Assembly: GCF_000715075.1 (NCBI RefSeq)
Contig: NC_134100.1
Location: 30,858,042 to 30,922,041, forward strand
Source: Nicotiana tabacum
Lineage: Eukaryota; Streptophyta; Magnoliopsida; Solanales; Solanaceae
Length of the DNA: 64,000 nt
Direction: 5' to 3'
The notes beneath the pieces were generated by a model that saw nothing but the letters and a program-made list of their open reading frames with translations, was not told where the DNA came from and searched no databases. Each line of letters begins with the position of its first letter. The first letter of the stretch is position 1. Shown here piece by piece: positions 1-64,000 of the stretch. A program made the translations under genes and the position numbers.

Positions 1-227
1 GGCTATCGCGACCGCGTGGCTAAAGTCGCAATCACGAAGAAGGCTTTGGGGCAGTCGTGAGGTGAAAGAATTTCTCTACGTGATCACATAGTGTTGGCCA
101 CGTTCGTGTTATTTTATGAGTTTGTTATCCACGATCGTGACTGTGTTTCTGCGATCGCATAAGGTAATTGAGGGGCAGTCCATTGTTGTGCTTCGCGATC
201 GCGAGGCAAATTCCGCGATCGCGATGA
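1..227 (+). promoter_or_regulatory. GC palindrome cluster of the LTR (CGCGATCGCG boxes)
   Basis: Two perfect 10-nt palindromes CGCGATCGCG lie at 194-203 and 214-223, with degenerate relatives (cgcgaccgcg, ttcgtg, cacgatcgtg) from the left edge onward. The block is followed at about 241 by gggcagaatgtttaag, the counterpart of the TATA-like gggcagaacatataag in the LTRs on the minus strand. This suggests a U3 promoter-proximal cluster; function is inferred from position only. Confidence 0.5.
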
Positions 228-2107
228 AGGAAATATCTGGGCAGAATGTTTAAGTTCTAAATCGAGGGTTTAAGTCCAATATCACAAAAACCATTGGAGA
301 GCTCGGGAAAAGGTGAAATTTGAGGAGATTTTCAGTGGAGCTATTGGGGTAACTATTCTTCACTCACATTTGGTTTAATTTCATGATTTAGTCTTGAATT
401 TCATCATTTAATTTAAGAAATTAAAGTTTAAATTTGGAACAAAATGGAAGAAAAAGTTTGAGATTTCTTTTGGTGATTTGAATGGGCAATTGAGGTCGGA
501 TGTGATGAAATTGATATGGGTAGACTCGTGAGTGGATGAGGATTCTATTAATGTGATTTTATTGGATTCCGAGATGTGGGCCCAGGGGTCGGGTTTGAGC
601 AATTTTGGGATTTTTTATGTAAATTGGATATTTTCGAGTGTGCTTTGTTCCCTTAGCATATTTTAATGGTTATGTACTGATTGTGGCTAGATTTGGAGCA
701 TCCGGAGGTGGATTCGTGAGGGCAAAGGCATCGCAGGCTAGAGTTTGGACCAAATCGAGGTGAGTAATGATTGTAAATGTTGTCCCGAGGGTATGAAACC
801 CCGGATTTAAACATCTTTGTGCTATATTGAGGTGGCACACACGCTAGATAACGAGCGTGGGGTCGTGCAATTTTGGGAATTGTGACCTAGTTCATCCCGA
901 ATGATTTGTTTTACCACGTATTTGATTGAAAATTATTTGCTATCATCTTGTTTTGGACGGAATGCCATATTTGGACCTAGTACCAACTATTTGGACCCTT
1001 ATGGGATTTTTACTGATATTTCCTCACTTTTTTGACTTTAAACTTGTACTCAGTCATACTATATTCTACTATTTTCATAACTCAGCCATGTTTACTCTGT
1101 TTTAATATATTAAATGATATTTCAAATAATATTTTGGGCTGAGCATCATGTTTTACTATTGCCCGAGTGGCTTATGTGATTTTGACTGAGTAAGGCCGAG
1201 GTCCTGTGTTGTGAGGATACTTTTGGGTCGGGATGCACACCGCATCAGTGATACACTGATTATGGTTATGAGGCTGAGGGCCTGAGTTATGTACGCCACG
1301 AGGTGGCTTGTTGATATGAGGCCTAAAGCCTAGTGATGATGCCACGAGATAGCTTGATATTGCGCTTGGGCCGTAAGGGGCCCCTCCAGGTGTCTGCACA
1401 CCCCCAATGAGCGCGGGTACCCATTATGATGTGAGATATAGCCCGAGGGGTTGTTCTGTTGGTATTTGTGCCCGAGGGTCAGATTTTCTGTGCTTATTTG
1501 TTCTAGTTGCCTTGAATTTAACTGCTTAACTATTAAAAAGTTATTTTTAAAGAAGTTTAAACTGAGCTAAGATGCTTTAAGAGATTTCACAACTGCATTG
1601 CTTTCTAACTGGTTTTGTACTGCTTCTATATAGTATGTTGACGTACTTTTCATGATTTCTTATCACTCAGTCTTTATTTTGATTATTACTCACTAAGTTG
1701 GAGTACTCACTTTACTCCCTGCACCTTGTGTGCAGATTCAGGTATTTCTACACCCGGTAGCAGGTATTGGTTGATCAGAGGCCGAGTCTTTGGAGTTTAG
1801 CAAGGTAGCTGCCCGACGTCCATAGCACTGCTTTTCTCCCTTTGACGTCATTAGACTGTGTTTAGTATATTTCAGAATTTTCATTTTATTTTAGACCTTA
1901 GTAGATGCTCGTGACTTGTGACACCCCGATGTCGGCTGTATCTATTTCCGCACTGTTCATTCAAATTTGCATTATACAATATCTGATTAGTTAAAAAAGC
2001 TTAAATTGATTTATTAAAGTTATTGAAATGAATTTGGAAATTGTTTCGGCTAGCCTTGTCTTTACGAGAGGCGCCATCACGACCGGGTCCGGTTTGGGGT
2101 CATAACA
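1..2107 (+). mobile_element. Ty3/gypsy LTR, 3' portion (runs off left edge)
   Basis: The stretch ends with the inverted-repeat terminus GGGTCATAACA at 2107, preceded by the gcgccatcacgaccggg box that closes many chromovirus LTRs here (compare 36807-36843 and, reversed, 5892-5930). No primer-binding site follows at 2108, so it is a solo LTR or the 3' LTR of an element lying to the left. The body shows the same order of blocks as the LTR at 33893-36843: palindrome boxes, pyrimidine/AT stretch, short 'cccgagg' repeats around 1190-1490, and a 'ctccctgcaccttgtgtgcagattcagg' -like block near 1715-1745. There is no credible coding region. The target-site duplication cannot be tested because the left end is missing. 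Confidence 0.85.
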
Positions 2108-2479
2108 TCAATGGTCCACAATTATCTAAATTTTCCTTTTATTTTAAAACCTCATACATTTTATATCCACCATTGGATCTAAATGATCCAACGGTCCCAA
2201 TTCTATCCCATTTAAACCTTTTCATTTCCTTTTACTCTAAAAAATTTAGAACTATTGATCAAAATGATCCAACACCTCACCTCTCCTTTTAACTACCTAT
2301 CCCACCTAAACCCTAATTATTTTCATTGAGACCGGCAGCCCTTTCTTTCCTTTTCCTCTCTCTTTTCTCTTATCTCCATTAATCTCTGAGACCTGGCACA
2401 AATCTGTGCAAGGTCACTCAAAATCAACCAAAACTCCACCCTGTTCCTTTGTCAACTGCAAATATCGCCGGTTCTATCC
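2108..2479. other. Unassigned AT/pyrimidine-rich DNA between elements
   Basis: No gene is visible. A near-palindrome ccattggatc...gatccaacgg lies at about 2170-2193, resembling the ccgttgatc...gatcaacgg motif in the giant Ogre/Tat-like LTRs of this window (29091-29113). The stretch after it (2280-2380) is rich in tctctc and ccctaa, as in those LTRs downstream of the same motif. It may be a remnant of such an LTR or of a gene-flanking region; I cannot decide. Confidence 0.3.
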
Positions 2480-2712
2480 TTTTTCCTCACCTAATTTTGA
2501 ATCTCGAACTCGCTATAGTTACATTATGGATGCTACCAAATGACAAAGAAGGATCCTCAATATATAAAAATTTAAAACCTTTTCCTCCCAAAAAAGGACT
2601 ATCCAAATATGAGAGATTTATAATTTCCTTCTAGGAAAAGAAAAACCCGAATATGCTAAACATGTTGCCATTTCTTTCAAGAGATAGGACAACCAAATAA
2701 CAACACCTAACA

Positions 2713-2727
2713 ATTCTTCCCCCTTGG
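2713..2727 (-). other. Polypurine tract of the TRIM-like element
   Basis: The plus strand reads attcttccccctt immediately right of the LTR end at 2712, so the minus strand has aagggggaagaat directly before TGTTAGG. Purine tract abutting an LTR start is the plus-strand primer signal of LTR retroelements. Confidence 0.6.
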
Positions 2728-2921
2728 CCTGAATTTTCTGACAAAATAAATTTGATCCACCTTCTTCACATAAATGTCAACAGGTTGCATCTCTAGATCT
2801 CCTCCGCAAAGTTTGTCTCAACGTGAGTGGTATTTCGGTCAAAGTTTTAGACAAAAAATCATGGTTACCGTTAAATAGGTTGCGACTAGAACTAAACTCG
2901 CCAAAATGAACCCATCTTTAA

Positions 2922-2938
2922 CCTCGCACTGATACTAC
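2922..2938 (-). other. Primer-binding site of the TRIM-like element
   Basis: On the minus strand tagtatcagtgcgagg starts 1-2 bases after the LTR end at 2940. It resembles the TGGTATCAGAGC site complementary to the 3' end of plant initiator methionine tRNA, with changes at several positions. Its place next to the LTR end supports the call more than the match itself. Confidence 0.5.
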
Positions 2939-3425
2939 TTGTTAGGATCAAAATAATCAGGTGTCATGCATAATCTGGTAAAGAAAACTTCAACGACGAC
3001 AAATCAGATAATAGCATAGAAATATACCACAAGAGATACAAACATTTAATATGGTTCAGTCAATTGACCTACGTCCATGGGTGGAGTTGATTAATCCACT
3101 ATATAAAAGAAAGTACAAATATCGAGAGAACCTCAGAAAAAGGCAACCACAAATGATAGTCTAACACTTGTCCCAAAATTCTCCCCCTAATTAAGACTCT
3201 CAAGCCCTCTATGGATACATTGTGGATGCTACTGAATGACAAGTAAGGATCCTCAATTTATAAAAATTCAGAACCCTTTTTTCCAAGAAAAAAAACTAGC
3301 CAAATATGGGAGATCTATAATTTTTCTCTAGTAAAAGAAAAATCAAATTATGGTAAACAAGTTTCCCTTTCCTTCAAGAGATAGAAATATCAAATATAGT
3401 AAGAAAATCAGGACAACACCTAACA

Positions 3426-3819
3426 ATATACAAGATATGATCTTGGATAAACTAGCCAATTAACTTTCAATGTGGTTTTCGTTTTCAGAAATTATATACT
3501 TTACAAACCGTGAAACGATTTTCCCACAAAATAAGAAAATAAATGATATTTATTTTAAACTCAAACAAAAAGATCAAAAATCCTATGGACCCAAGAGCGA
3601 GAATAGTCCCTGAATAGATTTCCGATGAAGTGACCGGCATTGCCGACAGAGTCGATAACAAAAACGTTATAGAGATGAAGGGGAAGGAAATGAATTTTAA
3701 TATCAAATCATAATGAATACCCTATTACAATGATATTTCCTTTTATATCTCTTAATCTTTTAACCTCCTTCTAACTACCTAGCTAACAGCTCAACTAATT
3801 AGTCAACTAACATCAACTA
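3426..3819. other. Unassigned AT-rich spacer
   Basis: Between the TRIM-like element and the next LTR end I see AT-rich sequence with short tandem pieces such as aactaatta/gtcaactaac near 3790-3815. No reading frame here has coding character and no terminal repeats were found. Confidence 0.4.
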
Positions 3820-4986
3820 TGTCACGATCCAAAATTCACTAGTCGTGATGTCACCTAAACCGACCCTTTAGGTCAGCCAATTAACATTTAATACAATTCT
3901 AATAAAATAAAGGTGATCAAGAAATGATATATTTGTATTTTCATAGAATATTCCAAGGATTGGTAGTACAAGACACGAGCTACTAAGATTGGATTATTAC
4001 AATAACGGATATGAAATAAATACAACTTTTGTTTGTAATGTACATAAACAGAATTCAACTCTAGAACTACCCAAGTACAAGTGGTAGCCACATTCGGAAG
4101 GCACGAATATCTTCAGAGTCATCCTCCGACATCCACTGCAGCTCCTCCAAAATCTGCACGCAAGGTGCATAAGTGGATGATGAGTACAATGACCCCATGT
4201 ACTCTGTAAGTATCTTGTGTAACCTCGGTGAAGAAGTGACAAGGCATTTTAGTTAAAAGATACTCACTGATATAACCTGTGCAGATGACTAGCAATAGAA
4301 TAATACTAGAACATAACAGAATAGAGTACAAGGAAATAAATATGCGAAGCAATATATGATTTTTAGAAGAACCACGATTAATATTCCTCAATATCACGAC
4401 CAATCCTCTCCTTAGAGCAATAACCAACAAATCAAGTGGCACGGTAACACCCTTCGTGCATTTATCTTATCCTCACTGAATATACGTACAACATTACCAA
4501 CCAGGTGAAAGAAATGCCGAGAACAGTAATGACAAGGTAGGAAATACTTAGGTAGCGATGATGAACAAGGCACTAGATATGGGCAACAATAATATACTAG
4601 GTAGGAGGCATATGAATAATGATATCAATTAGGAAAGAAGAATATAATTTCACATAACTAGCATGGTAGTAGGTATAGATGTAGATATAATAAATAAGAA
4701 GGGAAAGCATGATCTTTATAAGCTAACAAATAGATGCATGAATGACTATCATGGTAGAAGCCTTATACTAAAGTATAACAAAATAGAAACGACATGGATA
4801 TGGATATAACAGTAGGAATGGAGTCATGATATTTGCAGTTAAACAGATATAAGGCATGGACAACACAACAATAACCCAGATAGAGGACAAAGACGGAACA
4901 ACAACGACAACTCACGTAGATAACATGGGTGCAATAGTAATAACTCCAAGTAAAGGCATGAATGCACACATAAGGAAAGGAATGCA
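3820..4986 (-). mobile_element. Ty3/gypsy LTR fragment, 3' part, minus strand
   Basis: It begins TGTCACGATCC at 3820, followed by a degenerate gtcgtgatgtcacctaa box, which is the reverse complement of a chromovirus LTR 3' end. The block around 4130-4240 (ctgcacgcaaggtgca..., tgagtacaatg, taagtatcttg) is the typical middle of such LTRs. The sequence stops abruptly at about 4986, where gag of an unrelated element starts, with micro-similarity (gcaatacttctcc against gcatatacttctcc) at the join. No PBS lies to the left, so this is a solo or 3' LTR remnant truncated by recombination. Confidence 0.7.
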
Positions 4987-5690
4987 ATACTTCTCCAGAA
5001 AGAGAACGGAGAACTGCTGCAAGGAAAAGGGTGTTGCACCAACAGGCCTACACCTCTCAAAATCCTCCCACCAAGTGAAAGCAGCTCTAAAAACTGATAG
5101 GTGGTAAAAGTCACCCCGCTGGTCTCCAGAATACCTACTGTACTAAGCATCCTTTGACACTTGTCTAGAAAACCCTGGGCATCCTCGACCTCTGTGCTAT
5201 TGAAGGTTGGAGGCTGCAATCTACCAAATCTCTCCGACCTACGTTCCTCATCCTCCGACGTGACAGGAACCACATAGTCCTGAGCAACTGCAACCGACTG
5301 GACTAGATGCGCCCCCGGAATCTGAAGTCCCTGCACGACCTGCTCAGGTGTGCGAGCGGCGAGAGTCTGATTGCCTCTCCTGGCATGAGAAGTAGCTGCA
5401 GTTGCAGTGGCTGAAACCGCCTGAGCTAGGCCAGTGCAAACTGATAAGACCTGAGCCAAGGCCTCTTGATGACCCAAAATCATAATAGGCATAACTGGTG
5501 CCTGAGCTGGTGCTGCTGGAGTGTCCATAAATGGGACCTGATCCTGAACTGGGGTAGCTGGTGGATCTACAGGTGCTGCCCTAGCTGCTCTGCCCTTACC
5601 ACGACCTCGACCTTATCCTCGGCCTCTGATGGCCATAGTTGGTGGCACTGGTGGTTGTCCATCTTGTCCAGCAGCGCGTGTCCTCACCAT
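4987..5690 (-). pseudogene. gag pseudogene, second (truncated) copy
   Basis: The start codon is at 5690 (MVRTRAAGQDGQ...), the usual gag opening of this chromovirus group, followed by a Gly/Arg-rich basic stretch. An in-frame TAA interrupts that stretch (GRG*GRG, near 5613). Downstream sequence encodes the PFAM-type retrotransposon gag region up to TFTTYQF, where a frameshift occurs. Homology ends at 4987, losing the C-terminal half of gag with its zinc knuckle. Gag would form the particle shell that packages element RNA; this copy cannot. The same stop and frameshift are in the upstream copy at 12257-13024. Confidence 0.85.
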
Positions 5691-5871
5691 CTATGAGATA
5701 ATAGAATAACATAAGTTTAGTACTCGGATCAACAAGTTCGCACGACAAGAATTTCAAGAATATGAAGTTTTTCCTAAAGGTTCTGCAGCCTCTCGAGGAT
5801 AAATACAAACGTCTCAGTACCGATCCGCGAGACTCTACTAAACCTGCTCATGACTTGTGAAACCTATGTAA

Positions 5872-5888
5872 CCTAGGCTCTAATACCA
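5872..5888 (-). other. Primer-binding site (initiator Met tRNA type), copy 2
   Basis: The minus strand reads TGGTATTAGAGCCTAGG three bases after the LTR end at 5892. It differs by one base in its core from TGGTATCAGAGC, the widespread plant site complementary to tRNA-iMet. The identical sequence occurs at 13206-13222, confirming that this gag piece is a true 5' internal region placed downstream of the middle LTR. Confidence 0.8.
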
Positions 5889-5891
5889 ATT

Positions 5892-8066
5892 TGTCATGAC
5901 CTTAAACCCGGACTCGGTCGTGATGGCGCCTCTTGTGAAGATATGGATAACCGACACTTGCTATTTTCAAATTTGTAACATGTTAAGCACTAAGAATAGT
6001 CTACATATGATAAAATAAGCCCGAAATGATAGATGATAACATATATATGCGGAAGAACACCCATACACAACCCTAACCAGGGTGTCACTAGTCATGAACA
6101 TCTATAAGTCATAATACAAATCTGCTAAATCAATAAACTAGTACAACTGTCTGAAAAAAGAGGTAAAAATGATAAAGGGGTAGAGACACGGGGCTGCGGA
6201 CGCCAAGAACTACCTGGTGGATTCCGAATGTCCGCCTGAAGCTGGAGAGATCAGCACTCGGGAACGGAACTAGCTACGCCTGAATCTGCACACAGGGTGC
6301 AGGGAGTAAAGTGAGTACTCCAACTTAGTGAGTAACAAATGTAAATAAAGACTAAAAGCAAGAAATCACATAAGGCACAAAGCATCCTATAATGAAGCAG
6401 TAAAACCATTTAAAACAGCAAAACCAGTGAGAAGATAGGTAAAAATCCTTTAACTCAAATTTACTTCCTGAAAAGCCTTTTCCAACAATTAAACAGACAA
6501 TTGACAATCTATTATGAAAAAAATAAACACATGAAGGTTCGCCCCTCGGGCACAGTATCAACAAATCCGCCCCCTGGGCAACATCTCAGAACAGTACCAG
6601 CCCCTCGGGCAACATCTCAGAATAATACCAGCCCCTCAAGCTCAATCTCATATCACAATGGGTACCCGCGCTCACTAGGGGTGTGCAGACTCCTGGAGGG
6701 GCTCCTTACGGCCCAAGCATAATAACAAGCCATCTCGTGGCATCAAAACTAGGCCCTCGGCCTCATATCAATCAAGTCACCTCTTGGCGTACACATCTCA
6801 GGCCCTCGGCCTCATAATCAGTATCAAATGTTTCCTCACAACATATCCCATCGGCCTTACTCAGTCAACAATCCTCACAAGACACTCGGGCAGTAGTAAA
6901 ACATGTTTCTCAGCCCAAAATATCATTTAAAAGATCACATAAGTGTTAAAACAAAGTAAACCTGGTTGAGTACGAAAAAGAAGTAAAATATAGCATGACT
7001 GAGTTCAAGTATAAAGTCAAATATAGTGAGGAAATACCAGTAAAAATCCCCGAAAGGTTCAAAAAGTTGGCACAAGGCCCAAATATGGAATTCAGCCCAA
7101 ATGATGATGATAACAAATAGATTTCAGTCAGATACGTGGTAAAATCATCGGGATGGACCAAGTCACAATCCCCAATAGTGCACGACCCCATGCTCGTCAT
7201 TAAGCGTGTGCCTCACCTCAATATAAAACTACAATGTACAATCCAAGGTTTCGAACCCTCAGAACATCCTTTACAATCATTACTCACCTCGAACCGTCTA
7301 AATCTCTAGCTCGCAACGCTTTTTCCCCTCGAATCGGCCTCCACCAGCGTCGAATCTATCCAAAATCAGAACGAGGACGTCAAAATATGCTAAGGGAACG
7401 AAGCCCAAGCGAAAATGATCAAAATACTACACAAATCCCGAAATTACCAAAACCCGCCCGACCCCCGGGCCCACGTCTTGAAATTCAATAATTTTTACAT
7501 CAATAGATTCCTTATATCCCCACGAGTTCATACATATCAAAAGTTCTCAAATCCGACCCCATAAGGTCCTTCAAATCCAATATTAAAGGCCCAGTTTCCA
7601 ACCTTAGTTTTCCCCAATTTTAACCTTTGATTTCCATAATTTCTAGCTTTATTCCGTGAAATAATAGCATAGGAATGAGTTTTATGTCCAAATCCCTTAC
7701 CTGAATGAAGTTCCCTTGAAATCGCTCTCTCAAATCGTCTAAAAAGCTCCAAAGCCGAAGTAGAAATGGTGGAAATAGCTCAAAATCATGAATGAATTAA
7801 CTTATATGTTCTGCCCAGACATTTCCGCATCTGCGGTACCATACCCGCTTCTGCGGTACAACATTTGCGGTTATTCGTCCGCTTCTGCGGAAATCACTTA
7901 AGTTCCTAGCCATCCACATCTGCGGTTTCTCTCCCGCATTACCAAATCCTCTTTGAACTCGATCCGACCAACCCGATACCACATAATGTGAATAAATAAA
8001 GCATAACGAAGCAGAAATAGGGAAAACGGAGCGGTAACTCATGAGACGACTGGTCGGGTCGTCGCA
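5892..8066 (-). mobile_element. Middle LTR of the tandem chromovirus (2175 bp)
   Basis: Ends are TGTCATGACC at 5892 and gggtcgtcgca at 8066, giving TG...CA on the minus strand. It is flanked by a PBS on the left and a PPT on the right, so it serves as 3' LTR of one unit and 5' LTR of the next. It matches 13226-18787 closely, but lacks about 0.7 kb present there between about 17955 and 18665: at about 7938-7948 'cccgcat' joins directly to 'taccaaatcc'. The lost part contains several of the CGCA...TGCG boxes and the sequence between them and the LTR start. Confidence 0.9.
7801..7945 (-). promoter_or_regulatory. TATA-like box and CCGCATCTGCGG palindrome cluster (middle LTR)
   Basis: On the minus strand a series of boxes (cgcagatgcgg, ccgcagaagcgg and variants) between 7945 and 7820 leads into aacatataag at 7810-7801, a plausible TATA box. 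The same arrangement is at 17830-18090 in the sister LTR. Downstream sequence toward 5892 would then be transcribed R/U5. This promoter assignment is inferred from layout. Confidence 0.5.
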
Positions 8067-8078
8067 TTCTCCCTAACT
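8067..8078 (-). other. Polypurine tract of the chromovirus
   Basis: The minus strand has taagttagggagaa directly before the LTR start TGCGACGACCC at 8066. A purine run abutting the 3' LTR is the plus-strand priming signal. It overlaps the end of the pol reading frame, as in related elements. Confidence 0.8.
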
Positions 8079-9720
8079 TAAACAAACGTTCGTCCTCGAA
8101 TGAGTCAAGAAACATACCTGAAGCCTCAATCAGGTGAGGATATCTGCTCCACATCTCCCGCTCAGTCTCCTAGGCAGCCTCCTCCATTGGCCGACTTCTC
8201 CACTACACTTTCACTAAAGCTATATCTTTTGACCTCAACTTTCGAACCCGACGACCCAAAATAGCTACTGGCTCCACATCATAAGTCAAATCATCATCCA
8301 ACTGAACCGTGCTGAAATCCAGAACATGGGACAGATCCCCAATATACTTGCGAAGCATAGAAACCTGAAATACCGGATGCACACTCGACAAGCTAAGTGG
8401 CAAAGCAAGCTCATAAGCCACCTCCCCAATCTTCCTAAGCACCTCAAAAAGTCCAATGAACTGCAGACTCAATTTCCCTTTCTTCCCAAATCTCATAACA
8501 CCCTTCATGGGCGAAACCTTCAACAGAACCTTCTCACCAACCATGTAGGACACATCTCGAACCTTCCTGTCAGCATAACTCTTTTGCCTCGACGGGCTGT
8601 ACGAAGCCTCTCCTGAATCACCTTCACCTTCTCCAAAGCATCCTGCACCAAATCAGTCCACAATAGCCTAGCCTCACCGGGCTCGAACCAACCAACTGGA
8701 GATCTACACCGCCTCCCATACAATGCCTCATACGGAGCCATCTGAATACTCGACTGGTAGCTGTTGTTATAAGCAAACTCTGCAAGTGGTAGAAACTGAT
8801 CCCATGACCCTCCGAAATCAATGACACAAGAACGCAACATGTACTCCAATATCTGAATAGTGCACTCGGACTGCCCGTCCGTCAACTCAACATGAGTACC
8901 CAACTCTCGCTGCACAGACCTCCAAAACTGCGATGTAAACCGAGTGCCCCTATCTAGAAATGATGGAAACTGGAACACCATGCAAAATAACAATCTCCCG
9001 GATATAGATCTCTGCCAACCGCTCTAGTAGTACAAACAGGAATGAAGTGCGCGGACTTGGTCAGCCGATCCACAATCACCCAAATAGCATCGAACTTCCT
9101 CAATGTCCGTGGAAGTCCAATAACAAAGTCCATAGTAATCCTCTCCCACTTCCATTCGGGAATATCCATCTGCTGAAGCAAGCCACCTGGCCTCTGATGC
9201 TCATACTTCACCTGCTGACAATTAAGACACCGAGCCACAAATCCCATAATATCTTTCTTCATTCTTCTCCACCAATAGTGCTGCCTCAAATCCTGGTACA
9301 TCTTTGCGGCACCCGGATGAATGGAATACCGCGAGCTATGGGCCTCCTCCAGGATCGACTCCCAAAGCCCATCCATATTGGGCACACAAATCCGACCCTG
9401 CATTCTCAACACCCCATCATCACCAATGGTCACATATCTAAAATCATCATGCTGAACTCTGTCCTTAAGGACAAGAAAATGCGGACCATCATACTGGCGC
9501 TCTTTGATGCGATCACATAAGGAAGACCGAGAAACCACACAAGCCAATACCCGACTGGGCTCCGAAACATCTAACCTCACGAACCGATTGGCCAAGGCCT
9601 GAACATCAACTGCTAGAGGTCTCTCCTCAACTGGAATATATGCCAAACTCCCCATACTCACTACCTTTCAGCTCAAAGCATCGGCCACCACATTGGCATT
9701 TCCTGGATGGTACAATATAG
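8079..9720 (-). pseudogene. pol 3' part: integrase with chromodomain-like tail (broken)
   Basis: Reading from 9720 down: a linker with a stop at the ALS*K position near 9668, then an HHCC zinc-binding region (H...H...CLNC, about 9350-9225), the integrase core with its first Asp in TMDFVIGLP (about 9125), a frameshift near 8990, the second Asp in DRGTRF, and the Glu in DGQSECTIQ (about 8880). The usual residues between ELTDGQ and the preceding strand are missing, a short deletion in the catalytic loop. A C-terminal GKKGKL...PFEV-like fold and a chromodomain-like segment (VEPVAILGRRV..., about 8290-8130) follow, broken by stops. Such tails steer chromovirus integration to certain chromatin. Not functional. 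Confidence 0.85.
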
Positions 9721-11135
9721 TGATATCATAATCCTTAAGCAACTCCAACCATCTTCGCTTCCTCAAATTAAGATCTTTTTGCTTGAATAAATGCTGAAGA
9801 CTACGATGATCCGTGAACACCTCATAAGATACGCCATACAAGTAATGCCTCTAAATCTTTAATGCGTGAACTATGGCAGCAAACTCCAAATTGTGAACGG
9901 GGTAGTTCTTCTCATGGGGCTTCAACGGACGAGAAACATAAGCAAAAACTCTTCCCTCCTGCATCAATACACAACCAATACCAACTTTCGAAGCATCATA
10001 ATACACAGTATATGAACCTAAAGCTGACGGAAAAACCAACACTGGAGACGTGGTCAAAGCTGTCTTGAGCTTCTGAAAGCTCTCCTCACACTCGTCCGAC
10101 CATACAAATGAAGCACCCTTCTGAGTCAACTTGGTCAAGGGCGATGCGATAGATGAGAATCCCTGAACAAACCGGCGATAATAGCCTACCAAACCAAGAA
10201 AGCTACGAATCCTTGTGGCTGAGGGCAGTCTGGGCCAATGCTGAACAACCTCTATCTTCTTCGGATCAACCTAAATACCCTCGCTGGATACCACGTGCCC
10301 TAAGAAAGCCACTGAACTGAGCCAAAACTCACACTTGGAGAACTTTACATAAAGCTTCTTCTCTCTCAATCTCTACAACACAACTCTCAAATGCTCCGCG
10401 TGCTCCTCCTGACTACGCGAGTACACCAGAATGTCATCAATGAAGACTATGACAAACAAGTTGAGATAAGGCCGAAACACGCTGTTCATCAGATGCATGA
10501 TTGCTGCTGGGGCATTGGTCAGCCCAAAAGACATCACCAAGAACTCATAATGACCATATCGGGTCTTGAAAGCCGTCTTAAGAATATCCGAATCCCTGAT
10601 CTTCAACTGGTGATAACCTGAATGGAGATCAATCTTGGAGAACACTCTCGCTCCCTAAAGCTGGTTGAATAAATCATCAATGCGAGGCAAATGATACTTG
10701 TTCTTAATTGTTACCTTGTTCAATAGCCTATAATCAATGCACATTCTAATTGTGCCATCCTTCTTCTTCACAAACAGAACTAGCGCACCCCAAAGGTGAC
10801 ACACTAGGCCGAATGAACCCCTTATCTAGAAGTTCCTGAAACTGCTCTTTTAACTCCTTCAACCGTGGCGGTGACATATGATACGGTGGAATAGAAATGG
10901 GCTGAGTACCCGACACCAGGTCAATACCAAAATCAATATCCTTGTCCGGTGGCATGCCCGACAGGCCTGTAGGAAACACATTGAGAAAATCCCTCAAAAC
11001 TGGAACGGAATCAATATTGGGAGTCTCAGCACCGACATCCCTCACATAGGCTAGATACGAAAAACAACCCTTCCCAACCATACACTGGGCCTTCAAGAAA
11101 GAGATCACTCTACTAGAAACATAATCAGTCACACC
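9721..11135 (-). pseudogene. pol middle: reverse transcriptase and RNase H (broken)
   Basis: From 11132 down, the region enters RT with GTQPISIPPYHMSPPRL and [12 protein letters not shown], shifts frame near 10790, continues with [15 protein letters not shown], has a stop before [19 protein letters not shown] (about 10655), then carries the catalytic FIDD box with both aspartates at 10433-10438. The thumb/connection follows and RNase H is seen at 9851-10192 ([30 protein letters not shown]). Of the three RTs in this window this is the only one with an intact DD pair, though its frame is broken. Confidence 0.9.
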
Positions 11136-11560
11136 TCACCACTCGATCCATGGCACACCCAGCATAGCCAATATGACTTTCTTAGCATGACAATCCAGAA
11201 TAACACGACACGAACATAACCAATCCATGCCCAAAATGACATCGAAATCCACCATACTCAATAATAATATATCCACTCAGGTCTCCAGACCCCCAATAGT
11301 CACCACACACGATCAGTATACATGGTCTACAATAACAGCATTGCCTACCGGGGTAGATACATGAACAGGTAAAGCAAGAAACTCACGGGGCATACCTAAA
11401 TAACGAGAAAAGTATGATGACACATAAGAAAAGGTGGAATCAGGATCAAATAATATAGAGGCATCTCTGTGGCAGACTGAAACAATACCTGTAATGACAG
11501 CATCTGAAGCAATAGCATCGGGTCTGCCTGGAAGTGAATAGAAATGGGCCTGACTGCCAC
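11136..11560 (-). pseudogene. Retroviral-type aspartic protease region (broken)
   Basis: The minus strand encodes a protease-like segment with SILFDPDSTFSYVSS at about 11450-11410 and ends with a GMDWL strand near 11220. The usual active-site block of this family reads FDPGS; here the Gly is Asp (11436-11447), which should impair the catalytic loop. Stops occur near 11305 and 11260 and before the RT. The protease would cut the gag-pol polyprotein. Confidence 0.75.
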
Positions 11561-13024
11561 CTGATCGGCCTCCCCCTCTGGGGCGACCCCTAGCTGACTA
11601 ACATCCACCCCTAGCTGACTGGGCGGGTGGTGGTGAAGTAACTGGCGCTGAAGCCGATGACTGACCCCTCTGCTAGGACGAAATAGTAACACGACGAGGA
11701 CATTGCCTCCACATGTAACCCATCTCACCACACGCATAACAACTCCAAGGTGCTGGATAAGGGGACTAAAGGGAACCCCTCGCACCAGAGTGACTAGCAG
11801 ATGCACTCGTCATGGAAGAGCCTTGAACTGATGGAGCACGGGTCGAACTCTGAGCTGGAAGGGCACTAAGTAATGACTGGCCTTGCTGAGAACTGTGATA
11901 ACCATGAACCGAAGATGCCCTACGATAACCTGGGTGAGTTGGCTGAGTAGACCTGAATGGACAACCCCTGCCATGCTTCAATTGACCCCTCGAAGGATCA
12001 CCACTATAGCTACTAGATCCTAGAGGCCTCTGGGCCTCCCTCTCCTCTCGCTCCTGGTGACGAACAAACTCAATCTCACGGGCGATATCCACAACCTCCT
12101 CGAACGTAGCACTAGATACCCTCTCCCTGGTCATGAGAATATGGAGCTGACAAGTAAGACCATCAATAAACCTCCTGATCCTCTCTCTATCTGTCGGAAC
12201 CAACCAGATGTCATGACGAGCCAACTCAGAGAACCTCAATTCATACTGCAACACAGTCATCTCCCCCTGACGCAACAACTCAAACTGCCTACGCAACTCC
12301 TCTCTGTGAGACTGCGGCATATACTTCTCCAGAAAGAGAACGGAGAACTGCTGCAAGGAAAAGGGTGTTGCACCAACAGACCTACACCTCTCAAAATCCT
12401 CCCACCAAGTGAAAGCAGCTCTAAAAACTGATAGGTGGTAAAAGTCACCCCGCTGGTCTCCAGAATACCTACTGTACTAAGCATCCTTTGACACTTGTCT
12501 AGAAAACCCTGGGCATCCTCGACCTCTGTGCTATTGAAGGTTGGAGGTTGCAATCTACCAAATCTCTCCGACCTACGTTCCTCATCCTCCGACGTGACAG
12601 GAACCACATAGTCCTGAGCAACTGCAACCGACTGGACTAGATGCGCCCCCGGCATCTGAAGTCCCTGCACGACCTGCTCAGGTGTGCGAGCGGCGAGAGT
12701 CTGATTGCTTCTCCTGGCATGAGAAGTAGCTGCAGTTGCAGTGGCTGAAACCGCCTGAGCTAGGCCAGTGCAAACTGATAAGACCTGAGCCAAGGCCTCT
12801 TGATGACCCAAAATCATAATAGGCATAACTGGTGCCTGAGCTGGTGCTGCTGGAGTGTCCATAAATGGGACCTGATCCTGAACTGGGGTAGCTGGTGGAT
12901 CTACAGGTGCTGCCCTAGCTGCTCTGCCCTTACCACGACCTCGACCTTATCCTCGGCCTCTGGTGGCCATAGTTGGTGGCACTGGTGGTTGTCCATCTTG
13001 TCCAGCAGCGCGTGTCCTCACCAT
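11561..13024 (-). pseudogene. gag pseudogene, full-length copy
   Basis: Start codon at 13024 (MVRTRAAGQDGQ). A TAA at 12947-12949 interrupts the basic stretch; from about 12862 the frame is open (ARTPEQVVQGLQ, FNSTEVEDAQGFLDK) until a one-base shift after TYQF near 12430. The second frame continues with QQFSVLFLEKYMPQSHREEL and ends in a Ser/Gly-rich region. The zinc knuckle at 11700-11741 is C-x2-C-x4-Y-x4-C: the His (TAC codon at 11715-11717) has become Tyr. A TAG follows. Gag packages element RNA into particles; this copy is inactive and its defects predate the tandem duplication. Confidence 0.9.
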
Positions 13025-13205
13025 CTATGAGATAATAGAATAACATAAGTTTAGTACTCGGATCAACAAGTTCGCACGACAAGAATTTCAAGAATATGAA
13101 GTTTTTCCTAAAGGTTCTGCAGCCTCTCGAGGATAAATACAAACGTCTCAGTACCGATCCGCGAGACTCTACTAAACCTGCTCATGACTTGTGAAACCTA
13201 TGTAA

Positions 13206-13222
13206 CCTAGGCTCTAATACCA
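13206..13222 (-). other. Primer-binding site (initiator Met tRNA type), copy 1
   Basis: TGGTATTAGAGCCTAGG on the minus strand, three bases after the LTR end at 13226. It is identical to the copy at 5872-5888. Confidence 0.8.
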
Positions 13223-14328
13223 ATTTGTCATGACCTTAAACCCGGACTCGGTCGTGATGGCGCCTCTTGTGAAGATAAGGATAACCGACACTTGCTATTT
13301 TCAAATTTGTAACATGTTAAGCACTAAGAATAGTCTACATATGATAAAATAAGCCCAAAATGATAGATGATAACATATATATGCGGAAGAACACCCATAC
13401 ACAACCCTAACCAGGGTGTCACTAGTCATGAACATCTATAAGTCATAATACAAATCTGCTAAATCAATAAACTAGTACAACTATCTGAAAAAAGAGGTAA
13501 AAATGATAAAGGGGTAGAGACACGGGGCTGTGGACGCCAAGAACTACCTGGTGGACTCCGAATGTCCGCCTGAAGCTGGAGAGATCAGCACTCGGGAACG
13601 GAACTAGCTATGCCTGAATCTGCACACAGGGTGCAGGGAGTAAAGTGAGTACTCCAACTTAGTGAGTAACAAATGTAAATAAAGACTAAAAGCAAGAAAT
13701 CACATAAGGCACAAAGCATCCTATAATGAAGCAGTAAAACCATTTAAAACTGCAAAACCAGTGAGAAGATAGGTAAAAATCCTTTAACTCAAATTTACTT
13801 CCTGAAAAGCCTTTTCCAACAATTAAACAGACAATTGACAATCTATTATGAAAAAAATAAACACATGAAGGTTTGCCCCTCGGGCACAATATCAACAAAT
13901 CCACCCCTTGGGCAACATCTCAGAACAGTACCAACCCCTCGGGCAACATCTCAGAACAATACCAGCCACTCGGGCTCAATCTCATATGACAATGGGTACC
14001 CACGCTCACTAGTGGTGTACAGACTCCTAGAGGGGCCCCTTACGGCCCAAGCACAATAACAAGCCATCTCGTGGAATCAAAACTAGGCCCTCAGCCTCAT
14101 ATCAATCAAGCCACCTCATGGCGCACACATCTCAGTCCCTCGACCTCATAATCGGTATCAAATGTTTCCTCACAACATAGGCCCTCGGCCTTACTCTGTC
14201 AAAAATCCTCACAAGCCACTCGGGCAGTAGTAAAACATGTTTCTCACCCCAAAATATCATTTAAAATATCACATAAGTGTTAAAACTGAGTAAACCTAGT
14301 TGAGTACGAAAAAACAGTAAAATATAAT

Positions 14329-17022
14329 GTCACGACCCAAACCGAAGAGCCTTGACGGGCACCTAGTGCTTTACTCAACCGAGTACCAACGTAACATATC
14401 TTTCTTATCATGTTATCATGAGTAAATGAGCTAGAAAACCCATCATGAGATAACAAGAATAAAACATAAGGGAATACTCAACATATGAAGACCCAACATG
14501 ATATACAAACTAATATATGTGACATACGGGCCTATAAGGCCGACATGACCATTAGTAAACTCGAAACATAGGCCGACAAGGCCATACAAGTATCCATACA
14601 CCTGACATCTGTCTACAAGCCTCTAAGAGTACATAAAATCATAAAGGTCGGGATAGGGCCCCGCCATACCAATCAATACATATCCAAAGCATACTGACCA
14701 AATAGGCAACTCCGGAGCAAGTGGAGTGCACCAACACCTTCGCTGAGCTGATAGCCTACTGGAGGACTGTCAACCTATCAATCGAGACCTGCGGGCATGA
14801 AATGCAGCGTCCCCAGGCAAAAGGGACGTCAGTACGAATAAAGTACCGAGTATGTTAGGCAGGAAAGCAAAAACAAGAACAGTAATGTAAAAAGAGAGAT
14901 AGAGGAGATACAACCTGTAACATCAGAGTGCCTCTGGGGGTTACTGATATGAAATGCATAATACATATATATACATAAACTTATTAAAACATTCGCCTCT
15001 GTGGGCATCATCATCATTATATCATACCCGGCCTCAAAGAGGACTCGGTAAAAGCGTACCCGACCATCATAAGGTTCGGTAGAATCATACAAGGCCACGT
15101 GGAGCTCGGTAAACCCAACTGATCAGTGGTTGCACAATAGGTGCCGTACCCGGCCGACTATAGCGCGGCTCGGTAGAGTAAAATAGATACTATATATAAT
15201 GCATGCTAGACTCATGGAATCATCTTCTAAACCTTTTGGAGTGACTTAAGAATATTATGGACATCCCTACCATCAATATGAACCTTAGTAGGATTTAAGG
15301 ATCATACACACTTGTTTAGAATAATTTTATAAGGAAAGAACAACATGGACAACCTTAGTTGCTAGGAGTAGAGTCATTATGAAATAGCGTATCGTTTATG
15401 TTCATCTCATTTTAGATCATGCCAAAAGAAAGAAGAAAGTGCCTTAACATACCTTAAACCCATTGAGTCCTTAATCACTTCCAAGCAACTCTTCAAACAA
15501 GTCAACTCAATCTATCATAGTATGAGGAGATTCAAAATATGTGTTGAGCAAAGGCTAAGTCTATAACTTAAGCTAGTAGCTCGTTTACGTAAATTTTGGC
15601 AGCATCTCCCTTGTAACAAGGGCCTCCTCCAATACCATATACAAACAACAATGACCAGAGCAATCCATCAATACATAATTATCAATATCAAGACACCATA
15701 TAACCACAACAAGTCACAACTACATTACGACGAGCGGCAAGCTCCGATTGGAATCCGTATACCCCTTATCAATCCTTATAGACTTCTTAATTCAACATAA
15801 AAGTATCATTAACTTGATAATGAAGTCATTAATCAATGATTCCAGCCTTATACCATATATTTATAACAACGAAAATAATCCACAACTTCAACTATCCCCA
15901 ACTAGCAACTTTATTCACTAGTTCATGTCTAGCCCATCCATTTAACTTAATCAATATCAAGATAACCTTAGGAACAAGCAAGAACACAATATACATACCT
16001 CCTACAGTAACTTCAAGTCAAAATCCAAGTTATATTCATTTTACAACAACCCTTAATAGCAATACAACACCATAGAAGTGACTTAAGCTAGTCCAAGTAT
16101 TATCTTGTAGTTTATCATCATAACAACTTAACCAACATACAAGCAAGCTTAAGCACAATTAGTAGGATGTTATACTCACCTTAGACAGCAGCAACAACTT
16201 GGAATTTCATCCAAATACAGCCCACAACAATCTTCAACGACAACACAACCTCAAAGAGGTGTTGTTCTTCACTAGAACTAAGTTTTGATGTTGAAATATG
16301 GTGTAATCACTTTGGAATCACTTCAAATCCTTGTGGTATATGTTTAGGAGGGTTAGGAGAAATTTGGAGACGAATATTAGTTGAAAAATGAGCAAAAATA
16401 GGCGTCCAAATCGTTTATAAATTGAAGTAGGTCAACCACCGCCTAAGTGGGTCCCATTGGGAGCTGCTTGCGCGGTCTCGCGAAAACACAAATATTTCTC
16501 TACTCCGATATCGTATTGACGAACGGTTTAATGCGTTAGAAACTAAACTCATAGATCTTCAATTTGGTAGGTATAACACCCCATGATTCCAAGTATATTT
16601 GGAGAAATGCTTAGATACATTTGACCTAAATTTCAGCAAATTTATGAATGTAACTTGTGATGACCTTTGCCAACTCTTGTTCCACAACTTGCTTGCCTTC
16701 AAAATATAGAAAATGAATATCATACGACTAAAATAACTCATATAATAAACTCCTTATCATGTTAATAACCCTAGTCTCACCCCAAAGTACATGTTATAAC
16801 ATTCGAAACTTGTCGACTTTCGACGAAACTTATTTTCTTCAATTGGTTTAGCTTCTAAGATTTCCAACCCTCTTGGTACTCGTTATTCATGATCTTAAAT
16901 ATTTGTAACCTCCAAGGTAACATGATTAACTTACTTTATTTTCTTCCAAATATAATCTCATTTCCGAGCTTACATCAATGACTTACGACGTACTCTCACG
17001 TATGAAAACTTGGGGTGTAACA
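14329..17022 (-). mobile_element. Nested solo LTR (2694 bp) with TATAA target duplication
   Basis: The insertion begins TGTCACGACCC at 14329 and ends GGGGTGTAACA at 17022, so on the minus strand it runs TGTTACACCCC...GGGTCGTGACA. It is flanked on both sides by TATAA (14324-14328 and 17023-17027). The uninterrupted sister LTR (6985-7000) has a single version of this site. No PBS, PPT or coding sequence lies inside, so it is a solo LTR produced by recombination between the two LTRs of an element. The family differs from its host LTR; it carries repeated ctcggta units around 15040-15180. Confidence 0.93.
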
Positions 17023-17829
17023 TATAACATGACTGAGTTCAAGTATAAAGTCAAAACAGTGAGGAAATACAAGTAAAAATCCACGAAGGGTTCAAATAGT
17101 TGGCACAAGGCGCAAATATGGCATTCAGCCCAAATAATGATAATAACAAATAGATTTCAGTCAAATACGCGGTAAAATCATCGGGAAAGACCAAGTCACA
17201 ATCCCCAATAGTGCACGACCCCACACTCATCATCAAGCATGTGCCTCACCTCAATATAGCACTACGATGTGCAATTCGGGGTTTTGAACCATCAGAACAT
17301 TAGTTACAATCATTACTCAGCTTGAATCGACAAAATCTCTAGCTCGCTATGCGTTTGCCCCTCAAATCGGTCTCCACTCGCGTCGAATCTATCCAAAATC
17401 AGAACGAGTACGTCAAAATATGCTAAGGGAACAAAGCCTAAGAAAAAATGATCAAAATACTACACAAACTCTAAAATTACCAAAACCTGACCCCTAGGAC
17501 TATGTCTCTGAATTCAATAATTTTTACATCAATAGATTCCATATCTCTCCACAAGTTCATACATATCAAAAGTTCTCAAATTCGACCCCAAATGGTCCTT
17601 CAAATCCAAAATTAAAGGTCTAGTTTCCAACCCTATTTTTCCCCAATTTTAACCTTTGATTTCCATAATTTCTAGCTTTTATCCGTGAAATAATATCATA
17701 GGAATGAGTTTTAAGTCCAAATCTCTTACCTGAATGAAGTTCCCTTGAAATCCCTCTCTCAAATCGTCCAAAAAGCTCCAAAGCCGAAGTAGAAATGGTG
17801 GAAATAGCTCAAAATCGCGAATGAAATAA

Positions 17830-18090
17830 CTTATATGTTCTTCCCAGACATTTTCGCATTTGCGGTATCATACCCACTTATGCGGTACTGCATTTGCGGT
17901 TATTCCTCCACTTCTGCGGAAATCACTTAAGTTCCCAGCCATCCGCATCTGCGGTTCCTCTCCCGCATCTGCGAGATCCCAGATGCGGTTCTCCTAGCTG
18001 TTCTGCGGTCCCAGTCAAACATACCTCTAGCCGCTTCTGTGGCCCCTCTCTCGCATATGCGGTGCCGCACTTGTCCCCAATCTGCAGTTA
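17830..18090 (-). promoter_or_regulatory. TATA-like box and palindrome cluster (5' LTR)
   Basis: Boxes such as CCGCATCTGCGG (17943-17954), cgcatttgcgg and gcgagatcccagatgcgg precede aacatataag (17839-17830) on the minus strand. Same layout as at 7801-7945 but with more boxes. Likely U3 promoter region. Confidence 0.5.
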
Positions 18091-18787
18091 CGGAAATACT
18101 AGAAGCAACAATTCAGCAGCTGCAACAACAATTCAAACTTTTTGTTAACCATCTGAAATCACCTCGAGGCCCCGGGGACCTCAATCAAAAGAACAAACAT
18201 ATCCCAATACCTTATTCAAACTTGGTCCAATCACCAAAACACCTCAAACAAAATCAAAATCACCCAAAACACATCGGATTCAGGCCAAACTTTCAAAAAT
18301 CTTCCAAATACGCTATCGATAAAAAACCCAACCAAACCACGCCCGAATGACCTGAACTTTTTCACACACATTCCAAATCACACAACAGAACTACTGCAAC
18401 TCTCAAAATTCCATTCCGACCCCTATATCAAAATCTCGCCTACCAACTGGAAATCGCCAAAATATCAACTTCGCCAATTCAAGCCTAAATCTACTCCAAA
18501 CTTCCAAAACTCATTCCGATCTCGCTCCTAAGACACAAATCACCTCCCAAAGCTAACTGAACTATCAGAACTCACATCCGAGCCCTCCAACACATAAGTC
18601 AGCATCCAGCTGACTTTTCCAACTTAAACTCACTCTAAAGAGACTAAGTGTCTCAAACCTTACCAAATCCTCTCCAAACTCGATCCGACCAACCCGATAC
18701 CATATAACACGGATAAATAAAGCATAACCAAGCAGAAATAGGGAAAACTGAGTGGTAACTCATGAGATGACTGGCCGGGTCGTCACA

Positions 18788-18880
18788 ATCAGATTACCTT
18801 TAGTGAACGCTCTATATATCGCATCCGTGTTGAACAAATTCGTAGTAGACCAAATTATATTTCGTGATTGCGGCTGGACC
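18788..18880. other. 93-bp spacer of unknown origin
   Basis: This short piece separates the outer end of the tandem chromovirus from the next LTR start. It is of more even base composition than the surroundings (e.g. tttcgtgattgcggctgg) and matches nothing else I can see in the window. It may be a remnant of the original target DNA. Confidence 0.3.
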
Positions 18881-19675
18881 TATAACGACCTGGCCAGTTA
18901 TTTGAGAGTTATTGTCCTCATCCCCTATTTATAGCTTCCCCGTATCATTTTCAGCTTATGTGACTTGCCGGGAGGTTTTGTTTTTGCTTTTGAAGTGTTT
19001 TGGGACACTTTGTGATGACCTTCATCACTTGTTTTAGAAATAAATTTTATGTTCCGAGGCCTTAAAACCTCTTTCTATCTCATCTCAATTTGTGTGCACA
19101 GTCTTGGCGCGTATCCCGAAAGCCATTATGTGAAAATATGTGAAAAATAATAAATGTTGCTTTTAAAATAAATTTAAGTTGACTTCGGTCAACATTTTGG
19201 GTAAATGGACTCGGACCCATAATTTGACGGTCCTGAAGGGTCCATAAGAAAATTATTTTCTGGAATATATATGAGTTTTTGGAAGTGAAATATATTTGAA
19301 ATTTGAGGGTATTAGGCCCGTATTTTAGTTCCAGAGCCCAGTATAGATCTTATATGTGATATAAGTCGAGCTTGTAAAATTTGGTAAGAAACGGAGGTCA
19401 TATGATGTGATTCGGAACCTTAGTTGTAAAATTTGAAACTTTGAAAGTTCTTGAGATTTTCTTTGATTTTGGTGCTAAATTCATAGTTGTTGATGTTATT
19501 TTGGTCATTTGATTGAACGAGCAAGTCCGTATGATATTTTTGGGTTAGTGTGCATGTTTGGTTTGGAGCCCCGAGGGTTCGGGTGAGTTTTGGATAGGCC
19601 ACGGAGTGAAATTTGGACTTAGGAAGTTGCAGGTTTTTAACTGGTATGTTGCAGGTCTGCAAGCTTCCAATTCGA
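18881..19675 (+). mobile_element. Truncated chromovirus LTR, 5' 0.8 kb, plus strand
   Basis: It starts tataacgacctggccag, a TG-to-TA changed version of the TGTAACGACCnGGCCG start of these LTRs, and continues through gacttgccgggaggtt, tttgacggtcctgaagg, and ccccgagggttcgggtgag, blocks also found in order at 33893-34520. It stops near 19675, within the area where the CGCA...TGCG boxes would begin, and gag of an Ogre/Tat-like element follows directly. This junction is one proposed breakpoint of the inversion described in the findings. Confidence 0.7.
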
Positions 19676-19679
19676 GCAA

Positions 19680-20703
19680 AAGTTGTTGAAATTTCAAGAG
19701 GAACTTGACCAAGTTTGGAACTTGGCAAATCTGTCATTTTCCCTCACTACCCCATATATCAACCCCACACCTCCACAAAATATCCCAAAACCACAAAACC
19801 ATCCTGCTCCTCACCACCACTGCAATACTTGCCACACTCCCAACAGTACTCCGATGCTCATCCTGGAACCTTTTAACTCCACAAATGACCACTTCCATAC
19901 TCATCATAACACCCCCATCTACGTGGAAACCATGCCACACTCTACCCAACCCATTTCAAGCACACCCGAGTCAGATGATAAAGACTCACTCATCAGGAAT
20001 CTGGCTGAAGAGCTTGAGAAGTTGACTAGACGAATTCAGGGCGTCGAAGGAAGTAAAGGGATAGAAGGGTTGAACTACGAAGATCTTTGCATACAACCAG
20101 ATGTCGAACTACGCGATGGGTACAAACCTCCTAAGTTCGAGATGTTTGATGGTACAGAGGATACAAGAGTTCATTTGAGAACATACTATGACAAGCTGGT
20201 CGGAGTAGGAAATGACGAAAGGATCCGCATGAAACTTTTCATGAGGAGTGTGAGAGGAGATGCTCTATCCTGGTACATTAGCCAAGATCCGAAGAAATGG
20301 GCAAACTGGGTAGGTATGGCATACGATTTTATGGACAGGTTCAGGTTCAACACAGAAAATGCACCGGATGTGTTCTACATTCAGAATCTAAAGAAGAAAC
20401 CTACAGAAACATTTTGCGAGTATGCTACTCGCTGGAGGTCCGAAGCTGCTAAGGTCAGGCCTGCATTAGAAGAGGAACAAATGAACAAATTCTTTGTTCG
20501 GGCTCAGGAACCGCAGTATTATGAACAAATAATGATGATCGAGAGCCACAAATCTTCTGACATTATCAAACTGGGTGAAAGGATTGAAGAGGGCATCAAA
20601 AGCGGTATGGTTACGAACTTCGAGGCCCTGCAAGCCACAAATAAGGCCTTACAGTCCGATGGTGTGTCCAAGAAAAGGGATGTAGGTGCTGGAATGGTTG
20701 CAT
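19680..20703 (+). pseudogene. Ogre/Tat gag, N-terminal and capsid part
   Basis: Homology starts at or just before 19683 (LKFQEELDQVWNLANL), cutting into the gag N terminus; the Met there is not the native start. A Pro/His-rich linker leads to the capsid-like core DGYKPPKFEMFDGTEDTRVH, KLFMRSVRGDALSWYIS and FNTENAPDVFYIQ, which is conserved in plant Tat gags. The frame is open for 340 codons to a TAG at 20703. The next segment resumes in the same frame at 20704. Gag builds the particle; loss of the N terminus rules out function. Confidence 0.85.
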
Positions 20704-21790
20704 AGAGGAACAAATCCCCTATCAAATACACTTATCCAATGCCTCCACTCACATATCAACCTACTCCGAACTACCAAGCACCCTTACCCTCTCACCAAAC
20801 TCCACCGCGCACTTATCAATCATCTCCACCTCACACATATCAGCCTACTTCGCCCAGATACTCCCAACCTGCACATGTTTACCAAGCCTACAATACTCAA
20901 CCATCCCACTATCAATCGCCTCCCACACGTCAAAACTTTCCTAGACCTCGATCGAATTTTGACCGCAGGTCTCCCAAACAGTATACTGCCATTGTTGAAC
21001 CCATTGACCAGCTGTACGAAAGGCTCAAAGTCGCTGGTTATGTCAATCCTATCCCTGCTATAACCCCTGAGAACCCTTCTCAATGGGTTAACCCAAACAA
21101 ATCCTGTGCATACCATTTCAGCATGAAAGGACATACCATTGATGAATGCCGTTCTCAAAAAGATAAGATACAGACTTTGATTAATAACAAGATTATCGTG
21201 GCGAAAAAGCCTGCTTCGAATGTCCACAATAACCCTCTACTAGACTACAAGGGTGGAGGTGTTCACATGATTGAAATAGAGGATGATTGGGACCCCAAGG
21301 GATCGATCGGTTTAATCACAGAAGGCGACGATCCAAAGAAGCCAATAGTCACCCTTAATCCGATTGTAGTCCAGATTCAGCCTTCTCGGGTCGCCGAGGT
21401 AAATATGTCTATACCACTTGAGTTTGAAGCACCACCCTCAGCAAAGATGCCATCACCAATTGAGGTCAAGTTTGGGTCTCCGGAAAACACACCTATACCA
21501 TTTGAAGTTGCGGGTTTACCTTCCAAAATACATGTTTTGTTCGGAGTAGAGGTTCCCATTCCAGTAGCAATGTCGGCCATAACACCATTCCATACAAATG
21601 CCATACCTTGGGACTAAATAGCCGGGGTAATAAGAAAAGGGAAGGCCAAGTTCCGGGAAACCATTGCGGCACAGGGTATGACAAGAACCGGTAGAATTTA
21701 TACCCCGGAGCATTTAACTGAGTCAAGCAAGCAGGCCTCTGGTCGGCCAGCCATTACTGAAATCGGGCCCGATGATCTCTAGAGAAAGAT
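20704..21790 (+). pseudogene. Ogre/Tat gag C-terminus with variant zinc knuckle
   Basis: Open from just after the TAG at 20703. A Pro/Tyr/Gln-rich low-complexity stretch (20739-20960) precedes IEPIDQLYERL-like sequence and a knuckle CAYHFSMKGHTIDEC (about 21103-21147). Its spacing is C-x2-H-x5-H-x4-C rather than the usual C-x2-C-x4-H-x4-C. Downstream GGGVHMIEI and a repetitive Pro-rich part with recurring IPxEV/VEVPxP units follow, ending at a stop at 21617 (PWD*). A further remnant runs to a TAG near 21781. The linker between nucleocapsid and protease seems to be expanding by short repeats. Confidence 0.75.
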
Positions 21791-22357
21791 ATAAGCCAAG
21801 GAATACTCGGTCATTGATCAACTAAACAAAACGCCAGCACAAATTTCTATCCTAGCTTTGCTACAAAATTCCAATGCACACAAGAATGCCTTGCTAAAGG
21901 TGCTGAGTGGGGCATATGTACCAGGCAATATCACCGGAGGAGAAATGGAAAACATGGTAGGGCAGGTTTGGAAAGTCACAATATCACTTTTTATAAAGAT
22001 GAGCTGCCACCAGAAGGGTTAAGTCACAACAAAGCGTTGCATATAACCGTACAATGCGAAGATTATTTTATCACCAGAATCCTGATTGATGGAGGGTCCA
22101 ACCTCAACATTAGTCTGTTGGTAACATTTAGTACATTGGGAAAGGGGCTGCATGAGATCAGGGACGGGGCCATCAACGTCAAAGCTTTTGATGGTTCCCA
22201 AAGGTCCACCATTGGGGAAATTGGGTTGTGTTTGCAAATGGGGCCGACTTGGTTCGATGTTGATTTTCAAGTGATAGACATGTCGGCATCTTACAATTTC
22301 TTGTTGGGACGACAGTGGATTCATGTTGCTGGGGCTGTAGAGTCAACACTACATTAG
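21791..22357 (+). pseudogene. Ogre/Tat aspartic protease
   Basis: The segment contains the active-site motif ILIDGGSNLNI (near 22080-22110; catalytic Asp and the following Gly-Ser intact) and the C-terminal hydrophobic strand YNFLLGRQWIH (about 22290-22325), as in retropepsins. It is in an open frame from 21968 to a TAG at 22355. The protease would mature gag and pol. Immediately downstream, in the same frame, comes the G-patch segment. Confidence 0.85.
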
Positions 22358-22831
22358 GCGGTGAAATTTGAGTGGAACCACCATGAGGTGATCATTCACG
22401 GCGATGGTAGCAATCCCATATATAGTCGCCAGACCATCCCAACAATCGGAGGCAGAAGAAAGATAGGCAGGGAGACCTATCACCTTATCGAGCGAGTCAA
22501 CGCCGTCGACAAGGACAAATGGTGGGACAATAAAATTGAAAGCATATTGAACTGGAGCGGATACGAACCTGGCAAGGGGCTTAGCAAGAACCACCAAGGA
22601 ATATCTAAGCCTATCAAACTAAAGAAACATGGCACCACTTTCGGTCTGGGATATGAGTACACTCAGGAGGAATTCAACAATTGGTCGCCACCATGGCGCG
22701 ATCCTTACTATCCGCTGGAGCAGCCAATACCACATTTGGAGCAGACTTTCCAGTCAGCCGATGTTATCAATGGGTCAAAAAAAAGAGGAAGCACTGGTAG
22801 CAGTGAGGAATTTGTTCCTAAGAGACGATGA
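22358..22831 (+). pseudogene. G-patch domain segment between protease and RT
   Basis: Within a 156-codon open stretch, WSGYEPGKGLSKNHQGI (about 22551-22600) and LGYEYT match the G-patch pattern of hydrophobic-x2-GxxxGxGLGxxxxG, an RNA-binding module. The consensus has Gly where Ser now stands in GLSKN. The position, right after the protease and before RT, parallels betaretroviruses, where a G-patch follows the protease. A Ser/acid-rich tail and a TGA at 22829 follow. Likely origin is an element domain rather than a captured host exon, since it is in frame and flanked by element sequence on both sides. Confidence 0.75.
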
Positions 22832-23167
22832 TCTGGACTGTTGTGTTGTTCTCGAGGAGGAGGGGGAGGAAGACCCTTCCATACAGGCAGTAAGTAGAGG
22901 ATCATGCCTCAATAACTGGACCATCAGAACTACCAGAGCCCGAAAAGCCTCGGGGTAGCAAGGCTGAACAAGCATCATGCACTATCTTTTATTTTTACTA
23001 GTTGACTTTCCTTTCGCATTTTTAAATTTCTCAATAAGATCTTCAATGTTCAAAACAGTTATGGAATTTATCAAAGCATTTCGATTTTCCCTATAGATCT
23101 TACTCTTATAATTTTTCTCTCATTACTTTACTTATACAACATTACTATTACTTATCTTGATGAACTA

Positions 23168-24115
23168 ATGACTGTAACATGCAACGAGACAATGCAACAA
23201 ACGGACATAGATTCAGAGGAAGAGGACATACCAGAAGAGATTGTTAAAAAAGTCAAAAATTTTGAGAACAAACCTAAGTCCAACCTGGACGAGACTGAGA
23301 TTGTTAACCTGGGAGATGTAGAGAATGTCAAAGAAACACAAATTAACGTTCATTTGTCACCGTCAGAAAAGGAAGAGTACACAGAATTTCTAAGGGAATA
23401 TGAGGACATATTTGCCTGGTCGTATGATGACATGACTGGTCTGAGTACATCTATTGTGGATCACAAACTGCCAAACGATCCAACATGTCCACCGGTAAAG
23501 CAAAAGCTCAGAAAGTTTAAGCCTGACATGAGTCTGATAATCAAGGAAGAAGTCACTAAGCAAGTCAAAGCCAAGGTTCTCAAGGTAGTAGAATACCCAA
23601 CATGGTTAGCCAACATTGCACCAGTACCAAGGAAGGATGGGAAGGTCAGAGTTTGTGTCGACTACAGGGATCTCAACCGGGCTAGTCCGAAAGACGACTT
23701 CCCCTTGCCAACTATACACATCCTGATCGACAATTGTGCCAAGCATGAATTGCAGTCATTTGTGGATTGTTTCGCGGGGTATCATCAGATCTGGATGGAT
23801 GAAGAAGATGCTGAGAAAACGGCTTTTATTACGTCGTGGGGAATATACTGTTACAAGATGATGCCGTTCGGCCTGAAGAATGCAGGGGCTACCTACATGA
23901 GGGCCATGACCACCATTTTCCACGATATTATACACAAGGATATTGAATTATATGTACACGATGTTATCATCAATTTTAAGAAAGCCACTGATCACATGGA
24001 AGATTTGAGGAAGTTCTTCAATAGACTAAGAAGGTACAACCTAAAACTTAATCCCACGAAGTGCGCATTTGGGGTTCCTGCTGGAAAACTACTTGGGTTC
24101 ATTGTAAGTCGCTGA
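23168..24115 (+). pseudogene. Ogre/Tat reverse transcriptase, catalytic Asp lost
   Basis: An open frame of 315 codons covers the RT palm and fingers: PVKQKLRKFKPDM, VRVCVDYRDLNRASPKDDFPLP, FAGYHQIWMDEEDAEKTAF, MPFGLKNAGATY. The catalytic box reads YVHD (23951-23962): the first Asp of YVDD is His (CAC at 23957-23959). This alone should abolish polymerization. The frame ends at TGA 24113-24115 (VSR*GIE), at a place normally Arg, consistent with CGA to TGA. An acidic linker (DSEEEDIPEEIV) precedes the domain. Confidence 0.9.
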
Positions 24116-24831
24116 GGAATAGAACTAGATCCATCAAAGGTCAAAGCTATTAAAGAGTTGCCACCGCCAAAGAACAAAAAGGACGTAATGAGTTTCTTGG
24201 GGAGACTTAACTATATCAGCCGGTTCATATCACAATCTACAGTTATCTGCGAGCCAATCTTTAAGATGTTGACGAAGGATGCCGCTATCAAATGGACTGA
24301 TGACTGCCAAAAGGCCTTCGACAGAATCAAGGAGTATCTGTCAACATCACCAGTTTTGGTCCCGCCCGAGCCAGGTAGACCTCTATCACTCTACCTCGCA
24401 GTATTGGATAAAACATTCGATTGTGTTCTGGGGCAACATGATGAAACAGGGAGGAAGGAGCAGGCCATCTATTACCTTAATAAGAAGTTCACCCCATATG
24501 AGGCTAGAGCACACCTGTTGTGCTTTGACTTGGGTAGCTCAGAAGCTGAGGCACTATTTCTGTGCCTACACTACATATCTCACATCAAGGATGGATCCTT
24601 TGAAGTACATCTTTCAGAAGCCCATGCCTACTGGCAAGCTAGCCAAGTGGCAAATCCTGTTGAGTGAATTTGACATTGTCTACGTGACTCAGAAAGCGAT
24701 CAAAGGACAGGCATTGGCAGATCACCTTCCCGAGAATCCCGTGGACAGAAAATACAAACCCCTAAAGATGTATTTTCCTGAGGAAGAGGTATCGTTCATA
24801 GGAGAAGACATTGTAGAATCCTATGATGGTT
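24116..24831 (+). pseudogene. RT thumb/connection and first (pol-type) RNase H, degraded
   Basis: After the TGA the same frame gives PPPKNKKDVMSFLGRLNYISRFISQ and KWTDDCQKAFDRIKEYL, the connection region, then an RNase H-like LDKTFDCVLGQHDETGRKEQAIYYL. The family usually begins this with DxSxxxxG; here the first acidic residue is preserved but the following segment is damaged by a small deletion and frameshift near 24505. The alternative frame continues with TCCALTWVAQKLRHYF and MPTGKLAKWQILLSEFDI to a TAG at 24831. In Tat elements this RNase H is commonly degenerate. Confidence 0.8.
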
Positions 24832-25388
24832 AGAGAATGTTTTTCGATGGAGCAACAAATTTCAAAGGAGTTGGTATAGGAGCAGTCCTGGTATCAAAAA
24901 CCGGTCAGCATTACCTGGTCTCTACCATACTCAGATTCTCCTGCCAACAACATGGCCGAATACGAAGCCTGCATCTTAGGGCTCAAGATGGCTATTGACA
25001 TGAACATTCAAGAGTTGCTAGTAATTGGGGATTCAGACTTGCTTATACATCAGGTCCGAGAAGAATGGGCAACCAAGAACTCCAAGATACTCCCTTATCT
25101 GCATCATGTACAGGAGTTGAGAAAGATATTCACAAAAACAAAATTCCAACATTTTCCCAAAGTCCAGAATGAGTTCGCCGAAGTATTGGCTACCCTATCA
25201 TCCATTATACAACATCCAAACAAGAACTTCATTGATCCCATTCCAGTAAAGGTCCATGATCAGCCATCTTACTGTGCTCATGTCGAAGAAGAAGCAAACG
25301 GGAAGCCTTGGTTTCATGATATCAAGGAATACTTGGCAAAAGGAGAATACCCAAAACTTGCGAACACTGCTCAGAAGTGCACACTTTG
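24832..25388 (+). pseudogene. Second (archaeal-like) RNase H of Tat elements
   Basis: RMFFDGATNFKGVGIGAVLV opens the domain (Asp in FFDGA), followed after a frameshift near 24920 by MAEYEACILGLKMAI (Glu) and LLVIGDSDLLIHQV (Asp), then HFPKVQNEFAEVLATL. The last acidic position, Asp in most relatives (NEFADALA), is Glu here. The D-E-D pattern is that of the additional RNase H acquired by the Tat lineage and thought to substitute for the degraded pol RNase H in removing RNA from the hybrid. A TGA at 25387 (TL*RL) again fits CGA to TGA. Confidence 0.85.
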
Positions 25389-26554
25389 AAGGTTGTCTAA
25401 CAATTTCTTTCATAGTGGAGGAATCCTGTATAGGAGGACTCCTGATTTGGTATTACTAAGATGTATCGACGCGAAGGAAGCATCTAAACTACTAGAAGAA
25501 ATCCATGATGGGACCTGCGGTCCACATATGAATGGTTTTGTCTTAGCCAAGAAGATACTCCGAGCTTGTCACTTTTGGATGACTATGGATACGGACTGCA
25601 TCCAGTATGTCCAGAAATGCCACCGCTGTCAGATACATGCAGACATGATAAAGGTACCTCCAAATAAGCTTAATGCAACGAGCTCACCATGGCCTTTCGC
25701 CGCTTGGGAATGGATGTCATCGGATCAATTGAACCTACCGCATCAAAAGGGCACAGGTTCATCCTAGTAGCAATTAATTATTTCACCAAATGGGTTGAAG
25801 CAGCATCTTACAGAGCAGTGACTAAGAAAGTCGTGGCAGACTTCGTCTGTGATCGTATCGTTTGTTGATTCGGGATCCCAGAATCAATCATCACTGATAA
25901 TGGTTCCAATCTTAACAGTGACCTGATGAAAGCCATGTGTGAAACCTTCAATATCAAACATAAGAATTCTACAGCCTACAGACCTCAGATGAACGGAGCT
26001 GTAGAAGTCGTCAACAAGAATATCAAGAAGATACTAAGAAAAATGATAGAGAAGCATAGGCAGTGGCACGAGAAGCTATCATTTGCTTTATTGGGATACC
26101 GCACCACAGTCCGCACATCAACAGGAGCAACCCCCTACATGTTGGTATATGGTACAGAAGCAGTCATTCTCGCCGAAGTAGAAATCCATTCCTTGCGGAT
26201 CATACAAGAAGCTGAGCTCGACGACGCAGAGTGGGTGAAGGGTCATTACGAGTAGCTGGCTTTTATCGATGGAAAGAGAATGAACGCCGTTTGCTATGGT
26301 CAGCTTTATCAGAACAAAATGTCCAGAGCCTTAAACAAAAGAGTCAAGCCGAGACAGTTCACACCGGGGCAGCTGGTGTTGAGAAAATCTTTCCATATCA
26401 AGATGAAGCCAAATGAAAATTATCTCCAAATTGGCAGGGTCTGTACATGGTTCACCGGGTTCTAACAGGAGGAGCCCTCATACTTGCAGAAATGGACGAA
26501 GAAGTCTGGCCAAAGCCGATCAATTCAGATATAGTCAAGCATTACTATGTGTAA
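25389..26554 (+). pseudogene. Ogre/Tat integrase, broken
   Basis: HHCC zinc-binding region (FHSGGILYRR ... HRCQIH) spans about 25405-25640. A one-base shift lies near 25705. The core follows with Asp in MDVIG, YFTKWVEAAS, a TGA at the usual Arg of VC*FG (25865-25867), Asp in SIITDNGSN (about 25900) and Glu in GAVEVVNKNIKK (about 25998), so the catalytic triad is present. The C-terminal part breaks into several frames and ends YYV-TAA at 26554. Integrase joins the cDNA to the chromosome. Confidence 0.85.
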
Positions 26555-26695
26555 ACCTTATGCTTTCCTATATAATGTAAATTGAACTACGCCTGACCTG
26601 ATTCCTGTTTAAGAGGGGATAAGTAGGCAGCCCTATGGGTTCGTTCACAATTCAAAAAAAACTTTTATTTCCCCCGCAATTGGAAACCGGGGCAA

Positions 26696-26812
26696 AATTT
26701 TGAGGAGGACCCTCAAAATTCCAAAGTTAATTCCAGCCAATTATCACTAGCAGCAGTTAGAAGTAGCAACCCAGTAAACTGGGGCAGAAATTTGAGGAGG
26801 ACCCTCAAAATT
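26696..26812 (+). repeat. Duplicated hairpin just downstream of pol
   Basis: Hairpin 1: perfect 10-bp stem aattttgagg/cctcaaaatt (26696-26705 with 26711-26720) around the loop AGGAC. Hairpin 2: 26791-26797 with 26803-26809, same loop AGGAC, stem shortened by one mismatch. Each is preceded by an accgggg/actgggg block. They lie about 140 and 240 bases after the pol stop. Confidence 0.7.
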
Positions 26813-27258
26813 CCGTAACAAGGATGGTTGCAATGTCTGGGACCACGTAGTCTTAAGTTCTTTCTTAGGAAACTATTCTTAATTATATATTTATGTATGC
26901 CTTTACTAAATCATGCATGTTTATTGCCAAAATTGCCTTGTTTAGCAAATCTACCCCAATGATACGTACAGTATCACCAGATCAAAGCCGAGCAAGTCAA
27001 GCAGAGCCAGCGGGGATACGAACTAACCTCCCCTCTTTACAAAACTCGTGATTTTTTTAGATGCAGGCACTTGAATCGCAAAATTATCAAATATACTATA
27101 CACTCACGAGACTCACATAGCTCAGAAATACTACTCTCAGGACCGTTGCACTTACTCACATCTGCTATCTGCATGCAGTTCTCCCAGCAGACACAATATC
27201 CCCGGCAGTCGCAATATCACAATCCACTATCAGCTAAGAAAACTCTATTATCATTTGT

Positions 27259-27552
27259 TTTTCGCGACTAAGCTTTGTCTCCATCTGCATTCTCTACATT
27301 GCATAAGGCTACCATTCTGCCTTCCGAGACTAAGCTCTATCTCTATTTGCATTCTTGCATTGCATAAGGCTACCATTCTGCCTGGCTACCATCCTGCCTT
27401 CCGAGACTAAGCTCTGTCTCCATCTGCATTCTGCATTGCATAAGGCTACCATTCTACCTTCCAAGACTAAGCCCTGTCTCTATTTGCATTTCTGCATTGC
27501 ATGAGGCTACCATTCTGCTTTTTGATACTAAGCCCTGTCTCCATTTGTACGG
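27259..27552 (+). repeat. Minisatellite, unit about 60-75 bp, about 5 copies
   Basis: Recurring unit: gactaagctctgtctccatttgcattctgcattgcataaggctaccattctgcc, in two shortened halves here as gactaagctctgtctc plus gcattgcataaggctacc. Copies differ at several positions and one has an extra ggctaccat piece. Confidence 0.75.
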
Positions 27553-27860
27553 CTGGAAGATCGCCGCCTTTATTTACATTTGCATGGCTGAAAGATCGCC
27601 ACCTTATTTACATTTGCATGGCTGAAAGATCGCCACCTTATTTACATTTGCATGGCTGAAAGATTGCCACCTTTATTTACATTTACATGGCTGAAAGATC
27701 GCCACCTTTATTTACATCTGCATGGCTGAAAGATCGCCACTTTATTTACATATGCATGGCTGAAAGATCGACACCTTATTTACATTTGCATCGGCTGAAT
27801 GATGGCCACCTACTGCATTGCATAGGCTGAAAGATCGCCAAACACTGCATCTCATGGATT
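27549..27860 (+). repeat. Minisatellite, unit about 35 bp, about 8 copies
   Basis: Unit starts catggctgaaagatcgccac and continues ctttatttacatttg. The first two-thirds are very regular; the last two copies are diverged (tgatggccac, gatcgccaaac). It follows the previous array without a gap. Confidence 0.85.
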
Positions 27861-28472
27861 GAAAGATTTCCAAATTATCCGAAGGCATCATTGTTCGGAG
27901 GCACCATTATCATAACCCGAGAACACCATTCCATGGCCTGAGGATCCCTTTTATCTTTTGCATATCATCATTCAAAGGCACCAGAGTTCAGAGGCATCAT
28001 TCTCAGAGCCCGAGAGCATCATTTCATGGCCTGCGAATCTTTTATTATTCGCTTCATGGCCCAGGACGTCATGGTCTAAGGACGTCATCCTAACCGTCCA
28101 AAGACAACTTTCATGGTCCGACGTGAATTTGCATCATGTTTAAATTTATGCACAATAGATGCTTGTATCGCTAACTTGCAGGTAAACCAGCAAGCAACGG
28201 ACATCTCATCAGGAGCGATCCCGCTCCAGTTCTCGCAGCCCTATCAGGTTTCAAACCATTCACCCCAATCTTAATATTGCATCCGTTCTTGAAAGTCTCC
28301 ATCGGCCTACTCCGCCGACGGGTCCTGAACTGCATATGGCCTGATTCCTGTAAAATCAGGGACATGTAGGCAACTCAAAACCAGAGTACGACCTAAGTCT
28401 CCTCGAACCCTTTCGTTCGGTCAAAATTGGCCATCATATCTTTACCCGACAACTCTTTCATCCTTCCCGGGT

Positions 28473-28485
28473 AAAGAGGGGCTGC
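28473..28485 (+). other. Polypurine tract of the Ogre/Tat element
   Basis: aaagaggggctgc directly precedes the LTR start TGTTGATACCC at 28486. An AAGAGGGG core next to the LTR is the expected PPT. Confidence 0.75.
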
Positions 28486-29689
28486 TGTTGATACCCAATT
28501 TTTTCCCGTGTATTTTTTATATGTAAAATACCTTTCAAATAGCATGTATATGCATATATAAGTATACCCCAAGGCTACATTAGTTTTTCTTAATTTTTCA
28601 AAGATTTTTAAATCAATTTACTGCCCTATTTTATCAAGAAAACCCAATAATTATCCCAAAATTATCATTTTTGGTGATTCATTTATTGTAGTCTCATGTT
28701 TATATTAAAATATAGTTAAGGTATATTTTACACATTTTTTACAAATTTATTTGGTATTTTAAAGGATAGAATTGCATAATTGCAATATCAGCCATTTTTT
28801 AGGTTTAAATTCATTTCATATTCATAAAATGAGATTTTATATTTTTAAATTGATACTTATGTATTATAAATCATTTTTATGCTTTCAATTTTTTTCCAGT
28901 AATTAATTTACTATTTATTTTAATTTTAAAAGGGATAAACTGGCTATTTAAATAACAACCCAATTCATTTCAATTTTAGCCTAAAATATGGCTTTATTAA
29001 ACTCAATCCCCAATCCAAATTAAACCGACCCAAGACCCCAAGCCCAATCCTAAAACTACCCGACCCAACCCGGATCAAATCTTGGCCGTTGATCAATTTT
29101 GATCAACGGTCTAGATCCGCCCTTACCTTTTTTAATCAAACGACCCCCCCCCCCCAATACCCCTCATTTTCCCTCACTCGTCTCTATCTCTCTACCTCTG
29201 GTGCTCTCTTGAACCTTCCCTTCCCCTCCTCTTCAATGGGTTATGTTCATCTTCTCCGGTAACTTTCTAACTTAAACCCATGGTGGTTTCACCACCCACC
29301 AGGCCACCTACGGCTCCCACTTTGGTTAACTGAAGCGGCATGACTCAACCATGAAGAGTTGGGTCCAGACCTCTATTGATTCGAGTTCCACGTCCATCTC
29401 AGCCCCGTTCCAGCAAGCTATGTCTATTTCGAAACCTGGTCTCGACTCCTCTTTCTTAGATCCAAGCCTTTCTCATCGTTTGGGTTCCTCTAAAAACCCT
29501 AGTTTTAAGGGTTTTCTCCTCTCCTTAGATCTGTTCCAGATCCATGTTTTCCTTAAGCTTTTAAACGATTTTCCTGACTTTTCTTTCAAAAATTACTTTC
29601 AAAATCATTTCTTTTCCAGCCTAGGGTTGTTCTGAAATATTTCTCCGACTTTCTTTTTCTTTTGTGCGTATTTGCTTCTACTGTGTTAT

Positions 29690-29850
29690 TGTGTGTTTCT
29701 TCTATTATATTTTCTTCTACTGTGTTCTTGTATTTTCTTCTACTATGTTCTTGTATGCATTTTCTACTGTATTCTTGTATGCTTTTTCTACTGTATTCTT
29801 GTGTGTTTCTTCTACTGTATTTTCCCTTACTGCGTTCTTAAGGGATCTTT
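29690..29850 (+). repeat. ttcttctactgt(g/a)ttcttgta minisatellite in LTR
   Basis: About six copies of a 25-30 bp unit built on ttctactgtattcttgtatg. The same array, in reverse, is at 43560-43745 in the partner LTR. It creates Tyr/Cys/Phe-rich frames with no coding evidence. Confidence 0.8.
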
Positions 29851-30434
29851 TGTATGCTACTAGACGCTACTTCTTTTCTACATTGCTAACCTATGTGACA
29901 ACCATGCTCCTGTAGTCTATTAACTACTGATTTTGCAATGACACGACATCCTCTTTCAGCTTAACATGTTTATATGCTCTTTATATGTGATGAACTTCCC
30001 TTTAAAGTGACTTTTAAATTTGTGATTAGCTCAGACTTCCTTCTGAATAGGGCTTATTGATTTCTTTCAATTATTTGTTGATTTCCCTAAGATTCGACTT
30101 AAGCTAAAAACCTTTCTCAGCTTTTCTAACTTGGTTCACTCATGAACCAATAATTACAAGATCTCTAACATGTGATTTACTGGCTACTAATTGATTTTTC
30201 TTACCTTATTTGTACAACCGTGTATTTTAAAAATTCTGTCCTTAAGTAAACTTCTATGTATTTACCTCTAATTGCCTACTTTGCACAAAGTGCTTATTTA
30301 ATTTCTTTCCTCAAATAGTTTTTACCCATTTGAATATGAATTCCTTAATTAAAGGGAGTCTAGTGTGATTGATTCTTAATTGATATTCAGTTCCTTAAAT
30401 ATTTTCTTGCCTTATTTCTGTCTGATTTTCACAC

Positions 30435-30440
30435 TATAAA
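30435..30440 (+). promoter_or_regulatory. Candidate TATA box of the giant LTR
   Basis: actataaaggcacgac is conserved in the partner LTR (reverse at 42497-42502) within otherwise AT-rich sequence. Transcription would start shortly downstream, about 1.9 kb into the LTR. Confidence 0.45.
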
Positions 30441-31397
30441 GGCACGACCCTTTCACAAACTCAATGAACTCATTCATAGTCTTTATGAACTCACATTTAT
30501 ACACAATAGTATTCTCTCTTCTTGTTTGCACTGTGGCCTATTTACAAGACCTACTACTTTTCTCTACTTTGTTTCTTTGAAACTGGTATGTCTTGATTTA
30601 AGCTTCAGCACCACAACAATATGTTTATTTACTGCTTTTGTATTCATGTATACTTAATGTTTCTGTATAGTTCTACACTTAAATTAGCATGCTGATTTCT
30701 TTCTGCCTGTTTCTATCATGAATTCTAAACCCTTGCCCCCTTATGTGTTTGAGTCGTGGTTTAAGATATGGCAATATGAAAGTTATTGTCCATGAATTAA
30801 ACTTTATCCCTTGGGATCCTAGCCTCTATTAATGTGTGTTTTGACAAGCTTATGGCATGCTAGCATCTTCTATTGCTGAGCATGCCTAAAGCTTGCCCTT
30901 GCCTAAGCAATAGGCTCTTTACAACCTCCTCATTTCCCTATACCCCTATGTGTATTTATTTGTAGTTGTTCCCTTCCCCTTTCCCTCTTTCAGAATTCTG
31001 TTTCTACACTTGCACTCTCTCTTAGTCTTTAAGTTCCACCCCCCTCTTGTGAGCCTTACCTTGGGACCTTGAGTTCCCTCTGAACTTGGACACTTGAGGG
31101 CTAGCCCTTCTACACTGCACCTGTCCAAATCTGGTAATACATTTGGGTGCAAGCACTATCCGGAGTTCATTTGAGACTCTTAGGGAACTTTGACACACTC
31201 AAATGGGATAAAGGCTTTGGATCATGATCTCATGGAGTTGGTTTACCTCATATTTCAGACATGAAGTCTGAATCAGGATCTCCTTGGTTGTACCTTTTAA
31301 TTTCTGATGTGTTCTTTTACTCCATTCTGGGCTGTAATAATTTGTAATAAACTCTTGGGGATGAGTAGTGAAAAGGGGCGGGTAACTATGTATGCAA

Positions 31398-31890
31398 AGG
31401 GTAGATATCCTGCCTATAAGTATTTCTGAATTTCTGCATTCTTACATAGATATTCTGCCTATAAGTATTTCTGAATTTCTGCATTCTTACATAGATATCC
31501 TGCCTATAGGTATTTCTGGAAATCTGTATTCTCACATAGATATCCTGCCTATAGGTGCTTCTGAAATCCTGCATTCTCATAAAGATATCCTGCCTATAGG
31601 TGTTTATGCATTTCTCATGTAGATACTATGCTTATAGATATTCTGCATTCTCTCATATTGAAATCATGTCCATGAGTATCTGGAAAGCAGAACTCTGCAT
31701 ATGCATATAGAAAATATGCCTATAGGTCTCTCTGAATTTTGTATATCCATTTTCATCTACCAATCATGCTCACAGGCTTTAAAAAAAATTTCAGCACCTA
31801 GATTTCATGTTTATAGGGTTTCTGCATTTTACTATGTCTATAAAGGTCTTGAAATCAACAACGCATAGAAAGCATGCCTATAGGAGCTAT
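31398..31890 (+). repeat. About 48-bp minisatellite (gatatcctgcctatagg) in LTR
   Basis: Five good copies (31398-31620) of a unit beginning agatatcctgcctataagt and ending ctgcattctcacat, then decayed copies to about 31890 (atgcctatagg). One strand is open through the good copies with a 16-residue repeat (DILPIxISEFLHSYI), because the unit length is a multiple of three; no start or context supports translation. The partner LTR has about four good copies at 41360-41545. Confidence 0.85.
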
Positions 31891-33025
31891 TAATCAAGTC
31901 TAAACCGTTTCACTCAATTATAAGTCCAAACTAGTGATAACAACGTACCATTAGTTGCTGAACTTATAGCCATCTGCTAAAACTTGCCTTTCTTCAATAA
32001 ACTGACAACTTTTCTTAATCAGTATGTATTCAGTTTACTTCATTGGTTTCTAAAATCAGTAGATATCATGCCTATATGATCCTCGTCCAACACATAGGCA
32101 AGCCTTAGGGTAAAAAGTAAACTGAATCTGTTTTTTATACAACCAGCGGGCAGGCCTAACTCGGGCTTCTTATCTGAATTATGTAATAAATCAGTCTGCC
32201 TCAACTTTTAAGTTCTTCCGTGTTGAGTATTTAATCAGATCCTAAGCAGTACGTGTAAGTCATGCTAAATTACCTGCTTCTTTATCTAAGGAGGTATATC
32301 TGAGCCTTTTGCCTGTTTTGTGCTTTCCCCTAATTTGTTATACATGTTCTTGCATGTCGTCTTAGAATTTTGCCTTTGAAACTAAAAATAAGCCGACATT
32401 CCTTCCCTTTAGGATTAATAGTCCCAAATGCCTCCGGGACTGATAGGATCAGGACGGGTAATAGCATGCAATAAGTAATCGAGACCAATCTGCGCTTTTA
32501 CCTTAACGGGGCGGAAAGGGTAGATATGGATATGATGACCACGCGATAATGTCATGAGTATCCCCTCATCGAGGAGTGATTACCGGACATTGCATTGGGT
32601 GATCCATATTATTTATAACCTAGCACCCCATTTCCTTTATATTTTTTCGTTTCTTTGAAATTTCAAACTGTTTCTCTCAGCTTTCTTTTAATTCTTTCCA
32701 ACTTTGTTTATTTGTAACCATTATGTAAAAACCCCCTCTTACTTGAAGTTTTATTTGCCTACGTGTTGTTTGCGCTTAAAGTCACAATAATTGTCTGGCC
32801 TGGAACCACACTAGTGGAACCTGAGGGGTGCCTAACACCTTCCCCTTGGGATAATTTCAAACCCTTACCCAATCTCTGGTTACTCAAAACAAACCCCTCC
32901 TAGTGTCCTAATGCACTTTAATCATTAGGTGGAGACTCTTCTATTCAAACCCAATTCACAAAAGGGAACGAGTTGTCCTCCCAAATGTTATAAACCTGAT
33001 TTCGCGAGAAAAAGGGGGCGCAACA

Positions 33026-33357
33026 CCGCTTTATAGAACTTACCTTTGAGTATCACTGGCACTCTCTTGTCACATAATACTCCAGATGCTAATCTCCACT
33101 TCATCCATCCTACCCCAATACGGTGTGTGACATCCTCGTAGATCTCCCCTCCCCCTGGATAACCGACCCAAGGTACTTGAAACTGGCTCTACTCGGGATG
33201 ACCTGTGATTCAAGCCTCACATCCACGCCCACTTCCCCCTGCTCAGTGCTGAACTTACACTCCAGGTATTCCCTCTTCGTCCTGCTAAACCTGAAACCCT
33301 TATATTCAAGAGCCTGTCTCCAAACCTCCAGCCTCGTGTTAACACCGGCTCGCGATT
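33026..33357 (-). pseudogene. LINE ORF2 fragment (part 1), C-terminal RT region
   Basis: From 33357 down the minus strand encodes [46 protein letters not shown] and, after a frameshift in a G run near 33165, [28 protein letters not shown]. This is the end of the RT region of plant LINEs, probably of the RTE type. It stops at 33026-33030, exactly at the giant LTR. The missing continuation, VVRPAMMYGAEC, begins at 44924. The protein would nick target DNA and reverse transcribe LINE RNA. Confidence 0.85.
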
Positions 33358-33892
33358 AAAATATTATTGACAGAAAATGATGTCTTTAACAAAAGCGAAG
33401 GACACATAATGTTGGAAAAGAAAGCTCAAACGCTGCTTCAAAAATGATAAGAAGTCCATGTAAAATCTATTACTATTTAAGAATTGATACCAAATCCAAA
33501 ACATAACGCAATAATAGTATTAAGTGAAATCATTTATTGGGACTCAAAAACTTAACGATTAAAATCATAACTTTCACATCAAATAGCAATTTATCAGCCC
33601 TTGCACCATTTTCGGCTCAAAGGATATTGGGAAAATGGGACTTTGATGTAAGAGTGGATGAAGGGTCATACTGACATAGAATTACTTCAAAGAGTTGGTG
33701 GCAACAAAGCAAAGGGGCTAATATGAGATAAGAACCCGCAAGGCACCGGATGGAAGAAAACAGATGGTTACTACTAACTCTTTGTTGTCCAATAATAACT
33801 ACTCATTTCCAGCACAACTCTTCATTTCCTTTCTTTATTAGCACAATAAATAAATAAGAAAGTGTATTAAAAGGGAAAAAGGACCAAAAAAA
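33358..33892. other. Unassigned AT-rich DNA
   Basis: Between the LINE fragment and the next LTR. No coding signal, no terminal repeats. If the LINE is 5' truncated at 33357, as is common, this is flanking DNA of its original insertion site. Confidence 0.35.
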
Positions 33893-34593
33893 TGTAACAA
33901 CCAGACCGGTCGTTTTGAGCATTTGCACTTCGCTCGATTGTTTGTGTGCATGAGTAGCTCTGTATGAAGTATCATGACTTATGTGGATCGTCGGATTTGA
34001 TTTTCAGGTTACTCAAAATTCAAGTTGGAAGAATGATTCTCACCTAAAAGTTTTAAATTTAAAAGGCTTGACCAAGTTTGACTTTTTAGTATTTGGCCTC
34101 GGATTGAATTTTTGATGGTTTTGTTGGCTCCGTTGAGTAATTTTGGACTTAGGAGCGTGTTTGGAATGTGATTTGGAGGTCCGTGGTAGAATTAGGCTTA
34201 AATTGGCGAAAGTTAGAAATTTGGCAATTTTTGTCAGTAGTGGAAAATTTGATATCGGGGTCGGAATAGAATTTCAGAAGTTGGAGTAGGTTCGTAGCAT
34301 CATATGTGACATGTGCATAAAATTTGAGGTCATTCGAACATGGTTTGGCAGGTTTAAGCATCGTATGCGGAATTTGGAAGTTTAGAAGTTCTTAGGCTTG
34401 AATCCGAGGATAAATTGGTGTTTTAATGTTGTTTTAAGTGTTCCAAAGGTTCGACTAAAACCGTATGTTGATACATGACTTGATTGGTTGAGGTCCCGAG
34501 GGCCTCGGGTGTGTTTCGGGTTGTTAACAGATCAATTATTGGTGTTGGGAGATAGCTGGTTTTGCCGGTTTCTGAATATGCTGGTGTTTTCTG

Positions 34594-34930
34594 CACATAC
34601 GGAAGGGGAGCCACAGGTGCAGGGTCGTAGGCACACATGGGGAGTTCGCAGGTGCAGACGGAGTTGAGATAGGCTGGGTTTATAGGTGCGTAGGAGACGT
34701 CGCATATGCGAGACCGCAGATGCGGATAGGTGCCCGCAGAAGCGGAAGTGAGGAGGTCAGGCAGTGACCGCAGGTGCGAGGTCTTTTCCGCACCTGCATA
34801 GTCGCAGATGTGGATATTGAGTGCAGGTGCGAAGTTTGGGGGATTTAGTGATTTTCCATAGGTGCGGAGGTTATTGCGCAGATGCGGCACTGCATATGCG
34901 CATATTTAGCCGCAGGTGCGAAGGCCAAGG
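34594..34930 (+). promoter_or_regulatory. CGCA...TGCG palindrome cluster upstream of TATA
   Basis: At least ten boxes, including CGCATATGCG (34701-34710), ccgcagatgcgg, ccgcaggtgcg and cgcagatgcgg, end about eight bases before TATAAATA at 34938. Spacing is roughly 15-45 bp. Confidence 0.55.
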
Positions 34931-34937
34931 CAGAAAG

Positions 34938-34945
34938 TATAAATA
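34938..34945 (+). promoter_or_regulatory. TATA box of the chromovirus LTR
   Basis: TATAAATA, followed by agaacacttcacg. Best TATA match among the chromovirus LTRs here and placed directly after the box cluster. Confidence 0.6.
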
Positions 34946-36843
34946 GAACACTTCACGAATTTTGGTTCATTTCCACCGTTTTCAAGTCGATATTTAGAGC
35001 TTTTGGAGTGATTTTGAAGGGAGATTCAAGGCTTTTCGGTGAGGCAAGTTGCTTGAGCTCTAATACTCCTATCTATGGTGTTTTTTCGTTGTTTTATCAA
35101 TTAATTAGTGGAAAATAGGGGTGAAAATGAGGGGTTATGGCTTGGGATTTTGGAGAGTTTCATTTGAGGATTTGAGGGACCAAATGGAGTCGAATTTTGA
35201 TAAATTTTGAATGTATGCAGTCGTGAGTGAATGGGCTTTCTAGTTTTATGACTTTTGTAGGATTTCGAGACGTGGGCCTGGGGCCCGGGTTTGAACCAAT
35301 TTTCGATTCTTGGTCTAATTTAGTAGTTTTTCTTGTGGAATTTATTCCTTTAGCATATATTGATGGTATTGTACTAGTTGTGAATAGATTCAGAGCATTT
35401 AGAGGCTGATTCAAAAGGCAAAGGCATCACAGAGTAGGATTATGATCGGTTTGAGGCAAGTAACGATTGTAAATCTGGTCCTAAGGGTATGAAACCCCAG
35501 ATTTTTGTATCATTTCACTATTTTGAGGTGGTGCACATGCTAGGTGATGGGCGTATGGGCGTGCAACAATGGGGATTGTGACTTGGTCCATTCCGTATCA
35601 ATTGTAAAGTTGAATATTTTCTTGAAACTACATACTTCTTACGTGTTTTAAAACTAATTTATGTAAATCAGGCAGGATGCCATGTTTAGGCCTTATGCCA
35701 GTGTTGTTTGGACTCTTAGAGGTCTTTTCTTTCTATCCTCTCATTGTTTTTGATTGGAAATCTATACTCAGTCATGTTTATACTTATTTACTACATAACT
35801 CAATCTCTATTACTCTGTTTTGACGCATCATATAAATGTTGTTTGGGCTGAATACTTTGTTTTTTCTGAGAGCCCGAGAGGTTGAAAAGGTTTATGACTG
35901 AGTGAGGCGAGGGCCTATTTTGTTAGGATATTTATGGGATCGGGATGTATGTCGCAGCATGTTTGATATAGGCCGAAGGCCTCATTGAATTATGCCATAA
36001 TTGTCTTGATATAGCGCTTGGGCTGAAGGAGCCCCTCCGAAGTCTGTACACACCCCCAGTGAGCACAGGTACCTACTGAGTGCGAGTGCCAAGTCACTGG
36101 GAGGCATTAGTGTTAGTGAGGTTTGCCTGAGGGGCTGTATATGAGGTATAGTGAAGTTTTCCCGAGGGGTTGAGTGATGTTTGCCCGAGGGGCTATTTAT
36201 GATTTCATCATTTTTGCTCACCCTTGCATTGAGCCATCGTTTGAAAACTTTTGGAAGACGGTTTTAAATGATTTTACTGGAAATGGATTTTTAACAAGCT
36301 ACTTTTTTTCAAACTATGGTTTTAAAAACGTGTCATATTTTACTGAATTTCTGTGATATTAACTTTACTTGCATTATTGCTCGTCACTACTTCTCAGTCT
36401 TTATTTAGTGTTGTTACTTACTGAGTTGACGTACTCAAGTTACTCCATGCACCTTGTGTGAAGATCCAGGCATTTCTGGACACGGTAGCGGGTGTTGATT
36501 ATTCAGCTGTAGATCCATCAGAGTTAGCAAGGTAGTTGCCCGACGATTGCAGCCTTACTTTCCTCCCTCTTTATCTTTCCTTAGTTGTATTTAGTTATTT
36601 CCAGACTATGTTGGTCTTGATACTGTCAGATGGTTGTAGTAGATTCTCATGACTAGTGACAACCCAATACCGGACTTTCTTTTCTGCACTTTTGTTTTGA
36701 TTTGAACTCCTCTATGAAGATTTTATATTAAATAGCTTTGGAATTATCTTCAAATAAGAATATCGATTTGTTTTGGTAATATGTCGACTTGCCTAGTACC
36801 ACGTTAGGCGCCATCACGACAGAGTAGTTTTTGGGTCGTGACA

Positions 36844-37230
36844 AGTTGGTATCAAAGCCTAGGTTACATATGTCTCACGAGTTATGAGCGGGTTTCATAA
36901 AGTCTTGCGAATTGGTACGGAGACATATGTACTTATTTTTGAGTGGCTTCAGAACACCTAGGAAACTTAACTTTCTTGAATTCTTATTGTGCGACATTGA
37001 TTCAGCCTGAAGCGTAACTCTTTGAATTCCTTTCATGCATTTGTATGCGCATGTGAGCGCTTGATATCAGTGGTGCATCAGTGTCTTGAGGTCGAATTTT
37101 GACTGTATCTTGAGCACTGAGGTGTTTATTGTGTGAGCACGTGCTTTTGGATTTATATGTCCGTTCTTTGGAAACCTGAGTACCATGAGTGACCTCTACC
37201 CGTTCAGTTGAGTTTTCCTTTCTAGTGTTG
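36844..37230 (+). other. PBS and leader of the chromovirus, truncated
   Basis: TTGGTATCAAAGCCTAGG (about 36846-36863) is a tRNA-iMet-type PBS with one core change. The leader shows the usual tcatgagcgggtt...agtctt block of this family (also reversed at 5820-5870). It stops near 37230, before a gag start, and Ogre/Tat sequence on the other strand follows. The exact breakpoint is uncertain by some tens of bases. Confidence 0.65.
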
Positions 37231-37648
37231 TTCAAATCTTCCATCTTTCCTTTGTTCCTGTTTCTGATGGGGCTAGGAAGAAGAGTGGGTGGAGGGCCCT
37301 CGGATCTTTTGGAATATGATAATGATGCCAGAGTGCACGAACTAACCTTTGGGAAGGGAAAAAAATAAAAGTAAACAAAAAAGGTAACAAGTCAGTGAGG
37401 ATTATAAGAAACAATGTTGTGATATTTAAACACATAGTGCAAGAATGTAAATCGTGTCCTAATTTGGGGAACCTCTTGTGCCCGAGGTAGGCCTAGCGAC
37501 AAGTTGATTTGGAGAACTTAGAATGCTAAATGCCTCATTTTATTGATAAAAAGTAGACGAATTACAAAACGACGCTAAATAACAGAAAATAAAATGTCAC
37601 TAGTGGCCATGGGCCTTATTACATTTCTTAAAGCAAAAGAACAAGCTC

Positions 37649-39249
37649 CTACTTGGTCCCAGAAGGACCTTCCCCAGACTCGGCATCTTTGGCTCCATTG
37701 AACAGTTTCACCAACTCGCGAAGTCCCAGCAACAGGTAGGCTCTGGCTAGGTGTCCGCCCTCGTTTCCTTCAGCATTTTGGCAATCCTCGATTCTTTTGA
37801 GAAATTTCCTTTCCAGCTCTACTAAACCCCGCTCCAAGTATCCCAGTCGCTTGTTGGCACTGACAACCATGTCTTTCCATTCTTCAATCAGCTTTTGGTG
37901 GGCTTCTTGTATCTCACGGTGCTCGTTTTCACATTCCCAAATCCTCTTGCGTAGTTGATTGTATTTGACCTATGCCTCAGCCTTTTCATCTATGATTCTG
38001 TGACCTCGAACAAACCGGGGTTGACCTAGACCATTATGATTATCCTCCAGCCAGCCTGAATAGTATGGAGTACAACCAGCATGGTATCTGTCCGGCTTGA
38101 TGGTATCCCTTCCCATGACGATTTTGCAATGCCACATATGCTGAGCCTGGCACTTGTAAGGGCTATCATCATCCTGAAATTCAGCCCGGAAGTGACTCAT
38201 CTTGTCGACCCTTGGTATAACCTACTTCCTACCAGCCTGTCTCATAACTCGGAGAGAGACGTAAGGGTAGGTTCCTCTCAAACCGATCAGTATCAGAAAC
38301 GGTGCATCCCTGGATCGGGCGATTAATTCCTTAGTAGGGAACCACTCGAACATCCATTGTACTTGATCCTTAGTTAGATTTTCAAACAGCTCTAACCACC
38401 CCTCGGCATCTTCTAGTTGAGCGAACATGTTAGGCATGTAGTTTATTCATCTTGGATGATGGAAGGCTATGTGATCATCCCAACCCCTTCGCTGAATCTC
38501 TTGTCGGTATTCACCTCTTTGGAGGTGCTCCATGAGCCAGAGATAGAGTAGCAAATTGCAACCCTCGAAATGTTGGGCTCCTTGTTGACACTTCTCCAAG
38601 GCTCGGTATATCTTTGGGAGGATCATGGGCATTATGCTGAATGGTTGCCCACCAATTCCCTCCATTAGAGTTTTGGTTACCATATCTAGCCTGGTGTGGA
38701 ACCTTGCTTTCTTCATTGGAAACACTATCATCCCCAGTAGGCAAAACATGAAGACAAAGACCCTTCGGTAAAGATGCCCCAATGATGTGAGGGCAAACTC
38801 GTCAGGTTAAGTACGGTAAGATTTGATATGACTGTATCTCTCGTACAAATAATCAAAGGGAATATACGACTCTTTCAAGCATATCAAGTATGGATTCTTT
38901 TTAGACCTATCACTTTGAGGAAACCTCTACCCTTAGGGTTTTCCGGCATTAACAAACCCGGAGTTTCCCATGGTATACCAGCTAATCCTCATATTTCATC
39001 CAGCAGGGGTGTCATCTCAATGTCCCCAAAGCGGAACACAAACCTATCACAATTCCAAAATAGAGTAGTAACTTCTATGATCTTGTTGTTAGGTTGGATT
39101 TCCAGGAGAGAAGGTAGATTTCCTAGGTATATCCGGACAAGAGTCTGATCGCTGGAATGAAGATCCTCCCACCAGCTTAGCAATTTTGGGTGGATGTTGG
39201 TGTCCATGCTGAATTTAGGGACTTCGTGACTCATATTTCTGCAAGACAA
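37649..39249 (-). pseudogene. Ogre-type ORF1 (unknown function), broken
   Basis: About 530 codons over several frames: MSHEVPKFSMDTN...LLSWWEDL, YLGNLPSLLEIQP, FWNCDRFVFRFGDIEMTPLLDEI, then after a stop near 38990 AGIPWETPGLLMPEN, GHLYRRVFVFMFCLLG, FEGCNLLLYLWLMEHL, WMFEWFPTKELI, HMWHCKIVMG, and a Glu/Lys/Arg-rich coiled-coil-like tail (38000-37780). Interruptions lie near 38985, 38860, 38440, 38222 and 37970. This matches the plant retroelement ORF1 whose N terminus is also at 63318-64000. Its role is not established; the aromatic-rich core plus coiled coil resembles plant mobile-domain-like proteins, which is only an impression. Confidence 0.8.
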
Positions 39250-39920
39250 AAGGGTTAGGCCCTTACCCCCACCAGACTCGACTATTAAATATCAGTAATT
39301 GGCATAAAACATTTAGCTCTCCAAATAAATGCACAGAACGTGGTAGTGTCCCTTTGGGTTTTAGAGAAACCCAGTGGACTTTGGACAAGGCTATCTTAAA
39401 GAGTCATTATGCGGACAACATAACTGACTCGGCTAGGTTTGACCATGATCCATGCACAATTTAAACAGGGTAAGGTTTCTATGGGGTTTTAGACTGGTAC
39501 CCTTGAGCGGACAACTCAAGAGGGAAAGGCACGGAACCGTCGACTACACCGTTGATTGACTGGTTTCACCGCAAATACGCCTTTTCTGGATTTAGGGGTG
39601 ATAATATCGGAAGAGCGCAACCACTCATTATAAGCATTGCTATGGTATTTTGTTTGGCACGAGTAGAATATGATGTTGCACATGATTATGCAACAATTAA
39701 AGCAGGTTGTCACGTATTTGCACGTTAAGAAAGCAATAAATACAACAGTTCCATAATTTAAAGCGGTAATTAAGGAAAGAAGTAAAGGAAAAGAAACAAA
39801 AAGACAAGTCAGTTTTGCAATCGAAAAGAAAATTGAATGCTTAAAAGAAATAAACAAATAATTGCGCATAAAGAAGCATAAATCACAATAATAGTCTGAA
39901 ATGGTAAAAGCCTAAAAGTA
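39250..39920 (-). other. Leader of the Ogre/Tat element
   Basis: Non-coding region between PBS and ORF1. AT-rich, with an A-run-rich block at 39780-39860. I see no further element in it. Confidence 0.6.
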
Positions 39921-39941
39921 TCCCTAGCAGAGTCGACATAC
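39921..39941 (-). other. Primer-binding site of the Ogre/Tat element
   Basis: Minus strand tatgtcgactctgctaggga starts just after the LTR end at 39942. It equals TGGCGACTCCGCTAGG at 62181-62196 with a few changes, two of which are C/G to T. The site is the type assigned to tRNA-Arg in Ogre elements (from memory). Confidence 0.7.
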
Positions 39942-42900
39942 TGTCGTGCCCCCTTTTTCTCGTGAAATGGGGTTTATGACATTTGGGAGGACAACTCGTT
40001 CCCTTTTGGGAATTGGGTTTGAATAGAAGAGTCACCACCTAATGATTAAAGTGCATTAGGACACTAGGAGAGGTTTGTTTTGAGAAACCAGAGATTGGGT
40101 AAGGGATTGAAATTATCCCAAGGGGATGGTGTTAGGCACCCCTTAGGATCCACTAGTGTGATTCCCGGCCAGACAATTATTGTGACTTTAAGCGCAAACA
40201 ACACGTAGGCAAATAAAACTTCAAGTAAGAAGGGGTTTTCACATAATGGTTACTAATAAATAAAGTTGGAAAGAATTAAAAGAAAGCTGAGAGAAACAAT
40301 TTGAAATTTCAAAGAAACAAAGAAACGAATAAAAAAACAAAGGAAAAGGGGTCCTAGGTTTATAAATAATATGGATCACCCCATGCAATGTCCGGTAATC
40401 AGTCCTCCATGAGGGGCTACACGTGACATTATCGCATGGTCATCATATCCATATCTACCCTTCCCGCCCCGTTAAGGTAAAAGCACAGATTGGTCTCGAT
40501 TACTTATTGCATGTTATTAGTCGTCCTGATCCTATCAATCCCAGAGGCATTTAGGACTACTAATCCTAAAGGGAAGGAATGTCGGCTTATTTGTAGTTTC
40601 AAAGGAAAAATTCTAAGACGACATGCAAGAACATGTATAACAAATTGGGGGAAAGCACGTAACAGGCAAAAGGCTCAGATATACCTCCTTAGACAAAGAA
40701 GCACGTAATTTAGCATGACTTACACATACTGCTTAGGGTCTGATTAAATACTCAACACGGAAGAACTTAAAGGTTGAGACAGACTGATTTATTACATAAT
40801 TCAGATAAGAAGCCTGAGTCAGTCTTGCCTGCTGGTTGTAGCTAATAAAAAACAGATTCAGTTTAATTTTTACCCTAAGGCTTGCCTAAGTGTTGGATGA
40901 GGATCCTATAGGTATGATATCTACTGATTTCAGAAACCAATGAAGTAAACTGAATACATACTGATTAAGAAAATTTGTCAGTTTATTAAAGAAAAGCAAG
41001 TTTTAGCAAATGGTTATAAATTCTGCAACTAATGGTACGTCGTTATCACTGGTTTAGACTTATAAGCGAGTGAAATGGTTCAGACTTGATTAATAGCTCT
41101 TATAGGCATGCTTTCTATGCGTTGTTGATTTCAAAACCTTTATAGACATAGTAAAATGCAGAACCCCTATAAACATGATATCTAGGTGCTGAAATTTTGT
41201 TTAAAGCCTATGAGCATGATTGCTAGATGAAAATGGTTATACAAAATTCAGAGGGACCTATAGGCATTTTTTCTATATGCATATGCAGAGTTATGCTTTC
41301 CAAATACTCATGGACATGATTTCTATATGAGAGAATTCAGAATATCTATAGGCATAGTATCTACATGAGAAATGCATAAGCACCTATAGGCAGGATATCT
41401 TTATGAGAATGCAGGATTTCAGAAGCACCTATAGGCAGGATATCTATGTGAGAATGTAGAATTTCAGAAATACCTATAGGCAGGATATCTATGTGAGAAT
41501 GCAGAAATTCAAAATTACTTATAGGCAGGATATCTACCCTTTGCATACATAGTTACCTTCCCCTTTTCACTAGCCATCCCCAAGAGGTTATTACAAATTA
41601 TTACAGCCCAGAATGGAGTAAAAGAACACATCAGAAATTAAAAGGTACAACCAAAGAGAGCCTGATTCAGACTTCATGTCTGAAATATGAGGTAAACCAA
41701 CTCCATGAGATCATGATCCAAAGCCTTTATCCCATTTGAGTATGTCAAAGTTCCCTAAGAGTCTCAAATGAACTCCGGGCAGTGCTTGCACCCAAATGTA
41801 TTACCAGATTTGGACAGGTGCAGTGTGGAAGGGCCAGCCCTTAAGTGTCCAAGTTCAGAGGGAACTCAAGGTCCCAAGTAAAGGCTCACAAGAGGGGGCG
41901 GAACTTAAAGACTAAGAGAGGTGCAAGTGCAGAAACAGAATTCTGAGAGAGGGAAATGGGAAGGGAACAACTACAAATAAATACACATAGGGGTATAGGG
42001 GAATAGGGAGGTTGTAAAGAGCCTATTGCTTAAGCAAGGGCAGGCTTTAGGCATGCTCAACAATGAAGGATGTCAGCATGCCATAAGCTTGTCAAAACAC
42101 ACATTAATAAAGGCTAGGATCCTAAGGGATCAAGTTTAATTCATGGACAATAACTTACATATTGCCATTATCTTAAACTACAGCTCAAACACATAAGGGG
42201 GCAAGGGTTTAGGATTCATGATAGAAACATGCAGAAAGAAATCAACATGCTTATTTAAGTGTTGAACTATACAGAAATAGTAAGTACACATAAATACAAA
42301 AGCAGTAAATAAACATAATGTTGTTGTGCTAAAGCTTAAATCAGGACATACCAGTTTCAAAGAAACAAAGTAGAGAAAAGCAGTAGGTCTTGTAAATAGG
42401 CCACAGTGCAGACAATAAGAGAGAATACTATTGTGTGTAAATGTGAGTCCAAAAAGACTATGAATGAGTTCATTGAGTTTGTGAAAGGGTCGTGCCTTTA
42501 TAGTGTGAAAATCAGACAGAAATAAGGCAAGAAAATAGTTAAGGAACTGAATATCAATTAAGAATCAATCACATAAAACTCCCTTTAATTAAGGAATTCA
42601 GATTCAAACAGTTAAAAACTATTTGAGGAAAGAAATTAAATAAGCACTTTGTACAAAATAGGCAATTAGGGGTAAACACATAGAAGTTTACTTAAGGACA
42701 GAATTTTTAAAATACGCGGTTGTACAAATAAGGTAAGAAAAATCAATTAGTAACCAGTAAATCATAGGTCAGAGATCTTGTAATTATTGATTCATGAATG
42801 AACCAAGTCAGAAAAGCTGAGAAAGGTTTTTAGCTTAAGTCGAATCACAGGGAAATCAGCAAATAATGGAAAGAAATCAATCAGCCCTATTCAGAAGGAA

Positions 42901-44923
42901 GTCTGAGATAATCACAAATTTGAAAGTCACTTTAGAGGGAAGTTCATCACATATAAAGAGCATATAAACATGTTAAGATGAAAGAGGATGTCGTGTCATT
43001 GCAAAATCGGTAGTTAATAGACTACATGAGCATGGTTGTCACATAGGTTAGCAATGTAAAAGAGAAGTAGCATCTAGTAACATACAAAAGATCCAGTGTA
43101 AAGGACCTTAGAAGAGTTTAGCAAAGGTCAGAATCATATGAAAAACAAGGATTTCAAAACTCAGTTTAGAGACTCGAAATAGGTGTGAAAGAGTTAGGTT
43201 TTTTGAAACAAAACCAGTTCAGGCAAATCACATAGCCTATGGTTTCCAAACTTGGAAACCCCCCAAAATTCTAAGGTTCTACCATCAATCGAATGTAGAG
43301 ATGATAGGGCAAGTAGTTAAGTCGAAGCAGGTTCAGAGGTCTCAGAAAATAACTGAAACCTCTAACATGTTCCTCTCAGCAACAGAAACTCATGAAAAAC
43401 ATGCTAGCAGAGTAACATGCAAAACACGGTAGAAGAGCTCAAAGAAAATAGAGTAGAAAAAACTAATACGAAACATAATGGAAAAAATTGATAAGAACAG
43501 TAGGGAAAGCATATTAAGAGGTTTAAGAAGAAACTTAACCGGAACTCAGTAGATGGAACTTAATAAAAAAACATTCAAGAACGCAGTAAGGGAAAATACA
43601 GTAGAAGAAACACACAAGAATACAATAGAAAAAGCATACAAGAATACAGTATAAAAAGCATACAAGAACATAGTAGAAGAAAATACAAGAACATAGTAGA
43701 AGAAAATACAATAGAAGAAACACACAAGAATACAGTAGAAGCAAATACGCACAAAAGAAAAAGAAAGTCGGAGAAATATTTCAGAACAACCCTAGGCTGG
43801 AAAAAAATGATTTTGAAAGTAATTTTTGAAAGAAAAGTTAGGAAAATCGTTTAAAAGCTTAAGGAAAGCATGGATCTGGAACAGATCTAAGGAGATCAGA
43901 AAAACCTCAAAACTAGGGTTTTCAGAGGAACTCAAACGATGAGAAAGGCTTGGATCTAAGCAAGAGGAGTAGAGACAAGGCTTTGAAATAGACATAGCTT
44001 GCCGGAACGGGGCTGGAGATGGCCGTGGAACTTGAATCAATAGAGTTCTGGACCCAACTCTTCATGGTTGAGTCATGCCGCTTCAGTTAACCAACGTGGG
44101 GAGCCGTAGGTGGCTTGGTGGGTGGTGAAACCACTATGGGTTTAAGTTAGAAGGTGACCGGAGAAGATGAACAAAACCCATCGGAGAGGAGGGGAAGGGA
44201 AGGTCCCACAGAGAACCAGAGGTAGAGATATAGATACGAGTGAGGGAAAATGAGGGGTATTTGGGAGGGTCGTTTGATTAAAAAAGGTAAGGGCGGATCT
44301 AGACCGTTGATCAAAATTGATCAATGGCCAAGATTTGATCCGGGTTAGGTCGGGTAGTTTTAGGATTGGGCTTGGGGTCTTGGGTCGGTTTAATTTGGAT
44401 TGGGGATTGGGTTTAATTAGGCCAGATTTTAGGCTAAAATTGAAATGAATTGGGCTATTATTTAAATAGCCAGTTTTTCACTTTTAAAATTAAAGAAAAT
44501 AGTAAATTAATTTTTGGAAATAAATTAAAATCATGAAAATGATTTATAATGCATAATTATCAATTTAAAAATATAAAATCTCATTTTATGAATATGAAAC
44601 GAATTTAAACCTAAAAATGACTAATATTGCAATTATGCAATTCTATCCTTTAAAATACCAAATAAATTTGTAAAAAATTTGTAAAATATACCTTAACTAT
44701 ATATTAATATAAACATGAGACTCTAATAAATTAATTACCAAAAATAATAATTTTGGGATAATTATTGGGTTTTCTTGATAAAATAGGGCAGTAAATTGAT
44801 TTAAAAATCTTTGAAAAATTAAGAAAAAATAGTAGCCTTGGGGTATACATATATATGCATATACATGCTATTTGAAAGGTATTTTAAATATAAAAAATAC
44901 ATGGGGAAAATTGGGTATCAACA
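39942..44923 (-). mobile_element. Giant LTR (4982 bp), 5' LTR of the Ogre/Tat element
   Basis: Ends TGTCGTGCCCCC at 39942 and gggtatcaaca at 44923. It matches 28486-33025 in reverse across its length, including both minisatellites, TATA (42497-42502) and the ttggtgttaggca box near 40128. It retains about 0.48 kb (43085-43560) missing from its partner. AGCGG follows at 44924-44928. Confidence 0.9.
41100..41545 (-). repeat. About 48-bp minisatellite, partner array
   Basis: Reverse counterpart of 31398-31890, with about four well-conserved units (41360-41545) instead of five, and decayed units to 41100. Copy number has changed since the two LTRs were made identical at insertion. Confidence 0.8.
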
Positions 44924-45616
44924 AGCGGTGGTTAGACCGGCCATGATGTATGGGGCTGAGTGTTGACTGGTTAAAAAATCACATATCCAGAAGATGAAGG
45001 TAGCAGAAATGAGGATGTTGAGGTGGATGTGCGGGCATAATATGATGGATAATATTAGTAATGATGATATTCGGGAGAAGGTGTGCGTGGCTCCCATTGA
45101 TGACAAAATGCGGGAAGTGAGGCTTAAATGGTTTGGGCATGTTCAGAGGAGAAGCCCAGATGATTCGGTAAGGAGGTGCGAATGGCTGGTTGTAGAGGGC
45201 GTGAGAAGAGATAGAGGGCAGCCTAAGAAGTATTGGGGGAGGTGATTAGGCAGGATATGGCGAGGCTTCAGATTTCTGAGGACATGGCACTTGATAGGAA
45301 CACGTGGAAGTCGAGTATTAGGGTTATAGGGTAGGAGGTAGTTGAGTCTTGGCTTATGTCATGAGTTTGTGAGTCTGTTCTGGTAGGTATACTATTTTTC
45401 TTTTGCTTTGTATCTTTCTTCTTGACTGCATGTTGTTCCTATTTTTCATATTATTTCTGTGTTGTTACTGATATTGTCCCTTTTTGTCTTTTTGTCTTCT
45501 TGAGCCGAGGGTTTTTCGAAAATAGTCTCTCTACTCCTTCGGGGTAGGGGTAAGGTCTGTGGACACACTACCCTCCCCAGACCCCACTAGTGGTAAGGTC
45601 TCTCTACTCCTTTTGA
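44924..45616 (+). pseudogene. LINE ORF2 fragment (part 2) and 3' UTR
   Basis: From AGCGG the plus strand encodes A-VVRPAMMYGAEC*LVKKS, MKVAEMRMLRWMCGHNMMD, VRLKWFGHVQRRSPDDSVRRCE and RDRGQPKKYWG, then a stop (45243) and a broken tail. This is the C-terminal end of plant RTE-like LINE proteins. The 3' UTR carries ctccttcggggtaggggtaaggtctg and cctccccagaccccac, typical of these LINEs, and ends near 45616 without the usual gtt repeats. It continues the fragment at 33026-33357 in frame. Confidence 0.85.
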
Positions 45617-45846
45617 TTCTTGTTAATAACCGCGCGAAGCGCGGACCATTACACTAGCTAATTATAAATTGGTAAAAATATATGGAACAACATGCCATAT
45701 TTTTTTATTTTATGTAAACATCAGTAAATTGTAATGTAATGAATGGGATAACATGGGGTGATATTTATTTTTCTTCAGATGGAATTTTTCCATTTTTGAG
45801 TTAAAAGTTAGTAACTTAACATAAATGAAGCCAGCCACTGACCAAG
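45617..45846. other. AT-rich DNA with GC hairpin and CTAG
   Basis: Contains the hairpin ccgcgc-gaa-gcgcgg (about 45630-45644) followed ten bases later by CTAG. This resembles a Helitron 3' terminus but lacks the T expected after it. The remaining 190 bp are AT-rich and unassigned. Confidence 0.35.
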
Positions 45847-48800
45847 TGTAACAATCCAATGGTTATTTTGTGTATGTGCGTCCTGCCTTTTTGATACTTT
45901 ACACATGTGTAAGTTAGGTTTTTTGACTTGTGGGGTTGATTGATTTCATTCCATGAAGGTTTTCGGTTGATTTAGACCCTTTGATTCTTGGCTCAGAAGC
46001 CTAAGTTATTTATGTTGACCAATGGTTGATTTTATTGAAAACGACCCAGAATGGTATTCCTGATTTATGACTTGGGCATATTCCTGAAATTGAATTCTGA
46101 GGTCCGTAGGTTGATTTGTGTTGTTTTGCCGAAAATTGGCAATTTGAGATTTAGAAGTTTGACCGTAGGTTGACTTTTGGCTATTGGGTTCAGAATTTGG
46201 TTTGGGGACGTGATACATGTCTGTTATGCTAATTAGAACTTTTCTACAAAGTTTGGTGTCATTTGGAGTTGATTTGATAGGATTCGCGCGCTTGGTTGTA
46301 ATTCTAGATGTTCTTGAACTTTACTTTGAAATTCATGCCTTTTGGTTTTCAATTCATAGTTTTAGATGTTATTTTTGAGTTATAATTACGCGAGCAAGTT
46401 TGTATGATATTTTTAAACTTGTGTTGATATTTGGTTTGGATCCCTAAAGTGTCGGATGATTTTTAGACGCGTCACAGAATGATTTCACCTGAAAAGGGAA
46501 TTGCTGGTGTGCTGTTGTTCTGTTGTCGCAATTGTGAGCACCAGCTCGCAATTGCGAGAGTGACATGAGGTGGTATGATGTTGCAATAGCGACTTACCCC
46601 TTCGCATTTGCGAAGTCAACAGGCTTTGGTTGCATTTGCGACCATTTGGTTGATTTTGTGATGGTAGCCAGCTTCGCAATTGCGAAGCCTTTGTCACAAA
46701 TGCGACTTCTATTGAGGCTTTCAGGGTTCACAAATGCAATCCCAATACGGACCCTATGTCAATATGTGACATCTGCAGCTGGACTTAAGGGTTGAAAAGT
46801 CGGGATTTAGTCTCATTTCTCACATTTTAGAACCTTAGACTCGGTAGGAGGTGATTTGGAGAAGGGATTTTCATCTACAAACATTGGGTAAGTGATTCTA
46901 ATCAATTTTCAACTATATTCTAGCATTATATAACATCAAATTTATGTGAAACAAAGTGAAATTTTGAGAAATTTTGCCTAAGTTATAAAATATGAGAATT
47001 TGAGTTCTGAGAGTCGATTTTGATCTGGATTTGAAAACTAATCAAAATATGGACTCATGAGATTATGGGTAGTCGGAATCTATCCTTGGATCCAAGTTTT
47101 GACCGGGCGGGCCAGGATTGACTTTTGTTGACTTTTTGAGAATTTTGTAAAGATCAAAGCTTTATTTATTATAATTGTTTCCTTTGTATTGGTTGATGAT
47201 ATTAAGTTACTTTTGGTAACCGTGTGGAGGCGAATTTTAGGGGAAAAGATATTTCTGAGGGTGGAGTTGGTCTAGTTGAGGTAAGTGCTTGGGGTAACTT
47301 TATGTGGGGAACTACCACTTAGAAATTTGGTTGTTCGTAGTAATTATGTTTTTTGAATACCGTGTACACAAGATGACGAGTGGGTACACGGGCTATATGT
47401 GGTAATTTATCGGCTTAGGTTATTTAGACTCTTTCCATGCTTTTAATTGGATTGTCATAACATGTTATATCTCTCATTGTTAATATACTCTTACATGTGT
47501 TAAAATACACTTACATCTTTTATTTGACATTGTTAACACTTGTTTTATCTCTTACTTGTTATTCTGCTCTTATATTCTTTAGTTGAAGTTATTGCCTTCA
47601 TTATTGCTTGTTACCTCTTAAGTTGTGGAGTTACTTTTACTTGAATTTGTTATTTCGTAGAATATTTTATGGTTGGGTTATTGGTTTTGAAGTTGTAAAA
47701 GTCATTATCATATTGAGGTGAAATTCTTAATTGTTAAGATATCCGTCTTGTTGAGCAATTCACATTTATTTTGCTATTGTTGAGATTCTTGTACACAGTG
47801 CGGTTGAGTCAAAGGCTATTTATCGTAGAAACATTGGTCATGTTGATTCATTTTGCAAGTTGTGGTAAATGGGCACTTGTGGTGCGGGTTTGTGATTGTG
47901 TTACGAGATTGATACGTATGCACTGGTATAAGACAAGGGGTTGATACTCATGTAGTGAGATAAGGTGGGCTTGATACGCGTGTTGCTAGTAGGAGAACTA
48001 CATGAAGCCACGCGATGTGATAAGATGGTCTAAAACGCGTGTAGCTATTTCGGAAAAAATAATTTTCAAAACTAAATGTAAGGCTCACGTGGTGATATAA
48101 GGAACTATTGTGATTGAAATTGTGAAATATGAATACGAGGCAGTATTTCGGTTGTGATTCTTGTTGTGCACTTCATATTTAAATGAGTTATTGGTTGCAC
48201 TGTTCTTGTTCTTTTATTCTTCCTTGTCTTACTATTTTTGTCTGTAATTGATTATTTGACTTTCTTATTAATCGTAATTGATTATTAAGGTTCTCATTAA
48301 TTGTTCTTCTGCTTACAATTCTGTTATTAGTTTACGTTATTAAACTGCTTTGTTATCATTCATTTCTCTGTTTTCCATTACTTCCCATTATTATTTTTTT
48401 GTTTTGTTTATCTTGTCCTAGTAGGTGTCTTGACCTGGCCGCGTCAATAGTCTACTGAGGTTAGGCTTGATACCTATTGGGTACCATTGTGGTGTACTCA
48501 TATTATGCTTCTACACATTTTTGTGCAGATCCAGGTACGTTGGCTTACGTTGGACGTTAGATATTAATTGACTAGCTGCTTTTGGAGACTTCAAGGTATG
48601 CTTGCTCGACGTCTGCAGGCCTCAGATTCACCCTCTATTTTTAGACATTCTACTATTTATATTTTTTCCGAAATAGTATTGTATAACGAGACTTTTAATA
48701 CATTTTTGTAAAGCTTATGACTCTGTTCAACCAGGTTTTGGGAGTTGTTGTCCGATGTACTGTTGAGTTGTATATGATAGTTTATATAGTCTAATTTGAA

Positions 48801-48906
48801 GTTTTATTATTATTTCTATTATTTCTCAATGTATGGTTGGGCTTACCTAATCCTATAGACTAGGTGCCATCACGACATCCTACGGTGAGAAATTGGGGTC
48901 GTGGCA
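45847..48906 (+). mobile_element. Chromovirus 5' LTR (3060 bp)
   Basis: Starts TGTAACAATCC at 45847 and ends ggggtcgtggca at 48906 with a degenerate PBS after it. A reversed fragment of the same family is at 51149-51360. It contains the palindrome cluster 46503-46745 and the gtgccatcacgaca terminal box. Confidence 0.85.
46503..46745 (+). promoter_or_regulatory. CGCAATTGCG palindrome cluster
   Basis: Perfect palindromes CTCGCAATTGCGAG (46545-46558) and CTTCGCAATTGCGAAG (46672-46687), plus ttcgcatttgcgaag (46601-46615) and degenerate ones. Same relative LTR position as the CGCATCTGCG and CGATCG clusters in the other LTRs. Confidence 0.5.
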
Positions 48907-48925
48907 AATTAAAATCAGAGCTATA
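48907..48925 (+). other. Degenerate primer-binding site
   Basis: attaaaatcagagctatagg follows the LTR end; it matches TTGGTATCAGAGC only in its second half. Confidence 0.5.
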
Positions 48926-49082
48926 GGTCGTTACGAGTCATAAGCAGGTTAGTAAAGTCTTCGAGAGGCGTATATACTTATCTTCGAGAGACTACGAAAC
49001 TGTTAGGAAATTTTACTTCTTTGATTCCTTATCGTGTGAATTGGTTGACTTCAAAATCTGAATCTTTGACTTTCTATTCTCT

Positions 49083-50465
49083 CCCAGAGGGTGAGGACAC
49101 GCATTGCTAGGTCCAAGGATCAGACACCTGCGCCCCCTGCTAGAGCCGCGAGAGGCTGGGGCCAGGGTAGAGACCGAGGAGGGGCACGTGGTGCAGCTAG
49201 AGCACCTGGCCCAAGCAGCGACCGAGGAGCCACCGATAGGTTGGGTTAAGGGACAGGCACCCAAGGCACCTATTTTCACCCTGCACTTCAGGAGACCCTA
49301 TCACAGTTTTTGAGAATGTTCAGAACTCTAGCTCAAGCGAGGTTGATTCCACTTGCACCAGCCATATCTCAGGTCGGGGGAGGAGCTCAGACTCCCGTGG
49401 CCCGTACTCCAAAGATGCATTTCCATGTTGATCAAGCCTCGGAGGTTATGTTATCACAACTTGTTGTTTTGGTTCCGCCCGAGGTTTAGGCAGTATCTGA
49501 GGAGGAGAAGCTAAGATTTGAGGATTCAAGAAGTATCATCCTCCTACTTATATTGGCCTAGCTATCGAGGATGCACATGGGTTTTAGAGAAGTGCCACCA
49601 TATTCTTCGCACCATGGGTATTGTGGAGACGAGTGGAGTTGCTTTTGCTACATCCCAGCTATCAGGAGCAGTGTATCAGTGGTGGCGGGATTACGAGAAG
49701 GGTAACCCAGCCGATGTAGCTTCAGTCAAGTTGGACTCAGCTTTTCGAGTTGTTCTTGAGAGAAAGTTTGTTCCTCAGACCCTTCGGGATGCATGGCGCA
49801 CAGAGTTTCAGCAGCTACACCAGAGTACTATGATAGTGTGAGAATATACCATTAAATTCTGTAAGTTTTCTAGACATGCACCCATCTTGGTTTCTACAAT
49901 CAGAGAGCGAGTCCGCCGATCCATCGAGGGGCTCAGTTATGGTACTAGATTCAGCATGGTTCGAGTGTTGGAGACAGATACTTCATACTAGAAGGTGGTA
50001 GAGATCACGTGGAGATTGGAGGGTATGTGGGGCCGTGAGAGAGAGGCCAGGGGGGACAAGAGGCTCGAGATTCTAGAGGATATATTGGTGCCCGCACCCC
50101 AGCTGCAGCCCTTCATGGTAGGGGCTTTGTGAGCCGTCCAGTTCATTCAGCATTTCCAGCTTCTAGTGGTACTATGGTTATTCCGAGGTCTCAGGTTGCA
50201 CATTTTACTCACCCACTATCTAGTGCACGTCTTGCATAGGGTGTGTTCAACGGCCAGACTAGCCGACCAGGCCAGGGTCAGTTTCAGCATTAACACCCAC
50301 CGAGAGCTTGCTTTGATTGCAGTGACACCAGACATATGGTGAGGGATTTCCCTAGACTTATGAGGGCTGCACCTCCACAAAATACTCATGTTCCCCACAT
50401 TCCGCCTGGTCCACAGGCTTCAGAGGCCATGGTTGTTGTTGCACTTGCACAAGCATGTGCACTTC
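49083..50465 (+). pseudogene. Chromovirus gag pseudogene
   Basis: The gag opening VRTRIARSKDQTPAPP is present near 49087 but the ATG reads AGG. Arg/Gly-rich stretch, then YHPPTY-like and WRDYEKGN, VVLERKFVPQTLRD, across several stops and shifts (for example 49488, 49840, 49990, 50237). The zinc knuckle at about 50309-50350 reads CFDCSDTRHMVRDF: the final Cys is Phe. Sequence ends abruptly at about 50465 where minus-strand pol of another element begins. Confidence 0.8.
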
Positions 50466-50893
50466 AAACTAATTGGCCAAGGCCCGAACATCTATGGCTA
50501 GTGACCTCTCTACTGCCGGTAGATACCCAAACTGCTCATACTCTCCACCTTTCTACTTAAGGCATCAGTCATCCTGTTGGCCTTCTCGGTATGATACAGA
50601 ATAGTGAGATCATAGTCATTATGCAACTCCAACCATCTCCGCTACCACAAGTTAAGATCTTTCTGCTTGAACAGATATTGTAGACTCTGGTGGTCGGTGT
50701 GGACCTCGCATGGGACAATGTACATTTAATGCCTCCAGAACTTCAATGCATGAACAATAACTGCTAATTCCAAGTGGTGCACCGGATAATTCTTCTCATG
50801 AAACTTCAGTTGCTGAGATGTATAGGCAATCACCCTACCGTCTTGCATCAACACCGGACTTTCTTGAGGTCTGCACCGGACCAATCTAGTGTA
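50466..50893 (-). pseudogene. pol fragment: RNase H to integrase linker
   Basis: Minus strand gives [42 protein letters not shown] in pieces (50968-50730) and, lower, LHNDYDLTILYHTEKAN with the ALSRKVESMSSL linker (about 50640-50540). It duplicates the domain encoded at 51361-51700, so it belongs to a different copy. Confidence 0.75.
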
Positions 50894-51148
50894 CTTTGTG
50901 ATTTTCCCGGACCATATTGGTCTTGAGGTTGTCAAACAATTGTAGTAGATGATCATGAGTAGTGACACCCCGATGTCGGGCTTTCTTTCTGCACTGTTAT
51001 TTGTTTTGAACTCTATATAAAGGTTTATTGTTAAATAGATTTGATTTTATCCTAAGAATGGAAAATACTTATTGTTTTTTGGTTTGTGTCGGCTGGCCTA
51101 GTTCCATGATAGGAGCCATCATGACCAAGTTGGTTTTGGGGTCATGAC
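50894..51148 (+). mobile_element. Chromovirus LTR 3'-end fragment
   Basis: Contains tagtgacaccccgatgtcggg (compare 1918-1934) and ends ggagccatcatgacc...ggggtcatgaca at about 51148. Only the last 250 bp of an LTR in plus orientation; no PBS follows. Confidence 0.75.
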
Positions 51149-51360
51149 ATAACGTCCAACACGAGCCAACGTACCTAGATGTGCACAAAAATATGTAGAA
51201 GTGTAGTATGAGTACACCACAATGGTGGCCAGTAAGTATCAAGCCTAGCCTCGGTAAACTATTGACGAGGCCAGGACAAGACACTTACTAGGACAAGATA
51301 AATAGAACAAAAATATAACAATGGGAAGTAATGGAAACAAATTTCCCTCTACTTAAACAA
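51149..51360 (-). mobile_element. LTR fragment of the 45847 family
   Basis: Reverse complement of roughly 48360-48570 (lgtgcagatccaggtacgttggc, cctagtaggtgtcttg blocks). It abuts the previous fragment head to head. Confidence 0.7.
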
Positions 51361-53130
51361 ATGTTGGAAATTATGGTGATTGGTGTAAACCTCACAGGAC
51401 ACCCCATAAAATAATGCCTCCAAATCTTGAGAGCATGAACTATCGTGGCCAACTCCAAATCATGTACGAGGTAATTCTTCTAATGGGCTTCAGCTGATGT
51501 GAAGCATATGCAATAACTCGCACCTCCTACATAAATACACAACACAGGCCAACACGTAAAACGTTGCAATACATAGTATACATCCCTAAACCGAAGGGTA
51601 ACACTAACACCAGTATTGTAGTCAATACGGTCTTGAGCATCTAAAGCTCGCCCCATAATCATTGGACCATCTGAAGGGAGCACTCTTCTAGGTCAATCTA
51701 GTCAAAGGTGCTATAATAGACGAGAAGCCCTCCCCAAGCCAACAATAATAACCCGCTAACCTGAAGAAACTGCTAATCTCAGTCATCGTGGTAGGAAGAG
51801 GCCAATCTTGGACTGCCTCGATCTTCTTGGGATTCACCTTAATACCCTCACCTGATACAATATACCACAAGAAAGCCACAAAGTCTAACCAGAACTCGCA
51901 CTTGGAGAACTTAGCATATAGCTTTTGTTCCAGCAAGGTCTGAAGCACTAACCTCAAATGTTGCTCGTCCTCCTCCATACTACACGAGTAGATCAATATG
52001 TCATTAATGAAGACAATGACAAATGAGTCAAGAAACAGCCTGAACACCTGATTCATCAAATCCATAAACACCGCCCGGGCATTAGTCAAGCCGAAGGAAA
52101 TCACTAGAAACTCATAATTCCCACATCTGCTCCGGAAAGCCGTCTTTGGAATATCTGAAGCACAAATCTTCAGGTGATGACGATCTCAAGTAGATCTTCA
52201 AGAATAACCTCGCACCCTGTAGCTGGTAAAAAAAATCGTCAATGCGCGGCAACCAGTACTTATTCTTGATGATGACTTTGTTCAACTGCGGTAATCAATA
52301 CACATCTGTATACTCTCATCATTCTTCTTCACAAATAACACTGATGTGCCCAAAGGCAACACACTTGGCCTAATGAACCCTTTCTCAAGCAACTCTTGAA
52401 GCTACTCTTTTAACTCCCTCACCTCCTATGGAGCCATGCAGTAAGGCAAAGTAGAGATTGGTTGGGTGCCTGGCACCAAATCAATGTCCAAATTGATATT
52501 CCAATTTGGCTGCATACCTGGTAGATCAACAAGAAATACATCAGAAAACTCTCGTACCACCGGCAGCGAATCTAATGCAGGAGTCTCTATAGTAGTATCC
52601 CGAACAAAGGCCAAATAGGCCAAACAACCCTTCTCGGCCATATGTCGAGCCTTCAAGAAAGAAATAACCCGACTAAAAGTACCAACAAATGAACCGCTCC
52701 ACTCTAATCTTGGCAATTCACGCATCACCAAGGTAACAATCTTGGCATAGCAATCAAGAATGGCATAGTACAGAGACAACCACTCCATGCTCGGTATAAC
52801 CTTGAAATAAACCATATCGAGTAATAGGAGATCCACTCTGGTCTTATAACTACAGAAAGTCACTCCCAAGGCTCACACGATACATCTAGATATGGATAAA
52901 ATAGAGAAGAGACATAGGAATAAGTAGAACCTAGATCAAATAGTATCGGAGGCAACTTACTCTAGCTTGGCTAGGAAAGCATAGAATCTAGTGGAGCACC
53001 ACCTAACTAGCCTCCACCTTTAGGGTAAACCCTAACCACCTGCCCTATGCCTCTAGCCACCAGCTGGCCGGTGTGGTATCTGGTGCTATAATCATAGGCC
53101 GATGGTCATCTGCACTACCTTGCCCTAAAG
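51361..53130 (-). pseudogene. Chromovirus pol: protease, RT, RNase H (broken)
   Basis: From 53130 down: protease-like region with a GMEWL-type strand (VIPSMEWLS, about 52790), the linker SRVISFLKARHMAEKGC, RT entry GTQPISTLPYCMAP, a frame-broken fingers region, [18 protein letters not shown], the catalytic box FINDILIYS (FIDD with the first Asp changed to Asn at 52003-52005), [21 protein letters not shown], and a degraded RNase H to 51361. The catalytic change is GAT to AAT, a C-to-T change on the plus strand. Confidence 0.85.
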
Positions 53131-54470
53131 TCTGGGACAAAACCTCTTCACGTGGATAACCCACCCGCACTCAAAACAACCCCTCGGAGCATTGAACTGC
53201 TGACCCAAAGTCTGACTCTGATAGCTTGAATACCTACTAGAAGGACCCTGAATAGTTGGAGGATGGTAAGTACTCTATGGAATAACACTAAAGTAGGGTC
53301 GTGCTAGAGCACTCCGAGCAGGAGGTGGTGCTGAATCCATAGGCCTGCTAGGTTGGCCCCTCATGAACTGACCTTTTGCTTAGATGGGGCGCCATTGAAT
53401 CCACCAGAATGCAAAGGCCCCATTGAATCCACCAGAATGCAGAGGCCACTTATCCCTCGGCACAAACTCCCCTTTGTGGTTACGGTTGAGCTTGATCCTC
53501 CGAGCTATATCCATAACCTAACTAAAGGGAGTCCCTATCTCTGCCTCACGGGCCGTAAAAATCTGTATCTCTGGGTGCAGACCTGCGATGAACATCCGTA
53601 CCCCCTCTGCGCCGGTGGGGAGTATAATGGCTGAATGGAAAGATAATTCAATGAATCTCGCCTCATAGTTGGTCACAGGTATATGACCATGATGGATTCA
53701 CTCGAACTGACCCCGACGCTCCTCTCACTTTAAATGTTGTATGTACTTCTCCAAGAATAGATGGGTGAACTGATCCCAAGTCAAGGGAGGTGAACCTGCT
53801 GGCCTACTAAGGAGGTACGCATGCCACTATCTGCGGGACTTGCCCTCAAGCTGAAAGGTGGTGAAGTCCACCCCGTTAGACTCTAATATCCCCATATGTT
53901 ACATAGCCTCTCCTTGTACTGGTCAATGAAAACTTGCGGGTCCTTTGACTGATCACCCCCAAAGAGAGGAGGACGAAGCCTAGTCCATCTTTCCAACTGC
54001 TTTTGCTGCTCAATAGTCGCGAATGGTCTAGGCTCTGGTATAGCTGATGCAACTAGCTGGACCTCGCCCGCAGGTAGCTTACCTGAGTCTGATAAATGGC
54101 AGCAACATGCCCTAGAGCCTGAGCGGTAGGGTCTGTGATTCCCCTCCAGCATGCGATGTGGCTGGGTCCGTTGGAAATAAACCAGCCTACATCATAGAGT
54201 CCATGAACCGTAGCATAAAGTCCATGACCTTCTGAAATCCTGGTGCGATCATGAAATCTTCCTGGGCCAACTCAGTTGTAGGTACCTCATCCTGCTCCTC
54301 AATAACAGATCCTCCACTGGATCCACTAATGGTACAATGAGAGCAAATCTAGGACATCGTCATCTTCTAATGGGAGCTGGAGCTTTTCCTCGACCTCTGC
54401 CTCAACCTCTAACAATGGGAGAAGCAGCTCCTCTACCGCCGGGTACACCTGTTGCACGCGTTCTCACCAT
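53131..54470 (-). pseudogene. Chromovirus gag (broken) with intact zinc knuckle
   Basis: Start codon at 54470 (MVRTRATGVPGG), an early stop near 54408 in the Arg/Gly stretch, then ATIEQQKQLERWTRLRPPLFGG, QSKDPQVFIDQYKERLCNIWGY, and after shifts FLEKYIQ and FIAGLHPEI. The knuckle CFECGWVIHVKRFC (53138-53179) keeps all four metal ligands. A direct duplication of about 27 bp (cattgaatccaccagaatgc) lies at 53392-53445. Confidence 0.8.
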
Positions 54471-54650
54471 CTGTAAGAGAATAATAGAAAGATATTTAGC
54501 ACAATATCAACTGCACGATAAGAGATGAAGAAAGAGAGCTTTCCTAAAAGCCTATGGCTTCTCGAAGATAAGTATGGACGTTTCCGCACCGATACACAAG
54601 ACTCTACTAGGTCTGCTCATGACTCGTGAGACCTATGTGAACCTAAAGAT

Positions 54651-54660
54651 CTGATACCAA
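54651..54660 (-). other. Primer-binding site
   Basis: Minus strand TGGTATCAGA, tRNA-iMet type, immediately after the LTR end at 54663; the following bases are diverged. Confidence 0.7.
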
Positions 54661-55424
54661 ACTATCACGTACCAAATTATATAGTATGTCGTAATGGTGC
54701 CTAACGCCGCTATTAGGTAAGCTCACATATGACCTTCCAATTTATTTATCCTTTTTTAAGTTTTAAAAATAGAAGTTTCCTTTTTAAAACCCCAAAATCA
54801 GTAAGATTTCATGAGACTGTACAAAACTTTTTCTCAAAAATATCAAGCGTGAGAAATACATAAACCATAGTGATAGTGATAATAAGTACAATAGTACATA
54901 AGCGCCAGAAGGCCACAAAACCCGATGTCATAAGTGCATGAGCAATCTAGAGAATATACAAAACTAATACAACTACTATCTGAAGTATAATAGACAGAAA
55001 TAGTAAACAAGGTAGAGGGAGACTCTGGTGCTGCAGATCAAAACAAGGCAATCAGCTCACCACTAGGTCTCTGTAAAAGTGCGGCTACGTGCCCATATGC
55101 CAACTGGTAGTACCTGTCTTAGTACCTGCACTGAAGTGTAGCATGAGTACATAGAAGAATGTGTACCCAGTAAGTATCTAGTCTAACCTCAAAGAAGTAG
55201 TGACGAGGGGTCGACTTGACACTTACTAGTGGCCAAACATTAATAAAATGCATAAAGTTGACATGGAGGATGTACAAAAAGTAGCAACGAAATAATAAAA
55301 TAATAATAGTAAATTTCTGACATGAATCTTTATCAAATTACTAAATATGTCATAACCGGCCTTTAAGGCACTAACTCAATTGTCACCAAACCAAATCCAA
55401 TCTCAAGTATTAAGCACAAGTCTG

Positions 55425-55640
55425 CCAAGGCGAACGGCCCAATCCCCTAGGAAGATGGCACACAATACTGCTAAGGCGAACAACCCGATCCCATAAGAGT
55501 AGTGGTACACAGTACCGCCAAGGCGAACAACCCAATCTCATAAGAATAGTGTAGCTATACTGCCGAGGCGAATGGCCCGATCTCATACGAGTAATTTACA
55601 ACACTGCCGAGGTGAATGGCCCGATTCCATAAGAGTAGAT
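55425..55640 (-). repeat. About 45-55 bp tandem repeat (ctgccgaggcgaa...)
   Basis: Five units each with ctgccaaggcgaacggcccgat followed by cccataagagtag in variants. Arrays like this sit mid-LTR in several families here (cctcgggca units). Confidence 0.75.
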
Positions 55641-55744
55641 AAATTACCTCGCTCGCGTAAATACATGGGAGTCGAGAAGATATAGATCTATGGTTCATCA
55701 AGTAATTCTCAATTTTCCACGATATGAGGTTAAGTTAATATTTT

Positions 55745-55998
55745 ATTCTAACTTCAATCCCAGTCATAAATTAAGGAAATCAAATACGTAGGATAAATAT
55801 AAATAGCACAACTAAGTCATGATGTGAATCTAAGTCTACCCAGACATAACATGAATATAGCTACATATTCATATTCTTATAACTTTTAATGCCAGTCATA
55901 AATTAAGGAAATTAAATATGTAGGATAGATATAAATAGCACAACTAAGTCATGATGTGAATCTAAAGTCTACCCGGACATAACATGAATATAGCTACG
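55745..55998 (-). repeat. Direct duplication of about 125 bp
   Basis: Two near-identical copies (about 55745-55866 and 55874-55998) containing cataaattaaggaaat, gcacaactaagtcatgatg and acataacatgaatatagctac. A few differences only, so a fairly recent local duplication. Confidence 0.85.
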
Positions 55999-56102
55999 AA
56001 TGGACTATCGGCACCTCGTGCGTACGTAGCTCCATACAAAAAGTAGCACACAAATATCAATGCACATAAGGGGATAAATTTCCTCTCACAAGGTTAGGCA
56101 AG

Positions 56103-57235
<1,133 letters not shown>

Positions 57236-57828
57236 CAACATATCCCATAACATCATTCAAACTTGTTCCAACCTTTGGGATACTCAAACAACATCAAAAG
57301 ATCAAATCATCATCGGATTCAAGCCTATAAATTCCAAAAACTCCCAAATTCTGAATTCGATCAAAAAGTCTATCAAACCTCGTCCGAATGACAAGAAATT
57401 TTGCACACACATCACAAATGATACAACAGATCTACTATGATTTCCAGAATTCTATTTCGACCCCGATATCAAAATTTTCACTACCAACCAGAAAATGCAA
57501 AATTTTCAATTTCTTTAATTCAAGCCTAAACCTTCCACGGACCTCCAAAATACATTCCGACCACTCTCCTAAGAACCAAATCACCTAACATAGCTAACCA
57601 GATCATAAAAATTCCAATTCGGGATCATATACTAACAAGTCAAAACCTGGTCAAACCTTTCAAATATTAAGCTTCAAATTGAGAACTGTTCTTCCAATTT
57701 CATTCCAATTACCCTGAAAATCAAAACCAACGATTTACATAAGTCATAATAGATCACATGGGGCAAGTCATACCCGAGAACTGGCGAGCGAAGTGAAATT
57801 GCTCAAAACGACCGATTGGGTCGTTACA

Positions 57829-57878
57829 TCCTCCCCTACTTAAATATACATTCATCCTCGAACGTGCCTCTAAGCACG
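57829..57878 (-). other. PPT and end of an internal region
   Basis: Minus strand has cgaggatgaatgtatatttaagtaggggagga directly before the LTR start at 57828 (shown as two short blocks: cgaggatgaatg and taggggagga). It is the counterpart of 8067-8095 in the tandem element. Only 50 bp remain before the next LTR. Confidence 0.7.
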
Positions 57879-60800
57879 TGATTTTTGCCCTATGAGAACT
57901 ACTCCAAAAAATTCAAAATAAAATGGTTTTGTGTTGTTTGTGATTTACTTGTATTTTGTCTGTGCATGTTTATTTCTACTCTAATTAAGAAAAATACAAA
58001 AATATGTGTTGCATGCGCATTTAGGATTTAATTTTACAATTTAGGAATTAATTAAACAATCAAGTTTGTTTTACAAAATGGGAAAATCACAAAAATATGA
58101 ATTTTTGGTAGCTTTGTCATTTTTATTGTTTAATTGTGTGATTTTTATTTTAATCAATATTTGATCTTGTGTGTTAATTGTTGTTAAGGGTTAATTAATA
58201 TTTTTTTAAAATATTCTTGGTTTTACAATTTAATTTATGAATTTTGGGTTTTTAGGAATTAAAGAAAGTAAAAGGGAAAAGAAGAAACAAGACAAGAAAG
58301 GGTAAAAATTCGGACTGGGCCAGTTTAAAAGGGAAAAGTTCAGGCCCAAATGTCACCCCCTTACAGCCCAGTCCAAATACCCTTTTACCTGGTCCAATCC
58401 AACCAGCCTTGGAGACGGGTGAAACGACGTCTTTCGGGCATGAAGAATCTGGGTCGTTGATCTCACTCGATCGAGCAGTCCAGTCCGTCTCCAGATATAT
58501 CTAAACGACGTCGTATATAACCAATAGATCCAAGCCATTGATTGATTTTGATCGAACGGACCAGATAACCCCTTTCATAACCCGTTTTTGACCCATTCTC
58601 TATACCCGTTTTAACCCGACCCCAACACTAAACCAAATGACACCGTATTTGATTAGCTCCTTGATCCTAGCCGTTGATCTTAATTGATCTAACGGCTGGG
58701 ATTAAATCCCTCACATCATATATATTCCTAAATCCTACCCAGCCCCCCCCCCCAAACCAAACCCCACCCTCCCTCATCTCTAACAGCTCATAGACGAGCT
58801 CGTCTCTAACAACCTTCCCCCATCGTGCTCCTCCCACCGGAAATCGCCTCACGGTGGTTCCGGTGGTACAATGACCCACATCTTCATACCCCTGAACCAC
58901 CACGCACTCCTCTTTCCAAATCCACCCTCCGTTGTCCTCGAATCATCATCGTCTGCTTTGAATATCAGATCGAAGAATCAGTCTAGAACCCTAGTTCGTC
59001 CAATGACCCCCAAATTAATACCCCTAGAACATCTAACCACCCCCAATCCAAATCTAGTTCCCGTTTGCTTCGAATCATCCTCAAACTTCTCGAATCTTCA
59101 TTTGAAGATTCGAGCAAAACCTGGATCTACCCCAATCCGCCCTGAACTCACACCCTGGCACCCCCTGACCTCCCTCATGCCCAAAACACACATGGTTCAG
59201 TTCGAATCTTGCTAGAACCATTCGAACCTCAAAATCGAACCAAGAACCCTATAAAGACCAAACCTGGGTTTTATCCAAAATTAAAGGAATTTGGGCATCT
59301 AATCGACCTTAGTCGAAGTGTTCTCCATTGAGAACACTCGATTAAGGTCCGTTCGACCTCAAAAAGCTCGAGTTAAGAGTTCGACCTGGGTTCGTCTAGT
59401 TTCTGTTTTGTTAAGGTATTTTTTCTCCTTTCTTTCTTGTTCTATTTTTGTTACGGATAATTTGTTTTAGTTTAATTATAATCCAGTTTTTGTTCACTGC
59501 TTCTTCTTCTTCTTCTCCGATCAGACCTTTTTATTTGGTCGAGTCTGCTTCTGTTCATGGTCGAATATATGTTATAAGCCATGTAATTTGTTAGTTTATA
59601 AGTTCCTTGTATTTGTCAATACCACTCAAATCACTGGTTGGTCTGTTTATTCTGATTGTTTGTTGTTAACTGCTAAATGTTATAGCCTGTGTAATAAATT
59701 GAATAAGCGTCTTCGATTAGTCCGGTAGGTTTGAGTGTTATTTTAACATGATAGTAGTTTAATTTTGGTTTTGATTTCATGGTTCATTCTAGTCTGTTTC
59801 CCCTCCTGCTTCGTTTCTGTCCTAAATGTTGTGTTGAAATGAGCCTGTTGGTATAGTTGAACTTAGAATTGAGCCTGTGGGTATATTTAGTTCGTCACAT
59901 TATTTTGAATTGCTTGGTCATTTGAAATGTTTTGAATTACTTGGTCAGTCGAACTGCTTCGTCACAACTGTTATTTTGGTTGTCACCTGAACCTGTTGTG
60001 TCATGCCCTGTAAGGGTGTTCTGAGTCATTAAAAGCCTTGGCCTTTATTTTGTTGCTATTTGATTCAAGCTTAAGCAATTGATGAATCGAATCCTACTGT
60101 TTAGGGTCTGAAATGAATCTGACATTGGTTTGAATTCAGTGTTGGTATGATAATGTCAACTAGATAGTAGCGAGTCATAAGGTTGCATTCAGAACTTAGG
60201 AGAATTGGTTATAGCTGCAATTTCAGGGACTCTAGGAGGGTATTTTGGGATTTAAAAGGTTTAAAAAAGGTTTAAGTTGAATGGTCTGACAGCAGGGTAC
60301 TAAAGTACCAATAAACTAATAAATTGTTTAGTAATAGTGGAGAACAAGGCTTAATGGCATAGGATGTTGATTAAATAAGTTAAGTCACCCATAACCTTTG
60401 ATTAAAACAAAAGAACAAGACTTAGTAGTGGCTATCAGGGAATATCATAGGCAAAAATACTCTCTTAATTAGCTTGAGTACTCCTAAGAGCTGTCAGGGT
60501 CAGGGTTTGGTTATAAATAGAGTCATTTAAGACAGATTTAGGGTGATGATCCTAAAAAATCGGAAGAGAGACCTGGAGGGAGGAAAAGTGAATCTGAGAA
60601 GAATATTTTTGATTCTTGAATCAGTTCTGAGAGAGAGTTTAAAAGAAAGGTCTATTGATTCTGTTTCTGAATTTATCCAAGCTCAGTTTGTTCTGTTTAG
60701 GTGTTGATTGTTGCGGTGTGGTCTTACAAATCTGTTCGTTGTTTGGGTTTGAGTGTGTTTCTGATTCAGAACTGGTACTGTTGTTGTACTGCTGTTGTAA

Positions 60801-62176
60801 TTGTTGTTGCGTTATTGCTGCTGACTGTTCTTTCTCCTCTTCCTGTGTTGCATTTCTCCAGGTACACATTTGAACTTGTTTTGGTGTAATTTCTCCGGTG
60901 GAATGAAAAGGCAGTTGTTGTTTGACATTCATTAAAGTTTTACTGTTTTTAGTTTACTATGATACAGTTAGCTTTAAGATTTATATGATAAGTTTGTGCA
61001 TTAACGCGCCTGTAGGGACTAGTTGGGTCATTAACATGCTATGTACTGTTTTGTAACTTGTGGACAATGGGTACCTGCATAATTAGGATTGTTGTTTAAT
61101 CAATTTGAGCGGTTTTGAATGGTGATGGACTGTTAACTCTAATATGTAACTCACTTCTGATGGAATCAAGTCCAAAGTGTCAAATAGTCATTGTTCGGGT
61201 TAATTGCTCGCCACACTAAAAATCAAAGGCAAATTGCAGCAAATAAGTGCATATTCACGTTAGTCCAGGTCACATATGTTTAGTTTCGAATTGAAAATTA
61301 TCCATGACTCCGTGTGTGATTTAAATCATTATTGGATAAGTGATTCGTTGGAGTGAGTTATAGGTAATACCATTTCTACTCTAATAGGGATGAGCAAACA
61401 ATTGTGAGTTATGCAATTTCGGATCTTTAACGCACATTAATTAACTAGGACTGCTTGCATTTTAGAGACGAATTAAGTAGAAAATTATAGATTGTTTTAG
61501 GATGGACCTTTAAAATAATAAAATAAAGGTGAGCTTCGCCTAATAAAAATGCATAAAATGCGGAGCCCTCATTGAGATGTATATATTCAAGTCCTTAGAT
61601 TTCGGTGACGGACCGTCTAATGAATTTCACGGCTTTCCTCAAAATGATAACGCGCTAGTCACTTTAAGCGCGCTTTTAATAAATTACTTTCTTAAACTCG
61701 GGTGTACATTTATGTGACCCAAATCCAAATCTCAACGGAGTCAAAATGTGTCAATAACCATAGGTACATTGATGTGACATGGTTCGAGACGTGTTTTCAC
61801 GACGTTGCAGTTCTCTCTTAAAATAAAAACAATAAAAACGGGAAGGAGTTAAAATTGGCACACAGGTCCAACATGTATAAAATCAGATAAATAAGCCGAA
61901 TATGACATTTGAGCGACCGTGCTAGAACCACGGAACTCGGGAATGCCTAACACCTTCTCCCGGGTTAATAGAATTCCTTATCTGAATTTCTGGTTCGCGG
62001 ACTATAATACAGAATCATTTCTTTTCCTCGATTCGGGATTCAACCGGTGACTTGGGACACTATAAATCTCCCAAGTGGCGACTCTGAGTTAAATAATAAA
62101 TCCCGTTTCGATTGTCCTTTAATTGGAAAAACTCCCTCTGCGCCCTTACCGGTATAGGTAAAAAGGAGGTGTGACA
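57879..62176 (+). mobile_element. Giant LTR (4298 bp) of a second Ogre/Tat-like element
   Basis: Starts TGATTTTTGCCC at 57879 and ends aggaggtgtgaca at 62176, followed by a PBS. Different family from 28486-33025 but with shared landmarks: a ccgttgatc/gatctaacgg near-palindrome (58670-58695), TATAAATA at 60512, a tgcctaacacctt box (61945-61957) and a tggcgactc motif. Its partner LTR lies beyond the window. Confidence 0.85.
60512..60519 (+). promoter_or_regulatory. Candidate TATA box of the second giant LTR
   Basis: TATAAATA in ggttataaatagagtc, about 2.6 kb into the LTR, followed by C/T-rich and gttg-rich sequence. Confidence 0.5.
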
Positions 62177-62180
62177 GCTC

Positions 62181-62196
62181 TGGCGACTCCGCTAGG
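62181..62196 (+). other. Primer-binding site of the second Ogre/Tat element
   Basis: TGGCGACTCCGCTAGG starts four bases after the LTR end. This is the Ogre-type site, attributed to tRNA-Arg. Confidence 0.8.
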
Positions 62197-63317
62197 AAGA
62201 TAACCCAGAATCTCTGGTTCAGGGTTCAAAATTCGAGCTTAGATAAATTGTTATATTTGGCTTTATCTGATTTTGTTACATGTTTGGGCCTAATGTGCTA
62301 AATGCTACTTTTACCGCTTTGATATTATCTGAACTGTATATAAACTGTGCCGAAATCCTTCTATTCTTACCTCCGGGGATGTGCTTGCTGGTTGAGACTC
62401 CCTATTCTGTTAGTGTCATACCTGAAATAAAAAAGAGGCCGGACAAGTTACTAAGCTGGATGGCCTTTTGGTACCCGGTACGTAGCCCCCTCCTCGACTC
62501 GAGTTGCCCGCTCGGGTACACAGTCTAGAACAAATACCCAGGTTATGAACCTAGAATAACTCAGCTTCATGCCGGATCCCTAGTAGGAACGTTTGTTTGC
62601 ATCACGTGCATTTGACTTTGGAGGCTCAACACAGGGGTTGGGTTTGTCTAGGACAGGTGTACCAAAAAATGGAAATGACCATCCTGATGCATCTTACTTG
62701 CTACCTGTGCATTTATTTGCTTCGGACTTGCATGCTGACCGACTTTTTGAGGAAAGCGAAATAGCAATATGAGGGTTAAGGAGAGTTAATCGCCTGTTTT
62801 TGAAAAAAAAAAACAATGTCCAAATAGTGTCAAAACTCTGCCGAATTTTTTTTGAGAAAATGGAAAAAAAAAGAAAAAAGAAAAAATATAAGTTTTATTT
62901 GCCAATGAAAAGAGTCTTGTTTTCAAAAGAAGTTTGTTTTATCTACCCGAACTACACCGGTTTGATTCTCACATGGTGCGGGATACGTAGGCAATCCTCA
63001 TCGGGTCCAACCTCCCCTTTACAAAAATGTCAAAATTTTAGTTTTCGTCATAAATAAGTCGGGTAACGCCGTTTTTGTCAAAATAGCTGAATGTTCCCAA
63101 AAGGGATGCCGGAAGGCTGACTTTGCATAAACGGTCACTCATAGTCATTTTTGGGATTTTTGACCGGTTGACTCACCCAGCATTAAATCTTCGTTCTCAA
63201 AGTGCTGAAAAGCCGTGTGCGGAGCCGGATCTCTCTTTTAATCTGTGAAAAATTAAAAAATAGCCAATTGGTTTGAGTCAAATAAATTTTATTTTTTTGC
63301 TCAAATCACCTTAATAA
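62197..63317 (+). other. Leader of the second Ogre/Tat element
   Basis: No convincing gene. An A-rich block lies at 62796-62900. The sequence ends at the ORF1 start. Confidence 0.6.
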
Positions 63318-64000
63318 ATGTGCAGGATGAGCCCAATGCAAAATGAACCTTTTTCAATAATGACTAAAATCCCTTTCAAGTTGCGACTATGGTGGGATGA
63401 TTTAGGTGGTGAAGGGCAAGATGAGGTCAAGAAATATCTAAAAGGTCTTACAGGTTTATTGGAAATCCAACCTCGGGGGGATATCATAAGAGCTTTGGTC
63501 ACCTGCTGGGACCCGGCACACAATGTCTTCCACTTCTCCGATTTCGAACTCACTCCGACTTTGGAGGAAATAGCCGGGTACATCGGAAATGCTGAAGCTC
63601 CGTTGAGGCAAAAATACCTGGTTGCTCCAAGAGCTGTCACTGTGCATCAGTTTTTAAATTCGTTAAAGATACCCCGGATGGTCCATAAACCAGATTTGGC
63701 CGCAGGTTTTTGTAATCCACGCTTCATATACGACAGATACGGTCATGTCGGAGGATTCAACAACCCGGGTAACAAGTTATGCAGCAAAAGTAACCGTCAG
63801 AAATGGGACGAGCATAGATGAGCAGCTTTTATGATAACCTTTTTGGGCCTTTTCGTATTTCCAAGGAAAGACGGAAACATTGATCTGAAAATAGCCGGGG
63901 TCGTTAGTACCTTGCTCACTCAAGATAAAAGCACTTTTGTGCCTATGATAGTATCTGATATCTTCCGAGCTCTCACAGCCTGCAAAGCCAGAGGGAACTT
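63318..64000 (+). pseudogene. Ogre-type ORF1, N-terminal part, cut by window end
   Basis: The frame opens at 63318; ATG 63327 (MSPMQNEPF) is also possible. It encodes LRLWWDDLGGEGQDEVKKYL, LTGLLEIQPRGDIIRAL, WDPAHNVFHFSDFELTPTLEEI and a variable middle, the same family as 37649-39249. A TGA at 63819-63821 (EHR*AAF) interrupts it, probably from CGA, but the frame stays open after it to the window edge (FLGLFVFPRKDG). Apart from this stop it is the best-preserved ORF1 sequence here. Confidence 0.8.

Follow-up and report, generated by a model that had tools for sequence, protein, structure and literature searches.

The 64-kb stretch of DNA analyzed here (the window) contains two LTRs that point at each other, each bordered by a piece of a LINE, which raises the question of whether they belong to one retrotransposon or to two. 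The LTR at 28486-33025 on the plus strand (4,540 bp, TG...CA), designated the 3' LTR, and that at 39942-44923 on the minus strand (4,982 bp), designated the 5' LTR, form an inverted pair, with two BLAST blocks of 92.0% and 93.7% identity between 28486-33025 (+) and 44923-39942 (-). A previous interpretation made without database searches (the sequence-only reading) had placed LTRs of the same family, facing each other, at these coordinates, and had proposed their alignment as a check. This is borne out by BLAST and by a global alignment, the latter giving 94.0% identity over 4,484 aligned sites, with a K2P distance of 0.063 and 15 gaps, one of which is 479 nt long. Both LTRs start with TGTTGATACCC, while their ends differ (...GCAACA vs. 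...CACGACA). With a rate of 1.5e-8, used for Nicotiana in the section consulted of PMC10817978, this distance dates the insertion to roughly 2 million years (My) ago. Immediately outside the 3' LTR lies CCGCT (33026-33030, plus strand), and immediately outside the 5' LTR lies AGCGG (44924-44928, plus strand); read in element orientation, the 5-bp flank is identical at both LTR ends, exactly as the sequence-only reading had stated for AGCGG, in complement at the first junction and direct at the second.

The insertion target is a 5'-truncated LINE, which we take to be of the plant RTE type. Its upstream part, from the C-terminal region of the reverse transcriptase (RT), is at 33031-33356 on the minus strand (5' end set by eye), and its downstream part, comprising the RT C terminus and the 3' tail, is at 44924-45600 on the plus strand (3' end set by eye). 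When the insert and one 5-mer were left out, a single reading frame ran across the join. The joined LINE query matched 775 proteins at E <= 1e-3, the best listed at 83% over 99% of the query; 116 of the best 120 span the insertion point by 15 residues on each side, with a gap there in 0 of 116. This RT C-terminal region is common to Solanaceae LINE proteins, and the piece at 44967-45242 gave no Pfam match. Restoration of the LINE frame by removal of the element and one AGCGG, as claimed earlier, therefore holds locally but not elsewhere in this LINE copy, which has a frameshift and stops. A target duplication of the LINE's own was not found, as the flanks searched, at LINE ends that are approximate, share only 7-mers.

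Auto-integration of the element's own cDNA could also give inverted LTRs, and inverted-segment products arise in this way from retroviral and Ty1 cDNA. This process, however, predicts a junction, with a 5-bp duplication, between an LTR tip and internal sequence of the element, whereas the segment inverted here contains host DNA and both outer LTR tips adjoin the LINE. Auto-integration was rejected on account of the latter, and we regard it as extremely improbable.

The data describe an Ogre/Tat LTR retrotransposon of about 21.1 kb in total, with TG...CA ends and a perfect 5-bp target duplication, present as two oppositely oriented halves at 37164-44923 (-) and about 19656-33025 (+). The 3' half (19656-33025, plus strand, about 13.4 kb) runs from about codon 28 of gag through the 3' LTR, its start (about 19656-19668) having been placed by alignment with Nicotiana gag proteins. 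It contains, in order, gag, a protease region, G-patch, RT, RNase H, a second RNase H of the aRH type, integrase, 3' untranslated repeats, and the 3' LTR, with Pfam matches to Retrotrans_gag, G-patch, RVT_1, RT_RNaseH_2/RT_RNaseH, RVT_3, and Integrase_H2C2; rve scored under the cut-off, and the protease region, which had no Pfam match, was named by motif. The 5' half (37164-44923, minus strand, about 7.8 kb) comprises the 5' LTR, the position of the primer-binding site (PBS), the leader, ORF1, and the first 27 gag codons. Its ORF1 region (37652-39291, minus strand) is DUF7745/plant-mobile-domain-like, is split by stops into several open pieces, and is homologous to 63321-63986 of the window; the three Pfam matches to DUF7745/PMD fall in two of these pieces, all under the curated cut-off, and the other ORF1 pieces scanned with Pfam gave no match. 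In agreement with the sequence-only reading, gag-pol pieces were found in the plus half only, and ORF1, the leader, and the PBS position in the minus half only; none of the coding pieces tested from one half recurred in the other. That the halves add up to one element of about 21 kb, as also claimed earlier, is supported by the 5-bp duplication, by LINE continuity, and by gag halves that abut within three codons.

The site of the break proved to differ from that proposed. The sequence-only reading had put it between ORF1 and gag (about 19676/37231), whereas alignments with Nicotiana proteins place it inside gag, after codon 27, at 37164 and about 19656-19668. At junction J1 (37163/37164), a foreign leader (+) meets gag codon 27 (-), and at junction J2 (19651-19668), an LTR fragment (+) meets gag (+). 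Among the best 120 of 343 gag matches, 12 align on both sides of the break, and for 10 of these the two alignments extend right up to it; P0033, a noncollinear weak match, and P0097, whose minus-side alignment ends early, were set aside. In all 10 measurable relatives, 3 residues separate the halves, i.e., the proximal ends of the inversion are mutually continuous. With longer gag stretches, both-side matches rose to 16 of the 120 listed, the 12 above plus P0099, P0016, P0039, and P0101. The spacing in P0099 is likewise 3 residues, the minus-side match of P0016 is spurious, and P0039 and P0101 are gene models without the gag N terminus that yield no spacing. A spacing of 3 residues means that no more than about 9 nt was lost at the proximal break. 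The loss may even be zero, since Ser-Ala-Ser-Phe directly precedes the first matched residue in the plus half and Ser-Ala-Ser is found there in 3 of the 10 relatives (P0030, P0049, and P0091).

These measurements bear on the idea that two independent, separately truncated Ogre copies came to face each other by chance. The family is abundant in Nicotiana: the gag matches listed (120 of 343) comprise 113 Nicotiana, 4 Solanum, and 3 JGI entries, and Ogre amounts to 116 Mb in N. sylvestris according to the portion consulted of PMC10817978. Yet two such copies would have to carry the same 5-mer at both LTR ends by chance (about 1 in 1,024 by our own estimate), their LINE flanks would have to abut to the base, and their cut points would have to agree within about 9 nt across roughly 11.6 kb of internal sequence. 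The 5-bp target duplication, the continuity of the LINE, and the abutting gag halves led us to reject two separate insertions, and we consider a chance pairing highly improbable.

The distal side is less orderly. Within the inverted segment lies an LTR of a Ty3/gypsy chromovirus-type element (33893-36844, plus strand), recognized by homology to other LTRs of the window, with ends set by eye. It is followed by a chromovirus-type PBS and leader (36845-37163, plus strand) that extend up to J1; the PBS motif is presumably of the initiator-Met type. Homology of this leader to other leaders reaches only as far as 36999-37031, and the last 130 bp before J1 are putative leader sequence. On the other side, J2 cuts a different LTR, of which the first approximately 775 bp (18881-19655, plus strand) are present; its start, set by eye, is at what we take to be an LTR start motif, and 19376-19651 is homologous to 46248-46525. 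The distal ends do not form one continuous element, as the chromovirus-type leader at 37163 would meet the different LTR fragment at 19655, and in uninverted order these pieces are unrelated and face opposite ways. Because the distal ends are not continuous, DNA was probably lost on that side or more breaks were involved. Of the earlier claim of an inversion with its second break beyond the LINE, the inversion stands, supported as the simplest rearrangement between the two junctions that restores both element and LINE, but a clean reciprocal distal break does not.

The same mismatch of the distal ends could be taken to favor an assembly error, in which the contig was misjoined at 37164 and 19656 and the true chromosome carries an intact element in the LINE; near-identical LTRs do lead to misassembly, as the maize 22-Mb paper says of its own region in the text consulted (PMC2773423). 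On the other hand, the window is free of N, a simple contig flip would keep the distal ends continuous, unlike those observed, and the foreign flanks at J1 and J2 are not copies of one repeat. A misassembly is thus unlikely. Another route to the inversion, recombination between inverted repeats located at its breakpoints, was weighed as well, given that both junctions have LTR-type repeats of one broad group in their vicinity (18881-19655 and 33893-36844). The foreign flanks, however, share no homology at the junctions, and the J2 flank has a single match on the J1 side, which is 61% identical, in direct orientation, and 2.6 kb from J1. This favors end joining over recombination between repeats, which we judge very unlikely.

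Altogether, the results point with good confidence to a single Ogre/Tat insertion in a LINE that was later split by an inversion of 17.5 kb with an imperfect distal side. One element integrated into the 5'-truncated LINE in a Nicotiana-like genome, generating the 5-bp target duplication. Later, and necessarily less than about 2 My ago, because the inversion can only postdate the insertion, a double-strand break would have occurred about 27 codons into gag, together with at least one further break beyond the LINE, among the chromovirus-type LTR elements; the two junctions are the observed traces of these putative breaks. The 17.5-kb fragment, now at 19656-37163 and containing gag-pol, the 3' LTR, the upstream half of the LINE, and the chromovirus LTR and leader, would then have been rejoined in reverse by end joining, with a loss of at most about 9 nt on the gag side and, on the distal side, either a lost stretch or a larger multibreak event. 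A broader form of the latter seems rather improbable, namely a local event, with the split Ogre as one of its traces, that cut several LTR elements of the window and rejoined them in mixed orientation at once (a microscale shattering of a nested-retrotransposon block); these elements would include this Ogre and a chromovirus tangle of gag (+), RNase H (-), and RT (-) at 48.9 to 54.7 kb. The coding pieces of the Ogre/Tat element contain stops and frame changes, and the element appears to be dead, its halves, as arranged, not being transcribable as one RNA.

Ogre/Tat elements have an intron between protease and RT and a PBS for tRNA-Arg, and the Ogre clade is of very large size, as is the present element. 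In the protease-RT interval, 22956-23140 is left out of gene model P0250, other models omit overlapping stretches that differ in length, and the alignment of P0255 runs through the interval unbroken. A second RNase H domain, RVT_3 at 24880-25386, which we read as aRH, lies between RT_RNaseH_2/RT_RNaseH (24116-24830) and Integrase_H2C2 (25390-25764), the position given for aRH in Ogre/Tat in the portion consulted of PMC6317226. An extra ORF precedes gag, and P0002 joins the ORF1 C terminus and gag in one gene model; TG...CA LTR ends with a 5-bp target duplication likewise agree with Ogre/Tat. The closest listed gag match (best 120 of 343) is an N. sylvestris protein that shares 79% identity over 97% of the query, and no identical protein is among the matches listed for gag (120 of 343) or RT (120 of 5,272). 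A recent expansion of the Ogre family is described for both N. sylvestris and N. tabacum (PMC10817978).

The locus is a clean, well-resolved case of an ordinary, already known kind of genome decay, and it preserves one small inversion within a plant retrotransposon block at near base-level resolution and in a form that can be dated. Compared with the Ogre clade of Tat Ty3/gypsy elements as described in the part consulted of Neumann et al. 2019 (PMC6317226), it is alike in the ORF upstream of gag, the second RNase H, and the 5-bp duplication, but this copy is broken into two opposite halves. The nested and truncated LTR retrotransposons of maize (PMC2773423) and wheat 3B (PMC4290129) are, in the sections at hand, likewise LTR elements within older elements that were later broken; the wheat paper ascribes truncation to illegitimate recombination, whereas the break here is an inversion. 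The wheat 3B pipeline joins collinear pieces only (PMC4290129) and would presumably register a copy such as this one as two truncated elements, so that inversions of this size may be under-counted by collinearity-based annotation. Tandem LTR retrotransposon structures, as presented in the portion consulted of PMC11899658, resemble this locus in the complex arrangement of one family's LTRs, but they alternate LTRs and internal regions, whereas the LTRs here face each other.

Self-comparison of the window, which contains no N and has a G+C content of ~41%, aligned 28486-33025 in inverted orientation with 44923-39942, bearing out the sequence-only reading of a same-family LTR pair. Both LTRs have canonical tips, starting with TGTTGATACCC and ending in either GCAACA or CACGACA; just outside them, the element is bordered at both ends by CCGCT in element orientation, where a shared 5-mer had been claimed. 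An alignment of the two LTRs had also been suggested; across 4,484 aligned sites they show 94.0% identity, with 167 transitions and 103 transversions (K2P 0.063) and 15 gaps, including gaps of 479, 45 and 10 nt. Arrays of 45-nt and 24-nt tandem repeats are present in both LTRs at differing copy numbers; other tandem repeats, with 61-, 34- and 137-nt units, lie at 27266-27850 in the Ogre element, downstream of the integrase and ahead of the 3' LTR. At the rate of 1.5 × 10−8 substitutions per site per year used for Nicotiana in a passage of PMC10817978, which also describes Ogre as having expanded recently in N. sylvestris and N. tabacum, the K2P of 0.063 would date the insertion to ~2.1 My, a figure that would equally be the upper limit for the inversion.

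When the element and one AGCGG are removed, the LINE flanks join in a 22-residue junction stretch in a single frame, and the joined 137-residue query gave 775 protein matches. Among the best 120 of these, 116 cover 15 residues on each side of the junction with a mean identity of 66% over the 30 residues, all 116 being free of gaps at the junction; as these relatives were collected with the joined query, the comparison tests the absence of gaps and not similarity. The proposed restoration of the LINE frame is upheld locally. The LINE appears by eye to be 5'-truncated near 33356 and has a frameshift elsewhere; a search around it for its own target duplication found none. Just past its 3' end, at 45620-45660, a hairpin is followed by CTAG, which resembles a Helitron 3' terminus, and the LINE may lie in or beside a Helitron.

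The gag search returned 343 protein matches, the 120 listed including 113 from Nicotiana and 4 from Solanum. Among these 120, 15 match the 60 residues with which the minus half (37164-44923) ends, 49 match the opening 120 residues of the plus half (~19656-33025), and 12 match both. The spacing between the halves was exactly three residues in all 10 relatives in which both alignments reach the break (e.g., ...VSKE-SPS-QLEQK... and ...VSKE-SAS-QLEKK...); the other two of the 12, P0033 (weak and non-collinear) and P0097 (minus-side alignment ending early), were left out of this count. According to the gag relatives, the break lies within gag, after codon 27, and not between ORF1 and gag as first read; the breakpoints of about 37231 and 19676 were, by the Nicotiana gag protein alignments, off by 67 and 8-20 nt, respectively. 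The final codon of the minus half is at 37164, and the plus-half match begins at 19668, directly preceded by codons for Ser-Ala-Ser-Phe. Because Ser-Ala-Ser is also found there in 3 of the 10 relatives, the plus half may retain its own sequence back to ~19656, with zero loss at the gag break. The unbroken order appears in the relative P0002, a single predicted protein comprising the ORF1 C-terminus, a spacer and gag.

Flipping 19656-37163 (17.5 kb) in one move reunites ORF1 with gag, makes the LTRs direct and co-orients the LINE halves on either side of one element. The main interpretation, one element inserted in a LINE and split by an inversion, holds, with the distal break as its weakest part; misassembly is the remaining serious alternative. 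The sequence left of 37164 is a plus-strand leader belonging to a Ty3/gypsy element with its LTR at 33893-36844, and homology of this leader to others in the window is traceable only to 36999-37031. Left of 19656 are the first ~775 bp of a different LTR, and 19376-19651 matches 46248-46525. In the uninverted order, the two distal flanks would be unrelated pieces in opposing directions; therefore, the distal break did not pass cleanly through a single sequence. DNA loss there during end joining would be the simplest mend of the inversion model, with a multi-break event, or a junction that already existed at exactly that place, as less likely possibilities. A later deletion extending into gag is unlikely because the gag ends fit within three codons.

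Chromovirus-like fragments in mixed orientations occupy 48861-54729, with gag (49166-50063) and an LTR end (50890-51149) on the plus strand and RNase H (50854-50555), RT (52674-51340) and gag (54062-53419) on the minus strand; an inverted 188-bp pair (88%) lies at 48372-48559 and 51150-51337. The 48861-54729 stretch may be another rearranged block or may consist of two elements facing opposite ways. The minus-strand chromovirus-like element at 4839-18790 has a tandem-like layout (LTR-internal-LTR-partial internal), its 3' LTR copy continuing into leader and gag start, and identity between its copies shifts from 97.6% to 89% where a 2.7-kb stretch found only in the right-hand copy (14327-17016) sits. 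A minus-strand ubiquitin-conjugating enzyme fragment close to an LTR (56888-57079; UQ_con, E 2.5e-08) may be a gene remnant or a captured exon.

A Pfam scan of chosen plus-strand pieces between 19641 and 26252 placed seven above the cut-off, in the order Retrotrans_gag, G-patch, RVT_1, RT_RNaseH_2, RT_RNaseH, RVT_3 and Integrase_H2C2; an eighth matched rve below the cut-off, and 20706-21614, 21818-22354 and 25674-25865 gave no domain match in the same scan. The ORF1 region of the minus half yielded three weak DUF7745/plant-mobile-domain matches in two pieces, all below curated cut-offs, and no domain match in its remaining scanned pieces. A second, diverged Ogre-type ORF1 with DUF7745 above the cut-off lies at the window edge (63318-63986, plus strand). 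Because stops and frame changes interrupt its coding pieces, the Ogre copy is dead. Ogre elements contain an intron, and the omission of 22956-23140, between G-patch and RT, from gene model P0250 would fit such an intron; other models omit overlapping stretches of different lengths and P0255 aligns through as one piece, all of these being gene models.

The best gag and LINE protein matches point to Nicotiana, and RT matches are mixed. Between its first RNase H and the integrase, the element carries an additional RNase H, an arrangement given for angiosperm Ogre and Retand in a passage of Neumann et al. 2019 (PMC6317226). The split element is of a known kind, that of nested retrotransposons broken by subsequent rearrangement.
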